From the NCBI GenBank assembly GCA_010094025.1, contig ML991805.1:248001-312000 (forward strand): a DNA stretch of 64,000 nucleotides. The letters are read 5' to 3'. The notes beneath the pieces were generated by a model. It ran no database searches. It was not told the DNA's origin and saw only the letters and a program-made list of their open reading frames with translations. The translations under genes and the position numbers were made by a program. The stretch comes from Viridothelium virens (Eukaryota > Ascomycota > Dothideomycetes > Trypetheliales > Trypetheliaceae). This document shows, piece by piece, positions 1-64,000 of the stretch (position 1 is the first letter of the stretch; every line of letters begins with the position of its first letter).

Positions 1-2093
1 TTGGAAAGCCTCCCCCTTCAAGGAAGACTCTGTCGACAATATCCTTTGCATTACCTCTACCCAGGCTGCGCGCTATCGCTCCGTCCTGTGTCAAACTGCT
101 TAAGATGTGATCCTCAATCCATAAACGAGTTAGTCTTGTCTCAGATGCCATAGTCCTACAAGACGCTCGAAGCTTTGAAGCAACCCATTCGCCAATAACC
201 ATAATGCCACGGATATCGCCTTCACCAGTGCTACTCCCAGCGCCACCGTCTTTGCGACTGCTCACACCCCAAGTAGCTTCACAAAGTCGACGAGCAGCAT
301 CGCCATCACAGGGTATACCCTCTTTCTCAAAGATTGACTGGGTACGAGAGATGATCATATTCAATGGCGGTTTGCGAACGTGGATAACTTCCGCAAGGCC
401 ACTTTGACGGATGGGACGGAGGGAAGCATGATAGACATCGTTACAGACGAGAATGATCGGTCTTTGTAGGTAGAAGTCGTCTCCTTTTCTCTTCCGTCTT
501 GGTGCGTTGGAGGCATTCGTTGTAGACTTTCTCTGGATATTTTTTTGATCAAGTTGGACGAGGTCAATTAGGGCTCTGATAAAGCCGCCCTCTCCACCAC
601 CTTCACTGTTACCTGTGACAACACCATCGACTTCATCCACAACAATGCACAAGGGTCGAACGGCCTTTTCAACCTTTCCATTGCTTGTCTTCGTGCTGAC
701 AGATCTGACATTCTCATTGCCAACCATAGTTTGGATACGATTCTTGACAACATGTTTGCTACGCTCATCGCTTGCGTTAATCTCTGATACTTCGTAGCCT
801 GCCTGCCGCGCGCAAACGTGAGCCAAAGTCGTCTTCCCAAGACCTGGCGGACCAGTAAGAAGAAGGATCTTGCGATGTGGATACTCGTCATCTTTATCTT
901 CACGTCCTTTCTTTGTCTGACTTTTGGGCCGGGTAGAGCCGGGGAAAACGATCGGATCCCAGGCTTTGAGCCATCGGAGGACAGATCGATGTGTTCGTTC
1001 GTCGCCAACGAGGTCAGTGAACTTTCGTGCTCGATACTTCTCAGTCCACATCAATGTCTTTTTTGTCTTTCCATTAGCAGAAACTGGTGTCTCGATGGAG
1101 ATGTGAGCCTGCTCCAGAGCAGCTGTTTCCTTCCGCGGTTCTGAACTTTCTCCTTCTTGATCAAGAAGCTCGTGTATGTTGATACCATAGTAACTCTTCC
1201 TTGCGTGACCCTCCACCGCACTTGATCGATCAGCAATAACTTGCTCGTATGCTCTTCTTGCTGCAGCATGCCGTTCCCCAATATACTTAGAGCGTCCAGA
1301 ACAAGTGCGAACTGTGATAGGCTTCCTTTGCCTCTGTGGAGTGTGGCTGCCTGGGGGAGAAGGTTCTGGGTTTACATTCCCTGCAGGTAATGCTAAAGTA
1401 GGAGAATCATCGTCTTGAGCTAGGATCGTTTGTTCTTCGCCTTCAAGCAAGATAGTCGAGTTTACCAATTTTTCTCCATTCTCGTCCAAGTGAGGTTGCC
1501 TTCTCTTCGCAAAAGCTGCCTTTACTTCAGCCAATTCAGATTCATCGTCAGAATCCTCACATACAAAACCAGCAACTGTGGTCTCTCTTTTGTTGCCATT
1601 GATGTCTGCCAGAGGATCCCTCCAAGAATCCAACCTCCTTTTCTTCCTTGGAGATTCTTGATTAGGTGACGACGTCGGAGGATAGGAGATAGGCGAAGAA
1701 GACATGAAAGGCATAACCGAGGATTCTGATAGCGAATCGCAATGATCTAAGCCTGGGCCTCTCACGGACGAGTTACGACGAGCATGGACCTTGACGGGCG
1801 TATCTATCGAAGTCTTCAGTGACTTTATCACGATTCTAGCCACTACTTGACGTACCAATCTGATGGTCTTCGTCACTTCGAAAAGTGTCTTGCAGGTCCC
1901 AGGATCTGTGCTGAATGACAATTCGTTTCTCGACCTTGTCGGCAGCCAATTCGCGGTGCTGCACGAGACCGGCCTCAATATCGTCAGAGAAGGTCTGGTT
2001 TAACCCGGTGAGCTCTGCACCCTCGAAATCGGAATGGAGATGAAGAGCAGGGTCAAAAGATGAGGGTAACGGCTGCGACGATGGCCAGCTCAT
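1..2093 (-). CDS. CTF18: Chromosome transmission fidelity protein 18, clamp-loader subunit (3' end cut off)
   Basis: About 680 residues are visible and the C-terminus lies beyond base 1. The start is the ATG at 2093; one 52-nt intron (1804-1855) was placed so that the phase closes. The protein has a disordered, basic N-terminus, a lead-in MWTEKYRARKFTDLVGDE, a Walker A GPPGLGKT, a Walker B IVVDEVDG and a sensor-1 ILVCND. This is the AAA+ order of Ctf18, the large subunit of the alternative RFC that loads PCNA with Ctf8 and Dcc1 for sister-chromatid cohesion and the replication checkpoint. An SEINASDERS motif follows Walker A, as in RFC-type ATPases. Elg1 and Rad24 are the alternatives, but the WPSSQPLPSSFDPAL opening and the long acidic linker fit fungal Ctf18 better. 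It diverges from the BTB gene across 654 bp. Confidence 0.92.
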
Positions 2094-2747
2094 CAGAGAT
2101 TAAACCTCATGTAGGATGTATTCCCGCACGCTGATGCGGTTGTAAGTGGGATTTGGCAGACGCGACACGACGCGACGAGGGCGTTGTCTTAGCGCGTGTG
2201 GCGCGTTACCTTCGTACCTACTCTTACTATCGATAAGGAGCACCCAGGAGAGCACGGGGCACCGAGGGGACGGCTGCACTGGCGACTGGATTGACATGTT
2301 GATCCCTGCTTCGAAGCGTCACCTCGCCCATCCGTGTCATCCCATTGCGCTCCCATCCGTGGCCTTTCAACCCATGTGCAGATTGGCCGCATGATTTGCG
2401 GTGCGTTGCATGCGCCCACTACGCCATACTTAAGCTCTACCATCCCGGCTTGACAACTCTTCTCCCGTGTACCTCTCCTCCATTCCAATGCTCCTCACAG
2501 CAATGCGCCCTCCTTTCCCTTGCTTCCGTATTTATGTATATACTGCTCATTCGCATCGCCGCGCATGGGACTTTGGCGGGACAGGCTGAGCTTTTACGCC
2601 AGAGACTTGTATGAAATCCCGTCCTGCTTGATATAGTCACTTCTGATCGACTTGCCCTACGTAGCGCATACGCGAATAACCGTCCAATCCTTGTACGAAT
2701 GGCCCCCGAAAACATCGCTGAAGCTTCTGCCAAATCTTTTGCCGAGT
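2094..2747. other. Divergent intergenic region, CTF18 / BTB gene
   Basis: This 654-bp region holds the start regions of both flanking genes. Short open frames on both strands overlap one another and resemble no family I know. I see no repeat or RNA gene. Confidence 0.5.
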
Positions 2748-4189
2748 ATGTACAATTCCATTGGCAATCCGTCGCGCCGCAGCACCTCTTGGGCCTACGG
2801 CACTCGTGAGCCGCGGCCGGTGTCAGATGATGATGTAAAAGGCTGGATGTTGATGAATCTTCGTCGCAAAAGGCTTCTATCAGGTCCTATGGTGAACATC
2901 TACGTCGGCAAGCAAAAGCGACATTGGGCCCTCCACCGAAATCTCCTTTGCCACACCTCCGAACACCTTGCTTCCGAACTCCTCACCGAAAAGTCGACTC
3001 CGGCTTTGGGTATATCTTCTAAGAAACGAACTCTCAATGGAAACATAGACGGACTCGCTACGGATGACGGCAATCTCGAGCTGCCCGACCTTGACCCTAC
3101 TGGCTTTGAGCTTTTTGTCAAGTGGCTGTATCAAGGTCGCATTGACGATGTGTCCACATTCTCGTCAGACCAACAAAAGTATGAGTACGCCGTAGCTTGC
3201 CATAAACTACACCTACTTTGCGAGCGCTTCGAAATGCCATACTTGAAAAATATAGCAATCGACCAATACCGCAAGGGCCTATCCGAGACAGGACTTGTCC
3301 CAGATGCCGAAGAGATCAGTCAAATATACCGTCAAAGTCCACCTAATAGCCATTTTCGAAAACTCATGATTAAGATTGCTGCACGACAGTTAATGGATCC
3401 AGAGAGTGACAAGGATGCTGAAACATATCGAATGTGCTTTCAAGACAGCCCAGACTTTGCTATCGAATTGTTCAATACAATCAAAGGCGAGTCGGGTGGC
3501 ATATTGTTTGATGATCCTACGGAAATAATTGATTGCGAGTACCATGACCATGACGGTGGAGTGAATTGTCACTTCAAGGGCAAAGCGAAAGTTCAAGGTA
3601 AATGATGTGTTCTGTTCCCGCTGAGATGATCAATGTTGCCCAGGTGAGCAACTACGGTTCCTCTGAAATACGAAGAGGCTCAAATCAAGTTGTCGCTTCA
3701 ATCTGCGTCAAGACTTTTGGACTGACTCGAATTCGTCTTAATACAGACTCATCAGCACAGACGGCGCTTCAAGGTCCCATCTATCTGGACAGTCCGGCCA
3801 AAATGCCACCTACAGAACGATCGCAGTCGTCTTCACGGCCCGCGCCCAACGGCCTCCCAAACATGAAAAAAGAGAGTCAAGGACCAGATTCCATGGAATC
3901 CAGTTTAGCCAATCTTCGTTCCAATGACTTGGCCAATAGTACTAATAATATTATGTCGAATTCAGTGCCTCACACAAATGGTGCAACTACTGCAAGTACC
4001 ACGAACTCTCGACCTCCTAAGCTGGGTCAGAAAAATAGCACAAGGGATTTGGCGGTATCTGATAGCACCAATCAAACATCCGGCAAACGATCACCACCCA
4101 AAATTAGAAGAAAGGCACCGACACCACAAGCTAGCGGACCTTGGAATCCTCCGAACATGTTCATGCTTCGCAAGGGCCTCCAAACATGA
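2748..4189 (+). CDS. BTB/POZ domain protein
   Basis: The model has two exons (2748-3597, 3747-4189) and 430 residues. The intron starts GTAAAT, carries a CTGACT branch-like site and ends AATACAG; phase 1 closes. Residues about 45-150 form a BTB fold: NIYVGKQKRHWALHRNLLC is the usual strand-helix start, and DLDPTGFELFVKWLYQGRI is the core. A helical stretch follows. The second exon encodes a Ser/Thr/Asn-rich, probably disordered tail. Fungal BTB proteins of this kind are mostly uncharacterised; adaptor function for Cul3 ligases is known for the fold but is not shown here. An alternative start is the ATG at 2700 joined through a 37-nt intron (2746-2782), which is also in phase. The 3' end could extend if another intron exists. 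Confidence 0.7.
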
Positions 4190-4806
4190 AGATGGGATTA
4201 CGATGACTGATGCGAGCATTCTTTTTCCTAAAGCGGTCTTTGAATTGGGCGTTCCTGGCATAATACGGAGGGTCGAAAGGAAGCAAAATATACCCATGGA
4301 TCAGGTCAGGCGTATGAGATGTGAGAATATCTGGTGATACTCAGTTGCATTGATCTGAGATGTGATTTGGCTAAAGTGGGCCTGCTACAACATTATCATG
4401 CTGTCATTACATCTCGTTTAAATTAGTATCAAATCAAATACAGAAGGTGTCCATGTACAATCCTAGCATGCGGAGAGAGTACAATTTAAATCCAGTTCCG
4501 TTTCTGATGTATCTCTCTATTTGATCTCAACCCAAGTCTCTGAGACTGTCACCGTGTAACGAACCCAGTTATTTCTGGGTAGCCCGGGTATGCTTATATC
4601 AGGTCGGGCCCCCTAAAATTGTATCTCCCAGACGCGTGAAACAAGACAATCCTACTCCTCAAAGCTCGCTATCTTTGCTCAGCTTCCCTGAATTTTGTCT
4701 TCAAATCCATTGCTCCACGAGGTAATACATAGATCCCCTCGGAATACTTTCCCAATATCGCCATCGCCATTGCACTCCGCCTGAGCACCACCTCCCAATC
4801 ACCATT
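4190..4806. other. Convergent 3' intergenic region
   Basis: This is 617 bp between two converging genes. It holds only the 3' untranslated sequence of both neighbours. A 137-aa frame (3924-4337) is an overlap of the BTB second exon and looks non-coding. Confidence 0.5.
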
Positions 4807-5780
4807 TCACAGCCGCAGCCTATCATATACTTCCCTCAGCACCTCCCTCCTCGTCCTCTGCATCTCCACACTCCCGCCGCCCCTATCAAGAAAATCCAAC
4901 ATCCGCTCCACATTAAGCTTCGCCCTCTCAAACAACGGTCCCATCGGCCCCTCTTCTCCATCCTCCCCTCCTCCTCCTTCCCCACCCCCCACACCCGCCC
5001 CATCCTCACCCTTCCCTCCCCGCTCCTGCTGACCCGCCAAAATATTCGCCATCATCAGCGCCTCCTCAAACGCCCGATGCCCAAAAACCCACCAAACCTC
5101 GGCCTCGCGCTCAAAAAACCGCCACAGATTCCAAAACGCGGCAATCGCCTCGATGGCAGCCTCGAGGGCGCCACGCACGCTACACGCGACGCCCGCGCCG
5201 CGGTTCTCATCCGCCTGCAACACCATCAGGCAGTGGAAGTAGTTGCTCGTGAGGAACAGGTTCTGGCGGACGGAGCGCGGGTCGCGGGCGTGCAGCTGGG
5301 CGAGCGCCGCGCTGTCGAGCATGGTGAGCCGGGCGGGGAAGGAGCGGTGCAGCGTGCGGAAGGAGGAGAGCAGGGACGCTTTGTGGCGGGGGGAGGAGGA
5401 GAGCGGGAGCGAGAGTGAGAGCGGGCTGCAGATGGTTTCTTGCACGAGTAGCGCGAGGCGCCACATGCTGCGGATGTAGGCGATGTCGGAGCGCGAGCTG
5501 GAGGGTGGCAGCGTGTGGTGTGGGGCGGGGGGCTGTGCGGGGAGGCTGGAGGGGGAGAGGGGAGAGCGGTTGGGGCCCTGGGCGGGGGTGGCGCAGACGG
5601 CGCTGATGGACATTTGGTTGAGGGTGCGGGGGCTGGGGATGGAGAGGGGAGGAGCGGTGCTAGGGGAGGTGAGTGCGGATGGGGAGCCGTTGGAGGGATG
5701 GTGGGAGTTTGGGTCGGATTGGTCTTCGGAGAGGGCTTCGACGGAGACGTCCGAGTGGGTGGCGGTCGGAGGGAGCTTGA
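4780..5780. other. C-to-G skew island 1
   Basis: The plus strand is strongly C-rich from about 4780 to 5180 and G-rich from about 5230 to 5780. The island lies in the last exon of the minus-strand regulator and begins slightly beyond its stop codon. Confidence 0.7.
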
Positions 5781-7133
5781 AGAGGACGGTGAGAAAGGTG
5801 TCTTGGAACATGACCGCTTGCCACAGCTTTCGGCGTTGCTGCTTTTCTGTCGGACTTGCGTGCGGGACGATGGCATCGGGATCGCGGTTGAGTCCCATGG
5901 CATACGCTTGTCGAAGAAGAATTCCTGCGAAAGCCCAAGCGTCTGAGGCGTGGTTGTCATTCATGAGGAAGTAAGCGATGAGAACCATGGCCTGAATCGT
6001 TTGCATGGTTGTCCGATTCATGTAAGAGGATATACTTAGAGCTTGATGTGCGGCGGAAACTAGGTGATGGGCGTCAGGACAGGCCATAAAGTTGGTAGAG
6101 ATACAAACCATAGAACTCTGATGTCTGAGATCGCTCCTTGTACGAATTAAGCTGCACAAATTGAGTGCCCATTGCATACATGACAAAATGCAAGGCGAGC
6201 ATCGATGCATCAGCCTGATACCTTGCCGGAAGCGGCAGGGACCAGAAGCTCTCGTAATCGGCATAGAACGACTGTCGGTCCAGCATTGGGTAGACGGGGT
6301 CGACGCATGTAAAGTATCGTTCAGTCAGGATGTCGGCCTGATCTTTGCTGGGCAACACGCCCACCACCTCGGGCAGGCCACCTTGACATGTCCAATAGTT
6401 CGCGAACGGGTGCTCTGCGCCGATTCCAAAAACATTCGAAGGCGTTGATTTGACGTATGGAGCATTCGAGAGGAGGAAAGGAGATGATCCAGTTGAGGCA
6501 TGAGAGAAGCTTCGCCGTCGAAAGATTTTCGAGTCCTGTATGTGCTGGGACTTGGCTAAGTTAACTTTCTGCGCTTGGCCAGGCGTATATTCAATTCAAG
6601 GTTTAGACTCGGGCGAACAGATGAGATTTGATGTCATTATTCTGAGACAAACTGTATAAAAAATCCACGCTAACAAATCCATCCGCAATCAATCGAGAGT
6701 ATCCTGAAGGACTTACCGTTGGTGAGGTTGCAACTCCGCTTCCCACACTACCACCAGTCCTCACTCGCTTCGGAGGCCGATTGATGTAACGTGCATTCCC
6801 TATCACACCGTGGTCTGCGGATGCGATGAGGTTCGCGGCCTGTGAGTAATGACATTCGCTCTGGCGTTTGATGCATGCCAGGCATATCGGCCTGCCACGG
6901 TCGCACTAGTACAGTCATTTAGGTGGAGACGGATGGGGGGAGCGGGCGACAACGATGATTACCTTGGTTTTACGCTCCACGCACTGATTGCAGGACAGAG
7001 TAGGCTTGTTTCTCTTTTGCTTGGGTTTTCGCGGGACGACTTCCTGGATGCTTCTGGGGGTTGTGGGAGACCCGGTCAGGCCCGAGGGAGAGGTTTGGCC
7101 ACTGTCAACACCAGCGCTAGAGGCTGGCTGCAT
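4807..7133 (-). CDS. Zn(II)2Cys6 transcription factor
   Basis: Four exons (7133-6963, 6905-6717, 6535-6109, 6059-4807) give 679 residues with closed phases. The start is the ATG at 7133; the longer open frame upstream begins with a TTG. The zinc cluster uses Cys 48, 51, 58, 65, 68 and 75 in C-x2-C-x6-C-x6-C-x2-C-x6-C spacing. Intron 1 (6906-6962) falls exactly between residues 57 and 58, before the third cysteine. The middle region (PSKDQADILTERYFTCVDPVYPMLD onwards, broken here for length) is the start of a fungal-specific transcription-factor domain (PF04082 type). The C-terminus carries a Gly/Glu-rich run. It diverges from another zinc-cluster gene at 7805, so the two may be co-regulated. 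The target is unknown. Confidence 0.88.
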
Positions 7134-7804
7134 TTCGGGATGCAATCCGTCAGGCAAGTGATACAGCAAATTGCCGGGAATAAGATGGAGATGAGTGCAA
7201 AAAAACTAAAATCCTGGCGGATCCAGATGAGGCTCTGCCATAGTGACGACGCTTGTCCGTTTTGGGATAGACTCTTCGCCAGGTATGAGCATTTTCCTCT
7301 TCAGTTCTTCAGCAGTAGAAGCTTCTCTAGCCTCCTCACGTTCGATCTCTCCTATCTCATTGCCTTCGGACCGAACCCTCTACCTTCAAGCACTTGTCCT
7401 GCATATTGCTGAGGAGATGCATGTGGAGATGCTCGGTTATGTGCAGACGCCCACTTTGATTGGCCAATGCTGGAGCAGAGTCATCCTGGCCTGGCTAAGC
7501 CACCAAAGTCTTGCGACACACAGCGACTCAGCCTCCCCAGTCCATCCCTAACTAAACCTCCTCTAAAAAGGAGAGGGCCTGAAAAAGAGACCGATTGAGA
7601 TGTTGCTCTCCATCTTAGCGGTGAACTAAGTGGTACGTCATGAAGTAGATGTCTCCATGGTTTGTGATAACAGGCATAAGCTGAGGCGCTGCGGATTCAT
7701 GTAAATCTACGGAGTACAAAAGAACCTTCTTCGCATCACCAAAAATATCCCAGCTCCTACCTACATTCCTTCCGCGCTGGATTCTCGCATGAAATCATCT
7801 GAAG
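7134..7804. other. Divergent promoter between two zinc-cluster regulators
   Basis: This is 671 bp between the two start codons. Small frames here have no protein-like composition. The shared region is the natural place for a joint switch, but I could not single out an operator. Confidence 0.5.
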
Positions 7805-9630
7805 ATGTCAACCGGTGTCATCAGACGAAGTAAAGGCTGCCTGACTTGCCGTAAAAGACGAATACGTTGCGGTATGTGTTCTCCAGGACTGGTTCAAACA
7901 ATACTACCCAACATTCGGTCCTAAATAGGCAGACAGATCAAAAGCATCCTGTTTGCGAGCGGTGTACGAAGCGCCGTGTTCCCTGCGTGTATGGTGAGGG
8001 ACCAACGAAGTTCGTCGATGAACGCCCGAGACTGGAAGCCAAAGCCGCAGCTATCCAGCTCGAACATTCTCCTCAATCGTTAGAAAAGCTTCATTCTGAA
8101 CCCGTGATTATCTTTAAAAGCCCCAGTCCTCTATCTTTACCGGATCAACTTCCCCTCGGCGGGCAAGAGGAGCAAATCTATCTATCGTTTCTGAATTACA
8201 AGCCCATATTGGGGCCCAATCACCAAAGCAACACTCTTATTTATGGTTCGCACAATCCAGTCTCCTCCTTTTCAAACGACAGTGCCGTTCTGCTCTCAGT
8301 TCAGACTCTTGCTGCGGCTTATTACGGCCGCATTCATCACCAAGACAGAATCACCCATCGGGCACGACAGCTTTACGGTAGAGCATTGGAAAGCCTTTCT
8401 CGTGAAATAGCCGACTCGGACTCTCACTCTAACGCGCAGCTTCTTTCGTCTATCGTAGCCTTGACTCTTTACGAGATGCTTACTTTTCAAGCTGCAACTG
8501 GTTGGGTACAACATGCCGGTGGTCTTGCTCGGCTGCTAGAGGTCCGAGTTCGAAACAATATTTCTGCGTGTTCTTTACTAAAATGAACTAGGTTTTGGGG
8601 CCAAAATATGTACAAAAAGGGCATGGAAAGCTAATTTATGAATTCGCCAGGAGCACGATTGTATGCCAGAAGAATCCCAACTTTTTTTGAATGGAAAGCT
8701 GACCTTCATTGAAGATATGGCAGTGTCTTATCTCCAGGCAACCATGCTTTCTTGAACGCGAGGAATGGAAAACAGTGCCATATGAGTTCGAGCCTCAGAC
8801 AGCCAGCTCCTACTTTCACCTTTCTAACGTAATGTAAGGACCGTGTATCCGTCTCGTTAAGAAAATGACTGACTTTGATTCATAGGGCTTCCCTGCCGCG
8901 AATAGTCATGGAGACAGAAGAACTTATCCGGCTAAGAGGCACGAAAGAGTACATCAGTACGCTCGAACGCCTCCGTCACGAAGTTCCTGAGACTCTCCAA
9001 AAGCTATATATCTGGAGATGGCATTGGGAAGCCGATTATGGGGACTGCGTCTATTCCATTCTGCCAAGTGGAAATATCACCCAAGCTTACGACGACGACG
9101 GTCATCCGCTATTCGATTCCTTGATCTGGTATTCCAACCTCGATCGCGCCAATGACATCGTATATTACAACACAGCTCTCATACTCTTCAGATACGTGCA
9201 CGCAGAGCTCTCTATTCCCGAACGCCCTGCTCCTCCCTTACCAACTGGCCTTTTTCCCAGGCAACCGACGACATCTAGCGTACTTTTCTTACCTGGTCAA
9301 GCCAAAACTAATCAAGACTGCTCACAGGAGATTTGCCGGTCTATAGATTACCACCTTCTTCCGCTCCATGGCGGACCTGGCACACTCAACGTCCTGGGTC
9401 CATGTAGGTTTGCATGGACAGGACTCGTACCGGGATCGAACGTAGCGCGTTGGCTGGAAGGCGTGTGTCAAGAAATCGCCGACAACTCTGGATTTGAGAT
9501 GGGTCGTTACATGACCGCAAGTCGGAGTTTCCTGCTTCGTCATTTCGCAGTTCCCACTAATCCGACCCTGCGTATTCCGGATACAGCTTCTGTCAGGGAG
9601 GCAAGACCAATCGTACCCATCTGGAAATGA
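7805..9630 (+). CDS. Zn(II)2Cys6 transcription factor
   Basis: Five exons (7805-7871, 7937-8547, 8592-8660, 8715-8833, 8886-9630) encode 536 residues; the phase closes at every junction. The first exon encodes only 22 codons and ends just after the third cysteine of the zinc cluster (Cys 12, 15, 22, then 29, 32, 39 in exon 2). The body has a fungal-specific factor layout (SIVALTLYEMLTFQ; HAGGLARLLEVR; PCFLEREEWKTVPYEF) like the DUF3468/PF11951 group of regulators. The junction near 8548 uses a weak GTTCGA donor and is the least certain. It is divergent from the regulator at 7133. No target can be inferred. Confidence 0.82.
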
Positions 9631-9705
9631 AAGGAATCTATTCGTTCGATAAACGGTACATTACAGGGTATTTGGCAACTTCTTCCATCACTAGCTTTTG
9701 CGCGA

Positions 9706-10859
9706 TCATTTTATATCCATCGCCCGCGTAACGCAACCGGGCTCGATCTTTTCCAACTTCTCGCAGAGCTGCTTCCACACTTTGTCTTGCAGCTCTTTCG
9801 ACCTCAGGTTTTCTGATCCGGCCAACCAGTCCCTGGCACGTGCCATTGGGTTAGCAGCCGCTCAAATGATGGGACTCCTATCAGTTGGGGATGTCAGATG
9901 ACTCACTCCTTTATCTCACAGTCTGTGAGAAATTTGCCATGGCCTTCTTCCCCTACAACTGCAGCATGAAGAAGTGTACGACTTCCCTGTTCTGCTGTGC
10001 GTGCCACAAGGAGCCGCATGATCTCGATTTGAAGCCACACCCAAAATGGGGAGTTACGATTGAGCTGCGTCTTACAGATACCTGGGCTGAGAGAATTGAT
10101 GATGACACCCGATTGAGGTAAAGGAAGGTCAGCAGCCATGGCACGGACACCAAGGAGCTCAATGAGCTTGGAGACAGGATACCTAGAGCCAGTGCAAGAT
10201 CAGTATCGGTATGAAGCTATGGACACCGTTCCAAAAAGCAAGGGAAGGCTCGAAGAGGCAGTGGCTAACCGATCTCGCATCGTCATCTCATTCTTCGTAT
10301 TCAATGCTTCAAACACATCCTCCTCCTTTCCCTCCGCAAACTGAGCCACAACACCTCTCCCACTTGACACGATTGTCATTCGTGGCACGATTCCCCACTT
10401 CGCCTTTTGCGCCCTCAATTTTGGTAACAACAGCATCGCCAACAAAAACGTCGAAATCACATTCACAGTGATCGTCGTTTCGTTCCCTTCGGCCTCCGTC
10501 CAAACGCCCATCGCCACGCCCGCATTCTGGACCACCGCATCGACCCTCTCGAGCTCTTCTACCCTCTTCGCAAATGCTCGCACCGAATCGTATGAAGTGA
10601 GGTCGAGCTGCCAGACTTCGGCGACCCCTTTGCGTCCCGTCGAGGCTTCGATGGACTTGACGGCAGCCTCGCCTTTGGAGAGGGAGCGGCTGGCAAGGAT
10701 GACGTGCGAGGCGCCGAGCCGGACGAAGTGACGGGCGCATTCGAGGCCGAGTCCAGTGTTGGCGCCTGTGACGATGTAGGTCTGGCCGCCGCAGTCTTGG
10801 GGGACGATGGGGAGATTTTCGAACTGGGCTTTGATGATCTGTCCGAGTGTCATAGGCAT
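9706..10859 (-). CDS. Short-chain dehydrogenase/reductase (retinol-dehydrogenase-like)
   Basis: Three exons (10859-10270, 10182-9907, 9832-9706) give 330 residues. It has the classical SDR parts: TGANTGLG cofactor motif near residue 30, QLDLTSYDSVR acidic strand, QNAGVA in place of NNAG, and YPVSK at 198-202 carrying the catalytic Tyr and Lys. The Tyr codon lies immediately after the first splice junction, which supports that junction. The last intron has a GCTAAC branch site. The sequence resembles the fungal WW-oxidoreductase/retinol-dehydrogenase-like subgroup that uses NADP(H); the substrate is unknown. It converges with the regulator at 9630 (75 bp between stops). Confidence 0.88.
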
Positions 10860-10860
10860 G
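10310..10860. other. C-to-G skew island 2
   Basis: The plus strand is C-rich at about 10310-10590 and G-rich at about 10600-10860, inside exon 1 of the minus-strand dehydrogenase. Confidence 0.55.
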
Positions 10861-11526
10861 GCTATGGCTTCGAAATGGAGCCTTTAGGGATCGGGCGCGG
10901 AAATCAAGATTTATGTAACTAAAAAGATGGAAGAATTTGATGTGAGGAAGGTTTAGCTTGGTGGAATGCGATTGAGCTGGCAACGCGAAGACACCTTGAC
11001 TGAGTTCATCGCAAAGAAATGTCGGATTTTATAAAGCTTAGATGGAGCTCTTAGCCCATTTCCGTGCCACCAGCTTGCAGGCTCCTATATTCCATAAGTA
11101 CCTATGAAATCATACGTAGCCATCAGGGATTTCAAAGTTGCACTGCCATAGCGGCACCCAATCTCAGACTGCTCGCAGAGTTTCTCCCGTTCGGGCCTAG
11201 TGCAATCTGGATTTGGGCATCTTCAACCTACTTTATGCAGAGGATGCAAGCGCAGACCTTCAACAAGGAGTATCGTGCAGACCAACCAGTCTGCAGAAGC
11301 TTGGCTATCGCCGTTAAATCCGTAACAGCCGAGACAGGGAATGAGGAGAGTTGGTGGTTGTTCGACAGCGTCACAGCGTCAGTAAGTCCTTTCCCACACC
11401 AGCCAACCAATAGAGGGACAATTTAAAGATTTCCCTTATTTCAAGTTGAGGAACGTTGCAACGATGATCACTGAAGGGATTTTCCGGAGATTCTTGATTG
11501 AAATGTGATTGCCCTGCCTTATTACT
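10860..11526. other. Intergenic region, dehydrogenase promoter and niiA 3' side
   Basis: This is 667 bp with no gene I can support. It must hold the dehydrogenase promoter and the niiA 3' end. Confidence 0.5.
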
Positions 11527-12490
11527 CTACCAGTCCATACCTACACTCCCTCTCTCGCCTCCCGCCAAAATCTCCATCGCCTTCCCATCCGCCCCTCTTC
11601 CCCCCTCGAGGTGACTAACCCCCACCCCCTTTCTCCCCTTCATCCTCGACCGCTCCAACCTTCGATCCAACTCCTTATACGGTGCCTCCGTCTCATCGGC
11701 CCTCACCCGCCACCGCTCCGTCCCCAGCAACGCATCCAGCTCCTCCACTGGCGGCAACTTCACATACACCCAGCCATCCTCCCTGTCCTCCGCCTCAAAC
11801 GTCGCAACACTAACCTCTGCATCATTTCCACACGCTCCCGGGTTCTTCCCGCCCAGCGCATAGTTGCGCTTATGCAACGGACACGACACCCAGAGCTTCC
11901 GCTCTTGCCCCCCCTCCTCCTTGCCCTCCTTTTCCCCTTCTCCCCTGCCCCCCTCACCATCAGCAGCAGAACCAGCCAAATCATCCCCAATCAGCCCATC
12001 GCTGAGCACAAACGCCCGCTTGTGCGGACACATCTGCTGCGTCGCGTAGTAGCGCCCGCGCACCAGGAACACCGCCAGCTGCGTGTCGCCGCGCTGCACC
12101 GCGACCGAGGCGCCCGTCGCGGCCGGCACGAGCTTCGACGCTGGCACCAGCGGCTGCCAGGTTAGCGAGGTCCAGCGGTGCGACTTGAAGTCGTAGGTGG
12201 CGCTTTCTTTGGGCCAGTAGGCGGGGCGGGTTTGGCCGCGTTCGGTGATGGGTTCGATGGTTTCGAGGGACGGGGGAGCAGGGGCTGGGGCGGAGATCGG
12301 GGGTGGGAGATTGTTCGTAGTGGTGGTGTCGCTCGGGGGTGGATTGCTGGAATCGATGGCTGCGGCGGGAGTGCCGCTGAATAGTTGGGCGGATGTTCGG
12401 GTGCTGTCGTTGTTCACGAAGGCTTCGAAGTTTTTGCGGCGTTCGGGGTTGCGGATGACTTCGGTCCACTCGCAGAAGTAGGAACCGACA
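11510..12490. other. C-to-G skew island 3
   Basis: The plus strand is C-rich from about 11515 to 11990 and G-rich from about 12060 to 12490, within the last exon of niiA (minus strand). The Gly/Glu-rich Rieske insert lies inside it. Confidence 0.65.
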
Positions 12491-15315
12491 AGGTCTTCCA
12501 TTTGCTTCTCGAGATCGGCACAGATGCCGAGTTTGTCTTCGAGAATGACCTCTCGCAGGTATTTGATTCCGCCTGGTAGATTTTCGATCCATCGAGCTGT
12601 CCGTTGTAATTTGTCTGCCGTTCGAACGTAGAAGCTAAGGTATCGATCGAGGATAGGGACGACATCGTCTGGCGGAACGTCCTTGGCCAGTAGTTCGCTA
12701 TGTCTTGGTTTTGCACCTCCATTGCCACCTACAAAGACGTTGAAGCCTTTCTCTGTGGCAATGAGGCCAAAGTCCTTGTTCTGAGCTTCGGCACATTCGC
12801 GTACACAGCCAGAAACGCCACCCTTGATCTTGTGCGGGCTTCGAATGCTCTTGTACCGCTCTTCAAGTCGAACAGCCATACCAACACTATCGCCGATACC
12901 AAATCGGCACCAAGTCGTACCAACACAAGATTTGACCGTCCGCAAAGATTTGGCATATGCGTGACCTGATTCCATGCCACCGTCGATAAGCTCGGTCCAG
13001 ATGGCAAGAAGATCTTGTTTTCTGACACCAAACATGTCTATCCGTTGACCGCCAGTAATCTTGGTATAGAGACCGTATTTTTTGGCAACCGTACCTATAA
13101 TGATGAGTTTCTCTGGAGTAATCTCACCTCCGGCAACTCTTGGAATAACAGAAAAGGTGCCATTTCTTTGGATGTTGGCCAGGAACTTATCATTCGTGTC
13201 TTGAAGACCCCTTCGCGATGTATCAGTGATGTGCTTATTGAATAGACTTGCGATGATGGATCCGATCGTTGGCTTGCACGCTTCGCAGCCAACCGAGTTG
13301 GCGTCCTTGCCACATTCTTTCATGATATCTTCAAAGCTTTGGAGCTTCTTGACATAGATGATGTTGAAGAGATCGGCGCGAGAATATTCAAAATGCGGAC
13401 AGAGATGATTCTTGACCTCTTGCCCCATCGACGCCATGGTTTTGTTGAAGATGGTCTGCACAAGAGGCATGCAGCCACCACACCCGGTTCCAGCTTTTGT
13501 GCAAGACTTGACGTCTCCGATTGATTTGCAGGTGCCATCCTTGATAGATTTGGTAAGATCACGCTTCAGTACATTATGGCAAGAGCATATTTGCGTATCA
13601 TCGGTACTGCTGAAGTTAGTTCTACGCTGATATAGCTTTTTCGCGATGATGAACCTACAGATCATCTGCGCTATCGTCGTCGCCTTTGCTCGCACCAATG
13701 ATGAATTCACCCGGAGGCACATCGAGCGCTTTCTGATTTTTGACCATTGGAACAAGCTTCACATAGTCTTTCGTATCTCCGATCATCATCCCGCCAAGCA
13801 AGTACTTCCCGTCCATGGTAAACAAGTATTTCTTGTAAACCTGCTGGAATGGGTCCTTGTACGTCAAAGCCTTGACGGGAGGGGGAGCTGGACCCTCTGT
13901 CAGATTTCTGACCCGATCCTTCGCCTCTATCGTGCCTTCTTTGGTACCACCATGTCGCCTGGCAGGCAGCTCTTTCGGTCCATCTCGATCAGCAAAGAAA
14001 TCTCCAAAGCTTGCGACTTCAACGCCCAACAGTTTTAGCTTTGTACTAAGGTCTGGCCGCTTGAACTTTCTTGGTGCATGCACTTTCGCTTGAGTTAGAT
14101 TGAATGCCAACACGTCCGCCATTTCGACTCCTGGAGCGATCAAGCCAAATGTCTGGCTCTCCCAACTTGCACACTCCCCGATTGCGTAGATATCCTGTAT
14201 CGAGGTCGAGAGATCCGTGTTGACAATGATTCCGCCGCCTCTATCCGCGCATTTTATGCCGGCCCTCCGCGCGAGCTCGTCGCGCGCTTTGATGCCGATC
14301 TAAAGATGTCAACAACCGCACCCATCGTTTGGAATATCCCCAACTAACCGCAAAACAAATACATGCACAGTCCATCCTCTCCCCATCCTCAAATTGCACT
14401 CCCTTCACGCCACCCTCCTCATCAACTTCAATCCTGCCTACCCTCTTACTCAACAACACCTCCAAACCCAACTTCCTCACCTGCTCCACCACCATCCCTC
14501 CAGCATCTCCATCGAGCTGCCGACTCAACACCCATCGGTTTCGCTCGATCAGCTTTACCTTATTGAACTCCTCCAAGTCCATCATCGCCTTCGCAGCCTC
14601 AAGCCCCAGCAGCCCACCGCCAACGACTGCACCTGCAGCCCCCTTTTTCGTCGCAGAGAATTCAATGAGCTTCTGCAAGTCTTCGATGGTGCGATAGACA
14701 AACACACCCTTCGCATTGTGGCCAGGTGTGTGTCGAGGTAGGACCGCATCGGAACCTGTGGCGAGGACGAGGATATCATAAGGGACGGTGGTACCAGAGG
14801 AAGTGGTGACGGATTTGGTGGTTGGATCGATGGAGGTGACGAGAGTATTGAGGTGATAGTTCAGGGAGCCCAGAGGCATTGATGAGTACTATAGTGAGGG
14901 CGCGTAAGTGATGATCCTAGATTGTGGGGCTGTGAATGGTCAAGGCATCTCTTACCCATTCTTGGGGGTTCAGGTACAGATTCTCAACTTTTCGGTGTTG
15001 GAAGAAGCTTGTGAGACCGACACGGTTATATGCAAGATGGGGCTCCTCTCCGATGACAATGATGTCGTATTCGCGTCGCTTTACGTCCAATTTCATGAGC
15101 TTTTCTCTGTGCGAATTCGTCAGCTTAGGATAGGTGGAAATCGATGTCTTCAGCCGGGGGTCACCTTACATGAAAGCTATGCCAACCATGCCCAGCCCAA
15201 CCACCACGATCCGCTTTCTCTGGGTGTTCTTTGGTATCTCATCTTTTTCCTCAAGCTGTTGCACTTTCTCTGGTAGCTTATTCGCTTCCGGGTCGTTCCA
15301 TTCACTGTTACTCAT
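11527..15315 (-). CDS. niiA: Nitrite reductase [NAD(P)H], assimilatory
   Basis: Five exons (15315-15170, 15106-14956, 14888-14349, 14299-13659, 13606-11527) give 1185 residues, the usual length of fungal NiiA. The N-terminal third is a pyridine-nucleotide-disulphide oxidoreductase ([31 protein letters not shown]). A BFD-type [2Fe-2S] domain follows with CSC at about 500-502 and CGGC at about 535-538. The siroheme/[4Fe-4S] ligands are Cys 720, 726, 760 and 764 (CVGTTWC and CVREC). The C-terminus is a Rieske-like domain with CPH at 1019-1021 and CPLH at 1068-1071, separated by a Gly/Glu-rich insert. The enzyme reduces nitrite to ammonium in the cytosol with FAD, siroheme and NAD(P)H. It lies directly downstream of niaD in the same orientation. 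GATA and NirA-type sites upstream suggest AreA/NirA control. Confidence 0.96.
14340..14860. other. C-to-G skew island 4
   Basis: The plus strand is C-rich at about 14340-14640 and G-rich at about 14740-14860, in exon 3 of niiA. It is weaker than the other islands. Confidence 0.45.
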
Positions 15316-15651
15316 GCCTGCTATAGTAGGGCAAACTCTTCCTCGGTGTCCTTTCTATAGAGATCAAGCCCTTGAGTAGTCTGCTCGTCACATATGTAAA
15401 AGGTTCCTGGAAAGCAATGAATGAGCTGATGAGGGGAAAATCACGGGATACAGGTGCACGTTGTGGGATAATAGGTTCGAAAACCATTTGCATTCAAGGA
15501 AAAGCTAGAACATGAGCTAAACCTAGGGATTGAGTTACACAAACCGTTATTCACGCCATTTCCCCATATCATCCCCCGGAAAAGCGCATGCAATGGATGA
15601 GCTCAGTCATGTTATGACCAAACATCTCAGGCACGCCTGCGCCACCTGCAA

Positions 15652-15659
15652 CTCCGCGG
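15652..15659 (+). promoter_or_regulatory. Candidate NirA box upstream of niiA
   Basis: CTCCGCGG matches the Aspergillus NirA consensus CTCCGHGG and lies about 340 bp upstream of the niiA ATG. The match is seen in the sequence; binding is inferred from family knowledge. Confidence 0.55.
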
Positions 15660-15701
15660 ATACCTTACGAGATCCAGGATCGGAAAGTTCCAGACGTTCC
15701 T

Positions 15702-15731
15702 CACTGCCGGTAGACCCACTGCCGGTAGATC
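15702..15731 (+). repeat. 15-bp tandem duplication in the niiA promoter
   Basis: The unit CACTGCCGGTAGAYC occurs twice head to tail (15702-15716 and 15717-15731) with one mismatch. It sits between the NirA-type box and the GATA cluster. Confidence 0.85.
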
Positions 15732-15742
15732 CACGGCCATGC

Positions 15743-15801
15743 TGATAACAACAGGGGGGAAAGATAAGGATGCAGGACATGGAAGTCGCGGGAGGTTATC
15801 A
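15743..15801. promoter_or_regulatory. Cluster of three HGATAR sites upstream of niiA
   Basis: TGATAA at 15743-15748, AGATAA at 15762-15767 and TTATCA (TGATAA on the minus strand) at 15796-15801 lie within 60 bp. Clustered HGATAR sites are the binding pattern of the GATA factor AreA/Nit2, which relieves nitrogen repression of nitrate genes. Confidence 0.55.
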
Positions 15802-16167
15802 CTTTACCTTACTAAGCTATGTAGTCCCGGTGGCTTGGGCGTAGGAACTTTTCTCCGCGCCGACACGTGGCCGACAGGGCTAATCCTCTTCGAGAGGCAG
15901 CATACAAACATGAATGTTTTTCGATCTTCATTCCTTCTCCATGTATGCCAAGACGTCAAGACAGTACCTAGAATGCCAAATGGGAGTCAGCAACCAATGG
16001 CATCCTACGAGATGAAACACAAACAAGCTATGCCAGTTCCAATTTGTAGTCGTGACAAAATCATCACTCAAACAACTTGACTCGGAAAACTCCGTAGTTC
16101 ACGTACCCCTTTCCCTCTCGAGTATCTTGAATATCCAGAATGAAATTGAGAAAAATGATAGAGCCCA

Positions 16168-18974
16168 TCAGAACTTGTGCACATCCGCGTCAGCCCAGCC
16201 CAATTCCTTCAACCCCGTCATGGCCGACTTCTCCATCGACTCTGGCCCACAAATCAAAGCCATACTCCCAGCCCTCCACTTCGCATGCTCCTCCAACAAC
16301 GGCTTCGCAATCCTCCCCCTGAGCCCCATCCAATCCTCCGGCGCCTTCGTCAACGTATGCAAAACCCTACACCTCCCCTCCCCTTTCCTCTCAAACTCAT
16401 CCAAATCCTCCCTACACAGAATATCCTCCACCGCACGATTCCCATCCAAAACCACACACTCCACCTCCGCCTCCACCTCCTCCTCGCGCATCACCGCCCT
16501 CAGCACCTGATAAATCGGCGTGATCCCACTCCCACCACACACCATGACGAACCTGCGCACCCTCCTCTCCACCCCATTAATCGCACACCGCCCCGCTCCC
16601 AAGTACTCGAACCTCCCCGTCGGCCCCTTGACCTCGACGACCTGCCCCACCGCCAGCGCCTCCAGCGCCAACGACATCCGCCCCCCCGCCCGCTCCGCCG
16701 TGTCGAAGTACACCTTCACCAGCACGTCGACGAAGCCCCGCTGATCCGTCGCGCTGATCGGCGTGTACGCGCGGATGATGGCGTCGCGTGAGGCCGGGTC
16801 GGCGAGCTTGAGGAGCAGGTGCTGCCCGATGGGGAGGCCGAGCCGTTGCGTGGAGTGCTCGAGTGCGAAGCGCAGGATGCGCGTGTCGCGCGAGATGCTG
16901 CGTTTGGAGTGGAGCGTGGCGCGGGTCCAGGCTTTCGGGGTGAGGAAGGTGGGGCGGGGGGAGGTTGGGGGAGTGCTGGTGCTGGTGGAGTCGGAGGAGA
17001 GGGCGGAGAGGGCGGAGGGGGTGAGTGTGCCGATGTGGTAGGTGGGCATCATGTTTTTCGCGTTTTCGCTGTCTGGGAAAGGAGGAGGTTTGTCAGTGTG
17101 GGTGGAGGGTAGGTGGGGGTTGGTGGGAAAGGAGGAACTTACGGATGGCCATGAACTCTTCGGTGCTGTCTACGCCGGCAGCAGAGATGATACTTTGCGC
17201 ACCACCAGGGTGTTCATTCAGGAATGATGTGCCATCATAGACCTCACCATTTAAAACGAACCATGGGCTCTCTCCGAACTCATGTTGTTTAAGCTCTTCT
17301 AGAGTGATCTGTCTGTTGAGTCCAGCTTTCGTCATTCTCACCTCTGCTGCCTGTGGTTCGACCGAGACAGTGGCGTCCTCTCCACCAAGCCTCTCACCCC
17401 AGTATCCATTGGTCAGATTTCCGCCGGCCTTCTTTACCCTTTCCATCCATCCTCCGGGAATCAAGGCGGGCTGTGTCGGGTGCTCGAACTTTAGGCTACG
17501 ACCTTCGTTATGTATAACTATCCGGTACCAAGGGTTATTCATCATCCCCAGGACTGACCAGTACAAATCTCGAGGCTGAATATTCATACTCTCGTCCATC
17601 GCTCGAACGAAGATGTCTTGAGCATTCCGCAGCTCATCCGTCGATATTACGATATTCCAGAAACACCAACAGAAACAGCTTTCTCTCCATGACATATCAA
17701 GCAGTCCGCCACATAATGCTTGTGGACTGGCTTCTCGATATCGATCTTCGAGGTATTCGACGTTCGCCAATCTCCATGAATGTCCTTTGTCTAGCGAGAT
17801 TTCGACTCTCGTCACTCTTCGACCACCACCCCCGTAGGCGTAACCTCGCACGTCATAATTGCTTTCGGCTGCTGGAAGGCTCAACTGCTCGTCATGTGCT
17901 GGGAATGCTATCGCAGAATTGGTACTGAGGTCGTAAATTGCGTAACGCTCGTCTCTCCACCACTCCGGAGTCTGCTGCGACTCTTCTGGCGATACAGAGG
18001 TACTAAAGATGGCTTAGCGAGATCTTTGCACATTGGTGGGGTCGATCTGCACATACGGAAGCACGCGATTATCGTAGATGTGGTACCAGTTGTCGCTTGG
18101 AGAATCAGTCAGAATAATCCTCTTCAGCCACTTCACGCTCCGTCCTCCGATTTGGCCAGGGATGACTACCCGAAGCGGTTTCCCGTGGTCGGGTCTTAGC
18201 ATTTCCCCGTTCATCTTGTGAGCCAACATCATTCCCCGGTTTGGATCCATTACCCAATTGAGCTTTACTGATGTTCCGTAATACCCATTCGGCTTGATTT
18301 GTTAGCTAGAAGCGACAGTAAAAGACAAATTCAACTAAACTGACCAATTTATCTGCACCTTCCATGCACACGTATCTCGCTTTTCTCAGCGGTTTGGCCC
18401 TCTTCAGGACTTGCGACATCACGACACCCGTGAATATCGCAGTGGAGACGCCGGCTGCTCCCCAAGAAAACCCCTTGGTCTTCCGAACAACATTTTGCTC
18501 TTTCCGTCGGTTTCCGGCGCATACAAAGGTGACGGGATACGTAACTTGTTCATGCTGCTCTAGAAGATCTCTCAATGTAAGAGTTAGTGGATTCTCGACC
18601 AGCCCTTCTACTGCGAATTCCCAGTCCAGAATGTCTCCATCCTCTACGCGTGGGACGGCTCCATGATTTCTTACATAGAACAGTTCGGGGCTCGTCAGAA
18701 ATCCTTCATTGTAAAGATCTGAAAGGGGCGCCTCAACATTGAAAGGATGCTTTCCAGTCAATCTTATTAAGCGAGGATCTCTTGGTAACCAGCCATCCGG
18801 AGTACCCTTGTCGTCTTTCAAAATTTCAGCTGGAATGAATGATGGAGGAGGAAGAGGAAGTGCTGCGGGTTCTAGTAGTGTAGAATCTCCTGCGTCGGTT
18901 TCGGGTGGAGTTGGAGGGAAATCCCCACTGACCCTTCGCAAATGAAGCTTTTCCTCTTGGGTAGGAACACCCAT
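16168..18974 (-). CDS. niaD: Nitrate reductase [NAD(P)H], assimilatory
   Basis: Four exons (18974-18345, 18292-18057, 18002-17143, 17072-16168) encode 876 residues, typical for fungal nitrate reductase; all phases close. Domain order is a molybdopterin domain with the Mo-ligand Cys at about 152 (TFVCAGNRR), a dimerisation domain (MNIQPRDLYWSVLGMMNNPW), a cytochrome b5 domain with the heme motif HPGG at about 553, an FAD domain with RAYTP at about 676, and a C-terminal NAD(P)H domain with CGPESM near 854. It reduces nitrate to nitrite in the cytosol. It is tandem with niiA, with 852 bp between them, unlike the divergent pair of Aspergillus. The start ATG at 18974 was chosen because the longer frame begins with TTG. 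No nitrate transporter is in the window. Confidence 0.97.
16180..17140. other. C-to-G skew island 5
   Basis: In bases 16261-16320 I count 30 C and 6 G; in 16921-16980, 7 C and 36 G. The switch is at about 16740-16790. The island covers the last niaD exon and runs on through the preceding intron (17073-17142), which is G-rich on the plus strand. Confidence 0.85.
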
Positions 18975-19669
18975 TACGAAATACACGAGAAATGAGTGTT
19001 TGTAATCAATCAATGGAGAAAGCAAGATATGAGAATGCTGCTGAAGAAAATAGTAAAACCACCTGAGTTTGCTAGGGCATTGTACAAAACCTAGGCCCAG
19101 CGTCTAGATTCATGCCCAAAGGCCTTTACTGAACACATTTCGTCATTCTAAAGACCAGGAGAAGAGCCCCAGTGAGGAGTGGCTTCGCTTGGCTTTGGCG
19201 GAGAAATGACAGGCATGATGAGCATGACATCGCGCAACGAGTCACCGGAGTGCAGGGCAAAGGATTGCCGCGGAAGTACTGGATTCGACAGATCGTGGGG
19301 AGATCGACTACTGGGTTTGTGATCAAGCAGTCCACTCCAGTCCCGAATCGAATGCTAACGGCGGTCGTGGCACTCGTGGCCCTCGTGGCACTGGAAGTTA
19401 AATCTCACCCGCCTTATCTTTGCCCACTAGACCCGATTGGGCCTCCCCTATCAACACCACGGTGGAGCAAATCAGAATCGAGCATTAGTATATTTGCATT
19501 ATCATCCATGACCCATTGACCTTGTAGTGCAGTTAGACTTTGTCACTTCTCGTCTTTTCATCGTTTCCCTTGTTCTCCACGGTGCACCACCCGGACAATT
19601 TCTCCACCCACGACTCTGTTGTCAACCGCTCTTTCGCCGAGATGCTGTGAGCCGATAATGGAAAACAAT
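18975..19669. other. niaD upstream region
   Basis: This 695-bp region holds GATA sites (listed separately) but no exact CTCCGHGG box. I see no gene. Confidence 0.6.
19414..19453. promoter_or_regulatory. Two HGATAR sites upstream of niaD
   Basis: TTATCT at 19414-19419 and CTATCA at 19448-19453 are AGATAA and TGATAG on the minus strand. They lie about 440-480 bp upstream of the niaD ATG and are candidate AreA/Nit2 sites. Confidence 0.4.
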
Positions 19670-20384
19670 TCAGGATTCGTCGATCATCGAGCGATCCGAC
19701 AAGGGCTTCCTGGCCTTCTCTGCCTTCTTCCACTGCTTCTGTAACGTCTGGACATTGTACTTTCTCGAAGATCCTTTCTCTGCCATAAGGTCGCTGATCC
19801 TGGGCCATTTCTCTTTCTCAAACGCCGCTTCCACCTCCGCCTTCGATTCAATGAGGAGTTGGTTGTCGTTCTCGGTGAAGTTGTAGCCAGCAGCCTTGAT
19901 GCGCGCGTAGCGGTTGCCCAGAGTGGATTTACCTGGGGTCTCGCCGGTCTGCCTGGTGTACCATTTACGGATCTGGTCCCAAGTCTTGCCCTTTTCCTGT
20001 GCACGTCTTAGTCAACAACCAGCAAGAGCCATTGAATCTGCCATACTTCGTATAAGAAAATAATGTCCTTGTCTAGCTGAGACAGCTCACCCGAACTCGA
20101 CAGCATGATCGGCGTGCCCTTGTGCCTGGAGGCTCTATCCGGCTTGGGACTGCGTTCGTCCCTGCTCGCGGCGGTAGTGTCCGGAGTCTGGAGCGCGAAT
20201 CAGTTAATGACTACTGCATATGAATGTAATCGCTGACAGTTTCCTTCCGTGGGACCTTAGAGAGGGGAACCGGTGTCGCCCCATCGTCGGAAATTTCTTG
20301 CTTCACGCGCTTCCTGGGTGTGACTGGCATCGCGATAGCCTCGTCATAATTAACAAAAGAGTCAAATCCACGGAAGTCGGTCAT
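19670..20384 (-). CDS. Myb/SANT-like DNA-binding domain protein
   Basis: Three exons (20384-20238, 20187-20047, 19996-19670) give 204 residues with all phases closed. The N-terminus is short and charged with a basic TPRKRVKQE stretch. The middle reads ELSQLDKDIIFLYE, then GKTWDQIRKWYTRQTG, and STLGNRYARIKAAGYN, which is the three-helix spacing of a Myb/SANT-like fold, followed by a second similar helix set (ENDNQLLIESKAEVEAAFEK). The second intron has a TGACTAAG branch site. Such small fungal proteins are usually annotated as hypothetical Myb-like factors; nuclear DNA or chromatin binding is inferred. The start could be upstream if a further exon exists. Confidence 0.75.
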
Positions 20385-22050
20385 TTCGTCAGGATCGCTC
20401 CGCAATATGTAAAGGTTTGCGTTGTCATGCGAGAAGCTCGAAATGAAGGATAATCTGAAGGATCGAGGTAAGATTTCGTGCAGAGTGAGCCATGGGTTTG
20501 ACCATGTGAGTATTCATCCACCTCAGTGTTATGTATAGGTCAGGCGGTATGACTTTTCGAGAGAGTCCCCACTCTTTGCTCTTGTGTTGCACATTTCATG
20601 AATAGGTGATGGGTCCCCTTCCCACACTGGGTGTCATGAGAGGTGCCCAGCAGATTAGTCCGTGTCCAGATGCTATGTTGCATGATGTCAATGTCCTGGC
20701 ACTACCATACTCTTCTTTCTTTCTACATTCAAGAAGCTTTTGTGTCTCCCCTCAGATACTCTTGGAATCATGGCACACTCATAGCACTGTACGTGTATGG
20801 ACTTTCTCCGTTTTGTAGTAATTTTCGAGACAATACCCGCACAAATCATTTTGAGTGTTGGATTTCTGGATGATGACACTCACATAATCTTTGGGATTGT
20901 AGTCGATTTATATCACATTTCCCCTATCGTTATAGGTTGTCCATGCAACGTCACGAATAGGAGAGGGGTTTTTTACGTAAAAGCGGAGTCTAGCACGCAC
21001 CCGAGTGCACTCCCTCTTTGATCACTCGGACAGGTTACCACAAAGAGATCGGAGAAGGAAAAGTTTCGTCAAGTTTGTATGAGGTATTTGTTTTCTCCGT
21101 TTTATCGATCAAGATGTGGTCATCAGCCACCATTGCGTCTGGACTCTGAGAATCGAGACATTCTTCACCACCATCCGACATAGCAAGCACGATGTTTGTG
21201 TACACATCGACATAGTGATCAAACAGCACAACACGCGAACCTGTATGCTATTATGCTTCTGGGTTAGTCGTGTGATCCTACTCAGTGCATTGCTCAGTCA
21301 ATTGTAACATGCATGGTGCCCAAAGCCTTGAAGAAAACATTTCTATGTGTTGTCACCTTTGACTTGGTTTCAGCGAGTATTGAGTTGACCGCTGAGTGAT
21401 TCTGGTCGGTATTCGTTCTTGCATTTCGTTCTTGCATTTCGTTCATCTCATCCTTCGCAGGTCTTAGACGAAAAGTCTCCGAGTAAATTCCGGTCCAAAA
21501 CATGCCGCCTGTTACCTATAAACGTACGCAGGCTTTCCCGCACGATTTTGAAGGAGCTTTTCATCCAATGAGCGGCAGGCGCCGTCTTCCGTCACGGTTA
21601 CTTGCAGCACAATTTTATTCATCCGACGTCAGGCTACCAAGCATCGGGTAACAGCGTGATCAGAAAGGAGTCGAGCCTTATGATGACCAAAGAGCCTTCT
21701 CCGAGGGTCATGTTAGATGAAGGCTTCACCGCAACTTGTGAGGTTTGCCACGTGCTACTGAACAAATGGATCTGTTTGCTAGGTCGCAGTGGTGTAATGT
21801 GTCGAGATGTCGCATAGAGCCCGAATCTTGCCTTAATCTTAGTTTGTGTCATAGCCATCAAGACTAACGTTCTTTCAGTTTGTCCAGAGCAAGCAAGCGG
21901 TCTCCTATATATCCCGACTCTTGCCAATGTCTTGCAGTTGACCAGAGATCCATATTTGTACAGCATTAAACCTCCCTTGTTCTGCATTGTCTTCGCTGCG
22001 CTCATCTTGGAAAGTGCTACCCCTCAACCCATCTGGTGATAACCATCCCA
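20385..22050. other. Intergenic region of 1.7 kb
   Basis: No gene, tRNA or transposon is recognisable. Composition is fairly even, without the extreme AT bias expected of RIP-mutated repeats. It includes a short direct repeat at 21414 and must hold the promoters of both flanking genes. Confidence 0.5.
21414..21444 (+). repeat. 13-bp tandem repeat
   Basis: CGTTCTTGCATTT occurs at 21414-21426 and 21427-21439, followed by the first five bases of a third copy. Confidence 0.8.
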
Positions 22051-23145
22051 ATGGCCCAGCTCATGACGTTAAGTCCACGGGCTCCGCACTATCCGGGAGA
22101 CCTCATGGTTGCGTCCCTGAGCCCGGGTAGGCGCATTCCTCTTGACTGGCAAATCATAGAGAACTATCTCCCTGGTCTCACCCGAGATTTTGCACTCTCC
22201 TTGTATCGATCAAGCCCAGGCATCGACATTGACGAAATGGCGCAACAAGTTTGCGAACACAGCACTCCCAACTCTAATGTACTGGTTGTAAGGGATGCAC
22301 TTCACCTTATTCTTCGCAACATCGCAAAGATGCATAATACAGGAGGGCCGGACCGAGTTCGACGCCCGCTCCAGACCTGGCTCGGAAAATCCGTCGTATT
22401 CGAGCTCGAGGCACGGAACAGACGGGCTGCCGATTTTAGGGAGGCATTGAATCGCTTCCGCGGTTTGGTCGCAATCTCAAATGCTTTCGCTTCAGAGTAC
22501 ATCGCCGCAGTCCTTTATGATTTCTTTATATCGCATTATGGTGTCCAAATATGTGCGACTTCAAGCAGGAAAGCCGCATTCAGATTCGCCCTTCTTTTGT
22601 TCTCCTTGCGACTCCTTCCGGATGCCGATGTCCTTTCATCTTTTCGACAAATCGTGCGAGGCAATCCATCACTGTTCAGTCGCCAAGTCCGAATGAATCG
22701 GTTCGCTAACCCACGATCTGCCGACATTTGGAGATTGATCGAGTGGGTTGGCGGTCACTGGGATGCTGTCTCTTTTGATGGACTCCCCGAAGGTCTCTCT
22801 CGTGTCCTGAATTTGCGGCGTCATCCGCGTCTCAACCCTCCTGACCGCTGGTACTCCCAGCCCAGCTCGCGTCCGTTATCTTGGGATGTTACTGACGTGG
22901 TATCACGCCCTCGACTCCCGCAAAGACTTTACACCACAGGCAGTCTTCATGGTCGTAGAAGTGAGAATGCTATTATGGATATTGCAGATCACGTAGAACA
23001 TCTTGATACGCGTCTTGCTTCTCTAGAGAACGACCACGACCGCGTGGTCAACACGCAGGAGAACCTAGTCGACTATATGACAAACTCCGATCGATACCAC
23101 AGGGACATCGATGGCGATAGCGATTGGTACGACAAGTGGGCCTAG
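22051..23145 (+). CDS. Hypothetical protein
   Basis: This is a single uninterrupted frame of 364 residues. I chose the ATG at 22051 because the longer frame begins with GTG. I do not recognise a family. The N-terminal 200 residues look folded and helical (DALHLILRNIAKMH; ASEYIAAVLYDFFISHYG), the middle is Arg/Pro-rich, and the C-terminus has a probable coiled coil (MDIADHVEHLDTRLASLEND) followed by an acidic end. No signal peptide or membrane segment is seen. Composition and length are protein-like, so I take it as a real, possibly lineage-specific gene. Confidence 0.6.
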   Translation: MAQLMTLSPRAPHYPGDLMVASLSPGRRIPLDWQIIENYLPGLTRDFALSLYRSSPGIDIDEMAQQVCEHSTPNSNVLVVRDALHLILRNIAKMHNTGGPDRVRRPLQTWLGKSVVFELEARNRRAADFREALNRFRGLVAISNAFASEYIAAVLYDFFISHYGVQICATSSRKAAFRFALLLFSLRLLPDADVLSSFRQIVRGNPSLFSRQVRMNRFANPRSADIWRLIEWVGGHWDAVSFDGLPEGLSRVLNLRRHPRLNPPDRWYSQPSSRPLSWDVTDVVSRPRLPQRLYTTGSLHGRRSENAIMDIADHVEHLDTRLASLENDHDRVVNTQENLVDYMTNSDRYHRDIDGDSDWYDKWA

Positions 23146-23615
23146 ACTGTTGCGCTGTCGAGTGGGAGATGATGGATATAGAACTGCCGACCTTGTACCA
23201 CTTCTTTTATCACCACTAGCAAAGTGCTGCGAATTAGAATAGACTTCTTGAGACGGAGCGAGACTTGCCTGTCAATCTTCTAGTATTTGTTGATGTTGCC
23301 TGTTCGGGGACTCGTATATGTGGGCTTATTATTGCTTATCTTCTGAGGTTCGATAGAGAGACTGCACAAGAATCTATGCTTGATTTCACTTGCCCAACCA
23401 AGACCATTCTTGTCAGACTGTAAATCACATCCCATTTTACCCCAGCGCCATGCTAATAGCAGAATTGATGTTCCCGAAACACGCCCAAAAGATCAGTTAT
23501 TCTCTCTTAGTACCATCACCTCTCCCCCCCCGTCACCTCCCTATACCACCCCATCCTTCCATCCATCCACCTCTTCTCCCAACTTCCCCAACTCATCTTT
23601 CTCCCCTCTACCTCC
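23146..23615. other. Convergent intergenic region
   Basis: This is 470 bp between two stop codons. The last 100 bp are almost pure pyrimidine on the plus strand and belong to skew island 6. Nothing else is seen. Confidence 0.5.
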
Positions 23616-24185
23616 CTACCTCAACCACCTCAACACCAACCAACAAAACCCAAAAAACACCAGCACCCCCGTCCAAAAGATCCACCGATCCTGCCGCGCC
23701 CGCCTCTCCACCATGCGAATCGTATCCCCGGAGATCCCCAGCGTATTCGCCACCGTATACAGCCGCTGCTGCGTCCCCTTCAGCACCTCGCGCTGCTGGC
23801 CCAAGTCGCCCAGCACCGCGCGCCCGCGTTCGAGGAACTCGTCCAGCTGCGCCCCCGTCTGCGACATGAACGACTGCTCCCGCAGCGCGTGCGCCTCGCG
23901 GCTGGCGTCGCTGGGCGAGGCGCCGAAGGGCGAGGATGAGCTTGACGGAGGAGGGAGCGCCGAGCTGGAGTATGGGTTTGAGCCGGGCGGGGGCGCGTTG
24001 TGTGGGTTTCGGTGTTGGAACAGTGGGTTCGTGCTTGTGGGGGAGGAGGAGGCGTACGGGTTTTCGGGCGTCGCGGTTTGGTGGGGGCGGCGGCCGAGGA
24101 GTTCGCTGCGGTCGGTGACGGTTTGCTGGGAGGATGGGTGAGCGTGCTGGGGAGTTGGGGGAGAGGCTGGGGAGAAAGGATGTTG
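23515..24185. other. C-to-G skew island 6
   Basis: In bases 23521-23580 I count 36 C and 1 G; in 24001-24060, 6 C and 31 G. The switch is at about 23870-23930. The C-rich half starts about 100 bp beyond the BOS1 stop codon, so it is not a coding effect. Confidence 0.85.
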
Positions 24186-24581
24186 GAGGAGATTTACCCG
24201 CTCATCCGACTCCTTTTTCAATCGGTCAAATTGTTCTCGATAGTCTGAAAGTTCGGTTCGGAAATTCTTGACTCGCTCGTAGGCTTTTTCTTGTTTTGCG
24301 GGTACGAGCTCCTGTTTGGAGAGTTTGGAGTATTCGTCAACCGTTCGCGAGAAGGATGTTAAGGAAGCGCTCAATTGACCTATCTGCCGTCAGAATGTTG
24401 CCAATTTAGCTGTGTGGGATTGGATGTATACACCTTGAAGAGCAGGAGATGATGTTGAAGACTCAGCGAAGGCATCGAGGTCTTTCCGAATGGAAGTGGA
24501 CTGCCGTAATGCAGAATTAAATAAAGCATTCTAGACATTTTGGTAAGTTTCAATTTGCAAATCCGAAGAAGGATTTACCAT
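23616..24581 (-). CDS. BOS1: Protein transport protein BOS1 (Golgi Qb-SNARE, membrin)
   Basis: Three exons give 287 residues. Exon 1 is just the start codon (24579-24581), joined to 24530-24434 and 24379-23616. The N-terminus reads MNALFNSALRQSTSIRKDLD, as in fungal Bos1, and an N-terminal helical region follows (FSRTVDEYSKLSKQELVPAK). A Pro/Ser-rich linker of about 90 residues is longer than in yeast. The SNARE helix is FMSQTGAQLDEFLERGRAVL onwards, and the C-terminus is a single membrane anchor (IFWTGVLVFFGFCWLVLRWL). The protein acts with Sed5, Bet1 and Sec22 in ER-to-Golgi vesicle fusion. The expanded low-complexity linker coincides with the switch point of skew island 6. Confidence 0.93.
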
Positions 24582-25145
24582 GATCAAAAGCCAAACTGTC
24601 CGATCTTTCGAATGGTGTTCTGGCTTGTCGTAAGGTCAAAACAATCTTCGGGGTTGAATGGCTAATTAAAGCCGAAGTAGTTCTCTAAACGTGGCAGGAT
24701 CGCCGCCTGGAAATTATTTTGACACTTCTCACCGCCTTCTAGTACGGCTAAATTTCTGGTGTTTTGATCTAGATCAATATACATGTGAATCTCAGCCGAC
24801 ACTACCTAGGTAGGTTTGGAGGGAGTTCCTATCGTAGAGGCCAGAACCTTAGTCGAATTCGGTGAAATGGCCTTCATACAGTCTCTATAGAACATTCACG
24901 GCATGACTTTCGCAGCTTTCATAGAAATTAAATTACTAACAACGAGATGATCTGCATTGAAAGGCCATGAAGGTGAAGATGGGAAAGAATCGCTATTGGA
25001 GGATTTCATAAGAAGGTGAACTGTCAAGACTGACTATATCTCTACTCCAAAGACAGAACGCTTTCTGAGATGCAGTCGAAACTAGGGGAGAGTTCCATAG
25101 AGGTAGCTCCTGTATGCAGACCTATCTCATACCGAAGAGGCGGAA
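24582..25145. other. Intergenic region with a short palindrome
   Basis: This 564-bp region holds the BOS1 promoter and a TACCTAGGTA palindrome. No gene is seen. Confidence 0.5.
24803..24812. repeat. TACCTAGGTA palindrome
   Basis: A perfect 10-bp palindrome followed by GGT; the same 13-mer occurs at 63052-63064. Confidence 0.6.
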
Positions 25146-25553
25146 TTACGAATCCGGCAGCTTATGGTTGTCAAAACACCCCGAAATTTTCCAACTCTCG
25201 TTCTCCCTCAACAGCACAATAACGTTGGTACCACAATGGTTGAGCTTCCCATCAACAGTAAAGTTGAACTTCGCCCACGTCATGGCCAGGTTCTGGTCTA
25301 TCATTACGACGGGATCGTGAATTGTCTCCTCTATGAGAACGTCCGGCGAGAAGTCTTTGATGCGCGTTTCCATCCTATCGGCCAATCCCGAGAGCGTTGA
25401 TGCAATAACTCCACCAGGCCGTTCAAAGACGCCGCCGCCATTGGGAATGATGTATTGACGCATTTTGTATGGCTCTCTGTTTTTGATGGTAGCCAAGAAG
25501 GATTCGATAACTGTGAGAATGGCGATCTTGTCTTCTTCGTACGTCGGTGTCAT
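25146..25553 (-). CDS. SnoaL-like (NTF2-fold) protein
   Basis: This is a single exon of 135 residues from the ATG at 25553. The pattern (DKIAILTVIESFLATIKNR; an Asp/His pair in ETIHDPVVMIDQNLAMTWAK; FTVDGKLNHCGTNVIVLLRE; ESWKISGCFDN) is that of the SnoaL/DUF4440 branch of NTF2-like proteins. These small cone-shaped alpha+beta folds include polyketide cyclases, dehydratases and plain binding proteins. No secretion signal is present. Substrate and role are unknown. Confidence 0.72.
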   Translation of the reverse strand: MTPTYEEDKIAILTVIESFLATIKNREPYKMRQYIIPNGGGVFERPGGVIASTLSGLADRMETRIKDFSPDVLIEETIHDPVVMIDQNLAMTWAKFNFTVDGKLNHCGTNVIVLLRENESWKISGCFDNHKLPDS

Positions 25554-26276
25554 TGTAAGTTTCCGGAAGCTTCTTGCAATGAGAAGAGGATAAGATCGTG
25601 CAAATTCCTACGTATCAGTCGATGTCGGGTTTCGTTAGGAACCGGCAAGGTAGTAGTTGGTGACTTTAGACCTTGGGATCATGAAAATACCTCTCCAGTG
25701 TGGAAGACTCTTAGTCCTCAAGTTAACCTGAGTACGAGAAACGCCAAACTTGAATACTGTTGTAGGTATGATCAAAACACATATCAAGCTAAGGACTTAT
25801 CGGAGATAATGACGGATAATTATGGATTGCTGAGAGATCTATTTCTCTCACCGGTTGATATCTCCCTGGAGGATGGAAGACCTTTGTAAGTCCATGACCT
25901 AAGCCAAAGCTATCGCGAACCCAGTTAGCATCCAAACAGTACGAAAGTTCTAGCTGCAGTAGAGCAAAATAAGCCTTTTAAAGCATGCATACGTGGGTGT
26001 TGAGAGTAGGTACCCTCTGTTTGGACGCGTGAAGCCTTCCTAGGCCTGTCGGCGCGGCGAAGTTTCCCCCGGTCACAGCTTCTAACTCATCCCTGTGAGT
26101 AGCCCTACTCCAGCGCGTTTTCGTGCAACTACTAATAATCGACCCAATTGAGACATATCCTACACTGACACCCATATTCCTGCATCCTCAGCGACTCTCA
26201 GGTGGACGAGGAACGCGCTGTGGGGGAATCCGTCGAGACCCGTATCTCATACGGCGTGTAGCGCCCAACCCTTATC
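25554..26276. other. Divergent intergenic region
   Basis: This is 723 bp between the SnoaL-like gene and END3. A 144-aa plus-strand frame (25455-25889) overlaps the SnoaL-like gene and has no protein-like pattern. Nothing else is seen. Confidence 0.5.
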
Positions 26277-27608
26277 ATGTCCGCCGGGGCAAAGAAGATT
26301 GAACAATGGGAGGTTGAGCGGTACTGGGAAATATTTAGCTCTCTATCAAACGGAGGAATACATCTCAACGGCTCCCAGGCCGCAACGGTGCTCAAAAACA
26401 GTCAGCTACGAGACGATCAATTAGAGAAGGTGTGGGATCTAGCAGATGTGGACAACGATGGCAATCTCGACTTTGAGGAATTCTGTGTAGCTATGAGGCT
26501 AATATTTGACCTCGTTAATGGGGTATGTCCATTGCAAGTTTCGTCTTGACAGGATCCTCAATCCGCTCACCCCCGACGCCCTCACTAAACTAGACCTTCC
26601 CTCTAGGAATACCGCGACGTTCCCCAAACACTTCCGGACTGGCTCGTTCCCGAATCAAAAGCTCACCTCGTGCAAGCCAATCGTGCCCTTACCGGCCGAC
26701 AAGCCGCTTTCGAGCAAATCCAAGATGATGACGATGATGACGGCTCAGGCCTCAAATCCGGTTTTGACTGGTATATGTCTCCAGGGGATAAATCTAAATA
26801 CGAAGAAATCTACAGTACCTCGCGCGACCCGCGTACGGGTGACATCACCTTCGACTCACTCGAGCCTCTATACGCCTCCCTTGATGTACCAGACACGGAT
26901 GTGCGCAGCGCATGGAACTTAGTGAACCCCGGAGCAAGGGAAGCGATAGGCAAGGATGCCGCCCTGGCATTTCTACATGTGCTCAACGGACGACATGAGG
27001 GTTTTAGGATACCGCGGAGTGTGCCACCAAGCCTGAGGGCGAGCTTTGAAAGGGAAAATATTGATTACAATGTTGATCGGGCAAATGCGATTAATGGATC
27101 GCGAAATGGGGCGGGCAGATGGACGGCTTCATCAAGAGAGGATACGACAACAGGACGGAAAGCAAGATTCGGAGACACGTACTTGTCGAGATTGGGTGTT
27201 GGCGATCGTGGTTCCAATCGACCTAAGGGTACGGACTTTGGTGGGAGAACGACAGAGGACTGGGAAGAAGTGAGGCTGAAGAAACGATTAAAGGAGCTTG
27301 AGGGACAAATAACAAAGGTTGAAGAACAACAGAAGAAACGCTCTGAAGATGGCCGTAGGGCAGAGAGAAGTAAACCCGCGTTGGTAAAGAGAGAGCTCGA
27401 ACAGCTTCTGGATTGGAAGCGGCGAGAGCTGAAAGACCTTGAGCTGGGTGAAGGAAGAGCCAAAGTCGGGAAAGGCTTGAAGGGGATCGGAGATGAGGTA
27501 CAAACTGTACGAGAGCAGGTTGAGGGACTAGAAAGCCACCTGCGAACGCGCGAAGAAGTCTTGCGAGATCTGAGGAGCCAAATTGAAGCAGAGCGGCTCA
27601 ATAGATAG
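26277..27608 (+). CDS. END3: Actin cytoskeleton-regulatory complex protein END3
   Basis: Two exons (26277-26522, 26607-27608) encode 415 residues. Residues 10-95 are an EH domain with a calcium-binding EF loop [12 protein letters not shown] at about 57-68. A second EH-like domain follows ([34 protein letters not shown]). The C-terminal 120 residues are a charged coiled coil ([20 protein letters not shown] and later heptads). End3 forms a complex with Pan1 and Sla1 at endocytic actin patches, binds NPF motifs, and is needed for endocytosis and wall morphogenesis. It converges with the flavoenzyme gene downstream. Confidence 0.95.
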
Positions 27609-28213
27609 CGTGTGTATATTAACAATCTCTACATCCTATTAGTATCAGTGCTTGTGAATGACCATGTCTAATCTTCACGCCGCTCGTGGGTTTCTTTAGC
27701 ACCTACTGTCATGATCACAATATGCCGGTGGTGGTCTTCGTCACACACTCATGAATTTGCAATCCATCTACTCTGTCACTTGCCCCTTTTCTCAAGGTTA
27801 CTCCAGCATCCAGGGTATCCGCTCTCACACGTTTGGACAAAAAAAAACTCCCCCCAAATTTGCTTGAACTTACAACGTACTCAAAACGAGCACAGCTTTA
27901 CGGTATGCGCTCGGTTGAGAAACGGGTTCCATTCCGTAAGTAGGCCAAGCTTGCCTTTCGCGCGACTTCCAATATTTGTTGGCTGAGGCCTCTTGATACA
28001 AACGTGGGTTTATTTGCGAATGAACGCCGCATTGTAGCGGTTTGTCTTTGTGGAACCTGGCGAACGCATGCGGGTGACTGTAGATTAGAAAACGGTAGCG
28101 GAATACAGTCAGAGCCTGAATGACGTACGGTAATCTCGCCCTAGGCTCTACTTCTGCGATGATGGTGATGAGGGAGAGCAGCATTACTTCGTTTGCAAAC
28201 GCTCGATTTAGTC
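27609..28213. other. Convergent 3' intergenic region
   Basis: This is 605 bp between the END3 stop and the stop of the minus-strand flavoenzyme. Small frames here are not protein-like. Nothing is recognised. Confidence 0.5.
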
Positions 28214-29595
28214 TTACAAGTTAGCTCGATCGCTTTCGAAGTCCCTCAATTCTCTTTTCGGAGCCATCTTTAAGCCAAGCGCACCAAAACCACGCAGGTT
28301 CGCATTAACATCACTCTTCCAACCCCATGCGTGGTCCTTCTCTCGTCCGTTGCCTTGCCCATTCAGTACATTTGCCATGTACTTTCCAACAATCGGTAGA
28401 AACCTGGGAACGGTAGACTTAGCATTCCATCTAGAGCGTAAATGGGAAAAACCTACTTATACCCGTGGAAACTTCCTCCAGTAGCAAGATAAAGGTTGCT
28501 TAGCTTCGCGTGTGGGTGTTTGCACAGCAACAAGTCCTCACTTGGGGTCACGGCGTCCCAACAGATGCGCCAGAATTCGGCTTGTTTACCGTTTGTGAAC
28601 TCTGGCAGAAGCTTCGAAAGCAATCTTCTCTCGGTCTCTCGCTTGATACCGTTGGGAACATCATTCTGGCTTCGATCTGCTGGTATGGAAATCCTGTGAC
28701 CCGACTTCGTGGTGACCGTATTAATGACAGTCGTCTGGGAGTTGTTGTACTTCAAGTATTTGCTGCCATCGCGTGATGACGGTGGAATGACTTCCCCTTG
28801 ACTTCCATATACAATAATGGGCATATTGGCTTTGGATAACCGCTCAAATTCCTCGTCTGAGAGCTTGTAGTACGCAGATACGGTACCCGTGGCTTTGACC
28901 TGGAGCTCCACACGGTGTCTTTCTGCAATTTCTAGTTGGTCCTCAATTGGCGAGAGCATGCTACTTGTCCAGGCACCCACAGCAAGCACGACCTTGTCGG
29001 CCGTATATCGTTGTCCATCGATCGTGCGTATACCTTCAATACGTCCATGTTCGGTATCGAGAAGGAGTTCCGTAACTTTTGCATTGACTCTTTTCACTCC
29101 ACGCCTCTCTGCTGCCTCCATAAAGCTGGCAGTCGCCTTTGCAGCGTCACACCATCCAGCTTCGGGATTCCAGTAGACATCTCCAATCCCACCAGTCTCG
29201 GTGCCTTTCAAAAAGGCCCAACGTTTGTCTAACTGCTCGAGTGAGATCTCGCCAGTCTGTGTTGAGCCCCGATTTTGGAATACATTGCGGATTCGCTTGG
29301 CCAAGTCACTACCCCTCTCATCCATCATTACCCAGCCAGTCTTGTGAAAATAGTGACCTAGTTCCATGCTCCAAAACCAGGGATGAATCGCCTCGCTTGC
29401 TAGGTTGCAATACAACGAGTCTGGATAATCTGTACGAATTATTCGGTTGATGTCAACGCTTGCGGCTGGCTTGGGTGGTGAGGAAGATCGGTCAATGATT
29501 GTTATTCGCGACGCATCATTATATCGGTGGGCAAGATGGTATGCCGTCGATATACCAAACGTACCAGCACCAACTATAAGCACAGTAGGGTCCAT
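28214..29595 (-). CDS. FAD-dependent oxidoreductase, fructosyl-amine-oxidase-like
   Basis: Two exons (29595-28463, 28403-28214) encode 440 residues. The N-terminal VLIVGAGTFGISTAYHL is a dinucleotide-binding motif with GxGxxG. SVDINRIIRTDYPDS matches the (D)xN(K/R)IxRxDY signature of fructosyl amino-acid oxidases, and the C-terminal GSFHGFLPIVGKYMANVL closes the DAO fold; its splice junction lies inside this motif. These enzymes oxidise Amadori products or N-methylated amino acids to glucosone or aldehyde, the free amine and H2O2. The last residues are RANL, similar to the KANL peroxisomal signal of catalase. Sarcosine or saccharopine oxidase activity is possible. Confidence 0.87.
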
Positions 29596-30694
29596 AGTCG
29601 CTACAGTTGTCTCTTCAGTGTAAAGTATCTTTGATAACAGGCGCCAGGATCCAAAGATTTCCAGCGACTACCTGATATAGTGCTTGATTGATCAAGCGGC
29701 GGAGGGCCAGACTGTCCCCGCTCTTGATCCATGTTCGGATGGCACTCTACGCAGACATATTCAGAAGGGGTACAACATCTCTTGCTAGGATATCCGGACC
29801 GCTGTCGAATAGCGAATGCCGAAGGCTTTCAGGGAAGGGGGCAACGGGGGATTGCACCTGTACAAGTTCGTGCCAGATCAGGCTAGCCAGAAAGCTTGCA
29901 TCAATCAGTACAAAATGTGCAATCACACCACTGCTCACTCCTCAGTTCCATGCTGGCATACCTCGTGAGACCAAACAAAGTGACTGAGAGGTGGAGAAGA
30001 GGTGTAAGCCATGATCGAAACAATCCTGCCGCGCGATCGGCATATCTTTCGGCGAAGTGTCATAAGAAATTACCGACAAGGTCACGGAAACTAAAAACGA
30101 CTTTGCGCCTGGACATTCGGTGAGCACAGCGTCACTCCAGTATGTCAGATTTCCTGGAGCTGGTCACAATGAGATCGCAATTCAAAAACATGAAGATTTT
30201 TCTCCTCTGCAAAAAGGCCCATGCGTGACAGGTCGGGATCGGAAAGGTGGGAAACACATGGGTTGAAATCTATCGAGCGCTGGTTCAAAGCATGACCTAT
30301 GACATGAATCTGGGTCCTCCAAAGCAGATCTCATATCTTCCGGCATAGATTTCAAGAGTTTTTGGAGCGTTCATGGAGAGGGTGTTCTTAATTCGGCAGG
30401 ACGATTGCGCAGCCAGAAATGGGATGAAATGGGGAGGTGATGTAGTAAACACACAACAGGGAGCAAGTATTTATCGTGCACTTGATAAAGTGACGATCTC
30501 ATGCAGATTGAAACCAGACATGTCAAAATTCAATATACAGAGGCGAAGGGTCTAGGTATGATCCCATCACGGAAAATTAACGCCTTGGACAAGCAATTGG
30601 AGAGGCTCGGACATCGAACAACAACTATGTAAATTCAACAGTATTATCACCTCAGTCCGTCTGTGTCTCTTTGGCACAACTTGTCAACACACCA
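29596..30694. other. Intergenic region of 1.1 kb
   Basis: No supported gene. Three short frames near 29690-30130 overlap on opposite strands and look random. Nothing else is seen. Confidence 0.5.
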
Positions 30695-31288
30695 TCATTC
30701 CAAATGACACTCTTTCAGGGCTGTGACCCTCTCGCAGCAATATCCGTCGGGTCCGATCCGATTTAACGTGAATGGCCCTTCCTCTGTAGTGACTTCCAAA
30801 AGCACACCTGTGTTCACCCTGAGTCCATAACGTGACTCAACGGCCTTTGCGGCATTATCTTTTCTCTCTTTCACATCTTTGATAGCTTCAATCGTGGCCG
30901 GCGCAGTTTGAACAAGCCTTTCTCCAAACGATGAGACCGTCAACTCCCTGTACCTTTCGGCTTTCTCGACTGCACGTATCAATGGCAGGCATGTCAAGAG
31001 GAACGTGTTCGCGGCTATCATATCGTCTTCCTGAAGCTGAGTTCCTTGGGAGAGTACCTGTGTTGACCATCCGGGGCCTAATTGATGGTGGGAGGCGATA
31101 AGGATTTTTCGTGGAGGGTTGCTTGGCCTGAACAGTAGCCTTTCGCCAAATTCGGCCATTCTTTCTCGTAGAAGTCGCAAGCAAATTCTGACCGAATTCA
31201 GACGACCAATCAAATTGAGTCCGCCTTGGAACATTCCGAGCAGCATATCGACACCTTTTTGTAGGAGTATGGTCTCTGAATCTCCCAT
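30695..31288 (-). CDS. Hypothetical protein
   Basis: This is a frame of 197 residues from the ATG at 31288. The frame continues 63 nt further upstream but only to a TTG, so either the ATG at 31288 is the start or an upstream exon is spliced in. The content is helical and charged (AAMGDSETILLQKGVDMLLG; KDVKERKDNAAKAVESRYG). I recognise no family, and no signal peptide is evident. It lies 240 bp downstream of the methyltransferase gene in the same orientation. Confidence 0.42.
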   Translation of the reverse strand: MGDSETILLQKGVDMLLGMFQGGLNLIGRLNSVRICLRLLRERMAEFGERLLFRPSNPPRKILIASHHQLGPGWSTQVLSQGTQLQEDDMIAANTFLLTCLPLIRAVEKAERYRELTVSSFGERLVQTAPATIEAIKDVKERKDNAAKAVESRYGLRVNTGVLLEVTTEEGPFTLNRIGPDGYCCERVTALKECHLE

Positions 31289-31528
31289 GGCAGCAATCCA
31301 CTTTCGTTGCTGAAAACTTAATTCCCAGAACCTTCTCGCCGTGTAGAACAACGAAATGTCTTAGTTTCAGAGCAGACAGAACCAGACAAACAGGAATAGA
31401 CGAGCACATCAAGTGAGCTTTTACTATTGTGTTCTATATGTTTCGGAGATAGCAGTCACTGACCGTTGTTGCGTAGACTTCTAGTTTTTGACAAACGAGT
31501 CGTCAACGTCACGCATGCTACCCCATCC

Positions 31529-33050
31529 TCAACCCCCCTTTCTTCCCCATACTCTTCGAATTCCGAACCCAAGGCGTAGTCCCTCTTGAATCTGCTTCCT
31601 TATCGGTCGCATGACTTCCTCCACATCGTCCTCGTTACGTAATCCTTCGACGCCACCTCGCACGATCGCGCCCTTCATTGAACTTTCATGCAGCCGCATC
31701 ATAAGCGGGGTAACGCTCTCCTGCAAGTCCGGATGATCCCAAGAGAAATACGTCCTCTCATCGCGACTTTGAAGGCCAGCGGAGCGGAAGAGCGAGGGAA
31801 AGCGATGGCTGAAACTACAAGCAGTGGAAAGTCAGTCTGAAACAGGCTGGAGAGTCCAGCTACGAGGAATTGAAAGCTCAGAGTGCGCGGAAGCGATGGA
31901 AAGGCGAGAAAGAGACAGCAACGCACGTCAGATCTCTCCCCGCGGCCTCACTAGCTGCCATATCAAGACGTAGAAATCGAGCATAAGCTTCGGAGGCAGG
32001 GATACTGGTCCATGTCTGGTAGCCCACGTCCTCACATACAAGCCAGCCATTTGGACCTATCCATATCAGGATATTCGTCATTGAAGGCTTGCACAGAGCG
32101 ATTTCTGAATGCCAGAGCTTACTTACGCAGGAGACTCACTAAATTCTCGATGGCGGGTGGCCAGTTTGCCGCGGTCAACGCATACATCAGTAGCCGCGTG
32201 TGCACGATGTCGTACTTGCCATGCAGTTCCGCTGGGAATGGTGTCCGGACATCGTGGACGTGGAGACGGACACCGTTGGGAAGGGTGTCCAGGGCAGGGT
32301 ATTTTTCGGCGGAGAGGTCAAAGCCGTCCATCGTGGTGATTTGGGGATATGCCGCTCTCATGTGGAGGAGCCATACTCTGTAGTCGAACGCCCAAGGTCT
32401 CATTAGCGCAAACTCGATGGGATAGCTTTGCTTTCGTAGGGTAAATTATGAAGAGGTTGAAGGAATATCACGGACCCTGTGCCGGTTCCTACATCCGCAA
32501 CTGCAGACGCGGAAGCCTGAGTTTCTTCAACTTCTGGAGGGAGAAGGGATTGGAAGATGTCATTCAGAAGGTCGATTCCCAAGTTCAGTCTAGTATTTCA
32601 CATCAGAAGATGCGTGTCATCGAGAGCTTGCTAAACACGCAGACCTTTCGGACTCTTGTTGAATACCTTCACTGCCAAGAGAATACGTCTTCTCCATTTT
32701 GTAGTTCGTTTTCTAGAGCCTCCTTCTCGTTATGTGAGAGTAACGGTCTGGCTTTGAGGGGAATAAGAACCGATTGAAAGGTAGCGGTCACAAAATGAAT
32801 CGCCTCGAACCTGTTATTCACAAGTCCTAGCAAATTAGGAAACTCATGTTGTAAATAATTTTTTCTGACATCAAGAGATAGCAACGATTAATTAGACGCA
32901 ACCAATCTAAGTGCTGAAAGATGAATGTGGAAATGATTGAATGCAAAAACCGAACAAAGTGATATACCTGATCAATCTGGCAAGAGTTGGAGACCCTGAA
33001 TATCTTGGAGATTGACCGGAAACCGGTGGTGTATGAGGGGCTGTTTCCAT
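31529..33050 (-). CDS. SAM-dependent methyltransferase, LaeA-like
   Basis: Six exons (33050-32968, 32864-32673, 32589-32476, 32398-32127, 32056-31927, 31808-31529) encode 356 residues. No long open frame exists, but phases close at all five junctions. The protein opens METAPHTPPVSGQSP. Motif I is VADVGTGTGPWAFDYR, with a splice inside it (donor GTCCGT, weak). MDGFDLSAEKYP and YDIVHTRLLMYAL are further class I methyltransferase motifs, and PNGWLVCEDVGYQTW follows. This is the layout of the fungal LaeA/UMTA-type group. LaeA itself is a nuclear regulator of secondary metabolism, but this shorter protein is more likely a small-molecule enzyme or a relative of unknown target. It diverges from the dehydrogenase at 33880. 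Confidence 0.78.
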
Positions 33051-33879
33051 CCCGAGGTATTTTCCTCCCTATGATATACTATATGGGTGTTAGCTCTCCG
33101 TTCGAGCGAAAAGCGTCTGCTTTCGACACCGGCTAACACCTCTCATCCTAATCATTCTCGTTGTTAATCATCGGCTATTCTAGCCAATTGACGCACTGAT
33201 ATCGTAGCGTCGCTGAAATATCACATGATATAAAAACATTCATATAGATAGAGTGGAGAGGAAGCTATTCTTTGCCACTGGTCCATATCCAAGTCGGACG
33301 ATTCTCCCTTAAAGGCGGAGATTATCCAATTCTTCGACTGGAAAGTTTCCCCAGGTTGACGGAGATATCCGGAACGAATAGAGTCGTAGATACGTTTCGG
33401 TGTTTGTGAGGTCGGTGTTAGTGATCGAGGTCGGGGCGCTGCGACGCTGAGAGGTAGAGCGCTAGTGGAGCGGTGGGAGTGGCGGAACTTGCTGACATGA
33501 TGACACTTGTTACGACGCGAGACACCCCAGGTGGGTGACTGACCGAAGTTAGTCCATCTCTATCTCCTAAACTCCATGGTTGTCGATCGCTCCTTTATGT
33601 ATCAAGAGGCGAAGACTTGGCAACAGGCGATGTTAATCACGGAGACGAGAGGGGACGGACACCGGAGTTATCGCCGGCCTAACCGGTGCAAGTCTCTCCA
33701 TGATGTAATGATGTGTGCTCCAATATGGAATTTATGCGCCGACGCACATTGGGTTTTTGGACATATAAAGGGTGTCTTTGTTTCCTTCTAAGGTTTTCCG
33801 TCTTGTAATCGTCCTTCAACAACTTCAATCGCCTTTCAAATCCATTGTAAAGTCAATTCAGAACAACAACATCTCCAAA
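33051..33879. other. Divergent intergenic region, methyltransferase / dehydrogenase
   Basis: This 829-bp region holds both promoters. A TATA box for the plus-strand gene is listed separately. No gene is seen. Confidence 0.5.
33764..33769 (+). promoter_or_regulatory. TATA box of the dehydrogenase gene
   Basis: TATAAA 111 bp upstream of the ATG at 33880, followed by a pyrimidine-rich stretch as is usual around fungal transcription starts. Confidence 0.6.
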
Positions 33880-34806
33880 ATGGCACCACGTGTCTTCCTC
33901 ATCACCGGTTGCTCGACTGGATTGTACGCAACAGCCTCCCATTCCCCCCCCCCTTCCCTTCCCCCCTGACGCCATCTTACTAACATGTCCACCCCCAGCG
34001 GCAACGAATACGTCAAAGAGATCCTCTCGCGCGGCGACCACGTCGTCGCCACCGCGCGCACCTCCTCGAAGCTCTCCTTCCCGGGCACCACCTCGTCCAA
34101 CTACCTCAGCGTCGATCTCGACGTCACCTCGAAAGACTCGATCAACGCCGCCTTCGACGCCGCACTGCAGAAGTTCGGTCGCATAGACGTCGTCTGCAAC
34201 AACGCCGGGTACGGGCTGGGTGGCGAGTTCGAGTCGCTGTCGGAGCGCCAGATCCGGCAGCAGATGGAAATCAACTTCTTCGGCTTGCTCGACTGCACGC
34301 GGCGCGCACTCGAGGTCATGCGCGCGCAGAAGCCGTCCGGGGGCTTGATTCAGCAGGTTACGTCGATTGGAGGCCAGGTGGGCGTGCCGCTGTTTAGTAT
34401 CTATAATGCGTCGAAGTTTGCGGTGGAAGGGTTCACGGAGGCGGTGGCCATGGAGGTGAAGCCGGAGTGGGGGATCAAGCTGCAGCTGATTGAGCCTGGT
34501 GGCTTCAGGACGGATTGGGCGGGGAGGAGTATGGATTTTGGGGAGAAGAAGTGTGAGGCATATGATCATCTAGACGCGAAGACGATGATGGGGAAGAGGC
34601 ATGGTTCGCAGGCGGGAGATCCGGCGAAGGCAGGCAAGGTATTTTATGATTTAGCGGTGATGGAGGACCCGCCATTGAGGTGTATCGTTGGAACGGATGC
34701 GTATGCCAGGATCAATAAGAAGATGGATGATTATAGGAAGAACATCGACAGGATGGAGAAGCTGTCGAATTCGACGGATGTGGATGGGTACAAGCCGCCT
34801 TCATGA
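33880..34806 (+). CDS. Short-chain dehydrogenase/reductase
   Basis: Two exons (33880-33923, 33999-34806) encode 283 residues. The cofactor motif TGCSTGFG (residues 9-16) is formed across the first junction, which confirms the short exon 1. NNAG is at 82-85 and the catalytic YNASK at 150-154, followed by the PG motif IEPGGFRTDW. This is a classical SDR of the oxidoreductase group often annotated in fungi as ketoreductase or 3-oxoacyl-ACP-reductase-like; the substrate is unknown. It shares a divergent promoter with the methyltransferase. The intron holds a run of C and belongs to skew island 7. Confidence 0.9.
33940..34700. other. C-to-G skew island 7
   Basis: In bases 34081-34140 I count 25 C and 12 G; in 34501-34560, 5 C and 29 G. 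The switch is at about 34160-34210. It lies in a plus-strand gene and includes the C-rich intron. Confidence 0.75.
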
Positions 34807-34920
34807 AGGAGGCTGGAATAAATTATATGTATCACGAGATTTATCGTCAGAGAAATACCCTCCTTCATTGGAGAATTAGAAACTAAATTTAGACGATTGA
34901 GACGTGTCAATTCTAAATTA

Positions 34921-36536
34921 TCAGCTGATGGTAGAGTTCGGCTGATAACTCTGCATCAAGACCTGTGGCATCCTATCCTGCAAATCTAGGATCATCTGCC
35001 CAAAGAGTCCATTTGCCCAGGAAAACCTACAGCACTTTGTGTTAGTACAATATCACAATTAAGGAGCCAAGCAATGATTTGGACTTACCATTGCCTCGTC
35101 CAATCACTGTCGTTGAATGTATTGATGCTTTCATGAATCAGACCTAAGCCATCCGTGCTACTCACGATCTCCTTTAATGTTCCCGTAATTTCTGCTTCAT
35201 CACTGCTCGTGAGGATACGAACGATACTCGCCATCGGCCATCCATATCCGGGTCCATCATGTGCACCGCCAATAGCAGTAAATGCAGGGCCGCGCATGAA
35301 GTATGGGTTGTCTGCGCTCAACAGCTTCTTCCGGGTATTCTGATAGACAGCATCGTCCTGGGCTAGGTATCCAAAGAATGGTGCAGCAAGAAGAGACGGA
35401 ATGTTTGCGTCATCCATGAGATTCTGGGATTCGTAACCATCGACCTCGTACGCATATATACTTCCATACTTGGTACTGTTCACAATGCCATAAGTGCTAA
35501 TAGCACTGCGAAGACTGGCGGCAAGATTCGTCATATTGGTCGCAAGCTCAGTTTGGTTGCCGATCTGTCCCATGATGATCGCAGCGGAGTCGAGATATCG
35601 GCTAAACATCATGTTGGAGGGGATGAGGAACTGGTAAATCGTGGCATCATCTGATGGACGGAAAGCCGACCGGATTAGTCCTGTGCCACCTTGAACGGGG
35701 TTGCCCAGGCCATCGTTTTCGAGAGTTTCGGAGGCACGAGTGGTCTCACGAGTGAAGGTATAAGGAGAGTCGTTGACACTGCCATTGGCGGCGTAGGTGG
35801 GTGTCATCATGGCTTCAGCGACTCCCATGACCGCTTGGACGGCGCTGACCCAATTGTATTTGCGGAAGAAGGCAATGTCCTGGGTAGCGTTGTAGTAATT
35901 GCTAGAGACTTCGAGGAATGCAGCGAGGGAATCAAGCTCGTATTTACATTCAAAGACGGAATTTCTGTTGTAGGATGGTACGACCGTGTCATCACTCGCG
36001 GCTCCATTGTCGGCTGGTGCGAGCCCCGACTCGACAGGTGGCTGGAAGGAGTTGCAATACGGATCCGTGAGAACATAACGGGCCTGGAGGTTGATCACGC
36101 CCCGGTAGAGGGAAGCAATAGAGTCTGGGCTCGAGGACGCATTTAGAAGAGGAAGATAGGACTGCATCTGATTCGCAGAGTCTCTGAGCCACATGGCATT
36201 GATGTCTCCGGTTATAAGAAATGTCAACTCCTCGCCGGTGGTGTTTGAAACTCCCTTGTATTTAACAGCTGTATCGACTGTATTGGGATAACTGTTCTGG
36301 AAGAGACGATAGAGATCTGGGTCGCTTATAACACTCTGCATGCGATCAACAACATCATTGATGCTAGAAGAATTAAAAGTACGACATGCTGGTGCGGGTC
36401 TTTGATAGGAGAGATTGTATGCTCCTGAAGAGAAGGGAGCGTGATATTGCTGCGAGTAATCGGAATAGTCTGGACATGCCGCAAGCGCAAGGCACTTGAA
36501 TGACAGCAGAAGACCAACCGACACGAGGAGATACAT
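34921..36536 (-). CDS. Secreted GH125 exo-alpha-1,6-mannosidase
   Basis: Two exons (36536-35089, 35026-34921) encode 517 residues. The N-terminus MYLLVSVGLLLSFKCLALAA is a signal peptide. The body has the GH125 (former DUF1237) pattern: TGDINAMWLRDSANQMQSYL, YELDSLAAFLEV, YAYEVDGYESQNLMDDANIP, ADNPYFMRGPAFTAIGG and a C-terminal DWTRQWFSWANGLFGQMI, the last split by the intron. Many N-glycosylation sequons are present. Members trim alpha-1,6-linked mannose, as on fungal wall mannoproteins or N-glycans. The longer frame begins with TTG, so the ATG at 36536 is taken as the start. The stop lies 114 bp from the stop of the converging dehydrogenase. Confidence 0.93.
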
Positions 36537-37257
36537 CACTGAAGCGTTCAAACGAAAACAACAGGAGAACTTTTTCAGAAATATGAGAAAACCAGCTGCT
36601 GCTGCAGAAGGATGAGCCTACATTGAGGAGATTGAGAGTGGGTCTTTTACGATCTTATGGACGGAAGTTTATTTGCGGAGATCAACCGGTCGGGATTGTA
36701 GATGTGCAGGGACACGGCAGATTCGGAAAGTCGTGAAGCTTTGATCCAGTGAAGACGAGCTCCCTAAAGTAGACCGTCCATGTCCGGAGCCGCTTCTGCA
36801 GACGCTATGGGGTACCGCAGCCGGCTAGATTGTGGGTCGTCTAGGGCAGAGTCCATGGAGGGATGGAAAGGTGCGCGTGCTTTCAATCCATCACCCCATC
36901 ACCCCATGTCAGGCACCAAAGGTGAAAACGTGAATAGCTGTCGAGCCTGAGCTGGGAGCGGTGCAAGCCTTGGACGGGAGACCAAATGCGGGGAGCGTCA
37001 CATTGGAAAAACGGGGATCGTCACGTTGCAGAATCCATCATGACGCTTGCGGCACATCCCGGTCAGATACGGGCCCGGGCATCGAGCGGCCAAAACGAAT
37101 TTTTACATCTTCCTGTTCCCTGCAATCAATTGCATGCGGTCTTAATCTCAAAAGCTTGGCCATGACCAGTATCAAGAAAAATCCCTCCCGGGCATTCAGG
37201 TTGCGAGGCACCTTCTCAGCTTCAAAGATCCGTGTACATAGCCATATCGTGTCTGCA
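36537..37257. other. Intergenic region, GH125 promoter
   Basis: This is 721 bp upstream of the GH125 gene and downstream of the regulator at 37258. Small frames are present without recognisable content. Confidence 0.5.
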
Positions 37258-39705
37258 CTACTCAAGGTCAGGAAGATCCGGCAAGCTCATGTCGATATCG
37301 TCGGGCAGCTTGAAAGCTGCTGCCCATTCCCAGTCTGGGAAGTCTTCAATATCTTCCGCAGAGAACTGAAGGTCGAGGTCTGAGAGTTGACAAGACGAGG
37401 GGTCATGAAGCTCTTCTCCACCGGATGGCCAGTTAAGCGCAGGAGACGGCGCTGGCTCCGTTGCCTCTGCTGACGGCAACTCACGCTCGTCTCTATCTCC
37501 GTATGGAAAATACTGGCCGCCAAATTCCGCCCGCCACCACCAGAAACAGTCGAAGATGACACTCATCGACTAGATGGATTAGGTGAGCTAATATCGGAAA
37601 ACCCGAGAGAAAAACTTACCAAACGGCTGCGGACATGCAAGTGAAGGCCGTTCAAAGTACCGTCTTTCTGACGAAATGCTCGATGGCTTGTCCATAATTG
37701 AGTCAAGATTAGTGCATTTCGGCTGTCCAGGTCACAAGGCTGCGTGGAACGCCTTTTGGCTAGATTGACCGCTCTGAAGAAGGAAGCCTCGCCTCTTTGC
37801 AGGTCGATGCAGTTTCTAAGGTCGCTTTTCGTGATTCTAAGAATGCAGTATGCAGCTAGGAGCATCATCCGCGCAAAATAGTGGCAGGAATATGATGCGA
37901 AGTTCTCCGATGCATCGAGGCTAGCATACAGGTCGATAAGCCGGCAGGCGATGGCGAAGACTTGTAATATCCCGGGTTTCTTGAGTTGATCGGACTCGAC
38001 AAAGAAGTGAAAAGCTCTTGTTGAGAGACGAGCGCAAGTTTGGGTAAGATAGACTGTCATTCGTAAGTCAGCCCGCGGAGATCCCAGTATGCGAGCAACA
38101 TTATGGGACGGGTCTCACTGCAATCCCTCTGCTCCTGAAGAGCAGTGCTGACGATCTGCGAATCAAAGACATTGATGAAGGCATCGAAAGAGGGCTCATC
38201 ATCGGAGTCCAGAAGTTCCAAGTTTCGAGATATTGTGGTGAGGGCACTCATCTGGATCTTGTGAAGTGTATATCGATACAGCCACGATGGCACTGGCGCT
38301 ATCTCTTGTGTTACTCGATTTTTGTCCCTCGAACAAGAGTCTGGGATAGCCCAGAAGGGAAGGCCATCGCACATGCTCGTACTGTAAATGTTAGAATCAC
38401 TCGATAACAAATGGTGGTGAAATGTGGACGGGGCCATGACAGAAGATTTTTCAGTCCCTCTCAAAGTCTCTGAACAAGCCTGATATCGTCTAAATTTGAG
38501 GATTTGCTGACCTTTGGAAAACGGTCACACAGTGAATCCAGAGAAGTGCTCGAAATTTTTTATCCGCATATCTGCATTCCACATTCTCCCTATAGAAATC
38601 TTGTTGGTGTCCGTAGATATGCAATCCATTTTGGACGGCAAGTTGCATTGCTGCGCCAGCTAATGCATGGGATGGGTCTTTCACTGTCGTATTCACTGGT
38701 AAGGGCCAAAGACACAGCAAAAGCACTGCTTGGATGGCCGGCAAAGCGTTTGACATTGAGTACAGCGACAAGACCGCGACATCCATGACATATTTAGTCA
38801 CAACCTCTAACAAGAGTGGATCTTCCGAATATTTTCGCGCCCCTACGCTTACCAGAGACCAGAACAGAAATGGTGATTTCTCGTAGTATTGACTTGGGCT
38901 CATATCTGACTTGAAGATTCCAGGTATGAATTTTTCGTAATGTTGAAAGAAACTGCAAGTGTGTAAATATAGGTTAGCCAACATAATTTAGTTCTCCGGC
39001 TTACAGGCTAAAGCAGGATTCGATCTTCTCCCAGCCAAATCGCTCAGGCATTAGTACTGTTGGACTGCAATCAGAGCCGGCTGAATTTGTGATTTGTCGA
39101 AGTAGGTCAACGTCTGTTCCTGATCGCTCGGGCGTTGAAGCATTTGATCCAGCACCCGCTGCTGCTGGGAAGACTGGAATCCTATCATTTTGGGAGCGTT
39201 TTTGAATAGGCGGACTAATCTCGGATGACGATTCATGAAGAAGATCTCGCAAGCGATTGTTCTCTCGAACGAGCTGTGCTTTGCTGCATCGGGCGTCAGT
39301 TGAGGGAGTATCGCGGGTGACGCTTCCGTTTCTGAAATGCAAGCCATAGAAAGATGAATCAGAATTGACATACGTTTGCCTTTGGCTTTTCTTAAATTTT
39401 TTAGCTATTATGCATTGGAGGTTCATGCGGTTGCAACGAGAGCAGGGTTTACTGTGGTTCAAATGCGCATCGCAACGAAGCTAGATCACTAATTAGCCAT
39501 TGTTGAACTCCTTAGCGGGAGGCGTCTTGGACCCAAACCTTTTGCTGTCTATGATATCGATTTTAAGTCAATACCATGACCTGAAAGGGCCAAACCCGTG
39601 GATGTTGATCACGCACCTACACTCTGTGCAAGCCTTGACCCTTCCAAGATGGGCTTCAACAAGAAGACCATTCGTAGATTTGGACGCAGTCGCAGACCTC
39701 GACAT
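37258..39705 (-). CDS. Zn(II)2Cys6 transcription factor, likely cluster regulator
   Basis: Seven exons (39705-39617, 39548-39539, 39480-39005, 38952-38512, 38381-38119, 38053-37620, 37569-37258) give 674 residues with closed phases. Exon 2 is only 10 nt. Only with it does the zinc cluster read ACTECRQQKLRCDAHLNHSK; cysteines lie at 26, 29, 36, 46, 49 and 56, with nine residues between the third and fourth. A leucine-rich helix follows (AQLVRENNRLRDLLHE). The fungal-specific domain begins ESCFSLFFQHYEKFIPGIF and continues through HALAGAAMQLAVQNGLHI. The C-terminus is acidic (DIDMSLPDLPDLE), a plausible activation tail. It lies at the edge of the 37-47 kb metabolic cluster and is the natural candidate for its regulator. 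Confidence 0.87.
39539..39548 (-). other. 10-nt micro-exon in the zinc-cluster motif
   Basis: ACAGCAAAAG is flanked by TCATAG and GTTTGG on the coding strand. It supplies the last base of Arg30 plus Gln-Gln-Lys between the second and third zinc-cluster cysteines. Without it the phase does not close and an in-frame stop precedes the next exon. Confidence 0.82.
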
Positions 39706-40122
39706 CTGTGAATCTCCCTACAGCCCCATGAGCCAATTAGAAGGGGATGCCAAGATCAAGGGGCTTTTACCATGTTCCCGGACCTCAAAGCAAAGTACTG
39801 TGACCTAGATATCGCACGGCGCCGCAAAACCGCTTCGAGTAGGCGCGGGTAGTCCCATTGGATACCGTCCCTTGAGATGGCTCCTTCTATGACACTAGCT
39901 CACAATCATTCCGTAGCAGGGAAGTGGCGTGGGCGAATGTTAGTTTTATCCTCTTCACTCCGCGGAAAAGGTTGAGTTGGATCGGTGTAATTGGTGGCCT
40001 GCTTACTCATCTATGTAATCACTGAAATCACTAGCCTCCAAAAACGATACTATGAGTTCATTGAAACGAGACCGGTGTACAGACAAAGGATTTATGTCCA
40101 CAGTAGATTCTATATGCACCTT
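39706..40122. other. Intergenic region, regulator promoter
   Basis: This is 417 bp upstream of the regulator and downstream of the NmrA-like gene. Nothing further is recognised. Confidence 0.5.
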
Positions 40123-41169
40123 CTACCCGAATATCGAACTCCACTCCAGCTTGGCCAGGCAATTTTCAATCACTCCTGGTCTATCTTCGAATCCCACATC
40201 TCTTGGCATCAAGCAAGTAGGATCGCCACCATGATAACCGTACTCGAAAGCATATACATCACTCAATGATCCCTCTTCTCCTTCATTTGGGAACTTTGTG
40301 TTGATCTCCTCCAGTGAGCATTGGTGATAGATCACCTTCCTACCAGTGATACGACCCAGGATCTCCGTCAACTGGCCAAACGAGACCATTGCAGTATAAG
40401 CCAGCAGCGAAGCACCTACAGGACGATCTATTAGAGCCTTGACAAATGGGCCCGTATCTTTCCGTGTGTCGATAAAAGGAAGTTTGGCTTTCTCAGGGAC
40501 TAGGCGGTCGATCCGAAAGACTCCATCCTCTTGCTATAGCCACCTTAGTTTTGGATATGAAAGAATCTTCCCACGGGGGAGCGAATTCACCTTGCGTGGC
40601 CGCATCAGATCGTAGTAGAAAATATTAGTCGCATAAAACACGATTTGGATTTGACTCATCTTGGCGGATAACTGCGGTAGCTTTTGATGGATATGATCGG
40701 TAACTGCCGCTTTCGCCTCGAAATGCAGGACTCCGGTGTATTTTCCGTTGGACCACTTCGCAGGGGAGGAAAGCGTTGACCAGATGTAATGTGTCAATGT
40801 GTCTGCATTCGCAGCGGCAGCCTCTGCTAAATTGACGCCCAGTCTCACTTCCTCTTCATAGCAGTATTGCGGAATGGATTGATTTGGGTTTAGACGACTT
40901 GTGATATCTGAATCGAAAAAAGGTTCCCAATAATTAGTAACGGCGAAGATAGCTGTGGCACCTTGGAACGCATTTTTCAGGGACTCGAGGTCATTCAGAT
41001 CAGCCTTGACAACCTCACAACCTTTTTCTGTCAAGTTTTGCGCTATTTCGGAATCTGGATTGCGGGTAACGGCACGCACATGCCATCCCGGATTGGTGAC
41101 ATAGGAGTCTACGACGGATGCGCCTTGCGTACCGGTGGCTCCAATCACGACGAGAGTTGACTTTGACAT
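40123..41169 (-). CDS. NmrA-like family protein
   Basis: Two exons (41169-40591, 40533-40123) encode 329 residues. The N-terminal LVVIGATGTQGASVVDSYV is the NmrA-type Rossmann motif (GxxGxxG at 10-16), followed by RAVTRNPDSEIAQNL and KADLNDLESLKNAFQGATAI. NmrA itself binds NAD(P) and represses the GATA factor AreA, but most family members are atypical SDR reductases or redox sensors, and this one lacks a YxxxK pair at the usual position. Its place next to a zinc-cluster regulator fits either a redox-sensing co-regulator or a pathway reductase. The start is the ATG at 41169; the frame upstream begins with TTG. Confidence 0.9.
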
Positions 41170-41535
41170 AATTTCCAACGATTGAGTCTGGAATCGAGGA
41201 CAAAATTGAGAACAGCTGCGCCTAAATTGACGCCGAGATGTGGAGCTGCCATTTGCACAAGTGCAGCGGACTTATATAGAGCAAATATTGCTCAAGACCT
41301 TTCAATGAATCTCAGAGTGGAGGGCAATTGAGCATTTGTAACATGGCGGAGACTTTTGAGATGGATCACCTTAGCTCGGGGATGAAGTTCCTCCGGGATG
41401 AGTGTCTTCACACTCGAACTCCGATTTTGTATCCCTTCGCCGGTCCGAAGGTCCGAGATTCGCACCAAACAAAACAAATGAAGCAAATGCTGAAACAATG
41501 ACTCTGATTTGCACTGCAACCCATGCGCTGTAGAC
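41170..41535. other. Intergenic region, NmrA-like promoter
   Basis: This is 366 bp between two genes in the same orientation. It holds only a promoter and a 3' end. Confidence 0.5.
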
Positions 41536-42687
41536 TTAGCTTAGAGAATTGACAACTCTTCCTTCTTTCCAAATCCCTTCGACGAGCGGTTTTCTGCCCG
41601 GTTGCCCGTTTTTCGGAAGCTCATCTAGAAAACCCCACAGACATTTCTCTTTGAACCCCCTAGCTTTCCATTCATTGAGGTCTTCTGAAGGTGTCTTGTT
41701 CAAAACGGGAAGGTTATGAAGCAAGCTCGGGTCATGCGCAATGCAAACAAGAACGTTGAGACTTCCATCAAGTGCCTCCATCTTTTTAATGCTGTCAATC
41801 GACCGCTCTCGGTCAGCGTATACACTCTGCTCATTTCGGGTCACAATGTAGAAAGGACTTGTTTTGGATGACGCGTGTTCTGAAAGAGGACCTGGGAGGG
41901 GTAATGAGGGGCTTGGTCTAAAGTAGCCAGGAAAATGGCAGATATCGCCTCCCATGAAGATGAATGTGTCAGGCGTGGTTCTTGCAAAGCCACAGACGTG
42001 ACCAACACAATGACCGGGAGCATCTAAGAGGTAGAATGAGCCGTCTCCAAAGAAGTCGAATGCAGGGAAGTCGCCAACTTGGTGCCCAGACAAGAAGCTT
42101 ATCTCCCGAAGTGGACGATCTTCAAACCATTGCTCTAGAAGTTTACCATCCGGATCTGAGGGATATCCTGGGAGGAAATTGTTCATGAAATCCGGTCCGA
42201 CAACCAGCTCTGTCGTTACTGGAAATGTATTCACATCACCGCAGTGGTCCCAATGCATGTGGCTCCATATCACCGACGCTAGAGGGTTGAATGAGAGTCA
42301 AGATGCTAATTCCTGTAGATGTGTGATCGATACATATGAGAGGATCGTGGAGTTGAACTTACTGATGGAGTTCAGATCAATATCAGCGTTCTGCAATATT
42401 TCACTGGCGTTCTGATCCACTTTTAAACCTGAGCATACGTTTGGAATCCTATCCCTGGTGAAAGGAACAAGATTCCAGAAATCTTTCTTTGCCCCAAGAT
42501 CAAAGACGACCTTCTTTCCGAGACTCTCGTGCTCGATTAAAAATCCGACAGTAGATAGATTTAGATTCTCATGCCCAGGAACGACTGGCTCTAGAAACAT
42601 GCCGGCATTCACCACCATATTCGTTGTCGTATCGAACATGCGCACGCGCACGGTGCTGGATGACTCCGGAATTTTCAGATTCGCCAT
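41536..42687 (-). CDS. Metallo-beta-lactamase-fold hydrolase, lactonase-like
   Basis: Two exons (42687-42363, 42278-41536) encode 355 residues. The zinc motif HMHWDH is at 115-120 (SHMHWDHCGD), with further ligands in DAPGHCVGHVCGF and IAHDPSLL. The N-terminal GFLIEHESLGKKVVFDLGAK is usual for the fungal branch related to N-acyl-homoserine-lactone lactonases such as AiiA, many of which open lactones of unknown nature. No secretion signal is seen. It diverges from the lyase gene at 43214 across a 526-bp shared promoter, which suggests co-expression. Confidence 0.9.
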
Positions 42688-43213
42688 TTTGGAGAATGGG
42701 GTAGTGCGAGCACGAGCTTGTCAATGAAGCCTGCGGCCAAGATATTGAGAACTAGTCTGCCCGCATTTATATCAGGATAGAGGATAGGTTGTAACGATTG
42801 CTAGCAAGAACTTAGGGACCTCGGACGATGACGCGGAGGTTTCTGTCGATCCCCTTGTTTCGACCGGGGTAAATTCTCTTCAAAAGGGGATCCATGTATG
42901 CTAAAGTGTATATCAATCCATGGAGAGGCAAGTGAGGGGCTTTGGTGAGTATTTTGATTCATGTCATCTGAAGCCTGCTTTGGGCAATTTCAAGAAGCGA
43001 AGAGGTGCTCTACGATATACTGTTCGTTCGACCGGGATCTTCTGATACCACCATTTTGTATTGGAATACCACGAAGCACTGAGGCCTTTCAAAAATCCAT
43101 CGAATATTTTGTTTTAGAGGATTCCTTGACATCTCAACTCAGTCATTTCATGCAACTCGAATTCTCAACATTACTCCTGAAAAATACCGTTCAATCCTTT
43201 GCATCTCTCCAAT
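42688..43213. other. Bidirectional promoter, lactonase-like / lyase
   Basis: This 526-bp region separates divergent cluster genes. It carries TTCGACCGGG twice (42859-42868 and 43027-43036). No other gene is seen. Confidence 0.6.
42859..43036 (+). promoter_or_regulatory. Two copies of TTCGACCGGG in the cluster promoter
   Basis: The same 10-mer occurs in the same orientation at 42859-42868 and 43027-43036, 168 bp apart. It contains CCGG, of the kind zinc-cluster proteins can bind. The role is inferred only. Confidence 0.35.
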
Positions 43214-44209
43214 ATGGCATCCGCTAGCCATTTCCCCCGGCAAACCGCTGCCTCAAAACTCAGGACCATGCTCCAAGACCAATCCAAAATCATCGTCGCC
43301 CCCGGAGTCTACGACGGCATATCTGCACGCATCGCCCTCTCTCTCGGTTACGAAGCCCTCTACATGGTAAGCCATACACCCTCCCTCCTCTCTCCACGCC
43401 CTCTCTCCACACCCCCAACTCACTCCACTCCCCCCCCCACCCCACAGACCGGCGCCGGGACCTCACTCTCCCGCCTCGGCTGGGCCGACCTCGGCCTCAC
43501 CACCGCCACCGAAATGACCACCCAAGCCGACACGCTCGCCAACCTCTCCCCCTCCACCCCCCTCATCGCCGACGCCGACACCGGCTACGGCGGGCCGATC
43601 GCCGTCGCACGCACCGTATCGGCGTACGCACGCGCCGGCGTCGCAGCGCTGCACCTCGAAGACCAGGTGCAGGAGAAGCGGTGCGGCCACCTGGGCGGCA
43701 AGCAGGTGGTGGCGCGCGAGACGTTCTGGGCGCGGATCCGAGCGGCGGCGAACGCGCGCGAGGAGCTGGGGTCGGAGATTCTGATCGTGGCGCGGACGGA
43801 TGCGCGGCAGGGGCTGGGGTTTGAGGAGGCGGTGACGCGGTTGCGGGGCGCGGTGGAGGTCGGCGCGGATGTGGTGTTTCCGGAGGCGATGGCGTCGAGG
43901 GAGGAGGCGGCGGAGATGGTGCGCAGGATGGGGGAGACGCCGTGTTTGTTGAATTTGGTGGAGGGGGGTGTGACGCCGGAGGTGACGGTGGAGGAGGCGA
44001 GGGAGATGGGGTTTCGGATTGTGATTTTTCCGGTGACGGCTTTTGAGGGGGCGATTGTGGGGATTCGGGATGTGTTGAGGAAGTTGAAGAGGGAGGGGAA
44101 GATGCCGGCGACGGGGGTAGGTGTGAAAGATGCTTTTGATCTCTGTGGGCTTCAGGAGTGCGTTGAGCTAGATAAGAAAGCGGGCGGGAAGGCGTATTCC
44201 AATGTATAA
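43214..44209 (+). CDS. Isocitrate lyase / PEP mutase superfamily lyase
   Basis: Two exons (43214-43366, 43448-44209) encode 304 residues. DADTGYGG at 93-100 holds the Mg-binding acids, and KRCGHLGGK at 128-136 carries the active-site cysteine typical of C-C lyases (isocitrate, 2-methylisocitrate and dimethylmalate lyases, oxaloacetate hydrolase) rather than true PEP mutases. Length matches the short methylisocitrate-lyase/dimethylmalate-lyase type. The reaction class is probably cleavage of a 2-hydroxy acid to pyruvate or oxalate plus a second acid; the substrate is not known. The stop lies 44 bp from that of the MmgE/PrpD gene on the other strand. Composition shifts sharply within exon 2 (skew island 8). 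Confidence 0.92.
   Translation: MASASHFPRQTAASKLRTMLQDQSKIIVAPGVYDGISARIALSLGYEALYMVSHTPSLLSPRPLSTPPTHSTPPPTPQTGAGTSLSRLGWADLGLTTATEMTTQADTLANLSPSTPLIADADTGYGGPIAVARTVSAYARAGVAALHLEDQVQEKRCGHLGGKQVVARETFWARIRAAANAREELGSEILIVARTDARQGLGFEEAVTRLRGAVEVGADVVFPEAMASREEAAEMVRRMGETPCLLNLVEGGVTPEVTVEEAREMGFRIVIFPVTAFEGAIVGIRDVLRKLKREGKMPATGVGVKDAFDLCGLQECVELDKKAGGKAYSNV
43370..44110. other. C-to-G skew island 8
   Basis: In bases 43501-43560 I count 34 C and 7 G; in 43921-43980, 8 C and 30 G. The switch is at about 43640. The intron before it (43367-43447) is also almost G-free. The gene is on the plus strand, so codon ends change from C to G along one exon. Confidence 0.88.
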
Positions 44210-44253
44210 AGTGTCCGCAATTGATGGCCTACTATTTGTAGTGGAAATTCGGC

Positions 44254-45702
44254 CTAAAATGCACTGGCTTCTCTGCCAAGGAGATCCAGTAATTCAGCAA
44301 TTGTGTGCTTTTCGATGCTGTTGACCATATCTCTGATACGAGTTGCATCATCTTTGCCATAAACTGGGGTGGCTAAGCTGAAGAACTTTTGATCTACACG
44401 GTCTCGAGTATATGGGTGTTCAGCTTCGCCGAGAGGAAATGGCATATCTTGCTTCTCCTTTGATCCGTCTGCATATTCTATCTCGATAGTAGAGCCGAAC
44501 CCCTTGATCGACGAGTCTTTTACGCAGGTGATTCGTTCGCAGAGCGCATGTATTCGGGGATCATCCAGCTTGTTGTATGCAGCATTGCCGGTATTAGAGC
44601 CATATATCCAGGCGTTGGCTGTTTGAAAATATGCGGAGAATTGCGCATCTACAATATTTTCTGGATGCAATTTATTGGGTGTGCGGTGGCCGACAACACT
44701 AAAATTAGACGGACTCAGCGCACATATTATTCCCTTGACTTCTTTTGAGTGCTTCTGAGCAAGATCACCAGCCATCTCAATGAAACCGTGGGTCATACGG
44801 CATGCAGGATACGGCTTGAGTGCAGAAACCAGCCATTCCCAGTGCGTTCCAAGGCCCTCCGTCAGTCTTTTGAGGTCTTTATTTGGGTTAGGACTATAAG
44901 CATTCAGGAACCCAAACTTGCCTTCGACGATTCGAGTGGCGCCCAAGGCCCCGGCCTCAGCCAGAGCGACGCACAGGAATGCATCGTGAACAGCAAATCC
45001 AGCATGTAGTCTTTTATTGTGGCTGCCATTCTCTAGATACTGCATTGATCCGGAAGCTTTGGATCCCGCAAATCCGAATGCCATTTCGATGGTCCTGGAT
45101 GTGAGCCTTTTCAATACGGATATTGCAGCAACGGACCCGAATATACCTGCGGTGGCGGTGTTGTGCATGCCTTGTGAATAGGCTTCGTAGCCTAGCTCTC
45201 GTCCCAAACGACAGGTGACCTCGTATCCAACAGCCACTGCAAGCAAGAATCGATCACTAGTGGATGTGCTGCCCATCAGCTCCGCTTGAGTCAAAGCTGC
45301 TGAAATAGCTGTCACTCCAGCATGAAGCGTGCCAGGGGAATAAGTATCGTCAAAATCCATTGAATGCCCAAAAGTGGCATTCAGAAATCCCGCATACTGC
45401 GGCGTGAACTTCTGTCCCTTGGTGATGGCAGTGCTAGATCCCTCGGCACCGCCCAGAGCCAGTACAGCTTTGTATATGGGCGGAGTCGAGTCGACACTGT
45501 AGCCAGCAGCAGCAGTCACACCAATGTAATCAACAATTACCTCTTTCAGCTTTTCTCGCATTTCTAAGTCAAGACTATCGGTGTGCGCGTTAGCGACAAA
45601 GTCGGCGAATATTTCGGTCACAGGTATATTTGCTGCCTCTGACTCATTCAACTTGGTGGCCACGGCCGAAGTTCCATTGGTAACGACTCCATTCGAGGAC
45701 AT
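44254..45702 (-). CDS. MmgE/PrpD family protein (2-methylcitrate dehydratase or cis-aconitate decarboxylase type)
   Basis: This is a single exon of 482 residues from the ATG at 45702; the frame above it begins with GTG. The MmgE/PrpD fold is clear: VIVDYIGVTAAAGYS, NATFGHSMDFDDTYSPGTLH with the conserved acidic and His residues, GVTAISAALTQAELMG, AFGFAGSKASGSMQYLENGS and KPYPACRMTHGFIE. The family includes 2-methylcitrate dehydratase, cis-aconitate decarboxylase (itaconate synthesis), and epimerases. The HSMDFDDT motif is closer to the decarboxylase/epimerase branch than to bacterial PrpD. It faces the lyase gene tail to tail, which suggests sequential steps on one acid. No mitochondrial presequence is obvious. 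Confidence 0.93.
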   Translation of the reverse strand: MSSNGVVTNGTSAVATKLNESEAANIPVTEIFADFVANAHTDSLDLEMREKLKEVIVDYIGVTAAAGYSVDSTPPIYKAVLALGGAEGSSTAITKGQKFTPQYAGFLNATFGHSMDFDDTYSPGTLHAGVTAISAALTQAELMGSTSTSDRFLLAVAVGYEVTCRLGRELGYEAYSQGMHNTATAGIFGSVAAISVLKRLTSRTIEMAFGFAGSKASGSMQYLENGSHNKRLHAGFAVHDAFLCVALAEAGALGATRIVEGKFGFLNAYSPNPNKDLKRLTEGLGTHWEWLVSALKPYPACRMTHGFIEMAGDLAQKHSKEVKGIICALSPSNFSVVGHRTPNKLHPENIVDAQFSAYFQTANAWIYGSNTGNAAYNKLDDPRIHALCERITCVKDSSIKGFGSTIEIEYADGSKEKQDMPFPLGEAEHPYTRDRVDQKFFSLATPVYGKDDATRIRDMVNSIEKHTIAELLDLLGREASAF

Positions 45703-46286
45703 GGTCACGAACGCCAGAATTTGGGGAATCGAAGCTTGAAGAACTGTACAACGTAGAGGAAAGGCTTATAGACTTGGACAAGCTTACGGCAATCACAATA
45801 ACGAGGAGGGGTTGCTTGGCCGAGTTCTGGGCATGCCCCGCCTTAACTCGAAAATGCTTATTTGGAGATCTAACCACTAAGAAATGGAACGAGAAAAAGA
45901 ATACTGGGTTCTTTGAGGCACGGAGGGGTCGTCAATCTTACCGGTGTCTGCTGTTATCAATTGCTTCTATGAGCTTGCCTCACAGAGAGCTTTTACCTGT
46001 AGCATATTCAGCTGCACAAACACTTTCAACAAACAAATCCGAGTCCATCGGAATGAGAGACAGTCAAATTGAATCGTTAATCTTTGGCCTCTGTTGCGTC
46101 TCGCTTGAGCTCTTGCGACTGCGACTTGAGCAGCCATGAAGTGAGAATCACAACAGGGCCAGTGAGTAATAAGGTAAGTTGACGTTACCTTATATGGAAT
46201 CGTCCACTTTGGGATAGTATCATGGTCAACGGTCTGAGGGCAGCTCAAACCTGCAACCCGGGACACGTAAATCTTTCCTTTCGCGC
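45703..46286. other. Intergenic region, MmgE/PrpD promoter
   Basis: This is 584 bp between two minus-strand genes. Nothing else is recognised. Confidence 0.5.
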
Positions 46287-47365
46287 TCAGTCTGCTAGCT
46301 TCTCGTTCAAGAAGGCCATTGTGACAGCCGCCACGTCATCGGCCACCTTGAAGCCCTTAAACGCCGAAAACATATGCGGCGCCCCTGGATACAGTTTGAT
46401 TACCGCCTCGCTGCCGCTTGCCATCCACTTAGCGCTCATCATCAACGAATCGTCCAACAGTGGGTCGGCCGTACCGCAGGTGAAAAGGGCAGGCGGCAGC
46501 GTGCCAAATGGCGACTCACGCGCGAGCCTCTGTAAGTCCTCATACAGCGGTGACATGAAAGGGCTGCGCAATGTCTCGACACTCGCTCCAGGGGCGTACA
46601 CCTCAATGAATTTCTCCAGCATCTCGCGATCAATCACGACAGAATCTCGCCTCTGCACCGTTGTTGGCAGGTTCAAAGTCAGGTCGTAGAAGCCGTTAAC
46701 GAACAAGACAGCATCCAGTCGATGCTGCGGGCGCGTGCGCATGAGCTGGAGAGTTGTCAGCGCTGCAAAATTCCCGCCCGAAGAGGAGCCGCCGATGACG
46801 CGCAGCGGCGCACTGAAGACTGCCGGACCGTGATCGGTTAGGTATTCAGCTACGTCGACGCAGTCGTTAATACCCGCGGGGAAGGGATTCTCTGGCGCAA
46901 GGCGATAGCCAACTGAAACAGCTGTGAGTCGGTAGCTATTTGCAAAGGTCTTAAGCATGTCATCTTGACTAAGAGGGAACTATCAGCGATCAACTTTTCA
47001 TCTTGGACAGGCAGGAACACCCACTCCTTGTGCGAGCCCATGACAAACCCCCCGCCATGAAAGTATAGATAGACGCCTTTGCTACGCTTGCCGTTATCGG
47101 GTGTGTAGAACCGTACCCAGATATTGCGACCGGGCTCGCGAGATGGCACGGTGGCGTCTTGGGCGTTGGTGAGCAGAGGTGGAACGGGGAATGGTGTTTT
47201 CCCTTCATACACCATTTTCCGGAATTTGGGAGCCCCAACTTCGTACCATCTTGGGGCGTCTTTTGCTGCTTTCTCGAGGATTTGGGTAAGCTTCTCTGTA
47301 CTCACGTCTATACTACTTGCCCGGAACTCCACAGTGTTGATGCTAACATCGCTAACAACTGGCAT
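46287..47365 (-). CDS. Alpha/beta hydrolase, hormone-sensitive-lipase family
   Basis: Two exons (47365-47019, 46968-46287) encode 342 residues. The oxyanion motif HGGG is at 103-106 (YLYFHGGGFVMG) and the nucleophile lies in GSSSG at 176-180. Asp in CGTADPLLDD and His in YPGAPHMFS complete the triad. YRLAPENPFPAG is diagnostic of the HSL/arylacetamide-deacetylase group of esterases. The intron was placed so that GSHKEWV joins QDDMLKTFAN; its donor GTTCCT is weak. It sits at the far end of the cluster and could release an acid or alcohol from an ester. Confidence 0.9.
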
Positions 47366-48548
47366 ATTGATGGATTGCGATTGGCTGGATTAAAAGCCCT
47401 TCGTTGGTTCGTTGCTCGATTGCCTAGTTGGGAGAATCGGAGGGTTGTGTAGCAGATTTGACTATCGCTAACTCCTCGAAGATTGTTTTAATCCGAGACC
47501 GCTCCAGATGTTGTTCACTGAACTAGATGGGTATTTTTCCGAAGGAATATGCAAGAGTGTAAGAGGACATGAGAATCTTCAGTGAGTGAAACCGACGTTC
47601 TTAAGGCTGAGTGTCTGAAAAGTGGAAGTTGAATAGAGCGCAAGGATATGAGATACGATATGTGAACACAGGCAGTAGGAGAAAAGTCGGTGACATCCTA
47701 GGCGTCAATGAGGCTGAGGCTGGGGCGCGTAGCTGATGATCTCAGAGCTTTGTGGTATATATACGTCTCTGTTCCCGATGCTTTTGAAAATCTCCGCGAT
47801 GTGCCAAGTGGCTCATGGGCCAATGTATGCCGTCCACGAGTAGCATCCGAAGTAAAGGTAAAGCCGAGACATCGGTTTCACGCGAAATTCAATGTTGAAT
47901 GTAAGCAAGTTCTGCCCGGTGAATTTTTCTCATGCAGGTGACGTCTGAATGCAAGGGATCACGTGCAGTTGATGGCAATTGGACCTCTCGGGCTCTGTGG
48001 AACGGATCACAGAGTACTTGTACGCGCTCCTCCAACGCCACAGCCTTGATCTCATATCCATAACGATGTCCTCTGTTGTCGTCTCGCAAATAAGGGTGGA
48101 ACTTTTGGAGAACCTCTCTGGAGAGTCACGGGAGCGCTACTTCACATACGTTTAGAAGGGATCGACCATCCTTGCCCGCTTTCGAAGTCTTGGCGGAATT
48201 AGCCTAAATGCGGCGCTGATCTTCAGGAACATACCCTCTCTTCATCTTACACTTACAGTATATGTCTAGGCTCTGGTACGGCCTAGCGGAGATTCCCTCT
48301 GGGAATATCCCGGTGCCCCGCTGAAGAAAATGGTCATCCTGTAGAGACCGGGATTGACGGTAAAATTGGAGGATACTGTCCTGGATTCAACCGTTGATGC
48401 AGCATCATAGATATTGCCATTACGAACGCCATCAGCCGCTCTTGGCAAGACTCGAATAGGATGTCCTTATATGTAGTAGAGAGATCTCAAAGGCTCCGGA
48501 CGGTAAGTCGAGTGCGAAGGTTTTTGTTTCTTCAGACTTATCGTCAGT
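47366..48548. other. Divergent intergenic region of 1.2 kb
   Basis: This holds the promoters of the hydrolase and the GH28 gene. A TATATG lies at 48468-48473, about 80 bp before the GH28 ATG, and one CCCCGC (CreA-like) at 48316. No gene is seen. Confidence 0.5.
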
Positions 48549-50008
48549 ATGTTTTCAGCTCTTTGGCTCCTTGCTGCTGCTGTGCCATCTGCAGTAGCAT
48601 ATGTCGTCAATAATGGCACTGACTGCTACGTCTATCCCGAAAGCCTGGTCAATGATGGTGAGCCAACGGATGATACGCCTTCAGTACTACAGGCTTTCCA
48701 ACTTTGCGGAGTCAATGGCTCCATTACGATGACCGAGGGCAATCATTTCTACATCGACCAAGTGATGAACACAACAAACTTGGAGAATTGTAATGTGAAC
48801 ATTCTAGGGGAAATGGAATGGTCTACAGATGTTCCATACTGGCTATCCCATTCCCTTCCCGTCGTTTATGCAAATCTATCAACGGCCTGGTTATTCGGCG
48901 GTACAAATGTGACCATCCGAGGCTACAGCAAAGGCCTTTTCAATGGCAACGGTAAGTCGATCCTCCTCCCGAAAGTAAACCATTCTGAACTTGCATACCC
49001 AACCAGGACAAACGTGGTATGACGAAAACATGGGCCAAGGCAATCAGCCTGGCCGACCCATCGCCATCACCATCTACAACAGCTCGAATGTCCTTGTCGA
49101 TAGCATGACCTGGACTCAGTCGCAATTCTGGAACTCTTTCGTGAGCCACAGCTCTAATGTAACCATGTCCAATATCTTCATGAACAGCACGAGCGACGAC
49201 GGTAACGACACAGTCAATACAGACGGGTGCGATACATGGAACTCGCGTGATGTTAGCTTCTACAATTGGACTGTTACGGGCGGTGACGACTGTATCAGCG
49301 TCAAAGGGAACAGTACGAACGTCTATGGCCGCAATATCACCTGTTACGGGACCGGTGCCTTCCCAATCGGGAGTGTCGGCCAATTCCCTGAAACACCAGA
49401 TTATGTAGAGAACGTGCTGTTCGAGGATGCACTATTAGTCGATGCCTCAAATACGGCGTGGATCAAGACTTGGCAAGGGTCTGGCGAGAGCAACGCTGGC
49501 GGTAGCGATGCTGGTGGTGGAGGGAGTGGATACGTGCGGAATGTGACATGGAGGAATATGGTAAACGTCAATGTTAACCAACCAATTTACGTCACGCAAT
49601 GTATCTACAATAGTGGAGAAGCGGATTCAGTCTGCGATACTTCCACTGTACGTGCCCTGGCTTTCTCCGCGTTCTTCTCTCTCTTGAGAGCATCAGTCGG
49701 ACAGTATTGACACATCTTCTTCACAGGTCCAAATCTCCGATATCACTTGGCAAAACATCACTGGAACCTCGCGCTACGACGTCGCTGGATCCATCCACTG
49801 CTCTGCTAGCAGACCTTGTCCAGGTCTCAAATTTATCGACGTCAACATCACCTCTGTGAACGCGAGTATGGGCTTGCCCACTCCGCCGGAATTGTACCTC
49901 TGTGCGAATATTGTTGGTCAGAACGCCACAGGTGCAAATTCGACGGGAATACCGTGTAATGGGTTTGCACCCAATAACTTCCCGCAACAGTTGACTATGA
50001 ACTATTGA
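48549..50008 (+). CDS. Secreted GH28 glycoside hydrolase (exopolygalacturonase-like)
   Basis: Three exons (48549-48951, 49007-49647, 49727-50008) encode 441 residues. MFSALWLLAAAVPSAVA is a signal peptide. GH28 motifs are NTDG at 205-208, GGDDC from 226 and WIKTW near 287. The third motif, usually GHG, is GSVG at 256-259, so the conserved His is replaced, as reported for some exo-acting and rhamnogalacturonan-specific members. About twenty sequons suggest heavy N-glycosylation. The enzyme probably cleaves pectin from the chain end, outside the cell. CreA repression is plausible but only one weak site is seen. Confidence 0.92.
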
Positions 50009-50710
50009 CTCAGGTAGAGTGAGGCTGAAGGACTCAGAATGCGTACGTAGATATAGTAGTGGAGGTGGTAAAATATCGAAACGAATGACGTAAAAAGGAA
50101 ATTCTTCCTAAAATATTGGATTTTTTCCGCTCACGAACAATGGAAGCTATGTCGCTGCTGTCACGATTTGACCGCGGTATGAGTTATAAGCATATTGTAC
50201 ACTGGATCACTGAGCTGAGCATCAGTCCTTAAACTTTGAACCCGTCCTCCTGAATCGACTTTTATGGTACACCCCTCCCCTAAAAAGGCTACAAGAAGTA
50301 GAAGGCCCTATCATAGAGTCATGAAGCGAATTGGTGCAGACGTAAGCTCATAAAAGACACGCACTGAATAATAATCGGGAATTTGGCCGTGACAAGGGAA
50401 TTACAGTAAGAGACGGAGCAAAGAGGACTCGGAGAAGGCCCAAGGAAAGAAGAGAGACAGAGAGTAAAAAGCACACTTTTCCTGTGCAAGCAGGCTCGAA
50501 GCAAACACGAACGGGTATCTCCTCGAAAAAAAATCATGGAACAAAAAGCCACCAAGACATCAACAAGATCATAAAAAATCCGACGAAATTAATGCCGATC
50601 CAGCATCGCAGCACAAAAATTCCCTTTCCGTCCCAACCTGCTTCAACCCTCCACCCTCCTCAGCCAGAAACCCTAGCACAACCCTGACCCAGCCCAGCCA
50701 CCTCCCCCCC
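50009..50710. other. Convergent 3' intergenic region
   Basis: This is 702 bp between two converging genes. The last 80 bp are C-rich and belong to skew island 9. Nothing else is recognised. Confidence 0.5.
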
Positions 50711-51440
50711 TCACGAAACCACCTGCGTCGGCACCCTCGGCAACGGCACCTCCGGCGGCGGCGCCCTCGGCGGCGGCAGCCCGATCCCAGAGTCACGCTG
50801 CAGATATGGCATGCTCCTCCTGGAGGCCAACCCCAACCCTGATGCCAGACCCTGTCCCTGCTGCCGTCCCTGCGCCTGAAGTCCCTGCTGCCCGGCAGGC
50901 GTGATGCGCACACGAAACCGCGCCGCGCCGCCGCTCTCGCTGAAATAGCGCGCCCCAGTGCTGCGAGGGGGCGGCGCGAGAATGCTGCTGGCGCTGCTGG
51001 CGCGGTTGGTGGCGGCGAGCTCGGAGAAGGAGCGGGCGCCGGCGAGGTGGGGTTTTGCGAGAGCGCTGTTGTTGTTGCTATTATTGATTTTGGCGGCGTC
51101 GTTGAGGGAGACGGGTGCGCCGAGGCTGGAGGTGCGCGGGTTATAGGGGGGTGGTGCTTGGGTCTGTGATTGTTGCTGTGGCTGGTCGGATGGGGAGGCG
51201 GAGGATGAGGTGGGAGATTCGGAGACGGAAGTGCGGGTGGAGCGGACGGTGGAGAGGAAGGGGGCTGGGTTTGCGCGGACTTGGACGCTGGTGGGCCGCT
51301 TGAGGGAGGTGGGTTCGGGTTGCTTGGGGGCGGATGCCAGGGGTCGAGCAGTGACGCCGGGGGCCACCATGAGTGGAGGGGAATGCGTGGGCGTGGCTGA
51401 ATTGAGAAATGTCGAGCGCGAGGCTGGTCCCACTGGTTTT
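50630..51440. other. C-to-G skew island 9
   Basis: C-rich from about 50630 to 50900, G-rich from about 50940 to 51440. It begins about 80 bp beyond the stop codon of the PH-domain gene (minus strand). Confidence 0.7.
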
Positions 51441-53563
51441 GAAGATGTGGATGTGTCGAGAGCTGGAAGGCTTGGACGGATGGGCAAACGCATGGGAACT
51501 GCGGAGTTGCGACGGGGCTGCTTTGGTTCGGAGGCGCGCCGTGAAGACTCCTGGTTCAAAGCGCTGACGCAGTGGAGCGGCCGGATTAGTGAAGGCTTGG
51601 GGGTGGTTTGCTCAGAGCTATCCATCTCGGGCAACTCAGGCACTTCCGGAGTTGTGGAAGACCTCTTTAGTTTCGGTGATGATCTAACAGGTCGAACAGT
51701 TCGATTGGCGTCTGTGGGTGAGACGTCTCCTTGGCGGAAGTTCAATACTGCAGACTCAGGAACAGCCTTTGGCTGGGTATTAGGGAGTGAGGATTGCCTG
51801 AGCCGAGTAGGACTCCCTGTGAGCACACTCGAGGAGAGTTCAACCGGGAGAGCATTGGAATAAGGTCTCATTGAAACCCGTTTTCCGCGTGGCGCGGAAT
51901 CCTTAGGAAAGACTGAATACTCGTCCGTTCTGGGTAGAGTTTGCATAGATCGCCGCCAGCTACTTGACGACATTGTTGGGCTTGTATGCGTTCCTTTACT
52001 AGCGATAGGACTACGACGTGACTCCTGCTCCATATGCTTCGGCAAGTGTGAGTCTTGTGATTCAGGTGACGATGCTCGTGAGGTGGTGAATGTATTCGTT
52101 GACATGTTCGACTCCCTCGATGAATTTCGGAGCTGATTTAACTGCTGCTCGCCGCTTGAGAGAAAGGTCGCAGTGGATGCTCGATCCGACGGCGGCCTTT
52201 GCATAGAATGGCGTAGAGATTTCGAGGCGCTATCCACGGTACTAGGCTGTATTACCTCTGCATCCAGTCCCCTGGTCTCCGCCTCAGTCTCATTTTTGTC
52301 CCATTCCGAGGTAAGAATCACCGGTGATGATGGAGTATCCGGGATAGGGGACATCATGGTCGTCATCTTCGGACGAACTGTGGTTTGAAGGCTTTGATTC
52401 TCATAGAAGTCATGCTCAGTCAATGACTCCTCTACTGTCTGGGCAGGGTGAGCATCTGGCCTGCCTTTCTTTCCTCCTATTATGTCAATTTCGTTTCTGA
52501 TTGCCATCATCCAAGAATTCAAGTCTTCTGCGCTTTCCATCACCAAAAGCATGTTTCCTGTTGTTTTCCGGGAGGCGCCTCCCTGTATTTTGAATCTGCT
52601 GAGTAACGATCTTGACTTTGTTGGAACTCCGCTTCCCTCAGATTTGGTATTCTGAGATACTTGTAGCACCCAATGGCGTCCGGGGATTGCATCAGAAGCG
52701 AATGCAGCCGAGTCCTTTTCAAGTTGCAGTACTTTTTCAGGTTCCCTTTCCGGGGTACCGTTCCCAGGGTATTGGAGCAAGAGGCCCGAGGGAAGTAAAA
52801 GGAAGAATTTGCGTGTCCAACCCGAAGATGCTAGAGATTGAGATGAGAAACGCCGACTGCTTTTATCACTGGATAGTCTGGAATATGCTGCCTCAGCGTC
52901 TTCCGCGGTTAAATCAATCTTACTGTCCCTGAAATTCTGTATAAGACTACTCCGCTTGCTATTTTGAGCACGGAGTATCGAATCGGCGGAATAGTTCAGC
53001 GCAGGAAGAGATGCGTGTTTGATGGAGTTTGGAAACGCTTGAAACAATGGCGGAAACTCTGGTGAAGAGGGTTGCCTAGCCAGGTTTGACCGAGATTCCC
53101 GATGCGATAAAGCTCGACGAGAGCTTTCTCTCGGCGGAACCTGTTGTACTTGGCGGGGTGGCCCTATTAATGTAGAGATTGCTTTTGGCGGCACAGGCAT
53201 GTCGATGAATTGCGGAGATGTGTATTTTGGTGGCATCTTATGCTGAGTTTCCGAAACAGGGTGAATGTTAGTCGCTGGCATTCCTCCTTCCGTGTATCCT
53301 CGTGATCTCTCAACCTTTGGTCTGCTAAAGAGATTGAAGAGCGACATTTTGGATTGTCGTCGGTCCATCTTTGGGGTTGGAGCGGGCGCAGGCGCTGATG
53401 GTCGCGGTTGACGAGGTGTTTGATCGACTAGAGGATTTCCTGACCGAGAAACATTTCCTTTAGATGAGGGAGTTGAGGAGGAGAAGGAGGTTCGTATCGG
53501 TGGCAAGTCTCTGGGACTTCGTCGGCCGAAGCTTGATATGTAGACGTCTTTGTCTCGAGCCAT
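50711..53563 (-). CDS. PH domain-containing protein
   Basis: This is one uninterrupted frame of 950 residues from the ATG at 53563; the frame above it begins with TTG. After a disordered, Pro/Ser-rich 200 residues there is a divergent PH domain (SGWTRKFFLLLPSGLLLQYP; HWVLQVSQNT; SAEDLNSWMMAIRNEIDIIG, the last being the C-terminal helix with its Trp). The remaining 550 residues are Ser/Thr/Pro-rich and probably disordered and phosphorylated. Fungal PH proteins of this layout are mostly uncharacterised and probably bind phosphoinositides at membranes. The C-terminus includes Gln/Gly runs that coincide with skew island 9. Confidence 0.85.
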   Translation of the reverse strand: MARDKDVYISSFGRRSPRDLPPIRTSFSSSTPSSKGNVSRSGNPLVDQTPRQPRPSAPAPAPTPKMDRRQSKMSLFNLFSRPKVERSRGYTEGGMPATNIHPVSETQHKMPPKYTSPQFIDMPVPPKAISTLIGPPRQVQQVPPRESSRRALSHRESRSNLARQPSSPEFPPLFQAFPNSIKHASLPALNYSADSILRAQNSKRSSLIQNFRDSKIDLTAEDAEAAYSRLSSDKSSRRFSSQSLASSGWTRKFFLLLPSGLLLQYPGNGTPEREPEKVLQLEKDSAAFASDAIPGRHWVLQVSQNTKSEGSGVPTKSRSLLSRFKIQGGASRKTTGNMLLVMESAEDLNSWMMAIRNEIDIIGGKKGRPDAHPAQTVEESLTEHDFYENQSLQTTVRPKMTTMMSPIPDTPSSPVILTSEWDKNETEAETRGLDAEVIQPSTVDSASKSLRHSMQRPPSDRASTATFLSSGEQQLNQLRNSSRESNMSTNTFTTSRASSPESQDSHLPKHMEQESRRSPIASKGTHTSPTMSSSSWRRSMQTLPRTDEYSVFPKDSAPRGKRVSMRPYSNALPVELSSSVLTGSPTRLRQSSLPNTQPKAVPESAVLNFRQGDVSPTDANRTVRPVRSSPKLKRSSTTPEVPELPEMDSSEQTTPKPSLIRPLHCVSALNQESSRRASEPKQPRRNSAVPMRLPIRPSLPALDTSTSSKPVGPASRSTFLNSATPTHSPPLMVAPGVTARPLASAPKQPEPTSLKRPTSVQVRANPAPFLSTVRSTRTSVSESPTSSSASPSDQPQQQSQTQAPPPYNPRTSSLGAPVSLNDAAKINNSNNNSALAKPHLAGARSFSELAATNRASSASSILAPPPRSTGARYFSESGGAARFRVRITPAGQQGLQAQGRQQGQGLASGLGLASRRSMPYLQRDSGIGLPPPRAPPPEVPLPRVPTQVVS

Positions 53564-55091
53564 GAGCTCGGGCAATCCCCGTGGAACGGGACCAAAGAGG
53601 GCAATCTAGACAGCAACGTAGTCAAGACAGAGTGCATATGGCAGAGAAGGATTTCAGTCTCGAGTCTTTCCACGGAGTCCTGGGTATCATTGAACTTTTC
53701 GTACATGCGGTCGGGTATGATAAGAGGCTGGTAGCTAGCTCAAGAATGCTGTGCAAGATGGTAAGAAGAGGTGAGGTAAGATCAGCTGTGAAAGTAAGCG
53801 GCGATTTCGTAGAGGTGGCCGGTGTGGTAGTGAATGGGTGGCGGAGTTGACGGCCTGTCAGAATGACAGTGCCAAATAGTAGGCTCGTCCTGACAGCTGG
53901 AGTAACGACTCGTGTTTCATGCGCTAAAGTTGGAGTTGGACCAGCGGGAATGCAGCGCCGCCTCAGCGCAAATTGAATGGCCTTCTTTTGGAAGAGAGCA
54001 ATGGTGGCGGTGGTTGTTCGACGGCGACTTCGCAGGTGGAAAGAGGAGGCCAAAGCGACGGGCTCTAGGACGGTCGACCGCGATGCCGGGAGGGGTGTGG
54101 AGATTAATTCACGGGATGATCAAGCCGTTGAGCGGATATTTGAACAGGACGGGCCCCTGAAGAGCCCCAGCTTCTCCTTCACGGCTGCTCTACAAGGGGT
54201 GGAGGGGCTGGTGGAGGGCTGGCCAACGACGATCTCCGCCAGGATGTGCGCATGTCAGGATTGTCTTGCCGGCTGGGACCCGAGTGGGCATTCGCTTTAA
54301 CCCTCGACATCCATCCCACGCAGCCAACAACCCAGGTGAGTATGGTGAGGTAGGTGGGTGATAGGTAAGGTCCAGATTTGGTGGGGTTGCCTTCGAGGTG
54401 CAGCTGCATCCAAGCGACGGCGTCACATCAACAAACAACCGAAGCAGGAGTTGGTGTTTCAGATAACAATCTACTGCTCGACCATTCGAGCCTGAAACTT
54501 TTCCGTGTTCCTAGTTCTCCTGACTTCAAGAGACTCATACGCCGAACCGCTCATTGCTAAGTCGAGATCAGGCGTCCGCGGAAAGCCTGTCAGTGCTAAA
54601 GTTTGTCCAATTGAGGCGGTGCGAACTTCAAATAGGCTTTTGCTTGGGAAAAAGGGTCATCCTCGCCCCTGTACCTTGCATGGGAAAAACAGGTAGCCCA
54701 CAGACCCAAACGGTGCAAACAATAATCGCCTTTTCTGCACCTTGTTCGTTTCCAATCGGATCAGGTCGCTTGCAACAGACTCTGCGCAGCCAGATGACAA
54801 TCGTGGGGGGCCTAGGGTACGGTGCCGACCCGCGAACGTGCGAGTTATGGTGGTAGAAGGTACCTCTTCCACTCCCCATCCGTGTTAGTCATCAATTGTC
54901 TCGAGTGCCTTCGTAGTGCGCACCTCGTACACATCGTAACTTTTCCGGCGCTTGGATGGTAATCGGGATGCTCCTCGCAAAGTATGTATATCTATTTGCG
55001 ATCGTATCTAATAGTACATGCGATAAGTGGAGTGACTGAAAGTCCATACTGTATAGTATTCGTCTGACTGCTCCAACTGAATTTCTTATTG
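53564..55091. other. Intergenic region of 1.5 kb
   Basis: This lies upstream of the PH-domain gene and downstream of the exchange-related gene. A 143-aa minus-strand frame (53622-54053) is Thr/Ser/Leu-rich and probably part of a long 5' leader, not a gene. Nothing else is recognised. Confidence 0.5.
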
Positions 55092-56118
55092 TCACTTTTT
55101 GGTGTCTGGTGCCTGTGAAGGCTTAGTTGCAGCCTCAATCTCCTGCTTTTCTTCCATAAGCTCTTCTTTGGCCTTGATGCTTTTTTCCACCTGCTCCACT
55201 GCACGCTCTACCTCTACCTCCATCTCAGGCAACTTGAACCGTTCAGCGATGAGTTTGCCGTTCCATCCTTGTAGGAGCATCACATCTTCTGTACCATTGT
55301 TCGTTTGACCATCAACCAATTCGGCAACCCGCTTGACTTCATCATTTGTAGGTACGGGCGCGTTCCTAGTTCCTTGCCTCGTAGGATTCATCAAGCCAGC
55401 AGCGTAGAGTTCGTCCAGTGTTGACGAGGGCCTAGGAACAGCGCAATTATGTTCCAAAAGGGTCTGTAAATGTCGAGCGCCAAAAAAGGCTGCCGTATAT
55501 AATTAGCTATGAAACTTAGCAAGAGATTGCCGGTTCTTACCTCGATAATGTGACCAGGCTCGGAAAAGGAGGTAGAAACCAGGGATGTTTGGTATTCTGC
55601 TAGAATTAGCTCGGTGTCTGCATGCTCTACGAACAGTCCATTGATCAGAGTACTTGGCCATACATGGGGACCAAGGCGAACGGTAGAGTAAGAGGTGCAC
55701 CTATAGCACTCCATATCATTCGCTGCCGGTGAAGTGGTTGTCTCTCCAGTGCTAGCTTCTCCAGTATTTCTGGTACCTTCTGCTCTTTCAGAAACAAGCC
55801 AGGAAATAAAACTTCAATCTTGGGCTTGTCCTTCCTGATCACCTCTCTCCATTTGTTCGACAGTGGTGGTACCGATTTGAGACCCCATTCTTCGTACGGT
55901 ATCCTCTTGAAAGCTGCGTTACCATAGCGCGTGACAGTCTTCTTCCAAGCATTTATGCCTTTCTCTTCCGATTTTTCCCAGTCCGCCCAAGTCTGGCTCA
56001 CTTTTTGTGTAACGCGGTCGAGAAGAGGAGGTTTACTGCCCGCAGCAAGCTTAGGCTCTACACGCTCACAATAGATGAGAGTGCGACGAGTCGAGATTGG
56101 AAGTAGGAACAGGCGCAT
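55092..56118 (-). CDS. Mitochondrial K+/H+ exchange-related protein
   Basis: Three exons (56118-55664, 55596-55541, 55489-55092) encode 302 residues; exon 2 is 56 nt. MRLFLLPISTRRTLIYCERV is the typical start of this family (PF10173, yeast YDL183C type). A probable membrane segment spans both junctions (LTLPFALVPIIPNIPGFYLL), then RAWSHYRAFFGARHLQTLLE. The C-terminus is a charged coiled coil. Yeast members sit in the inner mitochondrial membrane and affect K+/H+ exchange together with Letm1-type proteins. The splicing assignment is supported by the continuous family motif across all three exons. Confidence 0.9.
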
Positions 56119-56572
56119 GGCGGGCGCCAGCGAAGTCCAAAACTATTGCAATAAGACAAAGGTCGACTGGAGTGACATTTTTGTATGAGTCGCGGAGGAA
56201 ACGCGGTCGCAGGGATCTAGCTAAACACCATGAAATCAACGTCATTTGAGCATCTCACCAAGTTATTCCTCGCCAATACCACCTAACATGTATCACTACT
56301 TCGCAAGACTCCGCTTTTAGTTGACCGGCCTTCCACTTTTCCGCATCGATATCAAATTGATTGGAGCCCCACTAAATAATAGAATTTCTCGCAGGGGTCT
56401 CCGTCCAAAAGCGCATTCATCCAATTTTTTTATTTTTTGCATTACCAGTCGCCGAGAACAGACATACACAGAAATACTAGGGGCTCTCTACTACCTGAAT
56501 AGACTCACATGGTTCACACTCCTAACTAGACCCTCATCGGCCGCCGAAGCCAAGGCCTGACTCGGCTTATCT
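56119..56572. other. Divergent intergenic region
   Basis: This is 454 bp holding the promoters of the exchange-related gene and the SRF1-like gene. Nothing else is seen. Confidence 0.5.
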
Positions 56573-57578
56573 ATGGCCTCTGACCAGTTGGATGCTACGG
56601 ACGACAATGTAGACAGACGACGGGCTGTGAGGACACTACCTCGTATGTGCTACTCGCAAAAAGACGTTCGCATTGACTATCGCTCACCTACCTCCTCTAG
56701 CATACGTACGCACATTCGATGAAGAAGACGCGCGCTGGCTCCAGCACCAAACGACTCCCAATGTCCCCCTCACCACCGCCCAAGCTCCTCGAGCCAATGC
56801 CCCCCGCGGCCGGCGATTCGACCACCTGCGAGAGCGCGAGCCTGTCATCATCACCCAGCCCATGCAGGCCTCCGCGCCCATGTGGCGCTCCTTCATGAGA
56901 GCCACCGCGCTGCCCGCTACAGAGCCGGGAGAGCGGGTGAGCCAGCAGTGGCTGCGACAACACATGCCGGACATGGATGGGCTTTGGACGCGACAATCGC
57001 CGGAGGAAGAGAAGGTGAAGAACGTGCCCCTGTTAAAGCGGATGGAGCGATGGCCGGCGGTCATCCGGCATACGGTGTTGCGGAACCCGTTCATCCCGCT
57101 TATTTTTCGAATCATCGTTCTGACGTGCTCGGTTACGGCATTGGGTCTGGGTGTGACTATATACAACCTTATTCGATCCGGTCCTTGCTCCTGGCGCTCC
57201 ACTAGCTCACTGATGGCCATCATCGTTGATAGTCCGGCGGTGCCCTACCTCCTCTACGTGACGTGGGACGAGTACACCTCGAAACCGCTTGGTTTGCGGA
57301 AACCTGCTGCCAAGATACGACTGATTTTCTTAGATTTGTACTTTATCATCTTCGATGCCTCGAATTTGACCTTAGCGTTCTTGTCTTTGACGGATAACCG
57401 TGAGGCTTGTTTACCTACCGACAGCGGTCCGAACCCATTGGCTTGTGTTAGTGATAGGGATATATGTGCACGAAAGAAGGCGCTGTCTGGGGTTCTGCTT
57501 GTAGCACTTGTGGCGTGGGTCCTCACATTCAGCGTTTCCGTATTTCGGGTTATCGAAAGAGTCAGCGGTAGACAGTGA
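56573..57578 (+). CDS. SRF1: SRF1-like membrane protein (regulator of phospholipase D)
   Basis: Two exons (56573-56642, 56701-57578) encode 315 residues. The N-terminus is cytosolic and basic, with RTLPPYVRTFDEEDARWLQH joined across the intron. Four membrane segments follow: IPLIFRIIVLTCSVTALGLG, SLMAIIVDSPAVPYLLYV, LIFLDLYFIIFDASNLTLAF and LSGVLLVALVAWVLTFSVSV. The WDEYTSKPLGLRKP loop and the RKKAL stretch before the last helix fit fungal Srf1. In yeast Srf1 regulates Spo14 phospholipase D. The assignment rests on my recognition of the pattern, not on a search. Confidence 0.68.
56740..57080. other. C-to-G skew island 10
   Basis: In bases 56761-56820 I count 30 C and 13 G; the G-rich half runs from about 56930 to 57080. 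Weaker and shorter than the others; it lies in a plus-strand gene. Confidence 0.4.
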
Positions 57579-57709
57579 CGTTGACAAGTATGATTACCTG
57601 TATGAGACACTCAGTTTTCTCAATGTCTTCATACCCGAATATGCTCATCAGTAATATCCCTATATACATGATACGTTCTACGTCATGACTCAACGTTTAC
57701 TCATTTACC

Positions 57710-58410
57710 CACCCATCTCTCGTCCCATGCTCTACTTATACAACAACTCATAAACCATCTCTCCAATCGCCAAACTACTCGTCAACCCGGGACTCTCAAT
57801 CCCCATCAAATTCACCCACCCCTCCCATCCTTCCTCCCGCTTAATCCAAAAATCCCGAAACCCCGCCCCGCCCGCCACCGCGCTCGCCCTCCCCAACTTC
57901 GGCCGTATCCCCGCGTAATCCAGCTGGATCGCGGTCTCGTCGACACCGGGCAGGTAGCTCTTGATCTCGGCGACTGCCTCTGCAAACTTCTCGGGGCTCA
58001 TGCTGGGAGAGTACGAAGTCGGCGAGTCGACCCACTCGACGTCCGGCCCGAATCGGATCCGCCCGGCGATGTCGAGCGTGAGATGTGTGCCCAGCCCGCC
58101 GTGGCCTGGGCGTGGGGCGGGGTAGACGAGAGTGCGAGGGCGGGGACGCGAGGGAGAGTAGGAGAAGTAGTTGCCCTTGGCGTAGGAGGGGTTGATGTGC
58201 GCTGAAGGGGGCTGGATCATGTTGTTGATGTGGGTAGCGTAGAGGCCGGCGGAGTTGATGAGCGTTTCGGCGGTGATGGGCTCCGAGCCTTCCGGGGAGG
58301 AAGAGGGTTGGTCGGGAGAGGTGGTCCAGATTTTCCAGCCGCTCCGGCCGCGGTCGATGGGTTCGATGTGGGAGACGGTGGAGTGGAAGGCGCAGTCGCC
58401 GCCGAGATCT
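57710..58410. other. C-to-G skew island 11
   Basis: C-rich from about 57710 to 57930, G-rich from about 57960 to 58410, in a minus-strand gene and starting just beyond its stop codon. Confidence 0.7.
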
Positions 58411-59069
58411 TCAAAAGCGCCTTGGAGGAAGGTCATATAGGAATGGCTATCGATAATACCGGTCGTGGGACTTTCGAGGACACCCGCTTCAGCCCGGACG
58501 TCGGATTCGCGACGGTGGGCTTCCTCAGGGGAGACATAGCGAACGGGGACACCGATAGACTGAGCATGATCGAAGACTTTCTGGAGTTCTCCCATTTGCT
58601 GCGAATCTTGCGCAACAATCCATTTACCGCAATTCATGTAGGGAATGGAATATCTGTCGCAGAGATCGTACATCATTTCTTTACCTTGTATGCACAGTTT
58701 CGTCTTGAGGGAGTCTTGGCCATAATATATACCCGCATGGATCACCTGTGACATTTTAGCAATGGTCTCGACAGAGCCACTGTTGGTAAGTTCAGGGAAG
58801 CAAAACCCTCTCAGAAGTTGATCATACTAAGGCTCCTCGTAAGGGCCACTCACCTCCGAATTGCGGCTGCTAGTTTCTGTTCCGATGCTACCGTGTTTCT
58901 CAATGAGAACGGTCGATGCACCGACTTTGCTTTGTATCTTTCTTGCTATCGCCAAGCCGACAGCACCTCCACCAATGACTGCATGTGTAAAGTCTGCACT
59001 CTGTCTTACAGAGGACGAAAAAGCTCGACAGCCACGAGATGCCCCTACCAGCGCTGTACGTGTGAGCAT
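57732..59069 (-). CDS. L-2-hydroxyglutarate dehydrogenase, mitochondrial
   Basis: Two exons (59069-58854, 58745-57732) encode 409 residues. The N-terminus is a probable mitochondrial presequence ([20 protein letters not shown]), followed by [17 protein letters not shown], a GxGxxG FAD motif. The junction joins SRNSEV with [13 protein letters not shown], which is the conserved [14 protein letters not shown] block of this family. [20 protein letters not shown] and [12 protein letters not shown] are further family motifs. The enzyme oxidises L-2-hydroxyglutarate, a by-product of malate dehydrogenase, to 2-oxoglutarate and passes electrons to ubiquinone. It converges with the SRF1-like gene (153 bp between stops). 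Confidence 0.95.
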
Positions 59070-61312
59070 CGTCAGGGGCAGGAGAATGGTGTACGAAATA
59101 CAAGATTTCGATTATTTTCAGCAAACAATTTTGCTGATAATATTACAGTTTATATTCCCCGAACATGTGATCATTCTGTAGCTCTGAATAGACAAAGAAA
59201 TTACAGTACCTTTTTCTGGGTCGATTAGGTTGGACGTTGAGGATGACGTCGGGAAATACGCGATACGATAAAAAAAACTCGTCCGATTTTGACACAGACC
59301 ACCTGCCCTATCTTCTGCCCTCTCTCCTCCCACCTCTCATTCTTTAATGTTTTTGCTGCCTACAATGCCCAGAGAGATTATTTTCCGATATTAGCAGAGC
59401 AGAAAGCCAAACATTTACTGTCAAATTCCAAAGCATATGACTTGAGAGGTGTTTGTCATTGTTTGGGTCGTTGGTGCCAATTTCGGACGGTTTTTCCTCC
59501 CCTAGAGAGCTACCTACTCCGTTAGGTTCTCAGTAATTTTCCGACATCTTGACCAACCCACATCCCATTGTTCTCTGGGGGAGCACCCCCCCCAGTGTGA
59601 TCATGACACGAGAAGCGGCACCTTCGTCTCTTGGTGGTCAATGTATCGTATATTGCTGTCTCTAATCATGCCAAGTAACTCGCTCCTCAATTCTTCCTTT
59701 CAACCTATTGATAAATAGCTAACCATAACCTATCTAGTCCCGAGTGTCGTTCCATTTATAGATGATAGATACGCTTCATTACCACCTTACTATCAGTATA
59801 CTTCCTTCCAGGCGCTTGGGACCTACGGTGCCAAGTCGCTTCCTGTTTTCTGTGACACGGCTAGAATCCCTCCATACTTACGGTGTTACATTAGACCCAT
59901 ATCAACATCGACTTTCGATTGCTAGACCCTCATTCCGCCCCAATCAATCCTCGCAGAATGAAAGATCAAAAACAATAGTCACGTCATCTCATGCCTTGAG
60001 GCAGAAGTATAAACACTGCTCCGCGTGGACCCCACCTATGAAATTCCTTGTTTTGCAACTGTCCTAGCTTCGAAATTCCCCTTTACCGTACATCTTTTAC
60101 GCCAGCCTCGGCGTCCTCGTCAACTTTGCTCTCAGCTTCCGCGGTTTCCACTACGTCGTCTTCTGTTATGAGATCGACTGTGGCGACTACTCCTTCGACA
60201 TCTTCATCGCACGCATGAGTATGCCCCTTCATCGCTGGGGGGCGCTTTTTCCAACAGAACTTGTTACCAGTGAGCTTAGCTCTGCAACCGCGGCTGTCTT
60301 CGTCACGTCCTCCTTCCAGCACCTGCATAGTGCATACCGTAGCCTGTCCGCCGGAGCTCGAGCCGGGAATGGCGCTGGAATAACAGTCGCTGCGCTCTCC
60401 CATTGCTCTTGCTCTCCGGGTATTTGTTCGAAGAAGAAGAAAACATCGGCAATTGAAGGTAGACGCCCTAACCGTGGAGGAGAAGAGTATGCTAGCATGA
60501 GATGGGAAAACATTTATATGTCCATGCTCCAGACGGAAGGTGAAAATCCAAACGCTGCGGGCCCAACTTGGTGGCCGTTTGTGCGGAGCTCGGAGGAAGG
60601 TTACAGATGTTAAGTGGCGCTACAGAACGATCATAGTATCGACGCTGAAAAAAAAAAGAGCAAACAAAAAAAAAACAGGAGACACACGCTAACCCCTACC
60701 GTTATACTCCGATTGCTAAATCGCTAGCTTGTCAAGTTCCGAGCGATGTCTACTCATTAAGACACAGGTACCTTTTCACTCGTCCTTAAACGCACCAAGA
60801 AGGCTTTGGAATACAGTGACAAGAAGAAGAATGACCTATACCCAATAGCGTTTCAGGGACCAAGCAAGCGATTCTTCGATGAAACTGTTAGCAAAGTCAG
60901 CTTTGAAGACTCCTACGGGAAACTAGAGCTTTTCTGAAGGACAAATACAGGAAGACCATTCGGCAGAACGAAAGAGGCCCTACCGATTCGCAAAATAGTA
61001 GAGCACGGCTTCCATGAGCGGGCATCCTGTAGAGGGTATGACGGGAGGGATCTGCCACCACTCGACATGATCCAGACCGAGAGTCTCTTTGGGTTGCACA
61101 GTGAATAACTTCGATGACGATTACTCCTGTAGTGTTCCAAGGAACCAATTCCACGGTCTCTCCACTTCATGGGCCGGTTCAGGCTCCCTAGAGTTCCATG
61201 CTAGTGTAGTCACCTTCTCCAGAGACTAATACTACGATAGCTCTTATTTCGAAAATTCCTATGGCTTCTTTAAGGAACTCAGTTTACAAAAGACACGACC
61301 AGAACAATGAAA
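59070..61312. other. Intergenic region of 2.2 kb
   Basis: No gene I can support strongly. A 106-aa minus-strand frame with an acidic C-terminus (60083-60403) starts with ATG but matches nothing I know. Two A-runs lie at about 60648-60676. There is no sign of a transposon. Confidence 0.5.
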
Positions 61313-62958
61313 CTAACAGGCGATCAAAGCTACTTTACATCCATGCCTACTTTCAGCAGTCATTCTATGCTCTTCTGCCCACGGTTCGGGGTCTCGATTT
61401 TCAATAGCTGAAAATTCTTGCAAGAGCCGCGTCAAGACGTAGGATATCTCGGCGAGTACCATGTTTTGTGCAGGGCAGATGCGTGGCCCGCCGAGGAAAG
61501 GAACGTATTCCCACCCTACTCGTCGCCCTTCCCAGCGCTCTGGACGGAAGTCTTCGGCATCGGCTCCCCAAATGGATTCGTCCCGATGCAGTGAATAGAC
61601 GTGCATTGCAACAACTTGCCCCTTATGGACCAGAAATGGAAAGTCTCCATTCTGGCCCCCGCCACATGGGAGAACCGTCGACTTGAGACACATACGGAAA
61701 GATTCATGTATTGGTGAGTGAAGCCTGATAGCTGTTTCCGAAATCAGCAGGGAAAGCTTCATAGGCTTGAACATACTACCTTCATTTACGGTATACCGAA
61801 GATAAGCCAATGACTTCAAAGATTCAAAGGTTAGATCTGTGCCCTCTAGTTTCCCAACTTCGGCGCGAAGCTTTTCCCACACACGAGGGTGGCGAGCCAA
61901 AAGGTATATAGTGTTGCTTACGGCAATAGCAGTTGAATCGCGTGCGGGGAAAAAGACATTCAGGATCTGATTACGGAGCTCGATCTTGTCTGAGGTTTCC
62001 TTTGCCATCTCTTGAAGAAGAGTGATCTTCTTTCGGTTTCCATATTCATCATCCCTCGATTTTGCAGATTTTGAATGACGTTGCTGTTGTGAACTGAGAG
62101 CATTCTCAACGTATCGATCGATAAATGCGTGGACTTTGCTGACTGCGCTTTTCCATTCGGGATCCCATCTATGCAGAAATCTGAATCGACCCAGCTGCTG
62201 ACGTTTGCCTACCCCCTTAAGGGCTTTATCAAACGAAGAAAGAAAATCTTGAGCATCGAATGATGACTCCTGTGATAAGGATTCCACAGACTCTCCCAAG
62301 AAGAATTCGGTAGAAGTGTCAAGATACTGTTACGACGTGAACAAGGATTGATTAGTCAACGAGTTATGTCTAGGCAACATACAATGTGTCTTACCAGACG
62401 TTTGAGCAGCGGCTGTAGATCGATAGTTGAGCCATCTTTCGGTATAAGCGCAAGCAGTTGCCGAAAATGTTTCTCGTAAGACTCAAAGTCAGAAATTTGG
62501 GCTCGAGAGAAAGTTGGACGAATAAGAGCTCGTGAGTGCGACCAAAACACGCCATCCGTATTTAGAATGCCCCGATCGATGAATGGGGCACTCAATCCTG
62601 CCCTAAGCGGTTCAATCCCAAACTCGCCGAAGGCAGTGGCTGTAACGGCCTGTATATTCTTGGGATCACACGTGTGAATTTTGGTTTGATTCCACGATGG
62701 TTCCAACCAGGTTTTGCCATATTCTTTGAAGAGACTTTGAGTGAAAGGAGCCGCTCGTCCGGTTGCGTACGCTTCTGCCCGTTGCTTCGGTAAGAGTGTT
62801 CGCCAGAGTCCATCAGCGTGCTGGTATCGCGGAATCGGCTTGCAATGGTGAGAGTGACACAAATCCCTCCTTCGCCATAGTTCAGAGCTAAGCTTGTATA
62901 AACGAAGACATACGACAGAAATGATAAGAAGACCAACGGTATTCAGCATTTGGGCCAT
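61313..62958 (-). CDS. Cytochrome P450, CYP52-like
   Basis: Three exons (62958-62395, 62326-61780, 61731-61313) encode 509 residues. The N-terminal LLIISVVCLRLYKL is a membrane anchor. The I-helix is FFPARDSTAIAVSNT, with the Gly of the usual AGRDTT replaced. The ExxR of the K-helix (EAIR in NEAIRLHSP) appears only after removing the last intron, which supports the model. The heme loop FLGGPRICPAQ carries the thiolate Cys at 456. The LPCGGG and GPRIC features are those of the CYP52/CYP539-type fatty-acid and alkane hydroxylase group. It needs a P450 reductase encoded elsewhere. Substrate unknown. Confidence 0.92.
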
Positions 62959-63360
62959 GGCTGACGACTAGGCGTGAAGCAGGAGACAGTCGAGAAGGCC
63001 AAAGGCTGAGACTCGTTTATGCACATGTCGGGACCTTTAAAATACCTACCTTACCTAGGTAGGTACTGTCCGTGCCACACAGACATAAGTTCCGCAGCTC
63101 AAATCCATTATGCGTCACGTGCAGTTTCGTTGGCTTCGGAGGGCTTGGTCCCTGATAAATTAATTGGGTTTACAAGCCTAAATACATGGGTCTCAACAAT
63201 TCCTGAACTAAATTGAAGTCTCCCGAACTAAGCTCATCCGGCTTTCAGACGGCATCCCTCAAATGCCTAAATTTTGTAGACTCTGATTAACCCAACCCCA
63301 TCTCTCTCAGAGCCCATCTGTGGAGTTAGAGAAAGCCGACTGCATTTTAGACGTTACCGC
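62959..63360. other. P450 promoter region
   Basis: This is 402 bp with a TACCTAGGTA-based palindrome at 63043-63065, about 85-107 bp before the P450 ATG. No gene is seen. Confidence 0.5.
63043..63065. repeat. TACCTAGGTA palindrome with flanking copies
   Basis: A perfect palindrome TACCTAGGTA (63052-63061) is flanked by TACCTACC on the left and GGTA on the right. The core and its right side recur at 24803. Confidence 0.65.
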
Positions 63361-64000
63361 TCATACGAAGTCATGGTCTTGTTTGATACCTCGGTCCTCC
63401 ACCATGCCTTGCGACCGCCTGTTCTCTTCGATACTCTTGTGTTCAACTATTGGCCTGCTCGAGCTCGACTCTTCTGAATGTACTATATGTGCAGTCGAAC
63501 CAGTCCTTTCTTGTCCACTGAGCTCGATGAAACGAGAGCCGTGACTGGAACTATGCTGGGAATGCAAAGAAAAGATACTTCGAACGCTATCAATAATCTG
63601 TTGCGTTGAGATCACTGGCAGCAATGTCTGAAGTGTAGGGAGACAGGCGGCAATCAAGGCCAAGCCCGCTTCAATCATCGACCAGTAGAAAACTCGAGTC
63701 AAGGTCACTTGAAAGATGTTAGCAACGATCTGACTCTAAAAGAAAAGTAACTTACGGTCCTCATCCATATTAGGGTCGCTACCCGCTAGCATGATATCAG
63801 CATGTTACCTGATCAAGGTATCAAAGATAAGAATGCCCATACCATTAATCACCTCAATGTATAAGACCATACGCACAATCGATGCGGCAATGGATCTTGT
63901 ACGGTCAGCTTGGAGCACTAAAGACGAAGAAGTTTTCAGATGCGTACACTCCACCAAGCAAAAAAATGCCAGTGACGTAGAGTTTCCGGAAAGATGTCAT
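63361..64000 (-). CDS. Fungal rhodopsin-like integral membrane protein, C-terminal part
   Basis: Only the 3' part is in the window. The last exon is 63707-63361: LTLTRVFYWSMIEAGLALIA then ACLPTLQTLL, which is the seventh-helix signature of the large PF20684 family of fungal plasma-membrane proteins. A Ser-rich, charged cytoplasmic tail ends the protein. Upstream, FRKLYVTGIFLLGG and SIAASIVRMVLYIEVIN are further helices from at least two more exons, whose junctions I could not settle. The family contains proteins related to Pth11-type receptors in sequence, but ligands are mostly unknown. Confidence 0.75.

Follow-up and report, generated by a model that had tools for sequence, protein, structure and literature searches.

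Mirror-image islands of GC skew in exons of Viridothelium virens: a possible footprint of recombinational repair

The genome of the ascomycete Viridothelium virens carries discrete islands in which the plus strand switches from C-rich on the left to G-rich on the right. The two arms of the islands mirror each other in composition and are coupled in strength, the GC content peaks at the centre, and the islands are bound to genes with a bias towards their 3' parts. We interpret an island as the trace left by a persistent site, anchored in a gene, from whose centre a process spreads to both sides. The leading candidate is the recombinational repair of double-strand breaks with a bias in mismatch repair; the probability of this reading is roughly 0.4. 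The analysis is based on a window of 64,000 nucleotides (contig ML991805.1, positions 248,001 to 312,000), to which the coordinates below refer, and on 25 stretches of 10 kb outside it. Window and stretches together form the segmentation sample of 314 kb.

The eleven C-rich-to-G-rich islands listed in the original prediction are real. Base counts gave a negative skew in the left half and a positive skew in the right half of each of them. The top left-to-right contrast per island, determined for 250 + 250 bp, was 0.154–0.332. All eleven values lie above 0.140, the 95% point of a null distribution obtained from 300 triplet shuffles with the maximum taken over the whole 64 kb. The weakest island (56740–57080) passes narrowly, as its contrast of 0.154 is below the 99% point (0.156) and the maximum (0.162) of the null. 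In the window, strict segmentation returned eight of the eleven islands as C>G pairs and a ninth as one arm (14338–14643); the islands at 10310–10860 and 56740–57080 were not called.

The genes hosting the islands were modelled with a home-made finder that used a splice consensus, and the models may err in the details of gene starts and introns. Six of the islands called as pairs lie in minus-strand genes. Island 1 (4735–5800, C then G, switch at about 5228) occupies the 3' part of a gene for a transcription factor of the Fungal_trans family (model 4807–7133; Pfam PF04082). Island 3 (11512–12457, switch at about 12159) is located in the 3' part of a nitrite-reductase-like gene (model 11527–15315; NIR_SIR, Fer2_BFD and Rieske domains), whose 5' half contains a second one, island 4 (14338–14860, switch at about 14646, contrast 0.276), of which strict segmentation called the C arm only. 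Island 5 (16180–17135, switch at about 16760) is found in the 3' part of a nitrate-reductase-like gene (model 16168–18974; PF00970/PF00175), the closest solved relative of which is a nitrate reductase. Island 6 (23513–24191, switch at about 23900) belongs to a V-SNARE gene (model 23616–24581; PF12352), and its C arm extends about 100 bp beyond the stop codon. Island 9 (50622–51606, switch at about 50957) lies at the 3' end of a long gene model (50711–53281) that matches no Pfam family, and island 11 (57708–58392, switch at about 57993) in an FAD-dependent oxidoreductase gene (model 57732–58754; PF01266). Two segmented islands stretch across plus-strand genes, namely island 7 (33935–34788, switch at about 34207) across a short-chain dehydrogenase gene (model 33985–34806; PF00106) and island 8 (43187–44194, switch at about 43658) across a gene of the PEP-mutase family (model 43268–44209; PF13714). 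The two islands without a strict call are the weaker island 2 (10310–10860, switch at about 10569, contrast 0.186) in a minus-strand short-chain dehydrogenase gene (model 9706–10859; PF00106) and the weakest, island 10 (56740–57080, switch at about 56920), in a plus-strand gene whose main frame has no Pfam match (model 56573–57654). The claimed identity of the C-then-G order in plus and minus genes was borne out.

The outside stretches contributed 14 more C>G pairs under strict segmentation. The totals for 314 kb are 22 C>G pairs, no G>C pair and five single arms, in agreement with the original observation that no island of the opposite order was seen. The window, with 8 islands per 64 kb, is more densely populated than the outside stretches, with 14 per 250 kb. 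The median arm lengths were 460 and 410 bp. Looser segmentation penalties yielded 24 to 27 C>G pairs versus one G>C pair. Counting of single steps gave 22 C>G and 9 G>C at D ≥ 0.2 (W = 250), and 21 and 2, respectively, if a skew above 0.2 was required on both flanks. One of the two remaining G>C steps (L008:6554) adjoins an island; the other (L009:6201) is isolated and represents one free-standing G>C candidate. The expected excess of C-to-G switches holds in strict segmentation and is absent at low contrast, where 51 C>G face 60 G>C steps (264 kb, W = 300, D ≥ 0.12). Low-threshold scans of the skew detect many G>C steps on island shoulders, and within the window all G>C steps of at least 0.15 are at island edges. 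Outside islands the two directions are about even, with 45 versus 56 at 0.12, 14 versus 8 at 0.16, and 4 versus 2 at 0.20. We read the islands as a discrete class rather than as the extreme cases of a slope that pervades the genome. A significant C-to-G step at third codon positions was found in 41 of 122 genes tested. A G-free run followed by a C-free run was also tried as a genome-wide test and did not discriminate.

The composition of silent sites is mirror-symmetric. On the outward strand, four-fold degenerate sites at a distance of 200–300 bp from the centre consist of 67% G, 12% A, 11% T and 10% C. At two-fold sites of the same distance, G/(A+G) is 0.88 and C/(C+T) is 0.28, whereas both are 0.54 far away; on the outward strand G ranks first, A and T are intermediate, and C comes last. 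At 300–500 bp, T exceeds A as well as G exceeding C. The 5' and 3' arms are alike in their outward four-fold composition at 100–400 bp (about 947 and 1324 sites; p = 0.20 in a chi-square test computed from rounded fractions). A process of transcription running one way does not predict this likeness. The strengths of the two arms correlate across genes with r = +0.395 (n = 99); 200 shuffles had a mean of -0.63 and none reached +0.395. The arms therefore have a common cause, and mirror-image composition and correlated arms together support the proposed two-sided process around a centre. The GC content of four-fold sites is 82–85% at distances of up to 100 bp from the centre, compared to 51% far away, as biased conversion would give.

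The skew at third codon positions vanishes by 650–900 bp from the centre and is about twice that at positions 1 and 2, which move the same way when centres are placed from third positions alone (20 of 99 genes). Pooled introns carry the skew as well, with +0.59 at 100–200 bp (144 bases) and +0.33 at 300–400 bp (274 bases), and the islands do run through introns as claimed. For example, the predicted intron 17073–17142 in island 5 has 36 G and 4 C. Some introns near centres are contrary; that at 10183–10269, on a C side, contains 18 C and 26 G. No convincing motif was found at the centres: the best 6-mer had p = 1.5e-4 among 115 tested, the words being GC-rich. A strict G4 motif is present in 18 of 44 arms, which is expected from their G-richness.

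The islands are closely tied to genes. In the 314 kb, 21 of 22 centres fall in exons, and of 12 complete genes of at least 1300 bp, 11 have the centre in their 3' half. The C arm of long genes lies roughly 0.8–1 kb from the stop and far from the start. The signal persists for about 100 bp past the gene and fades 100–150 bp beyond the coding region, outside of which distance to the gene border outweighs distance to the centre (LR 48 versus 9). The islands therefore depend on genes, and the proposed independence of gene strand proves little as an argument, since a C-left/G-right pattern looks the same on either strand. The exclusion of codon choice and transcription stands in part: neither codon choice nor one-way transcription predicts the pattern, but given the dependence on genes, passage through introns and past stop codons is by itself insufficient against a transcription-linked cause. 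Genes without islands weakly show the same polarity, their third-position skew being about -0.2 in mid gene and +0.2 in the last tenth (83 genes), and the average gene is C-biased at the 5' and G-biased at the 3' end of its coding strand both with and without an island. A convergent downstream neighbour occurs in 14 of 19 island genes versus 37 of 73 others (p = 0.12). Intron number does not differ between island genes and other genes (p = 0.57). The latter observation, together with the predicted introns inside islands, led us to reject cDNA-mediated conversion from transcript ends.

Recombination, one of the causes originally suggested, is a possible mechanism. Under the break-repair reading, a two-sided DNA process would begin at the centre and reach about 0.4–0.6 kb each way. 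Double-strand breaks would form around the centre, their 5' ends would be resected, and the homologue would serve as pairing partner for the 3'-ended strands. Mismatch repair on either side would then remove the strand of the broken chromatid that ends 3' and retain the outward-running strand, which carries the donor information. With G-T and G-G mismatches being repaired efficiently and C-C poorly, outward G would be converted more often than outward C in a mirror-wise manner, and over many generations the outward strand would gain G and lose C. At the centre, breaks on either side of any base would let both strands gain, resulting in the GC peak. We infer a break site at the centre, conversion instead of mutation as the source of the bias, and mismatch repair as the step involved. 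It is a tentative proposal that a strand-asymmetric biased gene conversion (mismatch repair of the 3'-ended strand, C-C weak, G-T strong) drives outward G around stable intragenic break sites, whose centres would be readable from bare sequence; averaged over genes, it could be the unexplained C-5'/G-3' skew of fungi. The drop of the signal at gene borders fits recombination only if homology fails there, for example between very divergent haplotypes. Yeast breaks are not typically located towards gene 3' ends, and the 3' bias of the centres is unlike yeast. The genome contains a match to TP6A_N (Spo11/TopVI family) of 54.4 bits, which is over the cut-off, and two matches to the MAT alpha box; in a search that took no account of introns, each of these two was interrupted by one in-frame stop. 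No related locus was found in two scans of viral contigs.

Equilibrium models were fitted to four-fold and two-fold sites jointly. Hotspots of GC-biased gene conversion (gBGC) share with the islands a local rise of GC at silent sites on the scale of a hotspot. However, ordinary gBGC lifts G and C equally on both strands, whereas the islands split G and C by side, and this symmetric model fails with a deviance of 1472. A one-strand bias from AT to G (deviance 315 or 275) and a preference for G over all other bases (deviance 81) fail as well. A model with terms for GG versus CC, GT versus AC and GA versus CT plus a GC term fits with a deviance of 0.9 or 0.5 at 1 df, using four parameters for five degrees of freedom; the four terms are positive, as expected. 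The GG versus CC term is poorly constrained, being 0.81 or 0.10 according to the transition rate assumed, yet it is the one best backed by published data: in the available passages of a yeast study, the repair of C/C at two loci is three to five times less efficient, G/T is repaired best, and GA and CT are not ranked (PMC3218862). In a mouse single-strand-annealing assay, strand choice was little affected by mismatch type, according to the passages at hand (PMC9001825). For four-fold sites alone, the preference for G over all combined with mutation bias fits equally well (deviance 0.1, with yeast-like mutation rates assumed). Composition alone cannot tell mutation from biased conversion.

A transcription-linked form of mutation or repair is a serious rival to the recombination reading, albeit a somewhat less probable one. 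Sense transcription would render the 5' side C-rich on the coding strand, and a different transcriptional phase, or antisense transcripts coming from the gene end, would render the 3' side G-rich. The islands would then be pronounced examples of the fungal gene-end skew. The shared polarity of genes without islands, the end of the signal close to gene borders, the 3' position of centres in longer genes and the proportion of convergent neighbours all point in this direction, as do the C-biased 5' and G-biased 3' ends that the consulted part of McLean & Tirosh (PMC3315797) gives for most fungi studied. On the other hand, mirror-image, co-varying arms need equal sense and antisense effects, the C arm of long genes is remote from the start, and one gene has two islands, although strict segmentation called just a single arm for one of the two. 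Moreover, strand bias alone does not produce a GC content above 80%, following an argument in the accessible part of PMC3845650. We consider it improbable that mutagenic repair synthesis, in which an error-prone polymerase or a G-rich nucleotide pool would make the new outward strand G-rich by mutation instead of conversion bias, created the islands. It describes the four-fold sites very well, and human meiotic breaks are flanked by strand-asymmetric substitutions, but it leaves the low C/(C+T) at sites restricted to C or T unexplained. Furthermore, in the passages of PMC7615360 available to us, the human mutations in the flanks are given as C>N and A>N for the forward strand, the one that is single-stranded to the left of the break; we read this as making the left side G-rich, which is the opposite polarity.

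A local start of replication, the other cause originally suggested, is the least probable. Outward leading strands would turn G- and T-rich as at bacterial origins, and the excess of outward G over C, with T over A at 300–500 bp, has this polarity. However, differences between leading and lagging strand should span kilobases, whereas the arms measure 0.4–0.5 kb and the third-position skew is soon lost. Such asymmetry should also leave the GC content unaltered, as argued in the same part of PMC3845650, whereas GC rises strongly at the centres, and there is about one island per 8–18 kb with nearly all centres exonic. Selection on transcripts or codons, for instance in favour of base pairing between the C-rich and G-rich halves or of a codon ramp, is hardly more plausible. 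The halves are able to pair and the signal is gene-bound, and two of the 12 islands folded (out of 22) exceed local shuffles in stability (z = -2.5 and -3.4). In contrast, the mean folding z of the 12 is only -0.41 with one island at +2.9, so that hairpin selection gains little support; the skew is also present in pooled introns and in flanks of about 100 bp, and codon positions 1 and 2 are shifted too.

Several known systems resemble the islands in part. Switches at replication origins and at CpG islands (R-loops) likewise lead from C on the left to G on the right, with a G-rich outward strand. However, origins display skew at the kilobase scale without a rise in GC, and CpG-island skew sits at promoters, whereas the islands described here are in the 3' part of exons. 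In the consulted part of McLean & Tirosh (2011; PMC3315797), whose data sets include filamentous fungi, the coding strand is C-biased upstream and G-biased towards and past the stop at degenerate sites, as in the islands. Their skew is a whole-gene average that is similar at degenerate and non-degenerate sites, and no GC peak is described there; the islands, in contrast, are discrete (about 0.9 kb), mirror-symmetric and strongest at silent sites, with a central four-fold GC above 80%. Human meiotic breaks share the strand asymmetry of the flanks, with none reported within 100 bp of the centre in the passages of Hinch et al. (2023; PMC7615360) at hand; those data concern rare new mutations over flanks of 2 kb with, by our reading, reverse polarity, whereas the islands are accumulated composition. 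Exonic centres are also known from Zymoseptoria, where 1435 of 2578 Z. tritici hotspots lie in exons (Stukenbrock & Dutheil 2017, PMC5844332). In the two species with intragenic hotspots, however, gBGC is extremely weak or absent, and the available passages of that paper mention no skew islands. As far as the parts consulted tell, the 'GC skew' of a gerbil paper apparently denotes a rise in GC (PMC7403616), and the 'skew' of a honeybee paper refers to allele frequencies (PMC4406589). Among the papers listed in literature searches on skew at recombination sites and in fungal genes, we saw no report of such islands.

Whichever cause applies, the islands can distort methods for codon usage, substitution rates and gene prediction. 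If transcription is the cause, the islands still attest to a force able to shift amino-acid composition locally in a considerable fraction of genes, given the 41 of 122 with a significant step at third positions. If breaks do occur at the centres, both the hotspots and the direction in which heteroduplexes are repaired could be read off one genome, with no need for crosses or population data. The puzzle of the fungal gene skew reported in 2011 would then gain a mechanism, and biased gene conversion would acquire a strand polarity that is missing in the symmetric model tested.

Besides the window, which is part of contig C35, a 10-kb stretch (positions 100001-110000) was sampled from each of contigs C1-C20, C22, C25, C28, C31 and C34. 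These 25 stretches, L002-L026, were picked by position and not by content, and the total of 314 kb corresponds to about 1% of the genome (30.7 Mb in 175 contigs). Base counts confirmed the C-then-G order noted for all 11 window islands. Each island also exceeds the 95% threshold obtained from shuffles of the full 64 kb, the weakest barely. Segmentation of the 314 kb into three states (background, C-rich, G-rich) yielded 22 C>G pairs along with five single arms; G>C pairs were absent. With looser settings, 24-27 C>G pairs were found versus one G>C pair. Islands have a median width of 943 bp, and their arms measure 460 and 410 bp (medians). Away from the islands, C>G and G>C steps are about equally frequent. 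A simple contrast scan left one free-standing G>C candidate at L009:6201; the same stretch carries a single arm (L009:6810-7317). Further C-rich or G-rich arms whose partner was not called are located at L011:4983-5265, L017:1669-2278 and L020:8186-8619; the single arms could represent half-islands, cases in which the partner was missed, or something different. The density of 8 islands per 64 kb in the window, compared to 14 per 250 kb in L002-L026, may indicate regional clustering.

The Pfam content of the window (fungal transcription factor, nitrate and nitrite reductase domains, V-SNARE, End3), together with its short introns and gene density, suggests a filamentous fungus. For gene prediction we used a small splice-aware Viterbi model of our own making, whose seeds were long frames plus nine window frames having a Pfam match on the stated strand. 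A Pfam family was found for 10 of the 20 window frames tested. No match was obtained for eight overlapping alternative frames in islands or for the two remaining frames, from islands 9 (50622-51606) and 10 (56740-57080). Six long island frames of 209-264 aa, none matching Pfam, run antisense to Pfam-supported genes: 4726-5418, 11509-12165, 16162-16791 and 23347-24141 on the plus strand, 33853-34569 and 43463-44167 on the minus strand. Such frames could be mis-annotated as genes. The nitrite-reductase-like and nitrate-reductase-like genes adjoin on the minus strand (11527-18974), have three islands between them, and probably form a nitrate assimilation cluster. An intron-blind search gave two MAT alpha-box matches, C147:13784-14185 and C69:116082-116324, each with one in-frame stop.

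The centres are located in exons in 21 of 22 cases, compared to an exon share of 53% of the sequence. Within complete genes of at least 1300 bp, 11 of 12 centres fall in the 3' half, and in the 18 complete host genes the centre-to-stop distance is 183 to 945 bp. These figures exclude island 4 (14338-14860), of which the strict segmentation calls one arm; its switch is situated 3123 bp from the stop of the nitrite-reductase-like gene, in the 5' half. As originally noticed, islands pass through introns: pooled introns near centres are skewed (for example 17073-17142, with 36 G and 4 C), although individual ones such as 10183-10269 can depart from this.

At third positions, 41 of 122 genes (a third) show a C>G step that is significant; 15 show a G>C step, 13 of them in addition to a significant C>G step. 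In the 83 genes that lack strong islands, the average bias is still towards C for the greater part of the gene and towards G at its end. McLean and Tirosh reported this pattern for fungi in 2011 and put forward two hypotheses (PMC3315797). The islands are a sharper, partly different form of this known skew.

Base composition was profiled around 25 centres, namely the 22 segmented pairs and three further window centres. On the outward strand, which runs away from the centre on either side, four-fold degenerate sites contain A 0.118, C 0.096, G 0.672 and T 0.114 at 200-300 bp, and A 0.093, C 0.252, G 0.567 and T 0.087 at 0-50 bp; beyond 1400 bp the composition is almost even. At sites restricted to A or G, G reaches 0.88 versus 0.54 far away, and at sites restricted to C or T, C falls to 0.28 versus 0.54. 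The outward strand therefore gains G and loses C, and total GC peaks at the centre. The coding 5' and 3' sides display a similar mirror-image composition (p = 0.20, from rounded fractions). When third positions alone define the centre (20 of 99 genes), positions 1 and 2 of the codon shift the same way, position 2 from C 0.385 and G 0.159 to C 0.240 and G 0.253; the force therefore extends to amino acids. Across the 99 genes, C-arm and G-arm strengths correlate with r = +0.395, compared to -0.63 in shuffled genes, a value that results from the manner of choosing the step. We take the symmetry and coupling of the arms as the main evidence for a single two-sided process.

Such a process could be break repair with strand-directed mismatch repair. 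In equilibrium fits, symmetric GC-biased conversion as the sole cause was excluded (deviance 1472) and simple one-strand versions failed (deviance 315 and 81). A four-term repair scheme fits with all terms positive (deviance 0.9 on 1 df); this is consistency and not proof, since the scheme leaves much freedom and the fits determine its GG v CC term only loosely. The outward strand would be retained and the inward 3'-ended strand excised, with G-containing mismatches repaired better than C-containing ones and a small GC term added. Breaks scattered over some 100-200 bp would let both strands gain, which could explain the GC peak at the point of zero skew. The scheme builds on published findings. 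At two yeast loci, repair of C/C mismatches is three to five times less efficient, and G/T is repaired best (PMC3218862). A mouse study describes strand choice in break-linked mismatch repair that can be strong (60-80%) and is set by break geometry; mismatch type has little influence there, which argues against the proposed hierarchy (PMC9001825). In the text and legends of PMC7615360, the polarity of the human flank-mutation pattern appears to be the reverse, a point against a mutational version of the human kind.

The strongest rival is a transcription-linked cause. Flanking DNA is skewed as well, with +0.60 on one side and +0.59 on the other 200-300 bp away from the centre; this extends only about 100-150 bp past the gene, and distance from the gene border outweighs distance from the centre (LR 48 versus 9), which counts against a purely centre-driven picture. 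Such gene-bound edges, the 3' location and the same polarity in average genes favour transcription, as does a non-significant lean towards convergent neighbours (14 of 19 versus 37 of 73, p = 0.12). However, transcription does not readily account for the mirror symmetry, the GC peak or the coupling of the arms. Replication origins and transcript folding are weaker candidates still. The repair scheme has two weak points, namely that the signal is bounded by the gene and that centres favour its 3' part; the former could come from a similarity requirement in the pairing of divergent haplotypes, whereas the latter has no explanation in the scheme. The islands are a real, strong and unusually symmetric feature of the sampled portions of the genome, for which a recombination mechanism would be a testable proposal.
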